Below, one piece after another: positions 1 to 64,000 of a stretch of 64,000 nucleotides of DNA. How positions within the stretch are numbered: the first letter of the stretch is position 1; every line of letters begins with the position of its first letter. The position numbers were made by a program, and so were the translations under genes. The DNA lies in the NCBI RefSeq assembly GCF_021513275.1, contig NZ_CP090978.1, positions 4,030,001-4,094,000 of the forward strand, given 5' to 3'. The notes under the pieces were generated by a model, which did no database searches, was not told the origin of the DNA, and saw nothing but the letters and a program-made list of their open reading frames with translations. The stretch is from Paenibacillus hexagrammi. GTDB lineage: Bacteria > Bacillota > Bacilli > Paenibacillales > NBRC-103111.

Positions 1-917
1 ACAATGCTCTCTCCTCTTACTAATTTAGATAATCCGTTGATCGAAAAGAGAAGCACAACACTGATCAAGCTTTTTAACATACTGATGGCAACGGAAACGG
101 AATAGCTGCCGCCTCCCATAGCCAAGTTGTATACATATAAGTCCAGAACCTGTATGGTGTCCTTATTAAAGGAGTTCTGAAATACAAAATATTGCTCCAA
201 ACCATTATTCAAGAAGCTCGCAAGCTGCAGCATCAAGAGGACAAAGTAAGTCGGCAGCAAGCTGGGCAAGGTGACATGCCGTATGCTCTGCATCCTCGTT
301 GCGCCGTCTACACGAGCCGCCTCATAGAGAGAATCATCGATCCCTGTAATGGCAGCTATATATAAAATGGCCGACCAGCCTAATGTCTTCCAAGTAGCCC
401 ACATCCACATCGTCAACCAAACATGGTCTGAGTCTTGAAGAAATAGCACCGGAGAGTCGATAAACCCCCATTGTTTCAACAACCCATTGACGATCCCCTC
501 ACTGGAGAACATGGAAAATGCGAGTGAATACACCAATACCCAGCTGATAAAATTGGGAAGCGTGGTTACCGTTTGTACAAATTTTCGAAAGCGAACCGCT
601 TTAATCTCATTGAGAAAGATGGCAAATATCATGGGAAGCCAGGAGAAAAGCAGCAGCAATCCGCTCATTCCAAACGTATTTTTGATAACCTGAAGCAGCT
701 GATCGATCTTCACTTGGTTTTCTACCAAAGAATGAAACCACTTCAAACCAACAAACGGTGATTTGGACAGCGGAATCGGCGGTGTGTAATCAAAGAACGC
801 ATACACCCACCCGTATAACGGGTAATACGCAAAGGTTGCGAGTAGAATCATAAAAGGCAATATATAGAGAAATTTCCTGATAGACATGCTTCTCAAACTG
901 TTTTCCTTTGGTCGCAC
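1..917 (-). CDS. LplB-type ABC sugar transporter permease (3' end outside window)
   Basis: Inner permease of a carbohydrate ABC importer in the LplB/YtePQ family, which usually moves oligosaccharides from plant polysaccharides. The visible ~305 residues hold a basic N-terminus, several hydrophobic membrane segments and the cytoplasmic EAA loop (YEAARVDGATRMQSIRH, then TLPSLLP) that docks on the ATPase. The frame runs off the left edge. I prefer GTG 917 because GGTGA lies 5 bases upstream; ATG 935 is in frame but has no ribosome site. A cre box lies just upstream, so glucose repression is likely. The partner permease and binding protein should lie to the left. Family assignment is firm, substrate is not. 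Confidence 0.85.
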   Translation of the reverse strand, partial: MRPKENSLRSMSIRKFLYILPFMILLATFAYYPLYGWVYAFFDYTPPIPLSKSPFVGLKWFHSLVENQVKIDQLLQVIKNTFGMSGLLLLFSWLPMIFAIFLNEIKAVRFRKFVQTVTTLPNFISWVLVYSLAFSMFSSEGIVNGLLKQWGFIDSPVLFLQDSDHVWLTMWMWATWKTLGWSAILYIAAITGIDDSLYEAARVDGATRMQSIRHVTLPSLLPTYFVLLMLQLASFLNNGLEQYFVFQNSFNKDTIQVLDLYVYNLAMGGGSYSVSVAISMLKSLISVVLLFSINGLSKLVRGESI

Positions 918-938
918 CGTGTTCACCTTCCTCATCAT

Positions 939-954
939 TAGAAAACGCTTTCAA
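939..954. promoter_or_regulatory. CcpA cre box upstream of sugar permease
   Basis: Read on the minus strand this is TTGAAAGCGTTTTCTA, a full match to the cre consensus WTGNAANCGNWNNCWW. It sits 22 bases before the chosen permease start, in the leader, where bound CcpA would block transcription. Matches to this motif occur by chance, but the position and target gene class fit. Confidence 0.6.
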
Positions 955-1149
955 CTTCAACACCCATAAGCTCAGCACCTAAGATTCATCCGTCCACAAA
1001 CCTCCCAACATTTACCACTTGTAACATGATTTTATATGACGAACCTAATGAAAACAATGATATATACACATGTAAAATTGATCTATTCTAAGATTGGGTA
1101 CATGCTTTGCTAAAGAAGATTTTTCCTAAGCTGTATAATCGCACGTAAA

Positions 1150-1194
1150 CGAAACAGCCTTAGTCCCATAACCTGCAGGACTAAGGCTGTTTCG
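1150..1194 (-). terminator. Intrinsic terminator after GH31 gene
   Basis: Perfect 17-bp inverted repeat (arms 1150-1166 and 1178-1194) with an 11-base loop, 42 bases after the GH31 stop. The T-tract on the minus strand is weak. It separates the GH31 gene from the downstream permease. Confidence 0.8.
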
Positions 1195-1235
1195 TGATTC
1201 TAGTCTATAATTACGCAGTACAAATTATCTACACT

Positions 1236-4200
1236 TTAGCTCAATATCTTCCTAGCCATAGCCGCTAGATCCTCGATATCGACCTTGCCGTCATTGTTCA
1301 AATCGGCATGTTTGTAGGCAGACCAGTTCGGGTCGGCGGAGTTTCTTCCGTATGCTGCGGCAACGATAGCTAAGTCACCAATGGAATAACGGCCGTCATC
1401 ATTCACATCGCCAGGCTGTGTTGTAATGACAGAATCCATAAAAGTCTGCAGAGCGACCGTCAATGCACTTACCGCCTGCTCTACTTGCTCCCGGGTTGCC
1501 GTAACATCATCAGCTACAGCTTTCGCTTGATCAATTGCTGCCAGCAGCAATGCTTTTGAGCCTGCCGGATACTGGCCTGTGCCGGTTCCCTCCGCAGCCA
1601 TATCATGCTTACTCTGAGCATTGGCGATTAATGCAAGCAGGGCGGTCTTGTCGATGACAACATTACTTAGTTGAACCGTGTAAGATTTGCCTTCTATTTC
1701 TGCCTCATGACCTGCTTCGTCGGCGATTAATGCTTGGGATAAAGATATCATTGAGAGAGCAGCTTGAGTATCGGATTTTACTTTCCAATGAAGCTTCAGA
1801 AGGCTGCCTTCAAGACGGGCGTTCTGTCCAACGGTAGCCACAAGGAACCGAATTTCACCTTGCTTTTGAGCCTTGTCAACAATGACTACCTCATCTGGAT
1901 TAACCGATTCTGCCGACACGAATTCCAGTTGACTCGGATCATAAGTAAATGTTAGGTCCTGAGCATAAATATTTTGATCCAGCCCGCTTAGGGTATAATC
2001 CAAATCAAAATCTGCTCCTTTAGAAGCCTCTGCAGGTCCTTGAAGAACGGCGCCAACTACCGGGGCCTTATAATCCTTAAGGAATCGGAACCAATTGAGA
2101 TCAAGGATCGAAGAAGCACTTTCGGTATTTACAAATTTCAAGTAAACATCGTGTATACCTGTAATGGATTGAGAAGGTGCCTGAATGGTCTCCCAATTAT
2201 TCCAAGATCCCGTACTTCCAAATTCCATTTCAACTGCCCGCTGGTCCTCCATGGAGTCTATCCAAACTTCCAGCTTACCGCCCTGTAGTCCACTAGCCAA
2301 ACGTGCTTCAAAACCGTTTACGCCACCTGTTCCAAAATCTACATCAGAAAATTTAACCCAATCTCCGTTTTCAATATGGTTGAGCTTATAACCACCGCTA
2401 TCATCACTGGATGCACCTACATCTACGCCTTGGCGTGTTGAAGCGGTCTCAGCTTCTATGGTTCCGTAAGCATCCGCTATTTTCGGAGCGTAATCAAATC
2501 TCACATAATCAAGATTGTAATTGCCTGGATTTGTGCTGCCCTCCACGTTGATTTTGAGCGTATTCGCGCCTGCATCTAGCTTTACATCCGATATGATGTA
2601 GTCGAACCAATCTCCGTTCTTGTTCGCGTCTCCCCAGGTAGGTGTTACCTTAAGGGCGAAATCAGTTACCTTAGCATTATTTAAGTACAAAGCGCCTTGA
2701 CGCGGAGTGGAATCATACTTGGGATCATTCTTTTTGCCGCTATTACTGCGCAGGATCAGATTGTAATTTCCGGCCTTCTGGATATCCACGGTAAATTGCA
2801 CGTAATTTCCAACGTTCTTGAATCCTTTTGCAAAACCTGTTCCTGTATAGCCTTTCCACTCCGTGTCAATGGTTACTCCCTTCATTGTGGCTTGCTCCAA
2901 TTCAAACTTATCACCAGAGTTTATCACAGGTCCTGCTGAGCCCTCTTCTCCAAGAGCCGGCTCCACAACGCCATCAGAATCAAGAGTGATCTCGATCTGC
3001 TCCCCGGTATCAGCAGTCTTCACGTAGACCACACCGCTTGCGGGGTCGACCCAGTAAGCCTCACTACTTGCATTAAAGTTCTCCAAGGAATCCACTGCCT
3101 GTATAGGTGCTTCGTTTACGGTAACCCCCCTTACATTGTTGATATGGTTAAATTTGAGATTGTAGGAGCGTTCAACTGGTTTAAATGCTGACACATTTGG
3201 AGTTACTCTTTTGTTTATTCTAAATGTAATATTGTTCCCAGCTTGGTGACTGTCGAATTTTGTTGTGCTGTATGCATTCTCCGTGATGTATTTTCTGGAT
3301 CGTCCGTCGTCCTCATATAACGTAAAGGAAGTATCAGCTTTTGGATAGATATCCAATGTTAGAGGATTTAAGGGCTTCTCGTCCGCGTAGTTCATGTCAG
3401 GGCCCATAGGTATGATGGCGCCTGATTTCACAAATACCGGTATATCCGTAAGTTTTGCATTGACATAAACGTCTCTTCCACTTTCTCCGCCTTCATACCT
3501 TTGCCCCGTATAATAGTTGTACCAGGTCGTTTTCGCAGGAAGCCATAATTTCACCATCGTATCGCTTTCTGAAAGAGCCGGAGCTACAAGGAACCAATCA
3601 CCGTAGTAGTAATGTCTGTTCAGATCCCAAGTTTTGGAATTGTTTTGATTCCCATCTTCTAAGAACATCGGTCTCATCATAGGTACGCCTTGGCTATAAC
3701 CCTGCCATGCCAAAGAATAGGTGTAGGGATATAAGGCATAACGTATTTTAAGATTCTTCTTAAGTGTATCCTGCGCTGTACTGCTGAATGTCCAAGGTTC
3801 GCGCCCGCCATGTCCATGTGCACGCATGATACCGTTCCAAGCACCGAATTCAGCTACCCATCTTGTGTAGAGATTGTCATTAGGTCTTTGCAAGAAGCCG
3901 CCAAGGTCATGTGATGTAGTCCAGTAACCAACAAGACCCGATTCAAGACCATAGCCGATCTGATATCCCATTTCTTCCGTCGTGTTCTGAATATCTCCTG
4001 ACCAAGCGGTAGCAAAGTGCTGCCCGGCATAGCTTCCTCTAGTGATGAACATAGGTCGGGATTCGTCCGTGTAATTTTTCCAGGCTTCATACACACTCTT
4101 GGTTGAAAGTGTCGGCATCCAGTTGTTATGAGTACTGCCCTCAGCAATATCAAATTCATCAGGCCAGAACCAGTCGCCGTATCCAGGCTTGATAACATTG

Positions 4201-5159
4201 TCCATATGAGCTTGGGTCCACTTTTCATTGACGGCAGGATTCAAAAACCGGCCACCCTGTGTAGCCGGGTCACTATCCTTGACCTTAGCCTCCGGCGTTC
4301 CTTTATTATTGTGAAGCCCTACCTCAAATCCCATTGAATCCGCCTTCGCAAACATGGAATCCAGGTCAGGGAAACGTGTAGGATCCCAACGGTGCGGACT
4401 CCATTTATCTCCCCGCCACCCGTAGTCAAATACATAGACATCACTAGGGTAAGAGCCCTGGCCGTCATACTTACCAGCGCCCCTCAGATGATCCAGCCAA
4501 TCTAAGAACTCGGCTTGCGTAGCATTATCATTGCCATACTTGGAGAGCATGAAGCCGTGGGCCCATTTACCGTAAAGCTCCATTCGGCCCGTCAGCTCCG
4601 CATACTGGTTGAGAATCGTTTTAAAGTCGGGGCCGTACATGAAGTAATAATCCAGATAATCCTTTGTCTCAAAGCCTCCGCCTCTTTTAAAAAACTTCGT
4701 GTTTTGATCAATTGTATTAAGAAATATACCGTAACCCACTGTACTCATATAGAAGGGCGCAATGAGCTGCCCATGGTCCATGCCAAAATCCGTCACATCC
4801 AAGTCATATTTGTTCAGCTGCTCGCTGTGTCCCTTCTCCCCTGTTCCGAAGCCAAAAATACCGCCGCCTCCAGGCCCCTCCACTTTCTTAACTCCTCTGA
4901 CACCGGTGCTTGCATCCCAATACATCCCCTGATCATCGGCGTCCTTGCTAAGCAAGGTGATGTTATCCTTCTTATACATCTGTACCCTTACAGGAGACTT
5001 TTGAACCCTGATCACCATATCTTTGGTTTCAATTTTGATATATGTCCCTTCGTCACTTACCGTTTTTTCAACATCAGCCCAGTCATTCTTTTGAACCATA
5101 TAATAGGTTTCATCCGGTTGACGGTAAGTACCGTCAACAGAAAGCTGAACTCTAGCCAT
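1236..5159 (-). CDS. Modular GH31 glycoside hydrolase with cohesin-dockerin tail (5' end disrupted)
   Basis: Glycoside hydrolase family 31 (alpha-xylosidase/alpha-glucosidase type; exact substrate unknown), 1307 aa from ATG 5159. The catalytic region covers about residues 1-600, with a candidate nucleophile Asp in WPDEFD (~334) and the acid Asp in AWSGD (~389). A C-terminal beta region follows, then a CBM35-like domain (~750-880), a CBM6-like domain (~885-1020), a cohesin-like domain (~1030-1162), a helical FIVAR-like spacer (~1163-1249) and a type I dockerin with two full calcium loops (DVNDDGRYSIGD and DLNNDGKVDIED). Codons upstream of 5159 stay open and encode a signal peptide, but an IS element cuts them from their start. 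The gene is therefore probably silent or makes a non-secreted protein. The context suggests a role in xylan or xyloglucan side-chain removal. Confidence 0.85.
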   Translation of the reverse strand: MARVQLSVDGTYRQPDETYYMVQKNDWADVEKTVSDEGTYIKIETKDMVIRVQKSPVRVQMYKKDNITLLSKDADDQGMYWDASTGVRGVKKVEGPGGGGIFGFGTGEKGHSEQLNKYDLDVTDFGMDHGQLIAPFYMSTVGYGIFLNTIDQNTKFFKRGGGFETKDYLDYYFMYGPDFKTILNQYAELTGRMELYGKWAHGFMLSKYGNDNATQAEFLDWLDHLRGAGKYDGQGSYPSDVYVFDYGWRGDKWSPHRWDPTRFPDLDSMFAKADSMGFEVGLHNNKGTPEAKVKDSDPATQGGRFLNPAVNEKWTQAHMDNVIKPGYGDWFWPDEFDIAEGSTHNNWMPTLSTKSVYEAWKNYTDESRPMFITRGSYAGQHFATAWSGDIQNTTEEMGYQIGYGLESGLVGYWTTSHDLGGFLQRPNDNLYTRWVAEFGAWNGIMRAHGHGGREPWTFSSTAQDTLKKNLKIRYALYPYTYSLAWQGYSQGVPMMRPMFLEDGNQNNSKTWDLNRHYYYGDWFLVAPALSESDTMVKLWLPAKTTWYNYYTGQRYEGGESGRDVYVNAKLTDIPVFVKSGAIIPMGPDMNYADEKPLNPLTLDIYPKADTSFTLYEDDGRSRKYITENAYSTTKFDSHQAGNNITFRINKRVTPNVSAFKPVERSYNLKFNHINNVRGVTVNEAPIQAVDSLENFNASSEAYWVDPASGVVYVKTADTGEQIEITLDSDGVVEPALGEEGSAGPVINSGDKFELEQATMKGVTIDTEWKGYTGTGFAKGFKNVGNYVQFTVDIQKAGNYNLILRSNSGKKNDPKYDSTPRQGALYLNNAKVTDFALKVTPTWGDANKNGDWFDYIISDVKLDAGANTLKINVEGSTNPGNYNLDYVRFDYAPKIADAYGTIEAETASTRQGVDVGASSDDSGGYKLNHIENGDWVKFSDVDFGTGGVNGFEARLASGLQGGKLEVWIDSMEDQRAVEMEFGSTGSWNNWETIQAPSQSITGIHDVYLKFVNTESASSILDLNWFRFLKDYKAPVVGAVLQGPAEASKGADFDLDYTLSGLDQNIYAQDLTFTYDPSQLEFVSAESVNPDEVVIVDKAQKQGEIRFLVATVGQNARLEGSLLKLHWKVKSDTQAALSMISLSQALIADEAGHEAEIEGKSYTVQLSNVVIDKTALLALIANAQSKHDMAAEGTGTGQYPAGSKALLLAAIDQAKAVADDVTATREQVEQAVSALTVALQTFMDSVITTQPGDVNDDGRYSIGDLAIVAAAYGRNSADPNWSAYKHADLNNDGKVDIEDLAAMARKILS

Positions 5160-5353
5160 TCTAGAGGTACAGAGCTCTATCTTTACTTCCTGATTTCCAG
5201 AGGAAATGGTAATGATGTTGCCTTCTACCTTATTTGAGGTATGATCTGAGATGTTGACCGTCTGCGCATATGCAGAAGGTCCTTTACCAATGATTGGAGC
5301 TAAAGTAATGACTATAGAGAATGTAAGTAATGCACATAGTAATTTTTTAAACC
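5160..5353 (-). pseudogene. Orphaned signal-peptide segment of GH31 gene
   Basis: In frame with the GH31 gene and with no stop, this stretch encodes a basic stretch plus hydrophobic core (FKKLLCALLTFSIVITLAP) and a cleavage-like site (AYAQ), then about 38 mature residues. It has no start codon and abuts the IS end at 5358. The probable original start lies beyond the IS (ATG at 9022-9020, behind GGGGGAAGAG). That start is in the same frame, but a TAA stands directly before the CATG target. Confidence 0.7.
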
Positions 5354-5359
5354 CATGAC

Positions 5360-5739
5360 CTATGCAGTTCGTGGTAGTAGTTGGTAATTACCAGGTTTAG
5401 GTATAACCCAAAGAAGCACCAAATAGTGCTCTGGCCAAAAAAGCTCAATTAGTCTTGCAAACTGCTGCACTTGTGTGTCACAATCAATAGTGATTCGCTG
5501 AATGCCCTTGCGGTTGTTCACGCGGACCTGACAACGAGTGTGGAAGAGGCCACGAACCATTTCGCCGTGGGTGTAGCCTTCATCATCACTCGTTTTTTCT
5601 TTGTTCAGTTCAAAGAGCGCAATCGCTAATAAAGTTTCGGCGACAAACAACAACTCGAAATGGGCATGATGATGCGCCTCGTATTCGGAATGGCATTTTT
5701 CAAAAGCTAATTCCTGTTTGGCCGAGCGAAAGAATACTT
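5360..5739 (-). pseudogene. IS4-superfamily transposase, 3' exon
   Basis: C-terminal part of the transposase, from VFFRSAKQELAFEKC to LLPRTA, colinear with the end of the intact-length copy at 50875-52341. It contains the second half of the YREK region (FFR..K) that completes the DDE active site. The stop lies inside the left terminal repeat. Accurate splicing of the intron joins ATTG to AAGTATTC and recreates RWRI-E-VFFR in frame. Functional transposase would require splicing. Confidence 0.8.
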
Positions 5740-5797
5740 GTCGGGTAAAGAATTGGCGCGGTGTCGTTTGCGACCCGTTTCCAGCCCCTCCCCATAA

Positions 5798-5830
5798 GAA
5801 CTGCTCGTGAGGTTTTCCCTCAAGCAGCTC
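5798..5830 (-). ncRNA. Group II intron domain V catalytic hairpin
   Basis: On the minus strand this 33-base hairpin begins GAGCTGCTTGAGG, has a GAAA-like loop and closes with ACCTCACGAGCAGTTC. This is the size and shape of domain V, including the conserved AGC triad in the 5' arm and the asymmetric bulge in the 3' arm. It lies about 55 bases upstream of the predicted 3' splice site, leaving room for domain VI. Confidence 0.82.
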
Positions 5831-5883
5831 ACCCAGTAAACTTCTTCAAAAGGGTTATGAGACCTATCAAATGGCGATCACTT

Positions 5884-7197
5884 TCATCGGTATCCTTCTA
5901 CGTTCTTGAGGGGATGGACTTTCCAATCCCAATATAGTCCCAATACACCGTAGAGGTACTCATTACTCCATCTTCGCCATCCGACACTACGCTTTCTTCT
6001 CCGTTTTCTTCTCGTCAGCAAGGTTCGTATTTTCATCTCCGTGTAGTCACGCACCTCGCTAAATGCATCACTCGAATTGCCAACCCGAAAATAATTCACC
6101 CATCCAGCTAATACGGCATTGATCCGTTTCACCATGTCTTTTGCCGGGGTTGCCCCGCCATTTTGGATTAGCTCGCGGATTCGCGCCTTGACTGCAATGC
6201 GTGCTTTCTTCTTCGGTGTCATGAGGATGAAGTATCCAGTTCCACTACGGTTTGGTACTCGCCTTAAGTCAAATCCAAGGAAAGCAAATGCCTCGCCTTT
6301 CAGGACGTTAACCATCCGAGTTTTCTCCAGATTTAGTTCTACACCCAACGGTTTCAGCTGTTCCTGAAGTCTTTTAAGAGCTAGTTCAGCCCACCCTTGT
6401 TTGCTGGAGTGTCCGCTTACGGTGATCACCATATCATCGGCAAATCGATGGTAATTGACCGCTTCGTAACTGCCTTCTGCCGTTTTACGCCGAATGGCAT
6501 CAAATGCCCAGTCTACCTCATTCAGGTAGATATTCGAAGCTAATGGAGAAAACGGCCCACCTTGGGGTACGCCGATCTTTCCCGCCGCTTTTATCACCTG
6601 TTTGATCAGGTGCATCACTTGTGGGTCTTGGATGCGCTTCGACATCTTCTCCAGTAGAATCGAGTGCCGGATTGTATCAAAGTATCGGGATAAATCGACA
6701 TCGATTACATTGGTCATGCGTCGCAGTACACTTCGTCTCACTTCGGCTAATGCTTGGTGAGGTGAGCGCTTCGGTCGAAATCCATACGAATTTGGGCAGA
6801 AGTCAGCTTCAAAGATCGCTTCGAGAATCAATTTTAGAGCACCTTGTACAACGCGATCCCGGATTACGGGAATTTGTAAAGTTCGCATTTTGCCGTTCGC
6901 CTTCGGTATATCTACCTTCCGGTTGGCTTGAGGTTGGTACGTTCCCGTTTGGAGTTCTTCTTGGATGCCTTCGAGAAACGGGATAACACCCTCTTTTTCC
7001 ACGTCTGCGAAGCTTTGTCCGTCTGTGCCTGCGGCACCGCCGTTTTTCTTCGCATGTCGGTACGCTTCATGGAGAGTCGTTATGCTGGTTATGTGGGTAA
7101 ATAGACCCCAGAACCGATGCGTAGGTTCAGACTTCGCCTTTTGATATATCCGTTGCCTCAGTTCCTGCAGACTGATGGGTGTTTTTGTCATTTTCAC
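5884..7197 (-). CDS. ltrA: Group II intron reverse transcriptase/maturase
   Basis: Intron-encoded protein, 437 aa, that helps splicing and copies the intron into DNA during mobility. Reverse transcriptase motifs are in order: PKANGKMRTLQIP (~98), SYGFRPKRSPHQA (~137), DVDLSRYFD (~166), GVPQGGPFSPLASN (~209) and the catalytic FADD (~252-255). The maturase X region follows, with a basic C-terminus (RRKRRRKRS). No HNH endonuclease domain is visible after the maturase domain. GTG 7197 follows AAAGGAGG at good spacing; ATG 7191 is an alternative. All catalytic residues are present, so the protein looks functional. Confidence 0.93.
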   Translation of the reverse strand: MKMTKTPISLQELRQRIYQKAKSEPTHRFWGLFTHITSITTLHEAYRHAKKNGGAAGTDGQSFADVEKEGVIPFLEGIQEELQTGTYQPQANRKVDIPKANGKMRTLQIPVIRDRVVQGALKLILEAIFEADFCPNSYGFRPKRSPHQALAEVRRSVLRRMTNVIDVDLSRYFDTIRHSILLEKMSKRIQDPQVMHLIKQVIKAAGKIGVPQGGPFSPLASNIYLNEVDWAFDAIRRKTAEGSYEAVNYHRFADDMVITVSGHSSKQGWAELALKRLQEQLKPLGVELNLEKTRMVNVLKGEAFAFLGFDLRRVPNRSGTGYFILMTPKKKARIAVKARIRELIQNGGATPAKDMVKRINAVLAGWVNYFRVGNSSDAFSEVRDYTEMKIRTLLTRRKRRRKRSVGWRRWSNEYLYGVLGLYWDWKVHPLKNVEGYR

Positions 7198-7710
7198 CCT
7201 TGCCTCCTTTGGTTATACGGATTTGTTTACCGGTCCGGACCCTTCCCTCCCCGCGCGTTTTGCTGCACGCGGATCTAAAGTACTACGGTCCGATCCGCCA
7301 CCCTGACATCTGCATGTCCCATTTCCCGATCACGGTTATAGGGAATGCCTCCTCGGTGAGCTTTCTTCACCGGATGCCGAGGGCTTCTCCAGTTTCCATA
7401 ACATCTTTCACTCCATGTCGCCGCTGATACCCCGCCGGTGAGAACTGCCGTTTCAGACTCTTTCGGTCAGTTCTTGCTGCTTTCGCGCGTTATCGACCGT
7501 CTCAGCCACCGGAATTGCGTGTAACGAGGCTACGTCTGCGTTCACTGTACGTTACAACCTGGAATTTTGCCCATGCTCCTTTTGAGCGTGATGTCAGAGG
7601 GCTTCACCGTCTCGCTTTCGCTCCACGGCGCCTCTCAGGCTACGGGAGTCTAGTCTTTTCTCCCGGTCGGACTTTCACCGACTAGATGTTGTGTCCTTAA
7701 CTGGACACGC

Positions 7711-8839
7711 CAATGCGCCAGCGCTTGGCATAGGTCTGAACCACGTCTTTCGGAGCATCGTGGCGATTGCTAATTAACAAATAAGCGCCTTTGTAAGTAG
7801 CAGGCTCTTCTCCTTTTTCCTCTTGATCAGCATCCGTTATCGGTTGGTCATCTTCTTTCAAACGTATCGCAACAACAGCAGCTACAAGAACATACCGCTG
7901 CTTGGTCACTTGGTTCCCTTTCCGATTCACGGTTGCGTAAGGGCGCTTCATGTAGATATCCGGTATCGAAATGGAGGTCAGACCGGATGCCTCCCCACCT
8001 AACAGCTCCTTAAAGACCTCCCGGATCAGCATGACTGGAGTCAGCGGTACATAGCGTTCCCGACGAGTGCCGGGTTCGATGACTTTACGAAACAGAGCCG
8101 TGTTGCGTTTGGCTTTGGTGACCCAATCAAAGTTATTCTCCTCCAGGAACGAGAAGAAATGCTTGCAAAGGTACCACCGATCCATGGCTACCCACAAGCG
8201 GCATGAAACAGATTCCCGCAACATGAGTAGCATTTGCTTGGCCAAATCGATTTTAGTCAAGCCTTCTCCTTTTGTTTCGGGCTTATGCCAAATCCGGAAA
8301 AACAACGGATACTCCAATCCGCTCTTCCGAACAGCTTGTAGAACAACCAAATTGGTTGCCCATACATAGACTTTGGCGGAGTGGTCATAGAGCCAGCACA
8401 GAAACGGAAGCAGCTTGGCAAAGGGATGCGCGCTGTGGGTATCATCGAGATTTACGACATCTCCATCAGTAAGCGCAGTTACAGGATCCTGCTGCAAGCG
8501 CTCAACACGCTTTTTTCCAAAAGTCGTCCAAGCAAAGCCTTTCGTTAAAAAGCGACTTAACGTGTACTGTGCAAGCTTCCAAGGCTGAAACATTCGCTTC
8601 AGCAAAGCGTCTTTGTCGGCCAATTGCGCTATCTGGGTAACGGAAGAGCAATTGGCAACGAGGCCGACGACGTAGAGGAAGCAAATTAACCAAGACGGAG
8701 TACCGTTACGTTTCATGATGCCAGATTGTGCGAGTAACAAAGAGAAGTCAAAACGCTCCCACAGACTTTTCAGAATGGGAGCTCCAGCACATTCGCTGTG
8801 ATTTAAATCTTTAAACTTCGGCTTTTGTAACGCTGACAT
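7711..8839 (-). pseudogene. IS4-superfamily transposase, 5' exon
   Basis: N-terminal ~376 residues of a DDE transposase, ending at KRWRI before the intron; unspliced translation adds GVSS and stops at 7697. The first two acidic residues are visible in NLDDTHSAHP and VAMDRWYLC, and the YREK signature begins at YAKRWRI. ATG 8839 (MSALQKPKF) has AGGTGAT 6 bases upstream; an in-frame ATG at 8878 has no such site. It is closely similar to copy 2 through its length, with many synonymous differences, so the two copies are not recent duplicates. Confidence 0.85.
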
Positions 8840-9156
8840 TGGAATATCACCTATAATCTGTAAGATATACCTGTTCAAAAAGGTATCCTTCGCGATTATT
8901 GTGGTGTTTCTGAAAAGTCAAGTGGTTTTTATGAACTTAGGTAAAAATTATAATGAATTCTAAGCTTTTCCCATCAATTGGGGTGAACTGCATAGGTCAT
9001 GTTAAACCATATTAGCATCCATCTCTTCCCCCAATTGGTTAAATTTGGTTTATTAATGAAAATTCATTTCAGTCAAATCATATCTCAGCACGTTAACCCA
9101 GCCATCCATGGGATCGTCGACATTGACTTGTATCCGTTCCCATTACAAGTGAAAGA

Positions 9157-9192
9157 AGAGATAGGGGTTAGTCGGACTATTTCCCTATCTCT
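9157..9192 (-). terminator. Terminator after GH67 gene
   Basis: Perfect 10-bp stem (AGAGATAGGG and CCCTATCTCT) 57 bases after the GH67 stop, followed on the minus strand by a T-rich TCTTTC. The rest of 9002-9248 holds the original leader and start of the GH31 gene. Confidence 0.7.
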
Positions 9193-9248
9193 CTTCCACA
9201 GGCGGGACTGCACCTATCTATGGATCCGGTTCTCTATGTTAATCCAGC

Positions 9249-12200
9249 TTAAGATTCAAAAATTTTCATCGCTACTGCCGAAAGGTCTTCGATGTCAATC
9301 TTACCGTCTTTGTTCAAATCGCAGTTCACATAGCTGGACCAGTTCGGATCATCCGAGGTTTTGCCATAGGCTGCTGCAACGATCGCCAAGTCACCTACGG
9401 AGTAGCGTTCGTCACCGTTCACATCGCCAGGGTTTGTTGTAATGACTGAATCCATAAACGTTTGCAGGGCAGCGTTCAATGTGCTTAACGCCTGCTCAAC
9501 TTGCTCCTTGGTTGCAGATATCTCATCCGCTATCGCCTTCGCTTGATCAATAGCTGCCTGCAGTGTTGCTTTGGAGCCTGCTGGATATTGGCCAGAACCG
9601 GTTCCCTCGGCAGCCGCATCATGCTTGCTTTGGGCATTCGCAATTAATGCAAGCAGTGCTGTCTTGTCAATGACGACTTGGCTTAGCTGAACTGTGTAAG
9701 TTTTGCTTCCCAGGTCCTTCTCATGACCGGTTTCATCGGCAACGATTGCTTTGGATAATGAAATCGTAGAGACAGAAGCTTGGGTATCAGCTTTTACCTT
9801 CCAATGAAGCTTCAAAAGATTGCCGTCAAGACGGGCGTTTTGTCCAAGTGTTGCAACAATGAAACGGACTTCTCCTTGTGTTTGAGCCTTGTCGACGATC
9901 ACGACTTCATCCGGATACACGGATTCGGCCGATACATAGTCCAGTTGACTCGGATCGTAAGTAAATGTCAGATCTTGAGCGTAAACATTTTGTTCCACGC
10001 TTTCCAGCCCATAATTCAATTCGAAGGATTCGCCTTTAGCCGCTTGGTCAGGACCTTGAAGAATGACATCTTCAGGCCGTTCTACCGTAACCCAGTAAGT
10101 CTTCTGTGTGTTATCCAGTGCTGTGACCGTGACTGGAATACGAGTAGAACTTCCTGTTAAATCAACCTTTTGCGACACTCCCTCTACTCCATTGACAGTA
10201 ACCGTTGCGCCTGCATTAACGGAAGCAGCTGTTATCGTGACATCCTTAACATCTTTCGCTACCGCTACCTTATACTGGGTTACATCAGCTGAAAAGGCAG
10301 GACGAAGTGTTCCATTATCTAGGCTTAAGCTATTTACATCCACGTTGCTGGATGGCCAGGCAGGAGGTGTGTTTGAATCATTTGCAGTTAAGTAGATTCG
10401 GTCTATTGCGATACCGTCCTCTCTTCCCCACAGGTTCAAGTCATGCAATCCGGCACTGCTAATTGTCAGTTTACCTGCTTGGTTCCAATTATAAGAATTA
10501 CCTCTTGTAAATGTCGTGAATGCAGCCTTATACGTTGAATCCAAGCCAAATAGAATCGAATCACTGCCGGAGTCGGGAGCCTTAGCCAATATCCAGACAT
10601 TATAGTCGCCCGTTTGGCCAAAATTAATTTTATACGTTAGCTCTGGAGCATGTGCATTAAGCACTTCTGATGAGGGTGAAGCTACGTTCTCCCACTTACT
10701 TCCATCATCAGGTCCGAGTAACAGGGCTCCGTAGAATTTACCTACTGTCTTGTTCCAATTATCGTTATCACGTGCGGTGATAGTTGAATTCTCAGAATTA
10801 TGTGCAGCAATTTCCGCCTCAATCGCTACTTCTCCATTCTTCTCATGGAATACGCCGTCCGCCCAGTTATCCGGCCATAAGCTGCGATTTTGTTCATCCT
10901 GAATGCTAGATAGATTTTGAAAATACGTAACAAATGAATCTCTCCATGCTTTTGCATGATCTACTTGTTTATTAAATGTAGCGAGCACTTCATCATATCG
11001 TGCCTGGTCAATCTTCCCTTGCAGTGTCTTCCATGAATCAACCATTTGTGTGACTTTATGAAAGCCATCGAAATACGAATCATACAAGGATTGAATAAGT
11101 GTTTTTCCACTTTTAAGTTTGTACGAGAATGGAACGTGATGGAACCAGACTAAGAGCTCTTCAGGTGTGGTCTCCAGGTTATTATACATATCCGCCACTT
11201 CAGGGTAATACTGATCAACGGCACCGCTTCCTGTCTCACGGGTCCGGTCGTAACCCAAGCCATCTGCGCTAGCCCCGGAATAACTTGTTCGGCTTTCAGG
11301 CGATGGCGTATAGTGGTCGCTCGAAGAACTCATGATACCTAAACCAAAAGGAGAGGTATAGCTTTCGTAGGTGTCACGAGAATTCAAGAGAAGTGATGTT
11401 ATCGTACTCTTGACATTCGAATCATTACTGTAGGTCATTCCCGTCCATTCATCGGCGATGCTTAGAGCTGAAAGGTTCGGGTTCAGGCAAGGCGGCCATA
11501 ACCGTACCAATTCGCCTGACCAAGCGGCTGCCCCGTCCAGTTCGTACTTGCGCCAATATTGGACACACCTGCCACCATCGAGTGCTTATGGTTAAAAAGC
11601 GATCCATTGATCACCTTTTCAACAGTTGAGCCAGCCCCTAATGCCTTGGTATCAAAATTAAATACTTCTTTCCACATCGGAATCAACCAACACAGGTCAG
11701 TGGATTGACCCGTATATTCTTGCGTAATTTGGAGTTCAAGTCCTGTATTTGTATTTGGCATTCCACCAATGACTGGAATCAAAGGTTCTCTTATCTGAAA
11801 ATCTAGCGGTCCCTCTTTTGCCTGGAGAATTACATTGTCGGCAAATTGTCCGTCGAGCGGCTTGAACACTTCATACGCTTGTTTGGTTCGGTCAGAGGAG
11901 AGGCCGCTGACGCCATACACAAATGCTCTCCATATCACCATGCCGTTGTGCTCCTGCAAGATATCAGCCAACATATTAGCCCCTTGGGCATGAGTCCGAC
12001 CATATTTCAATGGTCCCGGCTGCCCCTCTGAATCGCCTTTTACGCTAAAACCTCCGAAATCAGGTATATAGCTGTAGATTTCATCGATCTTGCTGTGCCA
12101 CCACTGAATGACCTGAGGATCCATCGGATCAGCAGTGGATAATGCGCCCGAGAGAATAGGACTGTCAAATCTTATCGATAGATACACTCGAATTCCATAT

Positions 12201-12985
12201 TTACGAAGAACATCTGCTATTGCCGCTATCTTGGGGAGATTCTTCGAATCGATGAAATCATAGGAAGCATTCACATTATTCAGAACCGCTCCGTTGATTC
12301 CAATCGAAGCGTTAGCCCGTGCATAATCCTCATATCGAGGACTTACGGTTTCAGGAAGCTCACTCCAGTTCCAAATACTACTTCCGGCATATCCCCGCTC
12401 AATCGATCCGCTCCAATTATCCCAATGGTTAAGCATACGAAACTCATGGGCAGGCTTATCCGAGATATTCAGATTATCGATGGATTGGTAACGCTGGATA
12501 CGGCTTAATAATTGGTAAGTACCATAAAGTGCACCTTGGTCACTGGCGCTTGCAATCACAGTCACTGCATGACCCGACAATGTGGCAGAGCGGATCATAA
12601 AGCCATCGTGACCTAGTGTCTGAAGTTCTTCATCCCACCCCAAGCTGCTAATCAAAGGGGAATTTTGAAGGGCGCCTACCACAATCGCTCCATCCTGTGT
12701 GATTGAAGCCGATTCGGTGAGAGGCTGTCCAAGCAGACCCGAAAGTCCACGATTCAATTCTTTTCGAATGGAGCCCGAGATGTCCGTCGATCCTTCGACT
12801 ACATACTCTGTGACCTTTTGGCGGTATTTCGCTAATAGTGCAGCAACCGTAACTGAAGGATAGCGCAACCACAAATCATATCCATTCTCATCAGGTAATG
12901 TTGCCGCTCGTGCAGTTTTGTCAGGAATAACGAATGACATCAATATGAAAGAAATGATTAATAAAACTATGCCAGCTCTTTTCAT
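9249..12985 (-). pseudogene. Secreted GH67 alpha-glucuronidase with cohesin-dockerin tail, one frameshift
   Basis: Family GH67 removes (4-O-methyl)glucuronic acid from xylo-oligosaccharides. Two frames, 11483-12985 and 9249-11510, form one enzyme of about 1240 aa. They break near 11484, where TGGAAC of the conserved GRLAWNP motif reads TGAAC. A signal peptide ends near ARAA (residue ~28). Catalytic residues are present: Glu in DSEGQPG (~320), Asp in GPLDFQ (~395), Glu in IREP (~400). After the catalytic region come a CBM-like beta domain, a cadherin-like repeat, a cohesin-like domain, the FIVAR-like spacer and a dockerin; its first calcium loop has E in place of the usual G (DVNGDERYSVGD). 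A leader and exported modules are unusual for GH67, which is normally cytosolic. AAGGAG precedes ATG 12985; TTG 12988 is also possible. Confidence 0.88.
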
Positions 12986-13161
12986 CAAGTCAAAACTCCT
13001 TTTTTCTCCATCGTTATTAAACGCTTTCGCAGCCTAGTACCGAAAAGGGAACTCATAAAAATATGTGTAAAATCAACAAAATGTTACATTATGTATCATA
13101 AGGCGCGCACGCCACCCCCTTATTCATTATTTTACGGTAAGAGTCCCAATATGAACCCAAA

Positions 13162-13177
13162 ATTAAAACGCTTTCAT
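13162..13177. promoter_or_regulatory. Probable cre box in GH67 upstream region
   Basis: The minus strand reads ATGAAAGCGTTTTAAT, one mismatch (A for C) from the cre consensus. A weaker cre-like stretch (GAAAGCGTTTAA) lies near 13016-13028. The 12989-13303 interval has no gene; it is A/T-rich and holds the GH67 promoter region, these boxes and the terminator of the upstream GH115 gene. Confidence 0.4.
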
Positions 13178-13249
13178 TTATACTAACACACTTAATAGTC
13201 AAAATGTTTTTGATGTTTTTAGAAATAGTTATAATTTTTTTAGGTCTTA

Positions 13250-13296
13250 GTAACCAAGAAGCCCGAAGAGAACGTCTCCCCGAGCCTCCTTGTTTC
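13250..13296 (-). terminator. Probable terminator after first GH115 gene
   Basis: The minus strand can form a stem of about 12 pairs (CTCGGGGAGA with TCTCTTCGGG, including G-U pairs) around a CGT loop, followed by TCTTGGTT. It starts just after the GH115 stop at 13304. Confidence 0.5.
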
Positions 13297-13303
13297 CCTA
13301 GGC

Positions 13304-16300
13304 TTAGTCTCCCAGAATTAACCTTGCAACGACTGCCAAATCCATGATGTTGACAGCACCGTCCCCGTTAATATCCGCAAACTTAACTTCATTCCAGTTT
13401 TCATCACCTGCTCGGGCTCCATAGTACTTCACGATGATTGCCAAATCACCAATGGTTACCTTAGAATCGCCGTTCACATCGCTTGGTATGCCGATAATGA
13501 CAGAGTCAGTGAATGTTTGCAAAGCTTCGTTCAAGGCTGCCTCCGCTTGATCAACTTCAGACTGTGTCGCCGCTGTGTTGTCCTCGGTTGCCTTCGCACT
13601 GTTAATTGCCGCTTGAAGTACAGCTTTCGAACCAACTGGATATTGGCCTGCACGGTTGCCTTCTTCCGCCGATTGATATGTGCTTATAGCCTTCTCAATC
13701 GATGCATGTAAGGCCGTCTTATTCACGGCATTAATCCTTACATGATGAGTTATTCCCGTCAGCTGTGTTTCATTACCCGCTCCATTCGATATGACCGCAT
13801 TCGATAAAGCAACGGTTGTTTCTGACGATGCCTCAGCCTGCTTTGCTTTGAAATTCAGCTTAAGAAAATCTCCGTCAGTATGAACCTCATTGCCTTCTCC
13901 CAGACTTGCGGCGAGAATTCTGACTTCTCCATCCTGGCTAAGTTCACTTACGACCTCTAAATTCGACTGTAAGGATTCCGAAGAAACATATTCCACTTTA
14001 TTGGAATCATAGGATACGACTACATCTTGTGCAAATATGCCGTCTTTTACATGCCGCAATCCATAAGTAACACTGAACGGTTGACCCGCGGAAACTTGAT
14101 CCGTTCCGTCCCATGCAGCCCTTACTTCTGTTTCGGCTTCAACTAAGGCAGATACGGCTTGCTCCAGGCTTGCAACAGCAGCATCGACTTGAGATTGTGT
14201 GGTATAGCCCGCTTTTTCCTCGGAAATAGTTTGAATGAAGTTGCTTAAAGCTGTCCGAGATTCAGATGTGTAAGCTTCGTTGTCCAAGTATAATGCAGCT
14301 TCGGCAAGCTTCGAATCTAAGGTTTCAAGGTTTATAGCTGCTGTTCCTTCTTGGTAGACACGAACAAAGTCAACGTAACCAATGGCTAATGGATTGCTTC
14401 CGTTGTTGTCATCGCTATAAAATCTAAGCTTCCCAAGTGTTGTCAATGGATTGCGCATCGGTAAATCCTGCTGCTGCAGAACTCCGTTGACATAGGCTTG
14501 CACTTTCTGCGTACTAGAATCAAGGATAAGATCGATTGTATTCCATTCACCGATATTGAATTTTCCAACCTCAGCAGTACTCGTACTGTTACCGCCCTTA
14601 TTTGATACTTTAATGGAGCCGTTATCGCGCAGTGCTGCAGTGGCAATAATGGTTGTAGAGCTATCGTTTTTATAAATAAAAGGCGATCCATAGAAGTTTG
14701 TAGGAGCATCTGAACGCACTCTCGCCTCCATGTACACTTTCCCGCTCATCTCTGGAAACATCCTATTGGCTTCCACCGAAAGACCGCTGCCCTTTTGAGT
14801 TTGAGTGAGCTTCAGATACTTATTGCCGTTTTCACTTCCCAACGTAACTTTGCCGCCGGTCTCGATCGGTTTCCAGTCGCTTGAAAGGTCACCAAGTGAG
14901 TTCAGATTATCAAAGTTATCGTTAACGATATACCTTCTAAGCTTCAAGCCGTCTGCTGCAGCTTTTATTTTCTGCAAAATACCCTGTGCTGCTTCTTCTG
15001 ATCCTCCATTTGCAATTAGGTTATCGCCGTCGATGATTGCTTCCATTACGGGGCCGTAGCTGTCCGCCGTGTAGTTCTCTCCTGCAGATTTCTTGCAGCT
15101 GCGATTGCGTTTTGAAGTGCCGCCAAAGTTTCCTCTGTGGCCGGTTCATATACAAGGGTATAAACCTTTACATTGTCGATATACACCGAACCGGTTTTAC
15201 CCGCGTTGGAACCGTCATTATTTGTATAGAAGCTAAGGATATTCGCAGCAGTCATTGCAGCACGAAGCGGCAAATCGGTCCTTACCTTCACACCATCTAC
15301 GTAGAAGTCGCAAGTCTGCTTCTCGCTATCAAGCACAATCTTTAGGTTGTACCATGTGCCGCTTGTAAACTTGCCGACATCCGTGTTGTTAACTAAAAAC
15401 GTGCCATTATTGCGCATCGCATTACTGAACAGTTGGGTATCTTTATTCAAACCATAAATGTAAGGCATTCCAAAAAAGGTATCCGGCGCATCGGATCGCA
15501 CCTTCATTTCGAAGATCACTTGCCCGCTTGCTTCCGGGAATTGAGCAGTTAGTCCCGTTTCTCCGGCTGCGTTATTTTTCGTCATTTTTATATATTTATT
15601 AGTGCTTTCAGTCGGATCTGTTTCCAGGTTTATTGTACCTCCGTCCTGTACGACCTCCCATGAAGAAGTAAGGTCAACCGTAGAATCCGCTCCATTAAAA
15701 TCATCGTATAACAAGTACTTCTTATCTCCATCGACCATATTCCTTTTACTTTCAAGTGTGCTAGTCGCTAAAACAAGCACTTGATAACACTCTTGCTGAA
15801 TGGTCCAGCTCGGGCTGCCTTTCAATTTATCCAACACATCTGTATAAGTGGTCAAGAAGCTCGACATGGCATCAGATGGATAATTCAGGAACTTGGTTCC
15901 CACGACACCGGTAATCTTAATCCGCTCAGCTTTGGCAAGAGCTCCTTCAAGCATGCCTTGAAGATTGCCTAGTGAATCTACCTCGCGCATCGCACCGATC
16001 AGCCGGACGTATCCATCGTGCACGGTGTCCGCTTTCGGGTCATCCAGCGATGCCAGTACCTCATCCCGAACATTCTTTAAATACGCGATAGCATCCGGAA
16101 TATACGAGTCACCGCTCGTATCGTTTTGCAGTTCCGTGATTTTCGCTTCAACCGCTGGCAGATAGGCATCCAGAACCTCTCTGGACATACGCAATACCCT
16201 CGGTACGAAAACAGGATCAGCATTGTAAACCGAGTTATAGCTTTCTGGCGGACCTTGATTGGAAGGTTTTTCACCACCGGTATTAACCACGATCTTGTCA

Positions 16301-19227
16301 ATCGCCACACCTGCATCGATCATGTAAAGCTCGATTGTATGATGCCCTGTTGTAGGTATGTTGATGGTTACTAACATCTTTTCAATCGCATTGGTGACAT
16401 TTGTTTTCCATGTGCCTTCTTCCGCTGTGTCTTGACCCGACAACACGATTGGCGTGTTTCCATCCACTCCGATTGCAAATCGTTGTCCATCAGCGCCTAA
16501 AGTCGGTACACGGTAAACCGTCGTCGTAAAGCTTCCCGCAGTTTCAAAATTCACGTCATAGCTTAACTTAGGTGCATCACTCAGATTATGGATATAGCTT
16601 GGCGTATTCATCGGGTACGTTGCTACGGAGCCGCCTGAACGACCTAGACCCTCAAAGGTTTGGAAACCAATAGCTCCATCATTTTGTTTTCTCGCGTAGT
16701 GTTCAGCTTCGATGGAAACGTAACCGTCTTCTTCTGCATATCCGTCAATCTCTTCTCGGGAAAGTGCCGGATTGCTGGCATGAACCATAATGCTCTTTTC
16801 ACTTCCTGCACCAGTTACGGTAATGACCGCATTCTGCGTACCGGAAGGAACCTGACTCCAGTCAATGGACGCAAAAATACGGGTTTCATCAACAACGGTT
16901 CCGCTGGTTTTCGAGATTTTCACCCAAGGTTGATCGGCAGTTACTTGATAGCTGAATGACTCGCTGCCTTTGTTAAAGATGTCAATGAAATGGGTGTCTT
17001 TCAAATACGCCGAGAAGCTCAAAGAGCTGTCAGTCGTACTGTTCGTTTCACCTTCAACCACGACTCCCATTTTGGGGCCGTCCGGAACATTTACCCTCGT
17101 TACAGAAGGCATACCCGGTGCGTCAGGCCGCAATGGCGATGGATATGGATCCATGATCTTATTCCACTTTCCGCCGGACATCTGGGTATTATAATAAGCG
17201 GTTTCCTGTGTTTCTTTATCTTGCGCCCATTGCGCTAGGTCTGCATACAGATTAGCAGAAGCTGCTCTACCCTGATCCAGCGACAGCTTGTTCTTCTGGG
17301 CATAATAATACTTTAAGTTCATATAGAAGGAACCTTTGATCGGATAAGAAACAAGCTGGTAGAAGCTATCTTTCTGATCATCAGGGAGTGTTTGGTACAT
17401 CGCATCAGCCCGATTCATCAGGTTTTGATAATCGACTAGTCTCTGCTGAGACTCATCTCCGTAATCCACGGGATCGAATACGGCAGAGCTGGCATTGGTG
17501 TGCTCCGGCTTTCTCATATAGTTCAAACGATAATATTCCGTTAAGATGTTTCCAATCTCCTTGTTGTCGGCTCCCGGAAACATTTTCTCGCCAAATTGGG
17601 ACAGGTAACCGTTGTCTCCGCTCAGGTTATCCTTGTTCCATTTCTTGATATTCCATGCCATATCCAAGAAGAAATCCATCCCGATTTCGCTTGGCTTGAG
17701 ATCCCCCACGTTGAGAATCCAAAGCTGCTTGGCTCCACTTTCATAAGCTTTACCCATTTCACTCAGCATAAGCGCAGGAGGCGTAGAATTCAGCCAGATA
17801 TAGGTCATCGTTCCCACATAGGAGACATGGTAGTATACGCCGCTTCCGCCTGAACGAGCATTTTCCACCTCGGTTGGAAAACGCCGGATAAAACCATGGT
17901 TGTCCTCCGCCCATACAATCGTTGCGTTGTCAGGCAGCTTAAGTCCTGCTTCATACAGAGGCAGCACTTCTTTATAAGGAATGAAAATAGGGAAAGATTC
18001 GGAATTGACGTTGTTATCTTCCATCATTTTTGTCTGAGCGTCTACGATGTTCTGAAGCACATTTAGCTTTTGTGCAGTTGTAGTAGCTCCTGCCGTAACA
18101 AACCCTTTGTCATGAAGCCCTCGCATCCCAAGCGTATAGGACACCTCATGATCCTTATAGGCTTTTACGCTTTCATCCCAATATTTATTGATGAGCTCTG
18201 GGTTCTGCGTATAGTCGTAGGTCGCTGAGTTCGGATATTTATTAAGATTGTTCAGATCATCAATGGCCGTAACCGTACTAAGGTCAACACCTTGCAAATA
18301 TCCTTCATCTTGCAAAAATGGCCCCCATTCGCCGGTACCATTGCGCATCATCGGCTCACAGTGACTAGTACCGACAACAATGCCATAGTCATCGGCATTT
18401 TGACTGTTTTCAGGATACTTATTGAAATAATCGGTCGGTCCCAAACGGATCTCAGAATGCATGCCCGGCCAAATATAGTTGGCTTTTAGTCTAAGCAGCA
18501 GCTCAAATATTTTTTTATACGTTTCCGGTCCAATATTCCCGCCTTGTTTTCCTACAGGGTCATTGAGCGCCGCCCACTTTGCAAGATTTTCCTCATCATT
18601 GATAAATATCCCGCGATATTTTACGGAAGGCTCTCCCTCTTTTTTCAGCGTTTGCGTAATGATGACTTCGTTCTTCACCTGCGGAATCACGTCTGCCCAG
18701 TAATACCAGGGAGAAACGCCGATTTGTTCGGAGACGTCATAAATTCCGTAGACAGCACCGCGTTTGTCGCTGCCGGCAATCACCAATGCCTGGCTCACGC
18801 CTGGAACAGGATCATCTACGATTTTGATCAGATAGGATTCCCATTTTCCTGTAAGATCTTTCGCTTCATCTAGCTTCCCGTCCGCCATCAACTGTTTAAT
18901 GACATCGCTTTCATCAACAGAACCAATAATCATTGCATGCTGACTTAAAGCAGCAACATCATGCTTAATTTCGGGCGTTTTCGTTGTAACTGCATGTATG
19001 TCCTTCTGCAAATCACCTACAGCGCGTACAATTTGCTTATAATCCGAGTTCGATACGTATAAGTCCGCCGCGACACCATCTTTAAACACCGGAAATCCGG
19101 ATTCATTCTCTACTGCGGCTTCAGCACGCACATTCGTTAGGCTTACGGACGAAAAAACCATTAGAAATGCGATGAACAATACAACTATTTTCTTTAAAAA
19201 TGCTGAAAGTTTCCTATTTGTTATCAT
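13304..19227 (-). pseudogene. Secreted GH115 alpha-glucuronidase with double LamG-like modules and cohesin-dockerin tail, one frameshift
   Basis: Family GH115 removes (4-O-methyl)glucuronic acid from internal xylose units of polymeric xylan. The locus encodes about 1970 aa in two frames (15046-19227 and 13304-15046), broken near 15080, where one base appears missing before NYTADSYGP. Order: signal peptide (to ~RAEAA), GH115 N-terminal domain, catalytic barrel (GVSPWYYWADV, YRGIFINDEE, ANYIWPGMHSE), C-terminal GH115 domain (IEAEHYARK), two concanavalin/LamG-like domains separated by helical FIVAR-like segments, a cohesin-like domain, a further FIVAR-like spacer and a dockerin (loops DVNGDSKVTIGD and DINGDGAVNIMD). 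Start ATG 19227 has AAAGGA 8 bases upstream. Its tail is clearly more diverged than those of its three neighbours, and it alone carries two LamG-like domains. Confidence 0.87.
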
Positions 19228-19336
19228 CTGCATGTTCCTTTCAAAACGATGTCCATTGATCATTACTCACTGCCTCTTCTGGTACAAGGTCATTTGCCCA
19301 TGTTACATTTTGTATCCGAAAAGACGCAAGATAATA

Positions 19337-19358
19337 AGAGGGAGGCTAGCCTCCCTCT
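19337..19358. promoter_or_regulatory. 22-bp perfect palindrome between the two GH115 genes
   Basis: A self-complementary 22-mer centred on GGCTAGCC with A/T-rich flanks, between the stop of the upstream GH115 gene and the start of the next. It could be a rho-independent terminator (weak T-tract TTATTATCTT on the minus strand) or a protein-binding operator. Confidence 0.5.
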
Positions 19359-19413
19359 GTTTGTTGATCAAGTAGGGTCTGCAAGCTTCCATAGATTTTC
19401 TATCGACAGTCTC

Positions 19414-19431
19414 CGGGAGGTTCGCCTCCCG
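19414..19431 (-). terminator. Hairpin after second GH115 gene
   Basis: CGGGAGG-TTCG-CCTCCCG, a 7-bp GC-rich stem with a stable tetraloop, 41 bases beyond the stop at 19473. No T-tract follows, so it may act with the palindrome at 19337-19358 as a two-part terminator or protect the mRNA 3' end. Confidence 0.45.
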
Positions 19432-19472
19432 CTCTTTCCTGGTGAACGTTTACCAATTGGTACGTATATAAC

Positions 19473-22400
19473 CTAGTTCAGTATTTTTATGGCCATTGCA
19501 GCTAGATCCTCAATGTCAATCTTGCCATCGTTGTTCAAATCAGCGTTCATGTAGCTAGACCAGTTCGGATCGGCAGAGGTCTTGCCATAGGCTGCTGCAA
19601 CGATAGCCAAGTCACCTACAGAATAACGACCGTCACTGTTCACATCTCCAGGCTGGGTGGTAATGACGGAATCCATAAACGCTTGTAGTGCAGCCGTCAA
19701 TGCATTTACCGCCTGTTCTACTTGCTCCTGGGTTGCCGCAGTGTTATCCGCTACAGCTTTCGCTTGATCGATTGCTGCTTGCAGCGATGCTTTGGAGCCC
19801 GCCGGATACTGCCCTGCTCCAGTTCCTTCGGCAGCAGCATCATGCTTGCTTTGGGCATTAGCTATTAATGCAAGCAGTGCAGTCTTGTCAACGGCAACAT
19901 AGCTAAACTGAACCGTGTGAGATTTACCCACCAGCTCTTTTTCACGGCCTGCTTCATCGGCAATGAATGCTTTCGCTAATGTAATCGTAGAGGCCGAAGC
20001 TTGCGTATCGGCTTTTACTTTCCAATGAAGCTTCAGAAGGCTTCCGTCAAGTCGAGCGTTTTGTCCAAGTGTAGCTACAATGAAGCGAACTTGCCCTTGT
20101 GTTTGAGCCTTGTCGACGATAACGACTTCATCGGCATTCACGGATTCAGCCGAAACGAATTCCAACTGACTCGGATCATAAGTGAATGTCAGGTCTTGAG
20201 CATAAACATTTTGATCCATGCCGCTTAAGCCATACATCAAATCAAAATCTGATCCTTTGGAAGCTTCCTCCGGTCCTTCAATGACTACCTTATTACCACC
20301 AATCGTGTAGTTGAATGTCGCTACATCACTCGAATATACAGCCTCTCCCACCGTAGCATGTTTCACTGCAATCGCCTTGATTGTCATGGTTTCAGCTACA
20401 TCAATGGCTTCTGTATATTCCGTACTGGATACGGTCGGTATACTACCATCGGTTGTATAGTATATTTTTGCTCCTTCTGTTGCACTTGTAAGCGTAACCT
20501 CTTGCGCACTTGTGTAAGTTCCTGGTGCCGGGTCTGCAGTAGGCATTTCTACCTTGCTGCTGTTTGAGCCTTTTACCAAAACAGTTATTGGGGCTGTTTC
20601 TGCCCAGGAATTATCATTGTTTTTTGTAACTTTTATTGTTAGATTTACCTCTGCATCTTCCTTCTGAGGCGTAACAACTCCATCCGTAGAAATAATCTCA
20701 GGTTTACTTGAGTTTGTGATTTCCAATGTATATCCATCATATTCGGGAAGGACTACCTCATTGTCTTTGTACAGCAATGATGTCATGCCATGGGCAAATT
20801 CATCTGCAGTTGGCGCTGCATACACCTTCATGTCATCGACATCATAGATTCCGTCCACCTGCTTATCCAAACCAAACGAATAATAATTAAGTTGATCACC
20901 ATCTGGAATTCTGAATTTAAAGTCTTTAGCAACCAACTGATTATCAAAATAACCACTGTATGTCTTTTTTGCTGTATTTACAACAAACTTGACATTGTAC
21001 CACTTATTTTCTTCGAAGGTGCTAATCATTTTTTTGCTGCCGCCATCTTGCATCATGACATTCTTCTGGTTTTGATCATTATTTCTATCAAAACCTGCTG
21101 CAATCGCATACAAACCTGGAGCGGTAGAAATGTAAGCTAAATTCGTAAATCTTGCACTCTGAGGCATCCTTACTTTCAAATCAATGACAATCTCTTCTCC
21201 AGCGGCTCCAGCATCCCCAAATGGCAATTGAAGCAACGCTTGAGTTCCACTTATATTAGAAGAGGTAAAACGTACAAATCGGTTTCCATCCTCTTCGGCT
21301 ACAACAGCCTCCCCACCATTTGTAATACTTTGTACATTGAATCCAAAAGGTAATTTACCTAATTCATTTCTGTCAAAATCTTGATAAGCAACATATTGAA
21401 AAGGACCATCATCTAAGTTCTGACTGTTTCTTAATTGACGCTCTGCATCTGTTAGCTTTTCAATCGCGTTATCAATGGCTGGCATATCTTTACTGCCGCT
21501 TTCCTTTAGCTTTTTCAGTTCCTCTAGAGAAGAAAGCACCAGGTCATACTCAGCTTGCCCGTAACTGCCAAGCTCTGTTCCTAAAGGAACAGGTGCCTGC
21601 TCTAAACTTTCTTCAGCGGCCTGAATCGCTGTAGTTAATTTATTTTCATAAATACTGTCAGGGTTCTCAAACTCTCTTTCAGAGACAACCCAATTTGTAT
21701 CACTAGGAGGATTCTCTGATGTTTTAGTAATATAAATTCGATCTACAGAAATTCCATCTTCTCTCATCCAAATATTGAACGTATGCTCACCTGCACTAGG
21801 AACGCTAATCGTGCCGTTCTTTCTCGGCCACATCCACTTTTCATCTCTTTCATAGCTCCAAAGTTGAGATGAATCAAAGCTAGTTGCCTTATAAACTCCA
21901 TCAATGCCACCGTAAATGGAATCAGAAGCATCATCAATAATTCTCGTTCTCATCCATACATTATAGGTGCCTGGCGTGGTAAATTTGATCTTAAATTGCA
22001 TTTCAGGACTTTTACTTACCAAGTCACTTGCATCGCGCCAAATAGCGCCTTGGTCTGGCAGTCTCATGGCATAGCCTGTATCAGACTGCGTGATTCTCCA
22101 TGAATTCCCGCTTTTTGCTACTACCTTTGCATACTCACTATTTTCTATAGCCATTTCCGGTTCTATGAATACCTTTCCATCCTTTTCAAGAATAGCACCG
22201 CTTCCCCATGAAGCTGTTTCGTCTTTTTTGGTCTGTGCTACAGAAGTGTGAGGTAACAGTTCGTATCCGATACTAAATGTATCATTGTAGACACTGTTAT
22301 AGCTTTCATCAGGTCCATTGTCCGAATACAAAATACCCTTTCCATCCGTATAAATGACCATCTTATCAATCATGATATCATTATCAATCATCCACAGCTT

Positions 22401-25285
22401 TACAGTATGCTTACCTACCGTTGGAATATTAACATCGATCACATGCTTTTCAATATGACGGAAAAGATTAGGTACCCAGTCTGTACCTTGACCTTCGTCA
22501 ACTGCCTTACTGGATACGATGATTGGGTCCTCAGCATCGATGGAAACAGCAAATTTAATCGTTCCTGTCGAATCTAACGTCGGTACTCTGTAGATTTCCA
22601 TCGGGAAATTGCCTGCATGCTCAAACTGCACATCATATTCCAAAGAAGGCGCGGATTGCTGAATTTGATCTTCCGGAACTCTTGTCAGGGAAGGATTATA
22701 GGACCGCATCACATTGCCCTTTGTTCTTCCCAGATTGTAAATCTCCTGCCATTTTAAAGCTCCAGCATCATTCTTTCTGCTGTAATGCTCCGCTTCCATG
22801 GATACGTACCCATCCGCTTCCGCATAGCCTTTTACTTGCTCTAAACCTACAGATGTTTCATCAATGTTTACTGTAATGCTCTTTTCGGTTTCGCCGCTTT
22901 TCAACACGATTAAACCGCTTTCACCTTTGTGGCTGCTTAAATTATTTATGTTTACCCAAATTCGTTCTTCATCCATAATGGTTCCGCTTGTTTGGGAAAG
23001 TTGAATCCAATCCTTGTCCGTAGAAGCAGTCCACTCCAAGCTTTCTGCTCCCTTATTGAAAATCTCGATATATTTTCCACCTTGACCAAATTCGGAGAAC
23101 TCTAGAACTGAATGATCTTGAACCCTTTCTTCACCTTGTACGATTGCACCCATTTCAGGATCTCCTAACACTAATGCCGGTGACCCCTCTGGCCATTGAG
23201 AAATAACCGGTGGAGCGTGTGTCTCAGGGTCTAATATCCGATCCCATTTGCCTCCAGCTAATCCTTTGTTATAATAGGCGATTTCCTCTTTCTTCTTCTG
23301 GTCTGCATCCTGAGACAGCTTTAAAAAAGTATTTGCCGAAGAAAATCTGCCTTGATCATAGGCCATGTTACTTCGGTCGGCGTAATAGAATGCTTTATTT
23401 ACATAATAAGCCCAACGAATTTTACATAAGACTTGTTCATAAAAACCATCCCTCATCTGCTCAGGCAGGCTATTATACACGGCATTTGCCCGGTCAAAAA
23501 TCCCTTGATACTTCAACATTCTTTTACTTGCTTCATCGCCATAATGCAGTTGGTCAAACACATCAACCTTCATATGCTCGAGTCTGCGATTACTCGTTAG
23601 TTGATAGTAGGTGTTGACAATGTCTGTTACCTCATCTGCATACTGGCGTCCATATTGACTGCTAACCCAATCATGTAAGAATTGGTTAGGATTGTTCTCA
23701 TATTTATGAACGTCCCAGCCGTATTTAATAAAGAAATCCATTTCACCTTCCAAAGGCTTTAGATCTCCAACATTTAAAATCCAAGCTTTTTGAATCCCCG
23801 ACTCATAGGACTTCTGTAATTCTTCTGCCATTAAGGCTAGTGGAGTCGTACCTAGCCACACATAGCTTTGATCTGCCGGAGCCCAGTAGGAAACGTGGTA
23901 ATATAAGCCATTTCCTCCGCTTCTTTGTCTTTCTTCTTCATTTGGCAGCCTTCTCACGTAACCATGATTATCATCCACCCACATGATGGTTAGATCATCC
24001 GGAACCTCTAAACCTGCGTTATACAGAGGCAATACTTCCTTATAGGGAATAAACATCTTGAAAGCGTTCTGGTAGCCTTCTTCCCCCAAGACATCCTTCA
24101 TCATGCCCTGTTGATCTTTAATAATTTTGTCAAGCAAATTAACCTTTCTTTCTGTTTCAGTAGCACCAGGAAAGGTTCCATTATTAATGTTTGCAGTAGT
24201 AAATGGCTCGTCATGCGCACCTCTCATACCTAGCGTCCACTGAGATTCATATTTCATGTTTCTCGTAAGGCTGTCCTTCCAATATTGCAGTACGGCCTCC
24301 GGACTTACGGTATAGTCATATTTCACATCTGTATGGTGAATCGCATCATAATTTTGCTTCCACTCCGGCCATTCCATATTATTGTTCCTTAAAAACATTT
24401 CAGGGTGACTTGACCCCATCACAACACCGTATTCTTCAGCTAATCTTGCATTTTCAGGATTATTATTAAATCCGTTCACATGCATAGCAGGCCATAGGTA
24501 ATTTCCCTTTAGCCTCAAAATTAATTCAAATATATGCTTATAAGTGTCAGGTCCTATTGTTCCATCCTGTGTATGTGCTTTAGCCCACTCGTTAAGCTTT
24601 TCCTCATCATTCAGAAAAATCCCTCTGTACTGTACATCCGGTGAATCCGTAATTCTAGTGTCTGCCTTCATATATACGTTTTGTTTCTGTTGAATCGCAA
24701 CATCAGCAAAATAATACCATGGGGATACACCCATTTTTTCCGATATATCATAAAGTCCGAAAATCGTACCTCTTCGATCCGTACCGGCTACAACTAGTGC
24801 TTGATCAACTCCCTCGAATGGATGTTCAACAACATCAATGAGAAAGCCTTCCCATTTATAGCTTCCATCGCTTTTTTTAATTCCGATACTTCTAACTTAT
24901 GATTGCTTATTAGTGTGTCAATCGCTTCACTGCTGCCAATTGTACCAAATATGACTACATCGCCATTGTTTGGTATCGTATTTACTACTTGTGCATCAAC
25001 ATTTGTAACATTTTTAATATCATTTTTAAAATCATTAACAGCTCTTTTGACACTCACAGAATCATGATTATCCACATATAAGTTTGCTGCAGATTCATTT
25101 GCTACTAATGCAAAGTCATTCCCATTAGTTTCATTTGAAACATAACTGCCTTGATCACTTATCTGGTTCTGAGGTCCTTTTGCTTCTGCAGCGTTCGCTG
25201 TCACATCTGCAGCTCCGATACTTGTCTGTAAGATCATCGTGAACACAAATGCTAATGAGATCCATCGTTTTATTCGAATTTTCAT
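19473..25285 (-). pseudogene. Second secreted GH115 alpha-glucuronidase with cohesin-dockerin tail, one frameshift
   Basis: Paralogue of the neighbouring GH115, about 1935 aa. Frames 24794-25285 and 19473-24734 are split at an A7 run (24872-24878) where an eighth A restores LKKSDGSYKWEGFLIDVVEHP and links to GVSPWYYFADV. Order: signal peptide, GH115 N-terminal and catalytic domains (YRGIFLNDEEK, GNYLWPAMHV), GH115 C-terminal domain, a CBM-like domain (FKIKFTTPGTYNVWMR), a helical segment, a LamG-like domain, a bacterial Ig-like domain, a chitobiase C-terminal-like domain (KIYYTTDGSIP), cohesin-like domain, FIVAR-like spacer and dockerin (DVNSDGRYSVGD, DLNNDGKIDIED). Start ATG 25285 follows AGGAAGGG; ATGs further upstream lack a site. 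The tail is nearly identical to those of GH31 and GH67. A cre box upstream suggests glucose repression. Confidence 0.87.
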
Positions 25286-25398
25286 TTTTCGCAGCCCTTC
25301 CTCATGAAAAATATTGGACAACATCATTCAGACGGCAGGTTCTTTTAAAGGCTATCGCATCGCCACCCTTCATACAAATTTTCCCTCTACATGTTAAG

Positions 25399-25412
25399 TG
25401 TAAGCGCTATCA
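25399..25412. promoter_or_regulatory. cre box upstream of second GH115 gene
   Basis: TGTAAGCGCTATCA matches the 14-base cre core TGNAANCGNWNNCA exactly. It lies 114 bases before the start codon, in the promoter region, consistent with CcpA control of the xylan enzymes. Confidence 0.55.
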
Positions 25413-25516
25413 CAAAGTGTGTAAATAGGGGCGATTTTATGTAAACTTGTGATAATTTTAGGCTCAACCTTTTCCACTACTACCACTCCCGGTGCTGTAT
25501 CTTTTGTTTCCTCATT

Positions 25517-26002
25517 CTAACTTCCGAAGATAGCTAAGAAAATGTACGATCTTAACATATTTTTGTAACCATCCATCCGCCTGATCCAGATCCTTCTCTT
25601 GGACAATGACGTCTTCTCGGTTCATTTTGGTTTTTACCCCGTTGGTTAAGCTGTTCCTATCTGCAGAAAGGATTTCTTCAAATAAATTGCCGCGGGCATT
25701 CGTATTGTTGGATGTTTGAGAAGCAAGGTATTCTTTAGTGCACGGTAAAAGCTATCTTGTTGGAAAATAAACTGGAAGACGTCAAGTCCTACCCATTCAC
25801 TTCCGCTGATTCCTTCAAAAATATTATAATCTTGGAATGCCATCACAACACCATAGATCGGTGCATACTTAAAGATGAGAATATACGAAATGGGCAGCAG
25901 TAAGAGTACATAGAGAGGCGCATCTCTTTTTAAGCTGTGTGTGTATTTATTTCTTCGTTTTATTGCGACCTTGTTTCCATAGCTGTCTAAAACCGCTTTC
26001 AT
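25517..26002 (-). pseudogene. LplB-type permease N-terminus fused to the tail of another gene
   Basis: From ATG ~26002 (MKAVLDSYGNK) the frame gives a typical LplB permease start: a basic stretch, first membrane segment (PLYVLLLLPISYILIFKY), YGVVMAFQDYN and FYRALKNTLLL. Homology stops near 25735. From there another frame stays open to a stop at 25517-25519 and encodes the end of an unrecognised protein (NREDVIVQEKDLDQADGW). This looks like a deletion that joined two genes of a former sugar-transport cluster. The permease frame itself stops at 25646. No binding protein or second permease remains. Confidence 0.6.
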
Positions 26003-26025
26003 TTTTGCCTGTCTCTTACCAAATA

Positions 26026-26055
26026 AACCCGAGAACTCCATAGAGTCCTCGGGTT
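26026..26055 (-). terminator. Terminator downstream of MATE gene
   Basis: A 13-bp stem with one mismatch (arms AACCCGAGAACTC and GAGTCCTCGGGTT, loop CATA), followed on the minus strand by TTTATTT. The inner GAGGACTC/GAGTTCTC core recurs in terminators at 45229, 47580 and 47781. The 26056-26221 stretch holds no recognisable gene. Confidence 0.65.
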
Positions 26056-26221
26056 GTGGATAAGCCGATGAATAAATATTTGAGCTTTAACAAGGGGATT
26101 TCTCCTTGGCGGATTTCATGATGCCTACTACAGCCAGAAACCCTGGCTGACCTGATAACTCGGAGCTCCCAAGCTCAACTTCGCTAAACTGGAGCGAATA
26201 TGCTGAGCACCATCACTAACG

Positions 26222-27597
26222 TTAGGCTGCTAAATCCTTAACTAAATTCCGAATCCACTTCTTAGAGTAAATCCTCGTCAATCCAATGCCAAATCTGACA
26301 ACCTCTTCGAGTGAGAGCACAAGATAAACAAGATACACCGGCTGCTTCCAAACGAACGACAGCAGTAAACCAGATGGTACGCCGACGATCCAATTTGCAG
26401 TGGACTCCATGGCAAAAACAAACTTGCTGTCCCCTCCGCTGTTCAAGATTCCTCCTGCAATAATCATATTGGCTACTTTCACCCAAAGAAATCCAGCGAA
26501 CACAAGAACAATATAGATGCCTAAGTGATGCGCTTGTTCCGAGATGTTAAACGCTGATACATAGAACGGGGACACAGCAGCAACAATGACTCCCAACACC
26601 AAAGAAATGACAATACCTAAACGAATGAGTCGCTTGGCGTAATGGAGTGCCACCTGGTTTTCTCCCGCTCCTAGTTGGTTCCCGACGATGACCCCTGCTG
26701 CGCTTGCCAAGCCGGATAACAAACCAATACTCAAGCCCTGCAGCGGGAATGTAATGGTCATGGCGGTCATCTCTTCGGTACCCATACGACTATAAATGAT
26801 CGCGTAGACGGTTTCCGATAACACCCAAACAAATTCGGTTAGAATGATGGGATACGTTGTGCTTAAAAATTGCCGAAGCAGAGGACGGGGAATCTTGAAT
26901 AAGTATTTGAGATCCACCGATCCGGCAAGCGGTATTTATAAACAGCGCCAATAATTAGCAGACATTCAACAACTCTAGCAATTAACGTAGCCGCAGCCGA
27001 TCCCATCAATCCCCATTCCGGCATTCCCAGCTTCCCGAAAATCAGCCCGTAATTAAGTACGATATTCAGGCAAACCGTGATTAAGCTTACTACCATCGGC
27101 AATTTGACATGCGTCGTACTTCGAAGGATTGATGAATACATCATCGTTAGCATCATAGGTACGTAGCTGAGAGAAACAATTTTGAGAAAAATGGAGCCGT
27201 CGCCTGTAATTCGAGGGTCCGTTGTAAACATCCCCAAAAACAATTGCGGGGAGATGAAAACAAATACAGTGAATATAATAGACAGCGCTAATCCGCCGAA
27301 TAAACCAAGACCTAGGACTTGTGAAACACTTTTTCTGTCCCCATTCCCCCAAAACTGAGCGGCATAGATGGAAACACCGGTAGAAAGCCCGGCTAGAACG
27401 ACGGAGATGATCCCGTAAATTTTGGTCGACATACCGACTGAGGAAATCGCAACATCGCCTAGCTGGCCAACCATTAATTGATCCGTCAAATAAAGCAGCG
27501 ACATGATCAAGCTTTGCATCGTAACAGGTATAGCAATTTTCATGACCTGTTGATAAAAATCATCTTGTCTACTCATCACTTGCTGCCCACTTTCCAA
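26222..27597 (-). pseudogene. MATE-family multidrug efflux transporter, one frameshift
   Basis: Sodium- or proton-driven exporter of the MatE/NorM type with two six-helix halves. Frames 26863-27597 (MQSLIMSLLYLTDQLMVGQLG, SVGMSTKIYGI) and 26222-26917 (TEFVWVLSETVYAIIYSRMG, AAGVIVGNQLGAGE) are colinear. They split near 26911-26925, where one added base would give YRLP-x-SVDLKYLFKIPRP. The joined protein is about 457 aa, the normal MATE length. Start TTG/ATG near 27597 is tentative; ATGAGTAGACAAG near 27576 is another choice. The gene lies directly downstream of the hairpin array, which forms its leader. Substrate cannot be told from sequence. Confidence 0.82.
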
Positions 27598-27616
27598 GAT
27601 ATTTGACCGCTTAACC

Positions 27617-28350
27617 GAGTCGCGGAAGTTCGACTCTACAACGATGTTTTTCAGCGTTGTAGAGCTCTCTCAGGCGCGGGGCCTCTCACGTAACGATGCT
27701 GAGCATCGTTGCAACTGTCCACCTCGCGCCGAGTCGCGGAAGTTCCACTTACAACGATGTTTTTCAGCGTTGTAGAGCTCTCTCAGGCGCGGGGCCTCTC
27801 ATGCAACGATGCTGAGCATCGTTGCAGCTGCCCACCTCGCACCGAGTCGCGGAAGTTCGACTCTACAACGATGTTTTTCAGCGTTGTAGAGCTCTCTCAG
27901 GCGCGGGGCCTCTCATGCAACGATGCTGAGCATCGTTGCAACTGTCCACCTCACGCCGAGTCGCGGAAGTTCCACTTACAACGATGTTTTTCAGCGTTGT
28001 AGAGCTCTCTCAGGCGCGGGGCCTCTCACGTAACGATGCTGAGCATCGTTGCAGCTGCCCACCTCGCGCCGAGTCGCGGAGGTTCCCATCTACAACGATG
28101 TTTTTCAGCGTTGTAGAGCTCTCTCAGGCGCGGGGCCTCTCATGCAACGATGCTGAGCATCGTTGCAACTGTCTACCTCGCGCCGAGTCGCGGAAGTTCC
28201 ACTTACAACGATGTTTTTCAGCGTTGTAGAGCTCTCTCAGGCGCGGGGCCTCTCATGCAACGATGCTGAGCATCGTTGCAGCTGCCCACAACGCACCGAG
28301 AAGCGGAAGTTCCCATCTACAACGATGTTTTTCAACGTTGTAGATGAACT
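27617..28350. repeat. Tandem array of six and a half 113/114-bp double-hairpin units
   Basis: Units begin GAGTCGCGGAAGTTC at 27617, 27731, 27844, 27958, 28071 and 28185, with a partial unit at 28298. Spacing alternates 114 and 113, giving a 227-bp higher-order dimer repeated three times. Each unit has two hairpins: CTACAACG...CGTTGTAG with an 11-base loop, and TGCAACGATGCT/AGCATCGTTGCA with a one-base loop. Both share CAACGATG. The last unit changes both arms of hairpin 1 together (CATC/GATG for CTC/GAG), which supports selection on the stem. Open frames across the array change phase every dimer and are not convincing genes. It lies between the HAD stop and the MATE start. Confidence 0.88.
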
Positions 28351-29003
28351 TCGGGTAATTGAAACAGTTCTTTAAAGCCGGACACTTTGAAATCCGCTTG
28401 ACTTACATCCTGGTTGCCGGAATTTGGATTCTTTAGTCCGACGCAAAGCATTCCAGCCGCCTTCGCTGCTTTCACCCCATTAGTCGAATCCTCGATCACA
28501 AGACATCCGGCAGGTGCCGTCCCCAGCACAGACGCTGCATGAAGAAAGATATCAGGCTCCGGTTTGCCTTTAGCCATACTCTCACCGCTGACCTTAATCG
28601 GGAAATAAGGTGCTAGCCCCGCTTTTTGCAAAATGAGTTCGATTAAAGGGAGAGGTGAAGAAGAAGCGACGATAATCGGAATATTCTGCTTCTTGAGCCA
28701 CTGAATCCATGCTTCAACATGCGGCATCGGCTGTAAATCCGGATAGGCGGAGATGAACTGAAGAACATTGCTTTTGTGATAAGCCAGCAGTTCTTGTACC
28801 GGCACCTCCAAGCCATGCTTCACCCGGATCTGTGACCACATGCTCTCAAGAGTGACGCCGACATATCCGTGATGTTCAGCTTCATCCATCTTAATGCCAA
28901 AATGTCGGAATGACTGCTGTTCTACTTGAAAATAAAGCGGTTCGGTATCGACGAGCACCCCGTCCATATCAAAAATGACCGCATCCACGTCATGTTGCCG
29001 CAT
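28332..29003 (-). CDS. HAD-family phosphatase, beta-phosphoglucomutase-like
   Basis: Cytosolic HAD hydrolase, 223 aa, of the beta-phosphoglucomutase/phosphatase subclass. Motif I is FDMDGVLVDTEP (nucleophile Asp ~12, second Asp ~14), motif II is the Ser in VASSSPLP (~114), motif III is the Lys in KGKPEPDIF (~147) and motif IV is VIEDSTNGVKAA (~170). The helical cap follows motif I. As the last gene of the alpha-glucan operon, two bases after the RibD-like gene, it may convert beta-glucose 1-phosphate or clear sugar phosphates; sequence alone cannot separate mutase from phosphatase. Its last codons and stop are built from the outermost hairpin of the downstream repeat array. Confidence 0.85.
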   Translation of the reverse strand: MRQHDVDAVIFDMDGVLVDTEPLYFQVEQQSFRHFGIKMDEAEHHGYVGVTLESMWSQIRVKHGLEVPVQELLAYHKSNVLQFISAYPDLQPMPHVEAWIQWLKKQNIPIIVASSSPLPLIELILQKAGLAPYFPIKVSGESMAKGKPEPDIFLHAASVLGTAPAGCLVIEDSTNGVKAAKAAGMLCVGLKNPNSGNQDVSQADFKVSGFKELFQLPEVHLQR

Positions 29004-29005
29004 GC

Positions 29006-29665
29006 TTACACCGCTTTCGCATAACGCATCAGCGTGTAGTTTTCTTTAGCCTGAACTTCAATGACTCGATACTTCTTCGTAGAAGACAACCCGTGGAAGC
29101 CATCGCCGTCTACTAGTGTAATATTTGAAGCTCCTCCGATGATGATCGGAAGCTGCATGAGAATAATTTCATCGACGACATCCTGACTAAAGGCGTGCCA
29201 ATTCAGAAATCCTCCGCCTTCGACCATTAAGCTCGTAATCCCGTAGTTGTGCTCTAATTGCTTACCCAACTCCATAAAATCGACCTTATCCGTACCGCAA
29301 ATGAGGCAATCTTTACCACGGTCGCGAATAATTTTTATTTTCTCCTGGTCGGCTCCCTGCTCGGTTGTGACAATGATGGTTTTGCCATTATCGGTCAGTA
29401 CATTGCTATCAAGCGGGATATCCATCGTTGACGTAGGGATGATACGCACCGGATTTTTATTTTCCTCATATCGGTTCGTCAAAAATGGGTTATCGTTTTG
29501 GATGGTATTTTTGCCGACCATGATCCCATCTACTTGTCCGCGGAATTTATGAATATACGACATATCGTCATCATTAAATAAGCTGAAAAGCTCCTTGCTT
29601 GAAGCCTTTTCCCCGAAAGTCAGCTTCCCGTCGATTGATATTTGGCTGAATATGGTGATTTTCAT
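29006..29665 (-). CDS. RibD C-terminal/dihydrofolate reductase-like oxidoreductase
   Basis: A 219-aa stand-alone reductase domain of the RibD_C type, which uses NADPH to reduce pyrimidine or pteridine substrates. Visible family features are the start MKITIFSQISIDGKL, the VDGIMVGKNTIQNDNP segment with its RTV-like region, the SLMVEGGGFLNW loop and the VDEIILMQLPIIIGG strand near the C-terminus. There is no deaminase domain, so it is not a complete RibD. Its start overlaps the preceding gene stop (29662-29665), implying translational coupling. Why such a reductase sits in a sugar operon is unclear. Confidence 0.83.
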   Translation of the reverse strand: MKITIFSQISIDGKLTFGEKASSKELFSLFNDDDMSYIHKFRGQVDGIMVGKNTIQNDNPFLTNRYEENKNPVRIIPTSTMDIPLDSNVLTDNGKTIIVTTEQGADQEKIKIIRDRGKDCLICGTDKVDFMELGKQLEHNYGITSLMVEGGGFLNWHAFSQDVVDEIILMQLPIIIGGASNITLVDGDGFHGLSSTKKYRVIEVQAKENYTLMRYAKAV

Positions 29666-30804
29666 CGTGCTCCTACCTCCACAAGTGCTTGATGCAATGT
29701 TTTCTCGATTTGTCCAAGTGCTGCTTCAGGGTTCTTCTCTTCGAAAAGAGTGCGGAGTCCTTGCTCCATCGCTACCCAATTGTGAATCATCAGTGTATCA
29801 ATCGGCATAGGCCGGCTCTCTTGCAGCAGCGCTAAAATTTGCGCTTTATTTGGTGTACTGTTCGCCGTTACCAGCCGCCGTGCAGATGAGTTAGCAGGAA
29901 TTCGCTGCACTTGATCTGCCCATTTCAGCTGGCACTCCACACTTAGCATAAACCGTGCAAAAGATCGGAGTTCCTCGCGCAAGTCACCTTCCAAAGCTCC
30001 ATTCGGGAAGATCATCCCGATGGATGATGACATGGGCACGGAAGCTTGTCCATGAATCCTAGGCAGCCTGCCCACACCTAATTTGTCTTTCATGTGCTGA
30101 GATAAATAATCGAAGTTCCATTCACCGCATATGATTGCGCCGACTTCTCCGGAAATAAATGTTTCAAGCAAATCTGTAGAACCATTTAAGCTAACCATGG
30201 TACCCTGCTCAAGCTGGCTAAGGACGAATTGCAGCGCTTGAAGCAATGGCTCATGAATAAGATCCGGTTTTCCGTCCTTCATCAGCCATCCGCCGAATGC
30301 CGTTAGAAATGGAATGAACCAATACGATTGTTCCAGGTCGGCCCCAATTGGAATGATCCCTTTCGATTGCAGTCCGGGCTGAAGTGCTGCGATCGCATCC
30401 CACGATTGAGGCGCTTCGTCCCACACATCTTTGTTGTAATACAGCACAAGATGGTTGCCTAACAGTGTCGGAATGCCATATTGCATACCATTTACCTGCA
30501 TCGTTGCAAGGGCATCGCTGTCCAGGAGGTCTTCAACAAAATCGCCTGGAACTTGGGAGTATTTCCCACTTTCATAATAACAAGCCATATCTGCCGGAAC
30601 GAAAGCGATATGAGGTGCTAAATCTGTTCCAGCCACCTCTCCGATTCTTCTGCCAAGCTCCTGAATACTCATGACTTCTGTCACAACTCGAACGTTGTTC
30701 CGCTGCGAATAGAGTTGGCAAATCTCCTCCAAAACTTCAATAGATGTATCTCCAGGACCATCAAACTCGTGCCATAGCACGATTTCTTTTTTATGCGTTG
30801 TCAT
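29662..30804 (-). CDS. Solute-binding-protein-like (MalE type) protein without signal peptide
   Basis: 380 aa with the fold signature of family 1 extracellular solute-binding proteins: an N-terminal IVLWHEF strand, VYYNKDVW-type hinge segment (HLVLYYNKDVW), YWFIPFLTAFGGWL, and GEVGAIICGEWN. The start ATG 30804 (MTTHKKEIV) has GGGGGA 9 bases upstream. Neither it nor the upstream in-frame ATG at 30852 leads to a hydrophobic leader or lipobox, so the protein should stay in the cytosol. It lies 19 bases after a GH13 gene and overlaps the next gene, with no permease or ATPase in the operon. It may sense or hold maltodextrin inside the cell; this is inference. Confidence 0.8.
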   Translation of the reverse strand: MTTHKKEIVLWHEFDGPGDTSIEVLEEICQLYSQRNNVRVVTEVMSIQELGRRIGEVAGTDLAPHIAFVPADMACYYESGKYSQVPGDFVEDLLDSDALATMQVNGMQYGIPTLLGNHLVLYYNKDVWDEAPQSWDAIAALQPGLQSKGIIPIGADLEQSYWFIPFLTAFGGWLMKDGKPDLIHEPLLQALQFVLSQLEQGTMVSLNGSTDLLETFISGEVGAIICGEWNFDYLSQHMKDKLGVGRLPRIHGQASVPMSSSIGMIFPNGALEGDLREELRSFARFMLSVECQLKWADQVQRIPANSSARRLVTANSTPNKAQILALLQESRPMPIDTLMIHNWVAMEQGLRTLFEEKNPEAALGQIEKTLHQALVEVGAR

Positions 30805-30823
30805 TATGGTTAATCCCCCTTGG

Positions 30824-32770
30824 TTAATAAGTATTGGAATGTGATAACACAATCGCCTGCTGTGGCTGGAGCTCGATAACGTTACCTGTTCTCAGAATTT
30901 CCGAGCCGTTACCTTCGGTATCGATCTCCACCCTATATGACTTCACACCCGGGATGTAGGCATCCAGGTCAACTTGGACAGACTCTTCAGGGTTTAAATT
31001 GAATAGTCCAAGCAGCAGTTGGCCCTCGTCCATGTACCCATAAATGACAACACCTTCCGGCGATTCCGGAATAAAGAAATGGTTGGCTTGAACCAGAGAC
31101 AGCCATCTCTGTTTGCATTGGTTCAGCTTTTCAAGAAGAGGCAGCATCGGCTGCGGATTGGTCCAATTTATTTGAATCTGATTAAAGAAAGCTCGCGGAA
31201 TCTCTGCTCCATTCGTATTGTCGCCCAGCCCGCAGTTCAGCGGCTGCTCTTCATTCATTTCAAATCCAGTCGTGAGAAACGGAATTGCGTTGGGCAGGAA
31301 ATGATTGAACACACTGATCATACGCGCCAATTTGACTCCGCCTCGGCTTGTAATCCGCGGGGTATCCGCCGTTTCCGCGCATGCAAATACATGCAGCTTC
31401 AGCTGCGGCAGTTCAGAAGCGTATCCGATCAAATTTTCCTTTGTAATTTGCGTCATAATATTCCAACCGCTGCCCAGCATGATGTTGTAGCCGGTGGCGG
31501 CTGCTTTCTCATGATTCCGATTGAACAAATCTTCGCTGATCAGGATCGCATCCGGTTTCATCGATTGTATAAGGCTAAACATCCTCGTCAATAGTGGAGT
31601 TGGCAGCACATGTCCAATATCAATGCGGAATCCGTCTATGCCGTACCTCTCTAGATGAAAGCGTATGGCATCTACGAGCACGTCCCATAGCTCTTGGGTT
31701 GGCTCTTCGCCCGGATAGTAATTGCACTTGATCGTATCAAAAAGCACATACGGCGCTTGATCAGGCTTCAAATAGGACCGAACCTGCGGAGCAAAATCTT
31801 GATACAACCTTAGAAATGTAATATCCGTCCAGATTGGCTGCACATCGTTAATCCAATCCGAATGAGCCGGAGATGTTGTAATCCCCATATGCTGCTCGAC
31901 GAGTGTCAGCAGTTCCTCACCCGTGGCGTCCGAACGCTGCTTCAGCTCCTCCCACAGGTCTGAATCAACAAGATGAGGCGGCTGCGAAAATTTGGCCAAA
32001 AACTCCGCTGTCTCTTTGCTGTTATACACAGTTTCCAGCTTATCCGGCGTACATTCTTCAAAGAAACCAAGCTCAGGAATGTGCGGAGGCTTGAATCCGT
32101 CTAACGCCTCATTCTTGATCCAATACACCCACTCAGGGTGCTCGCGAACCCACTCACTGTTCCGGGCAGTTACACGAGGAATAAAATCGACAACAACCTT
32201 AATATCAAGCAGGTGGCAGACTTCCACCATAACGGCCATCTCATCGTGGATATTCCAATCCGCCGCTCCGTCCAGCAAGGGGTCATGCAGATTCGGATCC
32301 AGATCGAACAACGTTTGAACGGCATAGGGGGAGCCAATATCCCCTTTCAAATTCAGCTTACTGTAACGATTGACCGGGAGGATGTATAAAATCGTGACTC
32401 CCATTTTCTTGAGCAGCGGCAGGAGCATCATCATTCGTAAAAAGGTTCCTGACTCGATCTCGCCGTCATGGTCGTAGTCCCACGCCGTTGAGTATCGCAC
32501 AAGGGACGAATAGATGACACTATTGGCAAAATCCGTTGACTCCGTACGTCCATACTGCTTGGACATTTTTAATACATAGGTTAGATGCTCCGTTAAAAAG
32601 GCATAAGGGTGAACGCGAATTTCACCATCTTTTTCCTCGAGGATGTTCGTGTACCCACACTCGTTCCAAATCGCCGGGATCCAGAAAGACGCTTCCTCTT
32701 TTTCTGCGCTGCCGGATAAATAACCGATTAAGCTCTCCAAATTTTTCTCTTTTGTTTTGGAAATCAGCAC
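30824..32770 (-). CDS. GH13 alpha-amylase-family enzyme, atypical
   Basis: Cytosolic alpha-glucan-active GH13 protein of 648 aa from GTG 32770, which follows GAGGAGAGGAAG; the longer reading from TTG 32827 lacks a site and overlaps the previous gene. The (beta/alpha)8 barrel shows the nucleophile Asp in GFRIDIGH (~384) and acid Glu in LISEDLF (~413). The third Asp appears to lie in ETADTPR (~469), where the usual His before it is Ala. Region I is also atypical (VVVDFIPRVT instead of DxVxNH). This suggests an unusual reaction, such as a transferase or phosphorolytic activity. No signal peptide. It is third in the operon. Confidence 0.8.
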   Translation of the reverse strand: MLISKTKEKNLESLIGYLSGSAEKEEASFWIPAIWNECGYTNILEEKDGEIRVHPYAFLTEHLTYVLKMSKQYGRTESTDFANSVIYSSLVRYSTAWDYDHDGEIESGTFLRMMMLLPLLKKMGVTILYILPVNRYSKLNLKGDIGSPYAVQTLFDLDPNLHDPLLDGAADWNIHDEMAVMVEVCHLLDIKVVVDFIPRVTARNSEWVREHPEWVYWIKNEALDGFKPPHIPELGFFEECTPDKLETVYNSKETAEFLAKFSQPPHLVDSDLWEELKQRSDATGEELLTLVEQHMGITTSPAHSDWINDVQPIWTDITFLRLYQDFAPQVRSYLKPDQAPYVLFDTIKCNYYPGEEPTQELWDVLVDAIRFHLERYGIDGFRIDIGHVLPTPLLTRMFSLIQSMKPDAILISEDLFNRNHEKAAATGYNIMLGSGWNIMTQITKENLIGYASELPQLKLHVFACAETADTPRITSRGGVKLARMISVFNHFLPNAIPFLTTGFEMNEEQPLNCGLGDNTNGAEIPRAFFNQIQINWTNPQPMLPLLEKLNQCKQRWLSLVQANHFFIPESPEGVVIYGYMDEGQLLLGLFNLNPEESVQVDLDAYIPGVKSYRVEIDTEGNGSEILRTGNVIELQPQQAIVLSHSNTY

Positions 32771-32813
32771 GTTTCTCTTCCTCTCCTCAATCGTTTCTAA
32801 CAGATTTGATCCA

Positions 32814-33866
32814 TTACTCAAAAACAAAAACCGTCTTCAGCGTTTGACTTACTGGACTGATCACCCCCTTATCCGTTACACGGCTGCTCTCCAACAGCTC
32901 GCCTACGGCCGCATCGCAATCTTCCAAGTTATACTTTTTTGTAACTATCCCCTGAAGCTCCGGATGCTCTTTTGCAAACTGAATGGCTTCCTCAAATTTG
33001 TATCTATATTCCCCAGCTCCGATCAGCTGAATGGCATTTTGGATCATCTTCGTCGGTTTGCACGTATACTCATATTTCGCATTGATCCCGAAAGCAATCA
33101 TCCTGCCGCCCCGGTCAATCCAGCGTTCGGCCATCTCAAGTTGGTTGCCGACGGTATCGATAACCACATCGAATTTGCCATTTTGCGTTAGTCCCTCAAG
33201 CATGGACGCATGTAATTGATCTGGAGAGCATGCTAAGTCTGCAATTTCCTGCGCTCGAGATAGACGGTAGGGATTTACTTCCGTAGCCACTGTAACTCTA
33301 GTCTTATGGGTGCTCACATACTGGCACAGCATACCCATAGGCCCTGATCCCAAAACAAGTACAGTTTCCTCTGACGTCACTCTTGCTGCTTCAAAGTTAT
33401 GCAGGACACAGGCCAGCGGCTCAATCAAGACTGCAGCTTCCCAGCTCATCCCGTCATCCAGCTTATGGATAAACCTCTTATCACATACAAAATATCTCGC
33501 AAACGTCCCTTGTCTATTTAAACCTGCTATGGGCATGCCGCTCCCATCGCTCCCTACACATAAATGCGGGTTATCCCGATTGCAATAGTAACACTCGCCG
33601 CAGCTTTGATTCGGGTCAATAACAACACGATCACCAATGCTCAACTGCTGCACATTGTCGCCCACTTCAACAACAATACCTACTGCTTCATGACCACGAA
33701 TGATGCCGGCAACTCCCTCTTCTTTCCCTGTAATCACAGCGAGGTCTGTTCCGCATATGCCAGTCATATGAATCTCGACTTTCACATCATTTGCTGAGAC
33801 GATAATAGGCTCCGGCATCTCGCAAAGCTCCAGCTTTCTTCCTTCTGTCCACACTAACGCCTTCAC
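32814..33866 (-). CDS. Zinc-dependent alcohol/polyol dehydrogenase (MDR family)
   Basis: 350 aa, medium-chain dehydrogenase of the threonine/sorbitol dehydrogenase group. Catalytic zinc ligands are Cys in GICGTD (~38) and His-Glu in RGHEAVG (~59-60). The structural zinc site is CGECYYCNRDNPHLC (~89-103). The Rossmann nucleotide fold is VLVLGSGPMGMLCQ (~171). It overlaps the upstream cyclomaltodextrinase gene by 4 bases (ATGA type), so the two are translationally coupled. Substrate is probably a sugar or polyol related to the alpha-glucan pathway but cannot be named. Confidence 0.88.
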   Translation of the reverse strand: MKALVWTEGRKLELCEMPEPIIVSANDVKVEIHMTGICGTDLAVITGKEEGVAGIIRGHEAVGIVVEVGDNVQQLSIGDRVVIDPNQSCGECYYCNRDNPHLCVGSDGSGMPIAGLNRQGTFARYFVCDKRFIHKLDDGMSWEAAVLIEPLACVLHNFEAARVTSEETVLVLGSGPMGMLCQYVSTHKTRVTVATEVNPYRLSRAQEIADLACSPDQLHASMLEGLTQNGKFDVVIDTVGNQLEMAERWIDRGGRMIAFGINAKYEYTCKPTKMIQNAIQLIGAGEYRYKFEEAIQFAKEHPELQGIVTKKYNLEDCDAAVGELLESSRVTDKGVISPVSQTLKTVFVFE

Positions 33867-35614
33867 GATTTCAACTCCTTTGCACGCAATATTTGAAACC
33901 CGAATCCCGGAAGCGTAACGGAATACGCCATCCCCACCTCAATGAAGCCTCCGTTCCAAGCATCCTCCCATTCTCCCTCTGAAATATAAGCATCGATACG
34001 CTGAGGATGAGGTGCCGCATTCATGATGATCACAAAGCGTTCCTCGCCAAGCTTACGTTCATAAATCAATCTAAAATCCTTCGGTTCAGCTGAAAGGAAT
34101 ATAAAGTCGCCATACCGCAATGACGCATATTTCTTTCGCATGGCAATCGCTTTTTTGAAAAAATCCAGCAAATCATGATCTTGTTTGGCCGTGTTCCATT
34201 CCATGCACTTCCGATTATCCGGGTCATTCTCACCGGTAAGACCGATTTCATCGCCGTAATACATACAAGGCGCACCTGGATAAGTAAATTGAAAGATAGA
34301 TGCAAGCTTCATCCGATCTTTATTTCCCTTGCATAAAGTAAGCAGCCTCGGAATATCATGACTGCTCAGCAAATTAAAAGCAGCTTCGTTGACCTGCTGC
34401 GGATAAAAAGTAAGCTGAGTCGCAATCGCATCGGCAAACTCGCGACTGTCCATGACATTCTTCACGAAAAATTTCAGAGCAAAATCCGTTACCGGGTAGT
34501 TCATAACAGCATCTAATTGATCTCCCTGCAGCCAAGCCATCGAGTCATGCATAATCTCGCCAAGCAAGAACGCTTCCGGTTTCGCCGCTTTCACCACTTC
34601 CCTCAGCTTCCTCCAGAAACGATGATCCACTTCGTTCGCGACATCCAGCCGATAACCGTCAATATCCGTTTCCTCGATCCAAAACTTGGCGATGTTCAAT
34701 AAATATTCGCACAATTCCGGATTGGCCGTGTTGAATTTGGGCATTGTCGGTTCAAAACCGAATGTTTCATAGCTCGCTTTCCCATCTTTCACCTGCATCG
34801 GCCATTCCCGCACGAGGAACCAATCCGCGTATTTGGAATCCTGCCCCTTTTCCAGCACGTCGACAAAAGGAGGGAAATGGCTGCCGCAATGATTAAACAC
34901 GAGGTCCAGCAGAACGCGGATTCCTTTGGCGTGACAAGCCGTTACCAGCTGTTTCAAAGTCTCATTCGTACCAAAGTGGGGGTCGACTTGCCAGTAATCG
35001 ATCGTGTCGTATTTGTGGTAGGACGGCGCCAGAAATAGCGGATTCAAGTAAATAGCATTGATGCCAAGCTCCGCCAAATAGTCCAAATGATCGATGACAC
35101 CCTGCAAATCCCCGCCAAAATAATTATCTGTGGTCGGCGTGCCCCCCCATGGTTGTGCATGCGCAGGACTTATCGCTGGATTTCCATTTGCAAAACGTTC
35201 GGGAAAAATTTGATAAAAGACAGCATCCTTCACCCAGGATGGAGGACTGATGATATCCGCACTGCTCAAATAGGGATATTCAAAGTTCCCAAAAGACTCT
35301 TTCGGCGGTTGTTCTTTGCACCATCGCTCGGAATACCAGATCCTGGACTCCCCTTTTTTTAGGTAAAACCTATAGCTCAGGCGTCCGTTAGGAGGCTGGA
35401 CGGCAGCTTCCCAATAATCATAAAGCTCATCGGACATCCACTTGTGCATAGATGCGGTTTGCTCTGTCATATTCCAGTTGTACTTATCTCCATAAACAAC
35501 ATCCACAGTCTCGATATCGTTGCGTTCAGTTCGCAGACGAAGCTTCACTGTTTTCAAATCATAGGCATAAGCCCAACTTTGCTTGGAACGATGGTACAAT
35601 GCATGCAGGTTCAC
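33863..35614 (-). CDS. Cyclomaltodextrinase/neopullulanase-type enzyme (GH13_20)
   Basis: 583 aa, GH13 subfamily 20, which hydrolyses cyclodextrins, maltodextrins and pullulan in the cytosol. An N-terminal CBM34-type domain (~1-125) precedes the barrel, which starts DAVFYQIFPERFANG (~130). Conserved regions are DLVFNHCG (~237), DGYRLDVANEVD with nucleophile D324, LLGEIMHD with E353 and LLSSHDIPR with D420; the subfamily marker MPKFN (~291) is present. No signal peptide. It is the first gene of the operon, behind a LacI-type operator. Maltogenic amylase, neopullulanase and cyclomaltodextrinase cannot be separated by sequence. Confidence 0.92.
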   Translation of the reverse strand: MNLHALYHRSKQSWAYAYDLKTVKLRLRTERNDIETVDVVYGDKYNWNMTEQTASMHKWMSDELYDYWEAAVQPPNGRLSYRFYLKKGESRIWYSERWCKEQPPKESFGNFEYPYLSSADIISPPSWVKDAVFYQIFPERFANGNPAISPAHAQPWGGTPTTDNYFGGDLQGVIDHLDYLAELGINAIYLNPLFLAPSYHKYDTIDYWQVDPHFGTNETLKQLVTACHAKGIRVLLDLVFNHCGSHFPPFVDVLEKGQDSKYADWFLVREWPMQVKDGKASYETFGFEPTMPKFNTANPELCEYLLNIAKFWIEETDIDGYRLDVANEVDHRFWRKLREVVKAAKPEAFLLGEIMHDSMAWLQGDQLDAVMNYPVTDFALKFFVKNVMDSREFADAIATQLTFYPQQVNEAAFNLLSSHDIPRLLTLCKGNKDRMKLASIFQFTYPGAPCMYYGDEIGLTGENDPDNRKCMEWNTAKQDHDLLDFFKKAIAMRKKYASLRYGDFIFLSAEPKDFRLIYERKLGEERFVIIMNAAPHPQRIDAYISEGEWEDAWNGGFIEVGMAYSVTLPGFGFQILRAKELKS

Positions 35615-35717
35615 TTCGATCTTCCTTTCTTGGCAACAAAAATAGGGAACAACACAGGGGGGATTCTCCGAGGTTGTACCCTTTTAGGTAGCATTGCCTT
35701 TATATTATCAATTGATT

Positions 35718-35735
35718 TGCGCAAACGTTTGCGCA
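35718..35735. promoter_or_regulatory. LacI-family operator before the alpha-glucan operon
   Basis: TGCGCAAACGTTTGCGCA is a perfect 18-bp palindrome with the central CG and AAACGTTT typical of LacI/GalR (MalR-like) operators. It lies 104 bases upstream of the GH13_20 start, in the only gap long enough for a promoter. No LacI gene is in the window, so the regulator must be encoded elsewhere. Confidence 0.7.
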
Positions 35736-35885
35736 TTCACTACTCGACAAATATATCACACCAATATTGTCAAAGTAAGGTGAATTTTGTCACATATTAT
35801 TATTTAATTGTGAATTTTCTTTGGATTTGCCTACAAAAGTGAACAGTATAACAAAAAATGCTAACCACCTGCCCGCAGCAAGTGG

Positions 35886-37502
35886 CTAGCAATCAATCTG
35901 TAATTCCGACGGTCCAATCAGATTTCGCGTCTTTCTATATTCGCTGGGTGTAGTGCCCGTTACATTCTTGAAAGCACGGTTAAAAGAACTGGGATTTTCG
36001 TATCCAACTAAATAGCCGACCTCGTATACTTTGACATCCGGTTCCGCAAGCAGCTTTTTTGCGGCTTGAATACGGACCTCAAGCAAATACTCTAGGAAAT
36101 TCCTCCCGGTCTCTTGTTTAAAATAGTTACTAAAATAGTTCGGATTCAGATTGACCTGAGCGGCAACAGTTTGAAGCGTGATGTTGTGCTGATAATTCTT
36201 CTGAATGATTTCTTTGGATTTCATGATGATTCGATTATCTTTCTTAAGCTGTTCCTCCTGCATAAGAAGAATAAGTCCATGCAAACCCTCATTCAGTTGC
36301 TCTTTCAAGGTTTGAACCGTTACAGCGTGTTCGATGATAGACAGCAAATCAAAGCGGGGCTCTTTCACTGCGGCCGAAGCAACTTCTGGATGCAGCACAT
36401 AAAGCTTGCGCACTTGATTCGTTAACCCTCCCTTAAACTGGGATGGTTCTACCCGATTATCCGCTAGCCTTGTAATCATACTGTTTAGTATAGCTAGGGC
36501 TTTTGAAGCATTGGGCGCATCAATCGCTTGAAATAACGACTGAGTATATTCGATAATGTCTAGCTCCTGAAACTGGCTATAAAGGGAAGGCTCATCCTTG
36601 CTGTACATATAAATTTTTCCGGTACCTTCATAAAATGCTCGTTGTAAACAAGAGTACGCTTCTTGATAAGCCAGAGGGGAATAACTCAGCTGCTGAAAAG
36701 TTTGACTTATGCCAGTAGTAAAAGCGGAGGCGGTATACAACTTCATCTGTTCCGAAAACCATGTAAAAGGAGTTGGATCGACATCGCTTCGTGCAGAATC
36801 AAGAGGAGCAAGAATCGTCATTTGTTCATTTTGCATACTAAAGTGCCAACTTTCAAGCCATGAAATTTCCCCAGATAAAGTATAAATCCATTGCTCCCAA
36901 TCCAAGGAAGAGAGACTTTGCTTCGCATCGCTCTTATCCAGCTTGATAACAGCAATGATAAATGAAGCTGCTTCATTCAATCCAAATTCGGATACGCGCT
37001 GCACAAGAGCATGTGGATCTTGAAAGCGATTAACGACCAAATCCCAGAGCAAACGCTCTTTTCTTAAAAAGCGGCTTTCTTTTGCGCTTCGCTTGAGATT
37101 TTCTAGCTGTTGAGCCCGCAAGCTTTCAATATGTTTAGCCGACTCCATACGGTCCAATTGTTCAACCAAATCGCGCTTATTCAGAGGTTTTAACAAATAA
37201 TCCCGAACGCCGGCCTTTAAGCATTCTTTGACATATGGCAACTCATCATAGCCGCTGATCACGATGGTCTTGACGGGGAGTTTCATCTCCGAAATCGTGT
37301 GGACTAGTTTAATTCCGTCCATAACGGGCATCTTGATATCGGTAATCAGGAGGTCTGGCTTCCATTCGATAACGCGTTCGAGAGCCGCTTTACCATCGGA
37401 AGCCCTAGAATCGATCTCATACCCTCGATCCAAGCCATCGAGGATGGCATGAATGCCTGCACGAATTGTTTTGTCATCGTCAACGATTACAATTTTCAGC
37501 AT
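35886..37502 (-). CDS. YesN-type response regulator with AraC DNA-binding domain
   Basis: 538 aa. The receiver domain (1-~120) has IVDDDKTIR, the phosphoacceptor Asp in LLITDIKMP (~55) and the conserved Lys in YLLKPLN (~105). A middle region of ~280 residues follows, then an AraC-type pair of helix-turn-helices at the C-terminus (TLQTVAAQVNLNPNYFSNYF and VYEVGYLVGYENPSSFNRAF). It is divergent from the YesM-type kinase, whose coding region starts 120 bases away, and very probably its partner. The likely target is the sugar transporter operon next to it. Confidence 0.92.
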   Translation of the reverse strand: MLKIVIVDDDKTIRAGIHAILDGLDRGYEIDSRASDGKAALERVIEWKPDLLITDIKMPVMDGIKLVHTISEMKLPVKTIVISGYDELPYVKECLKAGVRDYLLKPLNKRDLVEQLDRMESAKHIESLRAQQLENLKRSAKESRFLRKERLLWDLVVNRFQDPHALVQRVSEFGLNEAASFIIAVIKLDKSDAKQSLSSLDWEQWIYTLSGEISWLESWHFSMQNEQMTILAPLDSARSDVDPTPFTWFSEQMKLYTASAFTTGISQTFQQLSYSPLAYQEAYSCLQRAFYEGTGKIYMYSKDEPSLYSQFQELDIIEYTQSLFQAIDAPNASKALAILNSMITRLADNRVEPSQFKGGLTNQVRKLYVLHPEVASAAVKEPRFDLLSIIEHAVTVQTLKEQLNEGLHGLILLMQEEQLKKDNRIIMKSKEIIQKNYQHNITLQTVAAQVNLNPNYFSNYFKQETGRNFLEYLLEVRIQAAKKLLAEPDVKVYEVGYLVGYENPSSFNRAFKNVTGTTPSEYRKTRNLIGPSELQIDC

Positions 37503-37622
37503 AATAACCTCTCCAGACTCTTAGCTATTTTCAAGTTACATAAGTAAGAATTTGTAGTTCCTATACAACTCTTGCCATGCTAGAATAAGACAATCTATCT
37601 TATGGAAAACGGAGGTTTAAAG

Positions 37623-39452
37623 ATGATCCACCTTCATGATCCTCATGCAGGATCCACTCGATGTAAATACCTGCATTTTCGGAATTTCCCCATTGCGGTC
37701 AAGCTGTATACCGGCTTTTTTTTCGTTTTCGCCATTATGATCGCGCTTTCATGGATGACATATTCAAATTTCAAGACAGATAAGCAGAAGAATACGCTGG
37801 ACGTGGTTCAGCGCTTGAACTCACAGACAGTTAACAAAATGGATGAAACAGTAAACAGTTTGATCGCCATGACGAAGGTTCCGATGATTTGGGAAAATGG
37901 AGCTCACTCCAAGCTTTTTAATTATATCGATGAATCGAATCGGACGGGACACTTTGATTTCAATTTTCAATATGCCCTTTCGAATGAAGCGAGTAAGTAT
38001 ATGATTACCAATAAGAACGTGGAATCTTTTGTCATCTATAATCGCAATGGAGTTGGAATCATGTACATTGAAGGAAAATGGATCACGGATCCCAACGTAC
38101 ATGAATCAAATGCAAAGACTTGGTATGATGCCTCTTTGCGTGATTATAAAACTCCAATTATTTTCCCGTCCTATCGGGTTGACAACACGTCGGTCCCTTC
38201 CAAGCCTTATTACTTATTTGGTGTTTCCAGAGGCATTTACAAGCTGGAATCCGCTGAAACCATAGGCGTTGTGATGGTTACTAGCCGCATGGACTATTTG
38301 CTGCAGTTGGGTGAAGAAATGAAGAGTGTGAACAATAACAGGGTTCTGCTGCTCGATGAAAAGAATCGGATTATGGCTGACAAGGATACAGCAAATATCG
38401 GAAAGCCCGTCTCCCCCATCATAGCTGCTAAGCTTGAGGATCGTTCCAGCGAAATGTCTAAAGAAATTAAGCTGGATGGCGTTACTTATTTATTTAGTTA
38501 TGCCACTTCGCAGCTTACCGGATGGACGGTTGTGAATATGATTCCTTTGAACGAATTGTACAAGAACATTAATCACTTGGCAATGACGACCTTCTTAACC
38601 ACAGCATCGCTGCTTTTGATCATGATCGTATTCACTGTCTTCTTCTCAAGAAGTATTGTCAAGCCAGTTCAAAAACTGATTCGCTTAATGAGATTGGTAG
38701 AAAACGGTGACTTCAACAAGGAAATTACGTTGCCGCAAGAAGATGAGATTGGCCAGTTAGCCCGTACCTTTAACCATATGTCTGGCAGAATCCAACACCT
38801 AATTAATGAAATTTCATTGGAGAAGATTACTCAAAAAGAGATGGAGCTTCAGATGTTAAAATCGCAAATAAATCCTCATTTTCTGTACAACACATTGGAA
38901 TCGATACGAATGGTTGCGGAGTCGCGTAAGGCTCCAGATGCCGCAGATATGGCTTTCTCTTTAGGTCAGCTTTTGAGGTACAGCATTGGCCATATAAGTG
39001 ATCTAGTATCCGTCCGGGAAGAAATTTATCATTTGGAGCAGTACATGTTGTTGCAAAAAGTCCGATTCGATGACGTTTTTACGATCTCCTTGGATATTCG
39101 CGAGGAAATGATGGATATGGGCATGTTGAAAATTATTTTGCAGCCCCTTGTTGAAAATGCGATTTATCATGGAATAAGTAATCGTTCGAGCGGTGGGATT
39201 GTCGAGGTAAGAGGATATAGCGATGGCGATAACCTGATCTTTGAGGTCTGCGATAACGGCCAAGGCATGGCTGAAGAAACAGCGGCCGCTTTGAATCGAT
39301 CTTTCCGAGATCCTAAAATTAGGGGGACGGGAATCGGTTTGTACAACGTAAATAAACGCATTCAACTCTTTTATGGAAGCAAATATGGGCTTGAAATCAT
39401 CAGTACCCTTGGAGTGGGGACAAATATCATGGTGTGCATTCCTATCCGTTGA
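37623..39452 (+). CDS. YesM-type sensor histidine kinase
   Basis: 609 aa from ATG 37623, which follows GGAGG at 8 bases (an upstream in-frame ATG at 37602 lacks a site). Layout: a membrane helix (YTGFFFVFAIMIALSWMTY), an extracellular dCACHE-like sensor (~60-310), a second helix (TTFLTTASLLLIMIVFTVFF), a HAMP linker, the His_kinase domain with the phosphoacceptor in QINPHFLYNTLESIR and an ATPase domain (NAIYHG, DNGQGM, GTGIGLYNV). It probably reports an extracellular sugar to the divergent YesN regulator. The binding-protein gene starts 153 bases downstream. Confidence 0.92.
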   Translation: MIHLHDPHAGSTRCKYLHFRNFPIAVKLYTGFFFVFAIMIALSWMTYSNFKTDKQKNTLDVVQRLNSQTVNKMDETVNSLIAMTKVPMIWENGAHSKLFNYIDESNRTGHFDFNFQYALSNEASKYMITNKNVESFVIYNRNGVGIMYIEGKWITDPNVHESNAKTWYDASLRDYKTPIIFPSYRVDNTSVPSKPYYLFGVSRGIYKLESAETIGVVMVTSRMDYLLQLGEEMKSVNNNRVLLLDEKNRIMADKDTANIGKPVSPIIAAKLEDRSSEMSKEIKLDGVTYLFSYATSQLTGWTVVNMIPLNELYKNINHLAMTTFLTTASLLLIMIVFTVFFSRSIVKPVQKLIRLMRLVENGDFNKEITLPQEDEIGQLARTFNHMSGRIQHLINEISLEKITQKEMELQMLKSQINPHFLYNTLESIRMVAESRKAPDAADMAFSLGQLLRYSIGHISDLVSVREEIYHLEQYMLLQKVRFDDVFTISLDIREEMMDMGMLKIILQPLVENAIYHGISNRSSGGIVEVRGYSDGDNLIFEVCDNGQGMAEETAAALNRSFRDPKIRGTGIGLYNVNKRIQLFYGSKYGLEIISTLGVGTNIMVCIPIR

Positions 39453-39605
39453 CTTGTTTGTATCATTTATCGTGAAACCGCAAAAATTTGGCCCTATCTG
39501 TAGAATTGTAAAGAAATCTTTATCGCTGTCATGTTGCACATAGAAAAGTTTCGTTACAATAACGATAGGATGCATCCAAGCGATAAAACATTAGGGGGAC
39601 TCACA

Positions 39606-40885
39606 TTGAAACAAAAATTAGCCATGATTACCGCCGCAATTACCGCTATGGCTCTTGTAGCGGGATGCTCAAGCGAAGCGGATTCAACAAGCACAAGCGC
39701 TAGCCCGGCAGCACAATCGGGAACTTCGGCATTATCGGGGAAATTACTTTTCTGACTCACCGTACGGACCTTGCAGATACAACCCTAACCGATATTGCTA
39801 AAGAATTTATGGATCAACATCCAGGTGTAAAAATTAATGTGGAAGCCAGTAAAGGCGATGATGTGTTGAAAACGCAAATCGCAGCGAATGAACTGCCTGA
39901 TATTATGTTTGTCCCGAACGGATTGGGCATAACTAGAAAAGATTATCCTACCTACTTCGTGCCTATTGACGAACTCGGTTATACGAAAGATAACTTCTGG
40001 TATTACGATAATGGAACAGGACCTGATAAAAAGCTCTACACGCTTTCGATCGGGGTAAACTACCAAGGCTTTATCTACAATAAAAACGCTTTCAAATCAG
40101 CTGGAATTGATAAAACACCAACAACCATGGATGAATTCTTGGCTGACGCAGAGAAATTGAAGGCCAAAGGCATTACACCGGTTGCCTCCAACTTTAAAGA
40201 TATTTGGCCGCTTGGCAACTATGCGGATGGAGCCTACTCCAATGATCTTACCGGATTGAAAAACTATCAAAATACATTGCTTACAAAAGATCTCTTTAAC
40301 AGCGACCCCGGCGGACTGTTGGACGGAATTAAATTCCTTAAAAATCTTTCAGACAAAGGCTATCTGGAAAAAGATCTGATGTCCACCAATTGGGATGCAT
40401 CTAAACGTGATTTGGCCCAAGGAAAAGTTGGCATGATGTTCTTAGGCACTTGGCTTCCATCGCAGATCGTGCAAAATGGCGCGAAGCCGGAAGATCTCGG
40501 CATGTTTCCTGTACCGGGAGCTAAAGCGTTGGTCGGTTCTGCAGATATCATGTACGGTGTAACGAAAAACTCGAAGCATCCGGATGTTGCTAAAGCGTTC
40601 GTTAAATTCATGTGGGACAATGGCAATATGCCGAAAAGAGTGGGCATGATACCTGCGAATAAAGACTACCAAGCGGATCAGCCTTTCTTGAAAGAATTGT
40701 TCGCCTACAACCTTCCAATCGTTGAGTGGGAAGCTCTAACCCCTGAATATCAAGAATTGATCAACAAGGCTCAAATCGATACAAAGAAAGCAGCACAAGA
40801 ATACGTCCTATCCAAAAACCCGCAAGAAGTGGTTGATAAGTATAATAAAATGTGGAATGATGCGCGCACAGCGCTTGGCAAATAA
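39606..40885 (+). pseudogene. Sugar ABC transporter binding lipoprotein, one frameshift
   Basis: Family 1 extracellular solute-binding protein, about 426 aa. TTG 39606 follows AGGGGGA. The leader ends in a lipobox (ALVAGCSS), so the mature protein is membrane-anchored. The frame breaks at a G4 run (39737-39740); a fifth G restores SGEITFLTHRTDLADTTL and joins the main body (39809-40885), which contains GVNYQGFIYNKNAF and LGTWLPSQ. It sits between the YesM kinase and two permeases, forming a complete importer apart from an ATPase, which may be shared (MsmX type). Confidence 0.86.
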
Positions 40886-40898
40886 ACTAGTATGCAAG

Positions 40899-40925
40899 AG
40901 CCGATTATGGTGACCCTAATCGGCT
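40899..40925 (+). terminator. Attenuating hairpin between binding-protein and permease genes
   Basis: AGCCGATTA...TAATCGGCT, 9-bp perfect stem with a 9-base loop followed by TTCTT, in the 84-base gap after the binding protein. Such partial terminators are usual here and lower permease expression relative to binding protein. Confidence 0.6.
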
Positions 40926-40969
40926 TTCTTCAGTCATTATTCTGGTAAAAAAGGGGGTGGGTTGCCACA

Positions 40970-41863
40970 ATGATGCAGAATATGAACGATAACCTAGAGA
41001 GAAGACTGACGATTGTTTTATTCCTGGCACTTCCTCTCATCGTACTGCTCGTTTTTTCCTATTATCCTGCAGTGAAATTGTTCCAGATTAGTTTAACGGA
41101 TTGGGATGGTCTAAAGCCTACATATAATTTCATTGGATTGGCAAATTACAAAGAGATTATCAGTCAAAATACCGCTTGGAAAACGTTGGTAAACAACTTG
41201 GCTTACGTCATCATATCGGTAATCCAAACATTTCTCGGTTTGTATTTCGCAATTTTGCTGGATTCCAATATTCGGGCAAAGCGCTTCTTTCGTTCTTTTC
41301 TTTTCATGCCTTACATTTTGAACGGAGTCGCAGTTGCGTATATGTTCAGTTATTTGTATAACTTTGAAGATGGACCGATCAATATTCTATTGAGGTCGAT
41401 TGGTCTAGGAGACTATTCCATTCACTTCTTGTCCAACACGTGGTCTGCCAACATGTCGCTAGCGTTCATGGGGTTATGGCAAAACACAGGCTTAGCCATG
41501 GTAATTTTTCTCGGAGCGCTGCAATCGATCCCGAAAGATTTGTACGAATCAGCGAGTATGGATGGGGCGAATTTTTTCGATAAAGTGCGCTTTATTACCA
41601 TTCCAAGCATGAAATTAGTCGTACAAATTAATTTGTTCTTAAGCTTAAACGGCGCCTTGCAGGCCTTTTTCCAGCCTTTTATTATGACTAAAGGCGGTCC
41701 AGGCGACCGCACGCAAACTTTTGCTTCCATGGCGTATTACACAGCCTTTAATTTTCACAACTTCGGATTAGCTTCCGCACTGGGAATCTTCCTCCTGGCT
41801 ATTGTTCTTATCGTGCTTCTCATTCAGAATATTGTGATTCGCGGGGGAGGTGAAGAGTCGTGA
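40970..41863 (+). CDS. ABC sugar transporter permease (MalF/UgpA type)
   Basis: 297 aa, six predicted membrane segments (first IVLFLALPLIVLLVFSYYPAV is at ~14). The EAA loop is YESASMDGANFFDKVRFITIP (~180-200). Start ATG 40970 follows AAGGGGGTGG. It overlaps the next permease by 4 bases. Together with the binding lipoprotein and second permease it forms a carbohydrate importer. Substrate is unknown; oligosaccharides are likely given the flanking enzymes. Confidence 0.92.
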   Translation: MMQNMNDNLERRLTIVLFLALPLIVLLVFSYYPAVKLFQISLTDWDGLKPTYNFIGLANYKEIISQNTAWKTLVNNLAYVIISVIQTFLGLYFAILLDSNIRAKRFFRSFLFMPYILNGVAVAYMFSYLYNFEDGPINILLRSIGLGDYSIHFLSNTWSANMSLAFMGLWQNTGLAMVIFLGALQSIPKDLYESASMDGANFFDKVRFITIPSMKLVVQINLFLSLNGALQAFFQPFIMTKGGPGDRTQTFASMAYYTAFNFHNFGLASALGIFLLAIVLIVLLIQNIVIRGGGEES

Positions 41864-42720
41864 AGCGTCGATATTTCGAATCAGGCCTTGTCGTAAATCA
41901 CCCGGTGCTCCGCTTATTTAATTATTCGCTCCTGCTGCTCTTCGTGATCATGGTGGTCACCCCGATATTGATTGTGTTTCTAGCTTCTTTTAAGTCCAAT
42001 CAAGAATATATGTATTCCCATGTCTGGGATTTGCCCAAAAGCTTCTTGAATTTCGAAAACTTCTCCATCTATTGGAAGCGTGGAAAGATGCTGCTAGGAT
42101 TTAAGAACGTGGGAATCCTTATTCTTGTAGCTTTATTTACAAGCATATTTATGGGAACGATGGTGGCCTTCGTGGTTACCCGGTTTCAATTCAGATTTAG
42201 GAAATTGCTGCTTGGGATGTATGTGTTTGCTGCCGTGCTGCCCAGCACTACAACGGCGATTGCAACCTTTACAATTATCAAAAGCCTGCATCTCTACAAT
42301 ACGCTAACCGCTGGACTCGTGTTGTACTCGGCTGCTGGAGTTCTTGATATTTATATGTTTATGCAATTCATGTACAAGATTCCGACCGAATTGGATCAAA
42401 GCGCGCGAGTCGAGGGCGCCTCATACTGGCGTGTCTATTGGTCTCTTATTTTACCATTGATGCGTCCAGCCATCGCCACAATCAGTATTTTGAAGGTTGT
42501 CGGCATTTATAACGATTTTTTCGTTCCAACCGTTTACATGCCTTCATCCAAGTTATCTACGATTACGAGCGGCTTGATGCTGTTCACCCAAGATCGCTTA
42601 TCCCAGTGGAACGTTCTTTCTGCTGGTATTATCGCTGTTCTGCTTCCAACCCTGATTATTTATCTACTGGCGCAAAGATTCATTATCTCTGGGGTTACGG
42701 ACGGTGCTGTGAAATCTTAA
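41860..42720 (+). CDS. ABC sugar transporter permease (MalG/UgpE type)
   Basis: 286 aa second permease of the importer, with six membrane segments and the EAA-like loop LDQSARVEGASYWRVYWSLILP (~175-195; D in place of the leading E). GTG start overlaps the stop of the first permease, behind GGGGGAGG. A terminator follows the stop by about 60 bases, closing the operon. Confidence 0.91.
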   Translation: MKRRYFESGLVVNHPVLRLFNYSLLLLFVIMVVTPILIVFLASFKSNQEYMYSHVWDLPKSFLNFENFSIYWKRGKMLLGFKNVGILILVALFTSIFMGTMVAFVVTRFQFRFRKLLLGMYVFAAVLPSTTTAIATFTIIKSLHLYNTLTAGLVLYSAAGVLDIYMFMQFMYKIPTELDQSARVEGASYWRVYWSLILPLMRPAIATISILKVVGIYNDFFVPTVYMPSSKLSTITSGLMLFTQDRLSQWNVLSAGIIAVLLPTLIIYLLAQRFIISGVTDGAVKS

Positions 42721-42779
42721 GCTATCTGGGGTACGTAATTCTGTATTATTATTCGCGATTCTATTTCCAGGAGAAAAAT

Positions 42780-42816
42780 AAACCTGCCGTTACCCCATTT
42801 GGGTTTAGGCAGGTTT
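42780..42816 (+). terminator. Terminator of the sugar importer operon
   Basis: AAACCTGCC...GGCAGGTTT, 9-bp stem with a 19-base loop, followed by CATCTTTT. A related hairpin with the same left arm (AAACCTGCCGTTACCC) follows the GGDEF gene at 44554. Confidence 0.7.
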
Positions 42817-42825
42817 CATCTTTTC

Positions 42826-42891
42826 ACCGCTTCGCTATATAAATTCATGATAAAGCTTCATCAGCGCCCGCTTCTCAATTCGCGACACATC
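42826..42891 (-). repeat. Sporulation sigma-factor 3' end remnant, copy 1
   Basis: On the minus strand this encodes [17 protein letters not shown] then a stop, the C-terminal region 4.2 helix of SigK/SigE-type sigma factors. The match to the copies at 43668, 45288 and 47821 ends abruptly at 42891, with unrelated sequence beyond. No start codon or upstream sigma domains are present. Confidence 0.7.
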
Positions 42892-42926
42892 TAACAGTTT
42901 ATTTGAAGTCCCAAGACTTTTAAACG

Positions 42927-43232
42927 TTACCAATGTGATTCAAAAAAAGCAATATGCAATGACCTATCTGGGTGACAATTGCTTATTGCTTTATCATTTA
43001 TTTGAATAAAACCTTGTCTACGTCGTATTTGGCCCTGTATGTTATTCACGATATAGGTTTCGTAGATTTCTCTTTCAACCGGGTCTTCAACTACACTAAC
43101 CTCAATCTTTGTTACTTCATTTCTATTGTTTTTAATAGGTGAGACGGTATCCTCAAAATGCTTTTTTATTCTTCGGCGCAGCTTCCTAGCTTTACCGACA
43201 AACAATAATTCAGTAACGAGGCCCGCGTTCAC
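42927..43232 (-). pseudogene. Remnant of a GIY-YIG nucleotide-excision-repair-like endonuclease
   Basis: The stretch ELLFVGKARKLRRRIKKHFED to VEDPVEREIYETYI matches the core of small GIY-YIG proteins annotated in Bacillota as nucleotide excision repair endonuclease. The first half of the GIY-YIG motif is not visible upstream. The 3' end is shifted: removing one A near the codons after YETYIVN gives TYRAKYDVDKVLFK and a stop at 42998. GTG 43232 has no good ribosome site. Both ends being damaged points to real decay. Confidence 0.6.
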
Positions 43233-43415
43233 TTCAAGCCATTGATCAAAATCCTCCCCTTGTCATCTTCGTAAGTATGGGATTTCATTGACTATCCACA
43301 AAAAAACAAGAATATACATTCTTATTTCTTCAATGTTTGCAATCAATAACAAGCTATAATAGACAAGCATAACCAGCTTGTGGTGGAACGCTCCCCTCCG
43401 TAAGGAGGTGGCGGT

Positions 43416-43529
43416 ATGGATACTTTCCAGACGATCATGTCGTTTATCGCGTTCCGGACATTTCTTCTGGCTCTTTTGACTTATAGCAAAAACGAAAGTA
43501 ACCCACCCAAGTTGACTTCAGCCAGGTAG
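43416..43529 (+). CDS. Small holin-like toxin (type I toxin-like peptide)
   Basis: 37-aa peptide starting MDTFQTIMSFIAF with a single hydrophobic helix (FLLALLTY) and a polar, basic tail. This resembles the putative holin-like toxins (TxpA/BsrE group) of Bacillota, which insert in the membrane and are held down by an antisense RNA. Start ATG 416 has a strong AAGGAGGTG 5 bases upstream. A terminator overlaps the last codons, so a very short mRNA is expected. A TATAAT lies at 43355-43360. No antitoxin RNA could be assigned by eye. Confidence 0.6.
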   Translation: MDTFQTIMSFIAFRTFLLALLTYSKNESNPPKLTSAR

Positions 43530-43543
43530 TGGGTTATTTTTTT
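43500..43543 (+). terminator. Terminator of the holin-like toxin gene
   Basis: AACCCAC (43500-43506) pairs with GTGGGTT (43529-43535), followed by ATTTTTTT. The left arm is inside the coding region and the right arm begins at the stop codon. Confidence 0.75.
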
Positions 43544-43667
43544 CCTACATACACTTGGAGGGTAGCCCCATCCAAACTGTTATGCAAAGAGACGAGTAGC
43601 GCACGTCTCTATTGTTATTCTTATCGTAATACGAGTGGATCATACCTTCAAGACCTTAAACCAATCT

Positions 43668-43745
43668 ACCGCTTCGCCTTTAAAGCTCATGATACAGCTT
43701 CGTAAGCGCCCTTTTCTCTACTGGTGACACATAGGCTCCGCGAAA
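43668..43745 (-). repeat. Sporulation sigma-factor 3' end remnant, copy 2
   Basis: The minus strand encodes RGAYVSPVEKRALTKLYHEL then a stop, homologous to the sigma tail in the copy at 47821 but with several changes. The 43530-43881 interval has no other gene; apart from this remnant it holds the toxin terminator and the promoter region of the GGDEF gene. Confidence 0.65.
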
Positions 43746-43881
43746 AGAAACCATACTGATTGATGCTGCATCTGTAGATGGAAATTATTGTTGACTTATC
43801 ACATGGTCCCCACTACTGTATATTAGATAATAAACTATAAACATTGAAACTGGTTCCACTCCGACCGCAGTGAGGTGCATC

Positions 43882-44538
43882 GTGAAATACCGAGGAAGAA
43901 TCATAACGGCTTGCCTGATTTTACCGATTCACACGGCTTACATTATTTATTATTACATCCGTGATGGCCGCGTGGATATTGCAGACCTCTCCGCCTATCC
44001 GCTCTTTATTATTATTGCCTACTGGGCTGGCCTTCAATATGACAAAGCGGTCTATTATTCCAATATGGATGCACTAACCAATCTTTATAATCGTCGATTC
44101 ATCATAAGCGCGTTTGGAAAAATTAAATCTCAAGTTCAGCGAGTAAAAAGTCGTATGTTCCTCCTCCTCATCGACTGTGATAAATTCAAGGAGATTAATG
44201 ATACATACGGACATGCCAAAGGGGATGCGGTACTGGCCTCCATCGCGAAAACCCTAACCGCGTCCACTCGTCCACGTGATCTCATCGCACGTTGGGGTGG
44301 AGACGAATTCGTTATTATCGGTCACTACAAAGACGAAGAAAAAGTTCTCCAAGTCATTTTGAACCTGTTGGAAACACAGCTATTGGAGGTTGCAGACAAG
44401 TTCGACTTCCCCGTCACTGTCTCGATTGGAACTGCGATCTTCCCTGATGACGGACAAGATTTGGACCAACTGCTGCGGATCGCTGATGAGAACATGTACA
44501 CCTGCAAGCGGGTTAAAAAAACTGATTTTCACCCCTAA
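43882..44538 (+). CDS. Membrane-bound diguanylate cyclase (GGDEF)
   Basis: 218 aa. Two N-terminal hydrophobic segments (ITACLILPIHTAYIIYYYI and YPLFIIIAYWAG) are followed by a complete GGDEF domain with the active motif RWGGDEFV (~133), DALTNLYNRR at its start and the metal-binding Asp in LLIDCDKFK. It should make c-di-GMP from GTP. No RxxD inhibitory site is evident before the motif. GTG 43882 with AGGTG nearby is preferred; GTG 43870 is in frame upstream. It is isolated among remnants and followed by its own terminator. Confidence 0.87.
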   Translation: MKYRGRIITACLILPIHTAYIIYYYIRDGRVDIADLSAYPLFIIIAYWAGLQYDKAVYYSNMDALTNLYNRRFIISAFGKIKSQVQRVKSRMFLLLIDCDKFKEINDTYGHAKGDAVLASIAKTLTASTRPRDLIARWGGDEFVIIGHYKDEEKVLQVILNLLETQLLEVADKFDFPVTVSIGTAIFPDDGQDLDQLLRIADENMYTCKRVKKTDFHP

Positions 44539-44553
44539 TCTTCTAACCATGCG

Positions 44554-44603
44554 AAAAATAAACCTGCCGTTACCCAATCGGGATAATGACAGGTTTTATT
44601 TTC
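44554..44603 (+). terminator. Terminator of the GGDEF gene
   Basis: Arms AAATAAACCTG and CAGGTTTTATTT (one bulge) followed by TTCTACT. It shares AAACCTGCCGTTACCC with the terminator at 42780, so the two are related copies. Confidence 0.65.
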
Positions 44604-44613
44604 TACTAGTCCC

Positions 44614-45170
44614 TTAGTGATTCACTCTTAATGTCTTTTTGATTCTCGAAGCGATCATTTCAAGGATGACGGCGAAAGCGAGGATAAAGTACGTAATGGA
44701 ACCAATTTCCCTCACATCATAATAGAAGGATCCGGCCATAAACATATCGTAGCCGATCCCCCGGCTCCAGCTGCCGCTCCCATGGCTACAGCAACTGCAA
44801 AGTTGATCTCAAAGCGCATAAACGTCCAGGAGATCAAGTAGGTGGCGCTTGAAGGGATAACGGCTTGGAAGACGATTTGCCACCAATTGGCGCCGCTCGC
44901 TTTTAACGCTTCAATGACCCCTTTATCCAGCTCTTCGAAGGACTCCGAATACGCTTTAACCAAATAGCTAACGGAGTGGAACGTCATCCCGATAACCGCT
45001 GCGACACTGCCAAGTCCTGCAGCAACGGCAAAAATTAACACCCATAGTACTGTAGGCACAGCTCGTATGAAGGAAACGCCAGCTTTAATCACTACCGAGA
45101 ATTTGGGATTCGAGAGATTACGGGCCGCTAATAAACCAAGGAACAAGGCGATAAGCATATGTAAACTCCG
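44614..45170 (-). pseudogene. phnE: phnE-type phosphonate transporter permease, truncated and frameshifted
   Basis: C-terminal ~185 residues of a PhnE permease: LGLLAARNLSN, SFIRAVPTVLWVLIFAVAAGLG, the EAA-like loop VIEALKASGANWWQIVFQAVIP and, after restoring one base in a C5 run (44758-44762), GGIGYDMFMAGSFYYDVREIG to a stop at 44614. The first third of the gene is missing upstream of 45158 and no other phn genes are near. This is a non-functional remnant. Confidence 0.75.
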
Positions 45171-45228
45171 GTAACCAAAAATAGCAGTGCATTGAGTTTC
45201 CCTCTGGAGCCTGTACTAAAAATAAAAG

Positions 45229-45259
45229 AAAAGGAAGAACTCCACGAGTCCTCCCTTTT
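45229..45259 (-). terminator. Terminator after GGDEF-EAL gene and sigma remnant
   Basis: Arms AAAGGAAGAACTC and GAGTCCTCCCTTT, followed on the minus strand by TTCTTTTATTTTT. It shares the GAGGACTC...GAGTTCT core with terminators at 26026, 47580 and 47781. Confidence 0.75.
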
Positions 45260-45287
45260 AGCTTTCTATTAAACTCCACTTCATTCA

Positions 45288-45330
45288 TCTCTTCGCCTTA
45301 TATAACTCATGATACAGCTTCATACGCTCA
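45288..45330 (-). repeat. Sporulation sigma-factor 3' end remnant, copy 3
   Basis: The minus strand encodes ERMKLYHELYKAKR then a stop, the extreme C-terminus of a SigK-type factor. It begins immediately after the stop of the GGDEF-EAL gene and is followed by a terminator of the same family as the one after copy 4, so the duplicated unit seems to include the native terminator. Confidence 0.6.
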
Positions 45331-47132
45331 TACAAGGGACTTACGGCTAAGTAAAAGACCTATTTCCTCTGGGGAAGAGGGGCGGTGAAAGTAAAAACCT
45401 TGCCCGATATCACAGCCGTATTGCTGGAGTATACTCAACTCCTGCAATTGTTCGATGCCTTCACAGATGACTTGTAAGTTCATACTGTGGCCGATATCGA
45501 TGATAAGCTTGACTATTGAATCAGAGGGGGTGTCGGCTGTTAATTCCTGTGTAAATGACCGATCAATCTTAAGAAAATCCGCGGGTAGGTGCCGCAAAAT
45601 ACTGAGTGAAGAGTAACCCGTTCCGAAGTCATCAATCGAAATTTTCACCCCTTTGCTCCGGAGTTCACTAAGTATTGAGATCGATTCGCTCAGGTTCTGC
45701 ATCATACTCTCCGTGACTTCCAACTCCAAGAAAGCGGGGTCGAAATCCACCTCATCCAGGATTTCTAGGACCCTCGAGGAAAAATTTGGCGATTTAAACT
45801 GGCGGATCGAGATATTAATAGCTATCGTTAGATTGGGATTTCCATCGCACTGCCAGTAACGCGCCTGCCTGCATGCCTCCCCAAGGATCCATTCGCCCAG
45901 TTCAACGATAACACCGGTCTGTTCGGCTAGCGGGATGAAGACGGATGGCTCGATCGACCCTAGTTCCGAATGTGTCCAACGCATCAACGCCTCCAACCCC
46001 TAATTCTCCCCGTGCTTATCTCCACCAGCGGCTGGTAGTGAACGATTATCTCCCCCTTACTCACTGCGCTCCGGAGATCGTTCTCAAGCTTTACTTGACG
46101 TAGCAACTCTGTGCTCCTAATAGCGGAGAAGAAACGAAACCCATTTTTCTCACTGCGCTTAACACTGTACATCGCCTTGTCGGCGTATTGGATCAGTGTT
46201 TCAGCATCGTGCGCATCTTCGGGATACAGGCTGATGCCGATACTTGGTGTCGTATAGAACTGCTTTTGATATATCCAAAATGGATTGCGGAACGAGCGGA
46301 TGAGCCGCTCCGCCAATGTTTCGATCTCCTCCTGCTGCTTGTAGGAGAGTAGCAGTATGAATTCGTCTCCAGAATAGCGGGAAATGAAGCAAGAATGGCC
46401 GACCGTTTCGTTAAGACGTCTTGCTACGTCCTGCAACATCTGGTCTCCCGCATTGTGACCCATCATGTCGTTGACGTTCTTAAAGTGGTCGAGGTCTAGA
46501 AACATAACGGCCAGTGGCGTTTCTTTGGACAACTCCGTATCCATACGCTCCTTGAGCAATTCTCGGTTTGGAAGCTTAGTAAGCGTATCGTAGTAGGCGA
46601 TATTTTCAAGCTCGCCAAACGCTTGATTGAGCTGCAGGTTTAACTCTACATTGATCGAGTTCTCTTCTTTCAAGTTCCGGAAGTAAAAAGCCAGAAGCGA
46701 ATAGAGGATCATATTTACGATGACACCGACCATCATAGTACGAATCATCTCCACCGGCTCTTCGCTCCAATAAATTGGAGTGATATATAGATAAAATCCC
46801 GCGGCGAAGAACGTTGGTAAGGACGATGGCAGCAGAAATGCAAGAAGGACAAGCGATAGGTACATGACACTGACCAACTTATCAAACGATAATTCGGGCA
46901 GTGCGTTGAAGAATGCGAGATAAGCGATTGCCGCTAGCACGTACTTATAAGGGATCGATTTGACAAGGATTGAGGCAAAGATGAAACCAGTAAAGGAGAG
47001 GGCAAGGACAAGACCTCGCGAACTGTTAACGGAGCTGATCATATTCATAGTAAGAGAAAACGCAGAGAGCAGGATGACTATATTCGGCGCAATATGCATA
47101 ATGCGTTTCGTCCAAGTCTTTGGCAGTTTCAT
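45328..47132 (-). pseudogene. GGDEF-EAL c-di-GMP enzyme with membrane anchor, one frameshift
   Basis: About 600 aa in frames 45984-47132 and 45328-45996, split at a C4 run (45997-46000). An extra base restores GRIRG-LEALMRW and continues into the EAL domain. The N-terminus has six or seven hydrophobic segments, then GGDEF (DTLTKLPNRE, motif YSGDEF with S for the first G, possibly reduced activity) and EAL (EALMRW, LEVTES, IDDFGTGYSSL, LKIDRSF, EGIE) with the residues needed for c-di-GMP breakdown. It is probably a phosphodiesterase. Confidence 0.85.
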
Positions 47133-47579
47133 CGATCGTACACCTCATCGACTAGAATTAATTTACTTTTTTCAACATTCCACACAAAAATTGTTTCTCC
47201 TTCTTTATTCGATCATTTAGGCTTAATAGTATCTATTCTAAACCAGTATGTTAGTAAGAAAGGGCATCAGTAACTGAGGGGTTATAAATCCAGGTGCCTT
47301 ATAAAGCCCACAGCAAACAATCCAGGGTAGACCGAATCATACTCAAGTAAACACAGCTGCGTCTAATTTTCTCGATTTTAAAAGTCGGCTCACTTCCAAA
47401 AGTGTTAGTTTAAATACAACGGTGGATTTCACTAAATATGTAAGAATGTCAAACAGATCACCAATCTCTGCCCAAAGGACAGGTTAAATGGCGATCTTCT
47501 AATAAGAGGTTATATTTCCATAATTCGGGTTTTTATCCAACTAGAGCAGTGTGCACCGTTTGTGTTTAAAAACACAAAA
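47133..47579. other. Gene-free A/T-rich interval
   Basis: Upstream region of the GGDEF-EAL gene. No open frame with a ribosome site or recognisable protein similarity was seen. A short palindrome (TTTGTGTTTAAAAACACAAA) lies near 47559-47578. Confidence 0.5.
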
Positions 47580-47601
47580 AGAGAACTCATTGGAGTCCTC
47601 T
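47580..47601 (-). terminator. GAGGACTC-family terminator, orphan
   Basis: AGAGaACTC-ATTG-GAGTcCTCT with a T-tract (TTTTTG) on the minus strand. It is almost identical to the terminator at 47781 but follows a MITE-like element rather than a gene. Confidence 0.6.
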
Positions 47602-47606
47602 AAGAC

Positions 47607-47775
47607 TGTTGATAAACTGGAATGAAGAGCTCAGTAGTTTTCGGAGAAGCGTAGCGGTCGACTTTGACAGTTTTGTTATCACCCTATAAGGCTTTTATTT
47701 CAATGAAATAACAAAATGTCAACAGCGATCGGAGAAAAGCTACTGAAGTTCGTAATGGAACCTAGTTGATCAACA
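47607..47775. mobile_element. MITE-like inverted-repeat element
   Basis: 169 bp that folds back along its length. The left end starts TGTTGATAAAC and the right end, read in reverse complement, TGTTGATCAAC. Inside, CAGTAG...TTTTC...TTGACA.TTTTGTTAT recurs on both arms around an A/T-rich centre near 47690. It holds no ORF. It is bracketed by near-identical terminators at 47580 and 47781. No clear target duplication was found. Confidence 0.5.
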
Positions 47776-47780
47776 AACTC

Positions 47781-47802
47781 AGAGAACTCATTCGAGTCCT
47801 CT
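47781..47802 (-). terminator. Terminator after the SLH-GH16-sigma chimera
   Basis: AGAGaACTC-ATTC-GAGTcCTCT starts at the stop codon of the chimeric gene. The T-tract is weak. Same family as the hairpins at 47580, 45229 and 26026. Confidence 0.55.
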
Positions 47803-49190
47803 TATAAATCTCTTATAGTTATTTCACCTGCTTCATCGCTTCGCCTTATAAACTCATGATAAAGCTTCATCAGCGACCGCTTCTCAATGCGCGATACATA
47901 GCTCCGAGAGCTCCCCAGCTCCTTCGCGATCTCCCTCTGCGTGACAGGCAACTTTGCTCGAACTTCGAACTTCCCGTAAGTCCAGTCGCCTTTCATTTGG
48001 GAAGTCAGCTTACCCGATGTGTAGTCGTGACCCGAGTGAGATTCTTTTTTTGCCTCCAGAACAAGTACGTTTTTGTCGCCGTCTTTCTCAATGCTTGCCG
48101 GTTTATCGTTAACCGTCACACCAGCAGCCCCTACCTTCAAATGACCAATCGTGCCGTTGTTCACGATTTTGGAGCCACCCGCCGCTTCTCCAATATGTAA
48201 TTCCTTCACTGTAGCACCTGAAGCTACTTCCACAATAGACGGATCTGTGACCTCGACGATGTCAGCCGAAGAATTCTCGTTTAAAGCAAGCCTCACAAGA
48301 TGATTCTTCTTGCTCAAGAGCACTCGAGACAGATTCGACTTATGAAATATGACGGAATGCGTCCCGCCTCCATGAACAAATGTGTCACCTGAAACCGTAA
48401 TGTTACTAAAGGTGGCCTCCCCTTCGCCTACTCCTTCTGTAACATAAAGATTCCCATCAATTTTCATATCTTGAAGTGCCGTACCTGGGCGATTAATGAT
48501 CACATTCCCTTTGATTTCCTTCGTTTTGAGATCGCCGTAATCCGGGCTCATCCAGACAATCATCCGATTCAGCAACTCGACGGTTTCAGCACGCGTCATA
48601 GCACGCTTTGGATGCAAATTGTGATCTTCATCCCCAGTTACATATCCTTCCGATGTTAAACTGGCCATGGCTGATTTGGCATAATCATCAATATCTACAG
48701 CATCATGGAAACCAGAAATCGAATCCTGGGCTCGACTGCCAATTTGAAAGGCCCGAGTAAGCAAAAGCACGGCATCTTGACGCAGAATCGGCTCATCGGG
48801 AAGGAACCTCCCGTCCGGATACCCTTCGATCAACCCAGCCTGAGTGGCTTTGGATACGGAATCCATGTACCAATCAGATGGTTTTACATCCGAAAACGAG
48901 GATGTGCCATTACCCGCAAACCGAAACACTCGGTTCAGAAATGTGACAAATTCAGCACGTGTTACCGGCTCATTTGGGTGAAACTTTTGATCGTCGTAAC
49001 CGGTTACAATATGAGCCTGTGCAAATTTCACGACAGCATCATTCGCCCAGTGACCATTCATATCCGCGAAAGTAGCAACTACCGATGACGGCGTTTCTTC
49101 TGCAGAAGCGGCCAAGACTGGTGCTGCCGAAGAGAAGGTAGGAATAACAAGACTGAAGCTTAAGAGTATAGCACTTACTTTCCGATACAC
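47802..49190 (-). CDS. SLH-domain surface protein truncated in GH16 and fused to a sigma-factor tail
   Basis: 462 aa from GTG 49190 (AGGAGGA 6 bases upstream). Order: signal peptide (to VLAASAEE), three SLH repeats ([37 protein letters not shown]) that bind secondary cell-wall polymer, a beta-strand-rich region (~230-380) and the start of a GH16 beta-glucanase domain ([19 protein letters not shown]). The GH16 domain stops at VRAKLPV and continues in frame as [21 protein letters not shown], the C-terminal helix-turn-helix of a SigK/SigE-type factor. The GH16 catalytic residues are absent, so the protein can at most act as a surface protein. The join looks like a recombination scar. Confidence 0.8.
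47821..47945 (-). repeat. Sporulation sigma-factor 3' end remnant, copy 4 (longest)
   Basis: Encodes [21 protein letters not shown] and [13 protein letters not shown], region 4.2 of a sporulation sigma factor, in frame with the GH16 piece upstream. Copies 1-3 match its downstream half. All four copies have the same orientation. Confidence 0.75.
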
Positions 49191-49335
49191 ATTGACTCCT
49201 CCTAGTAACAATAGTTGGTATAGCGGGCAAAGGCGGGTTGTTTTCATTATAGGCTCGGCCCCCGACGCCAGAAATACCAAATCGTTAATCTGGATAACAA
49301 ATATTCAATATGTAGCGAAGCTGGTTTCATCTTTT

Positions 49336-50454
49336 TTAGGCTGCCATTGGTGATTTTGCTTTTGTTTTACTGCTTCTTTTACGGGCTTGTGCTTTCAGTC
49401 GCCAAATAACGACTCCTGTAATCATTAGTACCAAAGGCATCATGCCGAATAAAAAGCTGATCAACCTCGTCGTTATTCCGCCCCATGTCGCAAAGTGGAG
49501 CCCTTTTCGCCAGGAGTTGTATGCGTTGATTAAGAGATTCGGATTGGTTTTGTACAAAATGTCACCGCTTGTTGCATCCATATACACCGTGGTGTTGCTG
49601 CCGCCTGTGCCGCTAATGCCTTCCTTCATGGCAATTTGGTAGGATTGCCCTGGTTTTTGAGGCATCATAATTTTCATAATCGAGCTTTCCGGATATGACT
49701 TATTGATGATCTCAACCACTTGCTTAAGCGGCAAGATAGCACCATCTTTTGATTTGGATTGTAAAGCGGAAGCTGGAATTTCTTCCCTTGCTTTAAATCC
49801 GACCCACCCGGGTATCGATTTTTCAAAAGCGTTCACTACGCCTGTCAGCGAGGCAATCAGCAGCACAGGTATGGTTATGATACCGATAGTTTTATGCAAA
49901 CTTCTGTTGTGCATCAATTTGCCCCGGTTTCGTACGATCTTAAACCCGAGAGCAAGCTTCCGGAGCCCCGGCCACCACAAGTAAATCCCCGTAAGCAAGA
50001 TAAGCAGCAGTCCGATCCCCAAATATCCGACGAACCAAGCCGCTTGCGTCTTCCCGATTACATTGATGAGCAGAAAATATCGATGCAAATTATAAATAGT
50101 CAGGAACGGCTCCCGACGCGCATCCTGTACCTTTCCGAATGGTTCCCCTGTACCGGGGTCGGCATAAATCAGTCGGCCATCTTTGCCATCCTTGGATAGG
50201 TGAACATGGTAGAAGCCGTCTTTCCTGGAGGTGTCTATCCAATCGGTCTTGTATTCGGGATTCATCGCGTTCGCTTTCTCTTGAATGACGGCTGCTCCCA
50301 CATCGCCAGATGTTGGAGTTTTTTCAATCGGATACAACCAGCTTTCCAATTCTGGTTCGATCGTAATAAGGCTTCCCGTCGTGCAAGTTACAACGATGAA
50401 TATTCCTAAAATCAAGCTCAGAAACAAATGAATCGTCAGTATGGCTTTTCTCAT
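49336..50454 (-). CDS. PepSY-associated membrane protein, Fur-regulated
   Basis: 372 aa PepSY_TM family protein with four main membrane segments: LTIHLFLSLILGIFIVVT (~8), FVGYLGIGLLLILLTGIYLWW (~145), TIGIITIPVLLIASLTGV (~190) and FLFGMMPLVLMITGVVIW (~335). Conserved His residues lie in TIHLFLSL, NLHRYF and SLHKTIG. Members are linked to siderophore-iron reduction or uptake. ATG 50454 follows AAAGGGG. Two Fur boxes directly upstream indicate iron repression. It stands alone with no other iron gene nearby. Confidence 0.87.
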   Translation of the reverse strand: MRKAILTIHLFLSLILGIFIVVTCTTGSLITIEPELESWLYPIEKTPTSGDVGAAVIQEKANAMNPEYKTDWIDTSRKDGFYHVHLSKDGKDGRLIYADPGTGEPFGKVQDARREPFLTIYNLHRYFLLINVIGKTQAAWFVGYLGIGLLLILLTGIYLWWPGLRKLALGFKIVRNRGKLMHNRSLHKTIGIITIPVLLIASLTGVVNAFEKSIPGWVGFKAREEIPASALQSKSKDGAILPLKQVVEIINKSYPESSIMKIMMPQKPGQSYQIAMKEGISGTGGSNTTVYMDATSGDILYKTNPNLLINAYNSWRKGLHFATWGGITTRLISFLFGMMPLVLMITGVVIWRLKAQARKRSSKTKAKSPMAA

Positions 50455-50477
50455 AATCAATCCCCTTTAGATGAAAA

Positions 50478-50527
50478 TGAATATCATTATCAATAATTAA
50501 GTGCAATATAAATGATAATAATTATCA
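50478..50527. promoter_or_regulatory. Two Fur boxes upstream of the PepSY gene
   Basis: TGATAATAATTATCA at 50513-50527 is a perfect 7-1-7 Fur box. TGAATATCATTATCA at 50478-50492 matches at all but two positions. The near box lies 24 bases before the start codon, so iron-loaded Fur would cover the promoter and leader. Confidence 0.85.
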
Positions 50528-50583
50528 CTATCACTGTCAAGAGTGTAGATCCAGAAAACTTACCTAGGAGAACATATAGTAAA

Positions 50584-50615
50584 GAAACCAGCAACCTCAT
50601 TCGGTTGCTGGTTTC
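50584..50615. terminator. Orphan hairpin terminator
   Basis: Perfect 13-bp stem GAAACCAGCAACC/GGTTGCTGGTTTC with a 6-base loop. No gene now ends beside it on either strand; it lies between the Fur-controlled promoter and IS copy 2, probably left from a gene that was lost. Confidence 0.6.
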
Positions 50616-50685
50616 TGGCTAAACAAATAAGCGTTATTTCGTATCTGTAGCTACCGTCGTTAATGGAAGGAATGGAAATAACATG

Positions 50686-52343
50686 AGTTATGCAGTTGAA
50701 GTAATTTATTGGTAGTTAATCTATGTCAAAAATCTTACGTCCAACTAAAAAAACACTTGACTTTTGAAAATCACCACAATAATTGCGAAGGATACCTTAA
50801 CCAAGGTGTTACTTCAAAATTACAGGTGATTTTCCAATGAAAGCGTTAAAAAACCGAAATATCGGGATTTACAATTGAGTGAATGTGCGGGCGCCCCTAT
50901 CTTGCGTACCCTTTGGGAGAGGTTTGATATTTCGCTCCTCTTAACTCAGTCTGGCATGATGAAGCGTAGCGGAACGCCGTCCTGGTTGCTATGTTTTCTC
51001 TATGTGGTGGGTCTCATTTCTAATTGCTCTTCCGTTGTTCAAATGGCCGATTTGGCTCAAAAGGACTCTTTATTAAAAGTTATGTTTAAGCCATGGAAAC
51101 TTGCGCAGTATACCATGAGCCGTTTTTTTACGACTTCGTTTCCATGGAAAACATTTGGTAAAAAGCGAATTGAGCGCCTTCAGCAGGATGGGCAAACAAG
51201 GCTGAAAGAAGGGGATGTCATAAATCTAGATGACACGCATTGTGCGCATCCGTATGCTAAACAACTCCCTTTTTTATCATGGCTTTTTGATCATTCTACG
51301 AAAACATATTCATGGGCGATGAATTTGGTTGTCATTCAAGCTGTCTTACAAAGTGGGCTAGAGTATCCCTTGTTCTATTCGATTTGGCATAAACCTGAAA
51401 CCAAAGGTGAGGGTCTTACGAAGTTGGATCTCGCCAAGCAAATGCTCTTGATGCTGCGTGAATCCGTGAAATGCCGATTATGGGTAGCCATGGACCGTTG
51501 GTATTTGTGTAAGGATTTTTTCGTGTTCCTGGAGTCAAATCAGTTTGATTGGGTAACCAAAGCCAAGCGAAATACGGCTTTATTTCGAAGGGAAATCGAG
51601 CCTCTTACTCGAAGAGAGCGTTACGTACCGTTGACTCCCAATATGCTTATTCGAGAAGTGTTTAAGAAGCTAACAAGTCACAGAACATCAGGTCTGGTAT
51701 CCATCGCAATTCCAGATATCTATATGAAACAGCCCTATACCGTAACCAATCGTAAAGGAAAACAAGTCACCAAACAAAGATATGTTCAGATTGCCGCTGT
51801 TGCCGCCATGCGTTTAAAGGAAGACGAACTCTCGATACATGTAGAATCTACGGAAGATGACGAATCCCCAGCTACATACAGAGGGGCTTATCTTCTCATT
51901 AGTAACCGCTACGATGCACCGAAGGAAGCTACACAGACGTATGTGAAACGCTGGCGTATTGAGGTGTTTTTTCGAACTGCTAAGCAGGAACTGGCTTTTG
52001 AAAAGTGCCACTCCGAATCCGAAGCGCATCACCATGCCCACTTCGAGCTATTATTTACAGCGGAGACCTTGCTGGGCGTTGCCTTATTTGAAATGAACAA
52101 AGAAAAAACGAGTGGAGATGAAGGCTGCACCCACGGCGAAATGGTCCGCAGCCTTTTCCACACTCGTTGCCAAACTCGCAAAAGAACCTACAAAGGTCAT
52201 GAGCGAATCTACGTTGATTTTGACATAGAAGTGAAACGTTTTGCAAGACTTATTCGATTATTTTGGCCACAGCATTATTTAATGCTTCTTTGGGTTACAC
52301 CTAAACCACAAAATTACCAAGTGTTACCACGAGGTGCATAACT
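50686..52343 (+). mobile_element. IS4-superfamily insertion sequence, copy 2 (no intron)
   Basis: 1658 bp. Ends are AGTTATGCA (50686) and its complement TGCATAACT (52335-52343), flanked on both sides by CATG (50682-50685, 52344-52347), as for copy 1. The related ends (xxxTATGCA) and identical target duplication show that both copies belong to one IS family, though the ends differ by two bases and the transposases are diverged. Confidence 0.88.
50837..52341 (+). pseudogene. IS4-superfamily transposase, N-terminal frameshift
   Basis: Transposase of ~500 aa with DDE residues in NLDDTHCAHP, VAMDRWYLC and the YREK-type segment YVKRWRIEVFFRTAKQELAFEK. The natural ATG 50837 (AGGTGAT upstream, as in copy 1) runs into a stop after 13 codons. 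Losing or gaining a base at the A6 run 50848-50853 restores KALKKPKYRDLQLSECAG. The frame is open from TTG 50875 onward. The run forms A-AAA-AAC in the phase used for -1 ribosomal slippage, so a full protein could still be made. The stop lies in the terminal repeat. Confidence 0.85.
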
Positions 52344-52399
52344 CATGGAAATAATACTTGTATGGGCGTTTTCAGTATATAAACCAACATTTCCCACAT

Positions 52400-52852
52400 T
52401 CATGTAAATGAACCACCTATCAGGCTTAAACGAATTCGATAACGCTGCTGGTCGTTCTTCTCACTTCTTACTGCTTTTTGGTATGAAGTATAAAGAAACA
52501 CCAGCAATACAATCATAGAGTACAGCACTATACCTGAAACAAGGTATGTAAACGAGTTATTGTATTGTTCCATCCTCCAATAAAGGCCTTGATTTACTGT
52601 AATCTGCACTCCATTTTGTTGAAAGAATACAACTAATATCCCTAGAAGAGGAACATGTGTAACTACACGGGTATACCACTTTAGTTGGTCGGCATATTTC
52701 AGTAAACTAAAAAAATGCAATCCAGTCGCCATGACCAGAAAACCAGCTGGAAGCAACATATATCGAACCGAAGGTATAGATTCCGTCAGCGGAACCAGAT
52801 TCATGATAAACATACTGAAGAAAAGAAGGCTCAAACTAAAAAAGAAAAGCAT
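52400..52852 (-). pseudogene. Truncated multi-pass membrane protein fragment
   Basis: 150 residues with four hydrophobic segments (LLFFFSLSLLFFSMFIMNLVP; MLLPAGFLVMATGLHFF; VPLLGILVVFF; YLVSGIVLYSMIVLLVFLY). The arrangement recalls the membrane sensor part of histidine kinases or GGDEF proteins, but no catalytic domain follows: the frame ends 57 bases from IS copy 2. There is no ribosome site at the 5' end and it abuts the GNAT stop. Probably the middle of a gene cut by the IS and by deletion. Confidence 0.5.
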
Positions 52853-52871
52853 AGTCGTTCTGTGGCCGAAG

Positions 52872-53339
52872 TTACAGCCATTTTCTCATTGTATAGTATT
52901 GATCGGTCTGATTCGGATAGTCGTGTTTCGAAATAATTTCGTACTGAAGATTTTGATAATAGGTCACATTACTCGGGATAGACAGCCGGACTTCTAATTG
53001 AGCTTCGCCCACCCCGCTCGTTCTCGCAATATCTTCGATGTAAGCAACCATCTTCTTTCCGATACGTAATCCCCGAAAAGAAGGCAGTACAGAAACTCTG
53101 CCGATATATACATAAGCATGTTTGAAAGAATATTGTGATGACCCTGCGAATTGCCCGTTCACAGTAGCAATTATCGCTCCACCATCATTTGACATTTTGC
53201 GTCGAACATCATCGGGGGTTTCTAAAAGAGCACCTGAAGGCGGAGTCAGCTTACCTTGATACTCTTGGAAAGCTTTTTGCATAACGTCGTGAACAATCCC
53301 TGCATCTTCGTATCTGGCTTGTGTAATTTGAATATTCAT
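52872..53339 (-). CDS. GNAT-family N-acetyltransferase
   Basis: 155 aa. Acetyl-CoA binding motif A is VYIGRVSVLPSFRGLRIGKKM (~78-98) with the Q/RxxGxG/A loop as RGLRIG. Motif B is YYQNLQYEI near the end. It follows the mdc operon by 62 bases on the same strand and could be co-transcribed, but a link to malonate metabolism is not evident. The acetyl acceptor is unknown. Confidence 0.87.
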   Translation of the reverse strand: MNIQITQARYEDAGIVHDVMQKAFQEYQGKLTPPSGALLETPDDVRRKMSNDGGAIIATVNGQFAGSSQYSFKHAYVYIGRVSVLPSFRGLRIGKKMVAYIEDIARTSGVGEAQLEVRLSIPSNVTYYQNLQYEIISKHDYPNQTDQYYTMRKWL

Positions 53340-53401
53340 ATGCTGGCCCCCTTCTTTCGGCGCTCTTCAATTTGGATAGTCGGCTCGCTCAGGTTATATA
53401 T

Positions 53402-54341
53402 TTAACTTCCATTCTCTTCACATCGTTCCCGGTTTATTACTTTGACAACAGAGTCAAGCCTTGTTTCCTCCAGCGCTATGGATCGAACGAAAGGCAAATC
53501 CTGACGAGCAAGATTTGTTAGAATATGACCGGGCGGCATTTCGACAAACAATCGGACACCAAGCTCACCCAGAAGTGTCGTAGCTTGATGCCATTGAACT
53601 GGATTCGCCACACCGCAAGCAAGATCCTTTTGAATCGCGTTCGCTGTTCGCAATAATCGTGCGTTCGTATTCGCTACATAGGGAATAGAGGGCTGCTTGA
53701 AGCTAACTTTCCTCATAGCCAGCTCTAAGTCATGGGAAACCTGATGGAGGAGCCTACAGTGGGATGGAACTGAAACACGGAGAAGCTCAGCTTTGCGCGC
53801 TCCATTCTTTCGAGCTTGAGCAAATAGGTTATGGATATGTTCCAGTTTACCGGCTACCGTGATTTGATTGGGACTGTTAACGTTAGCAAGGAATACCTCT
53901 TCTCCATTCTCGTGGGCTTTTTTAACCAAGTAACGCAATTTCTGCTCGCGAACACCAACAATGACCCCCATTCCGTAACCGAAACGAAACGAGCTCTCCA
54001 TCCCTTCGGCACGCAATTTCACTAGTCCACATGCATCGCGAAATAATAGGATCCGGAAACTACAGCAGCTGCAAATGCGCCGACTGAATGTCCTGCGACG
54101 AAGTCAGGTTTTGCTCCTTCCTGTATGAGTGCACGGCCAACCGCAACTCCCGAAAAAGTAAAGCCAGCTGTACGGAAACCGTTGAGGATAAAGCTTCACA
54201 GGTATCCATCGAGAGCACGTCTTTGTCCATGATGGAAGTCGCTTCATCAAGTGTTGCCTGAATCACAGGATGGGAGGGCAATTGATGCAGCATTCCTGGA
54301 CATTGCGAGCCTTGACCCGGAAACAAAAAAGCAACGCTCAT
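53402..54341 (-). pseudogene. mdcH: Malonate decarboxylase epsilon subunit (malonyl-CoA:ACP transferase), two frameshifts
   Basis: MdcH loads malonate onto the decarboxylase ACP from malonyl-CoA to start the cycle. ATG 54341 follows AAGGAGGTG. Frame 1 has FLFPGQGSQ and fails at an A5 run (54153-54157 on the plus strand). The next segment, with GHSVGAF (active Ser), is in a second frame. A further base is missing near 54036 (GCGAT for GCGGAT) before CGLVKLRAEGM in the third frame, which runs to 53402. Restored length is about 313 aa. Both breaks look like one-base losses. Thirteen bases separate it from mdcG. Confidence 0.85.
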
Positions 54342-54354
54342 CTTTAACACCTCC

Positions 54355-54981
54355 TTATGCGTTGATCCAAGGGTCCTGAACCAAACGAGGCCCTAGGTTC
54401 ATTTTCACAAGCACGGTTCCAGTCCCTCTAGCATATTCCACTAATGAAACAGCGCCTAAAGGTGTTTCAATCTGAACATCAATTCGAATAGGGAAAGACT
54501 CATGAAATTCGATTAATTCCTTTGCAATTCTTTGCTCCACACGCTGAGGTGCGCGAATAACAACATCCAAATCACTTCCTCCGTGTGCTGTGGGCACCCC
54601 GCTGGCCAGTTCAAATCCGACACTTCCCGTTGGTCCCCACGATAAGCCATAAGCGGAATAAAACTCAGCCAATCTATCGAGTGAAGTGAGGGCTGGGATC
54701 TGGGAACGTCGCGGATTTGCCATCCATAATCGTTTCTCGACCATGTCCTCCGGCTTAACCTTTTCAATGATGGCTTCCATTGGCAAAAAGGCAGGAAACC
54801 GCTGACGGCGTGAATGCCCACGAATACCAACAGGCACCCATTCAGGCTTGGCTGCATCGCGACGGACTACCACCAAGCTTGCATGAGATAAGGAGTCACA
54901 TACCCAATCTGGAATTGGGTTATCTACGATTAGCGAGCCTACCGATGAGATCCTGAGCAAATCATGCGCGTTTACTTCCAT
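54355..54981 (-). CDS. mdcG: Malonate decarboxylase holo-ACP synthase (phosphoribosyl-dephospho-CoA transferase)
   Basis: 208 aa. MdcG attaches the 2'-(5''-phosphoribosyl)-3'-dephospho-CoA prosthetic group to the MdcC carrier protein. The nucleotidyltransferase signature GGSDLDVVIR (~134) and HSRRQRFPAFLP (~56) are present. It overlaps the mdcD/E fusion by 10 bases and lies before mdcH, typical of mdc clusters. Confidence 0.9.
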   Translation of the reverse strand: MEVNAHDLLRISSVGSLIVDNPIPDWVCDSLSHASLVVVRRDAAKPEWVPVGIRGHSRRQRFPAFLPMEAIIEKVKPEDMVEKRLWMANPRRSQIPALTSLDRLAEFYSAYGLSWGPTGSVGFELASGVPTAHGGSDLDVVIRAPQRVEQRIAKELIEFHESFPIRIDVQIETPLGAVSLVEYARGTGTVLVKMNLGPRLVQDPWINA

Positions 54982-56687
54982 TGTTCCTCGAGTTTGTGAC
55001 GAACGGCAATTGAAGCAGCTCGGTTTATCTTCGCCTCTTCAGAAAGAAGTCGGCTGCTCAAATCCGGTGACGCTTGCCGCGAAGCCGAGATGGCATCCAT
55101 CAAGAGATTCTGTTTGACCTTCTCAATATCTTGGGAAGTTGGCCGATCGGCATGAAGGCCGCTTGTCAAACTATGCAGGGCCCCCAAGCTCGCAAAAGAT
55201 TCGATATCGTATGCTGTAGCTGGAATCTTTTTCGCCGTTTCATCCAGCTCCTCTACGCTTCTTCGAGTCACTCTTGCAGCCGACGTCTTGGACATGACCT
55301 GCACCGAGACCCCTGGATCATTCAGCGCAACTAATCGGTTAGCTTGAAGTCCATGGGCCAAAAATGCACCAGATATTGCATTTCCAACCATAAAGGCAAT
55401 CACTACATGCCCTGCGAGCCGGGCACTAGCATATGCATCCGCCGCTGCTGCACAAGCTAAATAAATCCCGAGCATTTCTTCGCGATACCCATATGCTTGA
55501 CTTGGGACATCAACGATTGCAACAATCGTCCTGCGCTGTTCATCCTCATCTTCTTGCATGGCTTGCCTAACATAATGAGCAATTGTCCATCCTTCATCTA
55601 ATCCCACTTCTCCGCAGCGGGCGCGATAGAAACGGTTGTTTCTATTCGGAACAACCGCGATGTAGCGTATACGCTCTTCCCCAATGATTGAGTCCGCGCA
55701 AAGCACCGATGGAGATCCTTCTTGCAGCGACTCCTGCTTCCCGGTTAAGGCTTGGAACCAGGTCCTTCCTCTACTAACGGAGTCTTCAGAATGTGTTTGC
55801 TGCCATATCGACTTTAAGTGTTGAATGTCATGATCGATGGCAGGGGGAAGAGATTTGCCCCACAAAGACCGAAGCATTTCCGGGTGAATGGTTTGCTCGG
55901 TATCGATTAAAGCAAGCCGTGCGAGAAACGGTCCTACTTGTTCACTTCGCAGCTTGTCTTGGATACTGCTTCGATAGACACTACGTATCGAACGTTGAAT
56001 ATCCGCAATGTCATCATCAACCAGGATATCAACCATTCCTGTTTCATAGCGCTGCACCCCGCCTACGGTTTGCCAAATCAATGCTCTGTCTCTCGAGTCC
56101 CACTCTTCCATTCCCGCTTCTTGCTCAATTACTTCTGGGCCATTCAATTGAAGCCTACCTTGCTGAGTCATGATAACCGTACTGCAGAGCCCAGCTGTAA
56201 TGGACATACCCCCATAGCAGCCGATCATTCCAGCAATTACGCAAACAACCGGCTGGTACCTGCGTAAAGCTACGATAGCCGCGTGCATTTCCGCAATGGC
56301 AAGCAGACCGTAACTCCCTTCCTGCAGCCTGACCCCTCCTGTTTCAAGCAGTAACACGGCACGAGTGGGTATTCCCTTCCGATTATCTTGAATAGCCAGT
56401 TCCAAAGCTCCGGCGATTTTGGCACCGGATACTTCCCCAATGCCTCCCCCTAGGAAAGCACTCTCGATTGAGATAACAACGGCAGAATGCCCGTCTATCG
56501 TCCCTCTTCCAATGACCACTCCATCATCACTCTGTGGAACAATGCCTTGAGCCTCTAAATGAGGAGATTCCATCTTCTCGAAGGGACCTAGAAGCTCCCT
56601 GAAAGTTCCGTGGTCCATCACGGATTGGGCGCGTTCTCTTGCACTCAACTCGATAAAACTACTTCTTTCCCTAATAGGAATGGTCAT
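54972..56687 (-). CDS. mdcD/mdcE: Malonate decarboxylase beta and gamma subunits fused (MdcD-MdcE)
   Basis: 571 aa carrying both carboxyltransferase-type halves that decarboxylate malonyl-S-ACP to acetyl-S-ACP. The beta part (~1-280) has FLGGGIGEVSGAKIAGALELA, LLLETGGVRLQEG and GCYGGMSITAGL. The gamma part (~300-571) has YIAVVPNRNNRFYRARCGEVG, IVDVPSQAYGYREE and GNAISGAFLAHGLQ. In many bacteria these are two genes; here there is no stop or gap. The start overlaps the mdcC stop (ATGA). Confidence 0.92.
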   Translation of the reverse strand: MTIPIRERSSFIELSARERAQSVMDHGTFRELLGPFEKMESPHLEAQGIVPQSDDGVVIGRGTIDGHSAVVISIESAFLGGGIGEVSGAKIAGALELAIQDNRKGIPTRAVLLLETGGVRLQEGSYGLLAIAEMHAAIVALRRYQPVVCVIAGMIGCYGGMSITAGLCSTVIMTQQGRLQLNGPEVIEQEAGMEEWDSRDRALIWQTVGGVQRYETGMVDILVDDDIADIQRSIRSVYRSSIQDKLRSEQVGPFLARLALIDTEQTIHPEMLRSLWGKSLPPAIDHDIQHLKSIWQQTHSEDSVSRGRTWFQALTGKQESLQEGSPSVLCADSIIGEERIRYIAVVPNRNNRFYRARCGEVGLDEGWTIAHYVRQAMQEDEDEQRRTIVAIVDVPSQAYGYREEMLGIYLACAAAADAYASARLAGHVVIAFMVGNAISGAFLAHGLQANRLVALNDPGVSVQVMSKTSAARVTRRSVEELDETAKKIPATAYDIESFASLGALHSLTSGLHADRPTSQDIEKVKQNLLMDAISASRQASPDLSSRLLSEEAKINRAASIAVRHKLEEQWK

Positions 56688-56977
56688 AATTCCAACACCT
56701 CAATGACCTGGGCTAATCGCAAGGATACAACGCCGGGGGTCGCCCCAAAATCGTTAATCTCCATACGAGCAGCCACATTATGTTTCAAAAAGAAGCGATC
56801 CATCATGGCTTGCCACGTATCCCCAAATCCATCAGACTGCGTTCGAATATGAACCAGCGCCGTTTGTTCACTAAGTGGTTCACATAATATTTCCAAGTCT
56901 CCCGAGCCGGCTACACCTACATGAGCACGCCTAGAAATAGACTTTGTCGCATCATAACGAAGTATAAGCTTCTCCAT
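56684..56977 (-). CDS. mdcC: Malonate decarboxylase acyl carrier protein (delta subunit)
   Basis: 97 aa. Small carrier of the malonyl/acetyl thioester, with the attachment serine in VGVAGSGDLEIL (~26). The C-terminal NDFGATPGVVSLRLAQ is conserved in MdcC. Strong ribosome site GAGGCAAGGAGA. It lies 28 bases after mdcB and overlaps the next gene. Confidence 0.92.
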   Translation of the reverse strand: MEKLILRYDATKSISRRAHVGVAGSGDLEILCEPLSEQTALVHIRTQSDGFGDTWQAMMDRFFLKHNVAARMEINDFGATPGVVSLRLAQVIEVLEL

Positions 56978-57005
56978 TCTCCTTGCCTCCTCTCCAACCT
57001 TCTGA

Positions 57006-57854
57006 TCACGATAGGATCGATAGACGATCTAGAAACAGGGTTGCTGCTAGTAAATCTGCACTTCCGCCAGGGGATACATGCCTTAAAACGAGGTCTTTGT
57101 TTAATCGCTCTAATGCTTCCCATCCGGCAATGGAAGACGCCCCTCCGAGCTCAAGCACTTTTTGTGTACCCTGCTGTACAACCAGTAACGTTTCCATACC
57201 GCCTCGATGAATGATACAGGTATCATCTAAATTCGCCATGATGGCAAGCAGCGCTTGTAATCGTGCATGGTTTTCACTCATGTTGCTCCTGCGGGAGTCT
57301 CGCAGCACGGGGAGTCCGACCTGAACAACGTGTGGAAATCCATTCATTGCTTCTCCGCGGGCACCTTTCACTCCATACTTTTGCATAGCCATGATTCCGT
57401 TGGAAGTTGATATTGGTGCTGTGCGGTCAGGAAACCGAGCTAGCGTACCTGCAGCTTCTGCAATTTGCTCCGGAGCTTCTCCACTCCCGCAAATGGCTGC
57501 CCCCGCGATGAGTAACCCTAATGCCCAAATGGCGCCACGGTGCGTATTGATGCCTCCGGTTGTCAGCAGCATGCTCTGTTCCCCGGTTCGTCCGATGCAG
57601 GCAAGCGTCTCACGCAGTTCTTGATTCGGCTCTCTGCCATAAGCCGTACTGCCCATGGCCTCGAAGCTGCTGCGCAGAGAGTCAGCCGAAGCTATCATAA
57701 GTCCTGCATGCATATCCGTATGACTGCCGGGAGATTGCAAGTCCACTAAGCCTGGCTTTGGAGTCAACTTCACTTCGTCTATAAGTGCGGCTACAGCCAG
57801 ATCTCCCAGGCATAGTCCGCATTGTTCGGCACTCTTCCATATCACGGTATTCAC
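57006..57854 (-). CDS. mdcB: Triphosphoribosyl-dephospho-CoA synthase
   Basis: 282 aa. MdcB (CitG family) makes the prosthetic-group precursor from ATP and dephospho-CoA. Motifs include EVKLTPKPGLVDLQSPGSH (~28), MLLTTGGINTHRGAIWALG (~95) and DDTCIIHRGG (~214). It starts directly after the mdcA stop (GTG 57854). Confidence 0.92.
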   Translation of the reverse strand: MNTVIWKSAEQCGLCLGDLAVAALIDEVKLTPKPGLVDLQSPGSHTDMHAGLMIASADSLRSSFEAMGSTAYGREPNQELRETLACIGRTGEQSMLLTTGGINTHRGAIWALGLLIAGAAICGSGEAPEQIAEAAGTLARFPDRTAPISTSNGIMAMQKYGVKGARGEAMNGFPHVVQVGLPVLRDSRRSNMSENHARLQALLAIMANLDDTCIIHRGGMETLLVVQQGTQKVLELGGASSIAGWEALERLNKDLVLRHVSPGGSADLLAATLFLDRLSILS

Positions 57855-59522
57855 CTACCAGCTGCGAAATTTACCAGGTGGCTGATACAGTCCATCTGAC
57901 CATTCCACAAGTTCTTCCATACTTTTAGCCGCAAGCAAGGATCGCTTAGCCTCTGTCCGGCGAATCCCTAAATCCTCCGGAAAGGCGATCAGACCGTCTT
58001 TCCTTAACTGCTCGTTAAGTGCAAGATTATGATTCCTGCCTAGAGGTGTGACCCCCGCGATGGCAGCCAAGGATCGCTTGCGTTCCTCCAGATTTCGGGC
58101 CTTGTATAAATTGGCGATCCCTTCCTCTGTAATGACGTGCGTCACGTCATCGCCATAAATCATAACGGGGGCTGTCGGAAGCTTGGCTTCACGGCCAACT
58201 GCGATAGCATCCAAGGACTCGACAAATGTGGACTGGTCTCCTTTTTGAAAGGTTTCAAACATTTGAACAACCAGCTTTTTTCCACGGACGATCGGTCCCT
58301 CTTCGGAAATCATGTCCAGCCAGGCCGCAGATGAATGCCTACGCCCACGAGGATCGCTGCCCATATTGGGCGCTCCTCCGAATCCTGCCAGTCTGCCCGA
58401 TGTCACGGTCGATGAGTTGCCTTCCTCATCCATCTGAAGTGTCGACCCAATAAACAAATCAACACCGTACATCCCAGCCATTTGACAATAAGCTCGGTTA
58501 GAACGGAGGCTTCCGTCTTTTCCTGTGAAGAAGATATCCGGTCTTGCTGCAATATACGCCTCCATTCCTACTTCTCCACCAAAACAGTGAATACTCTCTA
58601 CCCAACCGCTCTCTATAGCAGGGATAAGGGTAGGATGCGGATTTAGTGCCCAATGCTTGCAAATTTTCCCCCTAAGGCCAAGGCTCTCTCCATAAGTAGG
58701 AAGCAATAGCTCGATAGCCGCGGTATTAAATCCGATCCCATGGTTTAACGACATCACCTGATGCCGCTCATACACCCCTCGTATCGCCATCATCGCCATC
58801 AGGATCTGCGTCTCCGAAATTTGCCTTGGATCTCGCGTAAACAAAGCTTCGAGCTGATAGGGTTTCTCCGCTACAACGATGACATCTACCCAAGATGCGG
58901 GAATGTCTACTCGGGGTAACTCGCCCACGATTTCATTGACCTGTACGATGACGATTCCATTGGAAAAAGCCGTCGCCTCAACAAGTGTCGGTGTCTCCTC
59001 CGTATTGGGTCCGGTATATAGATTACCAGCATGATCCGCTTTGTCCGCAGCAACCAAGGCGATATTCGGAATTAAATCAATAAACATCCGGCCGTACAAT
59101 TCGAGATAGGTATGTATGGCGCCCACTTCAATCAAGCCATCTTCCATCATTTGAGCAATTCGTAAGCTTTGGGGTCCTGCATAGGCAAAGTCCAATTTAC
59201 GCGCTATTCCTTTTTCAAAAATGTCGAGATGTTCAGGTCGGGAAATGCTGCTTATGAGCATATGCAGGTTGTTGACTTTATGGGGATCCAGTTTGGAGAG
59301 GGCGCCGGAAAGAAATGTCGCTTGCTTTTGATTGTTGCCTTCAAGGGCAACTCTATCACCTGAAGATATCAACACTTCCATGGCATCCACGATAAGCTCC
59401 GCCTGCAGAATAGAACCTCGCAACCATGGTTTCACTAAGCTCATACGGCGATTTTTTTCATCTCGCCTTTTCGTCCATTTGTGTTCTACTTGTACATGTT
59501 CCACCACATTCATAACCTCCAT
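57855..59522 (-). CDS. mdcA: Malonate decarboxylase alpha subunit (acetyl-ACP:malonate ACP transferase)
   Basis: 555 aa. MdcA swaps acetate for malonate on the carrier protein. Features: WTKRRDEKNRRMSLV near the N-terminus, GNNQKQATFLSGAL (~60), NLYTGPNTEETPTLVEATAF (~170), FFTGKDGSLRSNRAYCQMAGMYGVD (~345-370) and GGAPNMGSDPRGRRHSS (~400). Start ATG 59522 is 6 bases after the esterase stop; GTG 59507, 8 bases from GGAGG, is an equally good choice. Confidence 0.93.
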   Translation of the reverse strand: MEVMNVVEHVQVEHKWTKRRDEKNRRMSLVKPWLRGSILQAELIVDAMEVLISSGDRVALEGNNQKQATFLSGALSKLDPHKVNNLHMLISSISRPEHLDIFEKGIARKLDFAYAGPQSLRIAQMMEDGLIEVGAIHTYLELYGRMFIDLIPNIALVAADKADHAGNLYTGPNTEETPTLVEATAFSNGIVIVQVNEIVGELPRVDIPASWVDVIVVAEKPYQLEALFTRDPRQISETQILMAMMAIRGVYERHQVMSLNHGIGFNTAAIELLLPTYGESLGLRGKICKHWALNPHPTLIPAIESGWVESIHCFGGEVGMEAYIAARPDIFFTGKDGSLRSNRAYCQMAGMYGVDLFIGSTLQMDEEGNSSTVTSGRLAGFGGAPNMGSDPRGRRHSSAAWLDMISEEGPIVRGKKLVVQMFETFQKGDQSTFVESLDAIAVGREAKLPTAPVMIYGDDVTHVITEEGIANLYKARNLEERKRSLAAIAGVTPLGRNHNLALNEQLRKDGLIAFPEDLGIRRTEAKRSLLAAKSMEELVEWSDGLYQPPGKFRSW

Positions 59523-59528
59523 GCCATC

Positions 59529-60941
59529 TCACAGGATGAAAACCTGAGAAGGAACGTCTTTTATAGGCTGACTACTAATCAACTGACACTCATCATCAAA
59601 AACCATTGCCTTACGCTCCACAAGATCAAACTTGCTCCAATGCACATCGTCCGCTTCCGGATTCGCGAAGCTCATGAAAGAAACCCATGCTTGATGCATG
59701 CGATCAACTAATCGCTCACTCTCTAGAGGACTCATCGGCAGCTTCCAAATCAATGGCATCTCAGCGCTATGGACCGCCCCCATCGCACCTTTGCTATAAT
59801 CAAATCGGTACAGCCAAACAGGAACATGCTTAGCTGCGAGAGCTTCTGCAAGTTGAACGACTGCGTATCCATACAGGTAGTTCGTTAATGTTTCAACCGC
59901 AGCTTGTTCCCGCGTTTTTTGAAGGCAAGCTTCCTCATAGGCTTGAGTAACTTCTAAACCATTTTTCCCAAATAAGGCTTGAACGTTAGATTTCTCCATT
60001 ATGCTTAAACCCTCAATCTGAATCGTAGCTAGAGCCTCATCCTTATTGGATCCGATTAACACTGGAACTACATTCGCTTCACCCATTCGAATAGATTCTA
60101 GTGGTGGTCTTACAATCGTTTTACCGTCAATCACAGGTCCAAACTTATGAAGTCCGGTTGCTCCTCCATCGAAACTCGACTGTGCCTTTATTAGCTCGGA
60201 AAACGGTAACTCCAAGAGCATATTCCCTTGTTCTTTGGAGAGATTCAAAGCTTCAAGAAACCGACCGGTAATTGTGGATGCCGTGCCCAAGTCTCTGATC
60301 GATTGGACTCCTCCGCTCTGAATGATGGCCCTGTGAAATAAACCTTTTGCCTCTGGGACGCAAAGAAGCGTAGAAGCCAATTTGGCTCCAGCCGATTGCC
60401 CCATAACCGTAACCCGAGCAGGATCTCCCCCAAAGCTGGAAATATACTGTTGAACCCAACGCAAAGCTGCGATAATGTCCATCAATCCGCAATTACCGGA
60501 GCCTCTATATTCATCACCCAATACATCGCCTAATTCCAAAAAACCTAACGCGCCCAGTCTATAATTGATCGTTACACTAACGATCCCCTTCTCAGCGAAT
60601 ACGGCGCAATCATACTCGGACCCGGCTCCCATAACAAAAGCTCCTCCATGGATCCAAACCACAACAGGGCGTTTATGATCGTCACAGGCAGGCGTCCATA
60701 TGTTCAAATATAAGCAATCTTCTGACTGCTCTTCTGCGATTGGCCATTCAGGCAGTATAGCTTGTGGAGCTATGCCGCCAAACTTCTTCGCATCCCGAAT
60801 GCCTTCCCATGGTATAACCGGTTTAGGCGCCTTGAATCTTAACTCCTTTACCGGCGGGCGGGCATATGGAATGCCTTTGAAAATATGCAGACCATTCTCT
60901 TGTATGCCCTCCATTTGTCCATCGCTAATGGAAACTACCAC
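59529..60941 (-). CDS. Type B carboxylesterase (PnbA family) heading the mdc operon
   Basis: 470 aa alpha/beta hydrolase. The oxyanion loop is VVVWIHGGAFVMGAG (~97), nucleophile Ser in VMGQSAGAK (~187), acidic residue in GSNKDEAL (~300) and His in GAVHSAEMPLIW (~388). No signal peptide, so intracellular. GTG 60941 follows AAAGGA. It is the first gene of the operon and lies just upstream of mdcA. By position it may release malonate from malonyl or other esters; sequence cannot show this. Confidence 0.87.
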   Translation of the reverse strand: MVVSISDGQMEGIQENGLHIFKGIPYARPPVKELRFKAPKPVIPWEGIRDAKKFGGIAPQAILPEWPIAEEQSEDCLYLNIWTPACDDHKRPVVVWIHGGAFVMGAGSEYDCAVFAEKGIVSVTINYRLGALGFLELGDVLGDEYRGSGNCGLMDIIAALRWVQQYISSFGGDPARVTVMGQSAGAKLASTLLCVPEAKGLFHRAIIQSGGVQSIRDLGTASTITGRFLEALNLSKEQGNMLLELPFSELIKAQSSFDGGATGLHKFGPVIDGKTIVRPPLESIRMGEANVVPVLIGSNKDEALATIQIEGLSIMEKSNVQALFGKNGLEVTQAYEEACLQKTREQAAVETLTNYLYGYAVVQLAEALAAKHVPVWLYRFDYSKGAMGAVHSAEMPLIWKLPMSPLESERLVDRMHQAWVSFMSFANPEADDVHWSKFDLVERKAMVFDDECQLISSQPIKDVPSQVFIL

Positions 60942-61069
60942 TTGGACACGTCCTTTCTTGAACGAACCTATACTTCCTTGCTATTTCATTTTATTACCGA
61001 GTCATATATAGTGTAAAATATATAAATGTATATAAAATATATAACCAAATACATATATAGAGGTGGACT
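60942..61069. promoter_or_regulatory. Divergent mdc/lysR promoter region
   Basis: 128 bases between the esterase and the lysR start, with an A/T-rich core of repeated TATATA/TATAAA from 61004 to 61056. It must hold both promoters and the LysR binding site (a T-N11-A motif is expected), but the low complexity prevents a confident site call. Confidence 0.5.
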
Positions 61070-61968
61070 ATGGAATTATCTCAGCTCAAATACTTTAGAC
61101 ACACAGCCCGGACAGAGAATATAACGAAATCTGCGGCCGAACTGCATATCTCACAACCGGCTCTAAGTAAAATGATCGTTACCTTGGAGAAAGACCTTGG
61201 CGTAAAGCTTTTTGATCGGGAAGGGAAGCACATCAAGCTGAATAACCATGGAGCAGTTTTTTTGAAATACGTAGACATTGCTCTGGGCGCATTGGAAGAT
61301 GGACGGAAGGAACTGGAAGATATTAGCGGACAAACGTCTGGGACGCTCCACGTAAGTTTTGACGTAGCCTCTCAATTGATGCCTGATTTGTTAAAAGAGT
61401 TCCGTGACCGTCATCCAGAGGTGACCTTCCATCTCTTGCAGCATGATAGAAATCCAACTCAAGCGAAATTCGACTTTTGTATCACTTCATCTCTAGTAGG
61501 GCCAAGCGGAACTGAAAAAAAGAGCTGCTGAAGGAAGAGATTTTTCTCGCGGTACCTGATACACATCCGCTTGCTTCCCAAAAAAGTGTGCATCTCTCCC
61601 AGTTTGCAGAGGATGGATTTATCACTTTAAAACAAGGAAGCAGTTTGCGTGAGACAACAGATGCCTTGTGTGCGCTTGCCGGATTCAAGCCTCGTATTAT
61701 TTTTGAAAGTGACGATCCTGCTACCGTGCGCGGATTGATTCGGGCAGGTCAAGGTGTCGCGTTCGTACCTGCAATCACCTGGAAAGGCACCACAGACTCT
61801 TCTGTTGTTTTGCTTCATGTGAAACATCCTGAATGCACACGTAGGATCGAGCTGCACTGGATGAAGGATCGTTATCTCTCTATGGCAGCGCAAGCATTTC
61901 GTCAGTTCACAATAGACTACTTCTCGAGGCTGCCTCTTTCAGCATATCCAGTACGATCGAATGATTAA
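61070..61968 (+). pseudogene. LysR-type regulator divergent from the mdc operon, one frameshift
   Basis: About 299 aa. The N-terminal winged helix is typical (MELSQLKYFRHTARTENITKSAAELHISQPALSKMI, split here for reading as LSQLKYFRHTARTE and SAAELHISQPALSKMI). The effector domain starts LHVSFDVASQLMPDLLKEF. The frame breaks at an A7 run (61515-61521); one more A gives TEKKELLKEEIFLAVPDTHPLAS, which leads into the C-terminal part (to 61968). By position it is the malonate-responsive activator (MdcR role). Its 3' end overlaps the convergent AraC gene by 62 bases. Confidence 0.86.
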
Positions 61969-62866
61969 CTTCAATATTCCCCCATGCTTCATAGGATTCC
62001 ATCCAAAGATTTCGTTTCACCCCATCTGCATGAACTAACATCTTCTTATACTGGTATGGTGTCATTTGGTACTTGTCTTTGAAGCTCCTATTGAATGATT
62101 TGACATTAGGAAAACCAACGCTATGGGCGATATCGATCATATTCTCTGAAGGGTTGACAAGCATGCATTCCACCGCCTTTTGAATTCGAATTTGGTTTAA
62201 GCATTCAGAGAAGGTCAACCCCACTTTTTTCTTGAAAAAGTGGGAAAGATAATAGAAGCTAAGAAACTCATCTTTCGAGAAATCCTTAAGTGAGATTTGT
62301 TCTTTATAATTTTCATTCATATAAACCAGAATCCGATTGAGTCTAGATAAATCCTGTTCAGATATGGTATCGGTTTTATTAACCAGCTTGGAATACGGCA
62401 CTTTCCGCAACAGCAAGGTTATAAAATGGTGAATACAGGCCATAACTTCATGTTGAAAACCAACTTCCTTACTTGTCATTTCACCGACCATTCGTATGAG
62501 TATTTTTTTTAATTCACGAGTAGTTTCACGATGATAAGCTTGACTTAATTCATCACGATGAATGTGCAATTGTGTGAAATCAACCCCGAATTGCTTACAA
62601 AAAGATAGATCGAGCTGAATGATCAAGATCAAATTATGACTTCCCACATAATTAGAGGCATGAATTTCATTACAATTCATCAGCAATATGTCATGTTTTT
62701 TGACGAAATACCGCTGCTGAGTGGTTTGAATATGGACCTCGCCCTGAAGGACAAAAAAGATTTCAAATTCTTTATGCCAATGATAGCTGTAGCTTGGCTT
62801 TTTATGGAGAACAAGCCGGATGGGCAGCCCTTCCTGCAGCTCAATGACTTTGTACGTATAGTCCAT
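61907..62866 (-). CDS. AraC-family transcriptional regulator
   Basis: 319 aa. The N-terminal half is a cupin (SYHWHKEFEIFFVLQGEVHI at ~27) that would bind a sugar ligand. The C-terminal half has two helix-turn-helices (ISLKDFSKDEFLSFYYLSHF and MIDIAHSVGFPNVKSFNRSF). It lies 59 bases after the binding-protein gene on the same strand and probably controls that transporter. A convergent overlap with lysR suggests the true end of one gene could be misplaced if bases are missing. Confidence 0.9.
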   Translation of the reverse strand: MDYTYKVIELQEGLPIRLVLHKKPSYSYHWHKEFEIFFVLQGEVHIQTTQQRYFVKKHDILLMNCNEIHASNYVGSHNLILIIQLDLSFCKQFGVDFTQLHIHRDELSQAYHRETTRELKKILIRMVGEMTSKEVGFQHEVMACIHHFITLLLRKVPYSKLVNKTDTISEQDLSRLNRILVYMNENYKEQISLKDFSKDEFLSFYYLSHFFKKKVGLTFSECLNQIRIQKAVECMLVNPSENMIDIAHSVGFPNVKSFNRSFKDKYQMTPYQYKKMLVHADGVKRNLWMESYEAWGNIEVNHSIVLDMLKEAASRSSLL

Positions 62867-62925
62867 TGCATCATCTCCTTAAGCAAAAAGCCGCTCCCTT
62901 TTCAAGAAACCGGCTTCAAATCCAC

Positions 62926-64000
62926 TTATTTATACGGCAGTAGCTTCTCATCATAGAACTTGGACCATTCGTCATATTCCTTCTTCTCTTTCACATAAAG
63001 CTGGTTAACTTCCGCCTCCACTTCTCTTCCTCCTTTCGCGTACCAGTCTTTGACAAAGGTATCAAAGGTGTCTAAGCTTTTGCCACCGTAAATAATTTGG
63101 TTAAATGTCTGATCCATTAAAGTATTCAGATCTGCGCCATATTGGCTCCAAGCTGGACGATCGGTCGACTTCGGCCAATAGATTTTGCTGCGAAGCGGAC
63201 TGGAAGTCTCGATCCGTTTTTTATAAAGAGCTGTGGCCTGCTCTGTATTCTTAATGTTGTTCTCATCCTTGCGATCGCCGAACCAAATCAGCAGCGACAA
63301 ACCAATCTTAGGAGCTTCCTTGGGATCGATTAGCGTGCTGAACTTCCCGTTTTCAACCTTATAATGCTCACCTTCGATCCCAAACTTTCTTAATTTAAAC
63401 ACTTCCGGCGAATTCATCTTGTCGAGCACCTGGAACACTCTTGCAGGATCTTTGGCATGTGTCGTAATCGAGTTATAGCACCAGCCTCCAAGCGATTCCG
63501 GCCAGTCTGAGCTAAATCCATCTGGCCCTTTCGGCAGATCAATCGGCAAGAATTCGCCCGTAGGATTATTCGCTTTGAATGCTACTAAAGTCGGGTTTGC
63601 CGGATTCACTTGATCGATATAGCTGTAATAAAATCCCGTTTTCCCCTGTGCGATCACTTCGTTTTGCTCTTTTTGCGAAGCTCCTTTATCGATATAACCG
63701 TTCTCATACAAGTCTTTCATGAGTGCGAGCGCCTGTTTCATTTGCGGCATGACTGCCCCCAACTTAATGGAACCATCATCTTGGATGATAAAGTTATCGG
63801 CTTTCAGACCATATGCTTGCTCAAATACGTAAAGCGGCTCATGCGGGAAGCCTTTCCATGTTGCTAATCCAAAGGTATCCTTCTTCCCATTGCCATCTGG
63901 ATCCTGTTCCGTGAATGCCTTGACTGTGCTCAAGAACTCATCCATCGTTTTGGGAACAGGCAGCCCCAATTTGTCCAACCAATCTTTCCTGACATACAGT
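62926..64000 (-). CDS. LipO-type solute-binding protein (5' end outside window)
   Basis: C-terminal ~357 residues of a large extracellular solute-binding protein of the LipO/YtcQ type that works with LplB-type permeases. Visible features: LPVPKTMDEFLSTVKAFTE, DPDGNGKKDTFGLA (a calcium-like loop common in the family), a middle region with KTGFYYSYIDQVNP and a C-terminus EYDEWSKFYDEKLLPYK. The frame is open to the right edge, so the lipoprotein leader is outside. Gene order with AraC downstream suggests a sugar-uptake cluster to the right. Confidence 0.88.
   Translation of the reverse strand, partial: LYVRKDWLDKLGLPVPKTMDEFLSTVKAFTEQDPDGNGKKDTFGLATWKGFPHEPLYVFEQAYGLKADNFIIQDDGSIKLGAVMPQMKQALALMKDLYENGYIDKGASQKEQNEVIAQGKTGFYYSYIDQVNPANPTLVAFKANNPTGEFLPIDLPKGPDGFSSDWPESLGGWCYNSITTHAKDPARVFQVLDKMNSPEVFKLRKFGIEGEHYKVENGKFSTLIDPKEAPKIGLSLLIWFGDRKDENNIKNTEQATALYKKRIETSSPLRSKIYWPKSTDRPAWSQYGADLNTLMDQTFNQIIYGGKSLDTFDTFVKDWYAKGGREVEAEVNQLYVKEKKEYDEWSKFYDEKLLPYK

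What the first reader, a model, noticed from the sequence alone, without database searches (positions are those of the whole stretch)
1236..25285. Cohesin-FIVAR-dockerin cassette on every enzyme of a glucuronoxylan cluster
Four neighbouring secreted enzymes (GH31, GH67, two GH115) each end in one cohesin-like domain, a helical FIVAR-like spacer and a type I dockerin with paired calcium loops. Classical cellulosomes put cohesins on scaffoldins and dockerins on enzymes. A precedent for both on one chain is the X82 cohesin and FIVAR-dockerin modules of Clostridium perfringens glycan-degrading toxins. If these cohesins bind these dockerins, the enzymes could self-assemble into chains or rings without a scaffoldin, giving a small alpha-glucuronidase complex. 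That would be a new use of the architecture in xylan debranching; the binding itself is inference.
Basis: partly seen in the sequence, partly recalled or inferred. Interest (0 to 1): 0.85.

Follow-up and report, generated by a model that had tools for sequence, protein, structure and literature searches.

The report
Enzymes that hook together without scaffold
A soil bacterium ends more than two dozen of its plant-wall enzymes in a paired hook and socket, so the enzymes could chain to one another and to sockets fixed on the cell surface instead of to a central scaffold protein; the chaining itself is still untested.

Summary
All four enzymes (GH31, GH67, two GH115) end in cohesin-FIVAR-dockerin, though three of the four genes are frame-broken in this assembly. 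It is not a xylan speciality: the genome (a Paenibacillus relative) has 44 frames with both modules (40 by Pfam alone), 27 of 42 scanned with a recognised catalytic domain, and no multi-cohesin scaffoldin was found. The cassette profile matches in 28 of 30 held genomes of the genus and 60 of 104 of the family; a 398-genome phylum sample gave no full match outside the window's own genome. Six cohesin-only proteins carry S-layer (SLH) anchors. In relatives, 40 of 40 SLH-cohesin genes tested adjoin a dockerin gene, against 0 of 20 other SLH genes. Sequence and one AlphaFold2 model match the Clostridium perfringens NagJ cohesin and NagH FIVAR-dockerin, solved as one complex. Cohesin D30 and R66 are invariant in 33 in-genome tails. 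Best explanation: enzymes link head to tail into chains or networks rooted at SLH-cohesins. Binding is inferred; whether anchor cohesins take the same dockerins is open. Part is in print: a 2024 survey noted the architecture in P. guangzhouensis without proposing chaining.

The parts
1236..5159 (-). GH31 chain (CBM35, CBM6, then cohesin-FIVAR-dockerin); the open frame runs on to 5387 and there shows a signal-peptide-like stretch
1686..2033 (-). cohesin of the GH31 chain
   Evidence: Pfam PF00963
1446..1652 (-). FIVAR spacer of the GH31 chain (24.6 bits, under the Pfam cut-off)
1242..1415 (-). type I dockerin of the GH31 chain
11483..12988 (-). GH67 alpha-glucuronidase, N-terminal and middle part; frame breaks at its end
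9249..11510 (-). GH67 C-terminal part, cadherin-like domain, cohesin-FIVAR-dockerin (other frame)
9693..10055 (-). cohesin of the GH67 chain
9462..9668 (-). FIVAR spacer of the GH67 chain (28.9 bits, just under the cut-off)
9264..9431 (-). dockerin of the GH67 chain
15046..19263 (-). GH115-a catalytic part; frame breaks near 15046
13304..15046 (-). GH115-a C-terminal part: lectin-like region, cohesin-FIVAR-dockerin
13751..14104 (-). cohesin of GH115-a
13514..13720 (-). FIVAR spacer of GH115-a (24.6 bits, under the cut-off)
13313..13483 (-). dockerin of GH115-a (best Dockerin_1 match in the genome)
24794..25327 (-). N-terminal piece of GH115-b with signal-peptide-like start (no Pfam family); frame breaks between this and the next part
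19473..24734 (-). GH115-b catalytic part, CHB_HEX_C_1 / Fn3-associated domain, cohesin-FIVAR-dockerin
19914..20291 (-). cohesin of GH115-b; carries D30 and R66 (tail numbering)
19680..19889 (-). FIVAR three-helix spacer of GH115-b (30.7 bits, over the cut-off)
19488..19652 (-). dockerin of GH115-b, VGDLA in loop 1

Best explanation
A scaffoldin-free, self-linking enzyme system. Each chain carries one socket (an X82-type cohesin) and, at its very end, one hook (a dockerin), usually with a three-helix FIVAR spacer between. The hook of one enzyme binds the socket of another, giving chains. Enzyme-free connectors with two sockets and two hooks can branch them. Chains are rooted where a hook meets a cohesin fused to SLH repeats that grip the cell wall. 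Shown here: the modules, their pairing on one chain, the SLH-cohesins, and their close neighbourhood with dockerin genes in relatives. Inferred: every binding step, chain length, and that anchor-type cohesins take the same dockerins.
Against: No binding was measured or modelled; only one single chain was folded. Anchor-type cohesins differ on the presumed binding face: Glu at 30 in 18 of 23 SLH cohesins, and at 66 Gln in 10 and Arg in 4 of 23. They form a separate clade and resemble type II cohesins only weakly, so they may need another dockerin. Conservation does not single out one dockerin face cleanly: the 102-tail set was fetched partly by the repeat-1 motif, and in sets not so chosen position 18 (in-genome set) and position 15 (anchor-region set) are about as variable in repeat 1 as in repeat 2, while position 17 is Ala in nearly all rows of both repeats. 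In the window's own genome one of the two anchor-type genes (L046) has no dockerin match nearby. A 2010 survey reported four SLH proteins but no dockerin in Paenibacillus sp. JDR-2 (PMC2838879, passages). C. perfringens enzymes are described as pairing, not chaining (PMC12997984, passages). Adjacency cases are not independent: many genomes are close relatives. About 15 of 42 scanned chains show no recognised catalytic domain.
Confidence: 0.55

Rival explanations
1. Surface docking only: the dockerin binds SLH-cohesins, placing single enzymes on the wall; the cassette cohesin has another or weaker role, or recruits dockerin proteins of other microbes (the scavenging idea of PMC11557425).
For: 40 of 40 adjacency of SLH-cohesin and dockerin genes; five SLH anchors and scavenging were discussed for P. 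guangzhouensis.
Against: The cassette cohesin keeps D30 and R66 in 33 of 33 in-genome tails and is the form closest to the NagJ cohesin that is solved with a FIVAR-dockerin; in-genome dockerins other than cassette ones are few. Foreign dockerins were not looked for.
Confidence: 0.22
2. Type-switching adaptor: cohesin and dockerin on one chain have different specificities, so chains join in a fixed order rather than at random.
For: Two cohesin classes exist, cassette and anchor type; 'monovalent adaptor' is the class used in PMC11557425; dockerins of anchor regions vary somewhat at position 11 (Gly 42, Val 5, Ser 3 of 52).
Against: 44 of 45 in-genome cassette dockerins share the loop-1 motif, and by eye the dockerins just upstream of anchor genes look like the rest.
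Confidence: 0.13
3. Intramolecular latch: each chain's dockerin sits on its own cohesin.
For: Both modules are on one chain, mostly one copy each.
Against: Linkers of 4 to 16 residues in 8 of 45 units and FIVAR in 37 of 45; pTM 0.62 with pLDDT 92.8 gives no confident packing between domains, which is weak evidence.
Confidence: 0.05
4. Passive tail copied with the genes, with no assembly role.
For: Cassettes are present in large numbers.
Against: Cohesin positions 30, 66 and 112 are invariant in 33 in-genome tails that are otherwise diverse; linkage to SLH-cohesin genes.
Confidence: 0.05

Closest known systems
Paenibacillus guangzhouensis 'scaffoldin-containing' genome (PMC11557425; section 15 and passages seen)
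   Same: 28 chains with one dockerin and one cohesin, many with a GH domain, and five SLH-cohesin anchors; nearly all dockerins are on cohesin chains
   Different: That paper proposes docking on SLH anchors, missed dockerins or scavenging; 'head-to-tail', 'daisy' and 'self-assembl' do not occur in its text. New here: FIVAR spacer, C. perfringens kinship, spread through the family, gene neighbourhood, connectors, chaining model
Clostridium perfringens X82 cohesin and FIVAR-dockerin enzymes (2OZN; Adams 2008 not held, known only through passages of PMC12997984)
   Same: Closest sequences and folds for both modules; enzyme binds enzyme without scaffoldin
   Different: There five cohesin proteins and five dockerin proteins, one chain (GH31) with both; here both on nearly every chain, with SLH roots
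Classical cellulosome
   Same: Dockerins on enzymes, SLH-cohesin anchors
   Different: No scaffoldin with several cohesins found; cohesins sit on the enzymes
P. curdlanolyticus B-6 multienzyme complex with S1 protein (PMC6823336, passages seen)
   Same: Paenibacillus extracellular hemicellulase complex
   Different: S1 is reported to lack cohesin and dockerin

Membership tests
Cohesin fold and family | Pfam Cohesin over cut-off and cohesin fold | tested here: met
Type I dockerin | two calcium loops and Dockerin_1 over cut-off | tested here: met
   loop residues in alignment A1
C. perfringens X82 / FIVAR-dockerin pair | sequence and fold kinship of both modules | tested here: met
C. perfringens X82 / FIVAR-dockerin pair | cohesin binds FIVAR-dockerin | not testable with these tools
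   no multimer modelling, no assay
C. perfringens X82 / FIVAR-dockerin pair | cohesin and dockerin mostly on different enzymes | tested here: not met
   44 frames carry both
Classical cellulosome | non-catalytic scaffoldin with several cohesins | tested here: not met
   at most two cohesins on one frame
Classical cellulosome | SLH-cohesin surface anchors | tested here: met
   six proteins
P. guangzhouensis-type system | most dockerins on cohesin-bearing chains plus SLH-cohesins | tested here: met
Self-linking enzyme polymer (proposed) | oligomers that depend on cohesin-dockerin contact | not testable with these tools
   needs protein work

The most novel reading that the evidence does not exclude
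Much of one Paenibacillus family builds a third kind of extracellular enzyme machine: no scaffoldin, each of up to about 100 chains is both link and tool, one promiscuous dockerin serves X82-type sockets on enzymes and type II-like sockets on the S-layer, and two-socket, two-hook connectors turn chains into a branched, calcium-dependent enzyme mesh rooted on the cell.
Probability: 0.32. Interest if true: 0.88.

Novelty: new variant of a known kind. Interest (0 to 1): 0.72.

Why it matters
If true, enzyme clustering does not need a scaffoldin: composition would be set by expression levels alone, and a new enzyme would join by gaining a tail of about 270 residues. It may explain why survey rules that ask for a multi-cohesin protein (as PMC11557425 used) barely register these bacteria, and it offers an answer to that paper's puzzle of dockerins that sit almost only on cohesin proteins. 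It also suggests a one-gene format for self-assembling enzyme mixtures. All of this is inference until binding is measured.

Tried and rejected
Rejected: (1) a xylan-only or alpha-glucuronidase-only complex: the tail is also on chains with GH2, 3, 9, 10, 27, 28, 35, 43, 51-like, 92, 127, rhamnogalacturonate lyase, pectinesterase and GDSL esterase domains (42 of the 44 frames were scanned, the L050 frame and one half of a split GH35 gene were not). (2) An unrelated Ig-like fold, for the one tail modelled. (3) A hidden scaffoldin: none found; sequence between fetched regions was seen only through the Pfam scans. (4) A dockerin with two equivalent faces: position 11 is fixed in repeat 1 and free in repeat 2, but position 17 is Ala in nearly all rows of both; so not shown, not excluded.

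Led nowhere: whole-tail alignment A1 was too diverse for a pattern scan; my first regular expression for the loop motif miscounted and was replaced; the larger cohesin tree stopped at its quick version, and a careful tree of 69 rows (all 23 SLH rows, 46 of 160 cassette rows; its bootstrap had not settled) was made instead. Correlation of cohesin and dockerin counts over 30 genomes (Spearman 0.966) says little, as both sit on one chain and two genomes hit a scoring cap.

Biases told: the 98 named tails of A3 come from loci found by patterns that include the repeat-1 motif and a FIVAR motif, so dockerin conservation is partly built in; I recounted on 33 in-genome tails and 52 distinct dockerins of the anchor regions, found the one-face argument weaker, and lowered the main confidence from 0.58 to 0.55, the novel case from 0.35 to 0.32, and raised the adaptor rival from 0.10 to 0.13. 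Named loci were fetched by their cassettes, so 12 of 16 SLH-cohesin genes just downstream of a cassette there is not a fair count; searches are the fairer test: 40 of the first 47 rows (left out: one row of the own genome and six within 7 kb of a contig start; one other such row kept). Distances there are between stop-to-stop frames. Six of the 20 control regions are shortened by a contig end, and in three (L200, L205, L219) nothing upstream of the gene is held. Scoring caps apply; the phylum sample scored at most six candidates a genome and seems to hold no other member of the family.
Full report
WHAT IS THERE. The window is 4,030,001-4,094,000 of contig 1 of a 6.64 Mb genome in two contigs. 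On the minus strand between 1,236 and 25,327 lie genes for a GH31, a GH67 and two GH115 enzymes. Each chain ends in Pfam Cohesin, FIVAR and Dockerin_1. FIVAR passes Pfam's cut-off in one of four; a model built here finds it in all but was seeded with them. Three of the four genes are frame-broken. Because a MATE transporter and a GGDEF-EAL gene in the window are split in the same manner, assembly errors are the likelier cause, but this is not shown.

THE CASSETTE IS GENOME-WIDE. Pfam scans of the whole genome give 48 dockerin and 53 cohesin matches; by these alone 40 open frames hold both. After fetching the regions and scanning with models built from these domains, 44 frames carry both, with at most 4 residues after the dockerin; the four added are a split GH35 half, two frames with a missed or cut module and the GH28-pectinesterase chain, whose dockerin is under Pfam's cut-off. 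Of 45 cohesin-dockerin units, 37 have FIVAR between and 8 have 4 to 16 residues. Of 42 frames scanned with Pfam, 27 show a catalytic domain (my count, and for one GH43): GH2, GH3, GH9, GH10, GH27, GH28 with pectinesterase, GH31, GH43, GH51-like, GH67, GH92, GH115, GH127, an MGH1-like GH, rhamnogalacturonate lyase and GDSL esterase; GH35 sits on a split gene. The rest show lectin, CBM or Ig-like domains or nothing recognised. Not every enzyme has the tail: the third GH115 of the genome lacks it, and several of the 33 GH43 matches lie outside cassettes.

NO SCAFFOLDIN, BUT ROOTS. No frame found has more than two cohesins. The 8 cohesin-only frames are six SLH proteins and two halves of frame-broken cassettes. 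The 5 dockerin-only frames are two broken remnants and three proteins that each lie directly beside an SLH-cohesin gene and lack the loop-1 motif found in 44 of 45 cassette dockerins; these look like a separate pairing. A 535-residue protein (L055) is cohesin-FIVAR-dockerin-cohesin-dockerin with no enzyme; similar connectors occur beside anchor genes in relatives.

SPREAD. The cassette profile matches in 28 of 30 held genomes of the genus at E 1e-10, own genome included, and in 60 of 104 of the family at 1e-30, 10 of 22 genera. Profile matches overcount cassettes (69 in the own genome against 44 frames); by Dockerin_1 the richest relatives have 80 and 101 matches, and they agree in contig lengths with P. 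aceris and P. planticolens (inference). In a 398-genome phylum sample only the window's own genome has a full match at 1e-20; two others match in part. Of 75 named loci kept, 73 are titled Paenibacillus, one Bacillus sp. and one a Clostridiaceae MAG.

ANCHOR GENES ADJOIN DOCKERIN GENES. A profile of the SLH-borne cohesins finds them in 25 of 30 genomes. Of 26 genomes with a strong cassette 25 have one, of 4 without none has. Forty such genes from 22 genomes were fetched without regard to cassettes: all 40 match an SLH model and all 40 adjoin a dockerin-bearing frame on the same strand within 600 bases, 34 upstream and 15 downstream, some both. The 49 neighbours fall in 21 groups at 35% identity of their N-terminal parts. 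Of 20 SLH genes without cohesin, none does (six regions shortened). Many of the genomes are close relatives, so these are not 40 independent events. Against this, one of the two anchor-type genes of the window's own genome (L046) has no dockerin match near it.

TWO COHESIN CLASSES. In a careful tree of 69 cohesins, 17 of 23 SLH cohesins form one clade (97/98), while L139 and, on a long branch, L045 fall among cassette cohesins, as if SLH had replaced the dockerin (larger quick tree). Anchor-type cohesins mostly have Glu at position 30 and only weak kinship to type II cohesins. Whether they take the same dockerins is the weakest link of the model.

WHAT IS KNOWN. PMC11557425 (section 15 and passages) describes P. 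guangzhouensis with 28 dockerin-cohesin chains, many with GH domains, and five SLH anchors, calls it architecturally distinct, and suggests missed dockerins or scavenging. PMC12997984 (passages) describes C. perfringens enzymes with single cohesins or dockerins, one GH31 with both, an Akkermansia GH31 with both, and pairwise interaction. PMC2838879 (passages) found SLH proteins but no dockerin in Paenibacillus sp. JDR-2. Searches for cohesin and dockerin with FIVAR, Paenibacillus, SLH, X82, same polypeptide and related terms listed no paper whose title, shown abstract start or passages seen propose chains or networks of such enzymes; the library holds open-licence papers only, and most listed papers were not opened.

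VERDICT. Head-to-tail linking rooted on SLH cohesins is the best account of gene counts, gene neighbourhood, fold kinship and cohesin conservation, but no binding has been shown.

Noticed in passing
window 5740-8878: A group II intron (RT ORF 5884-7197, Rfam domains at 7547-7684 and 5740-5832) lies directly behind a DDE transposase ORF (7697-8878), both between the GH31 and GH67 genes.
   Followed up: partly
window 26222-27597, 45328-47132, 53402-54022: MATE and GGDEF-EAL genes are split in two frames, and an acyl transferase ORF covers only part of its family; suggests many base errors in this assembly.
   Followed up: partly
window 47802-49280: One ORF has three SLH repeats and a C-terminal sigma-70 region 4 match, an odd pairing.
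   Followed up: no
L039 5864-11963; L068 5113-10091: Separate pairs of an Ig-like dockerin protein and an SLH protein with one or two cohesins, whose cohesins and dockerins lack the cassette signatures.
   Followed up: partly
L045 4108-8636: GH53 galactanase with cohesin and SLH in place of a dockerin, followed by a Big_4-dockerin protein.
   Followed up: partly
L064 5810-12788: GH28-pectinesterase chain whose dockerin lacks the first calcium loop, directly upstream of a cohesin-SLH gene.
   Followed up: partly
L163, L164, L090: Recurring three-gene order: enzyme with cassette, cohesin-SLH, then an enzyme-free cassette protein.
   Followed up: partly
literature, PMC2838879: Paenibacillus sp. 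JDR-2 was reported in 2010 to have SLH proteins but no dockerin; worth rechecking with current models.
   Followed up: no
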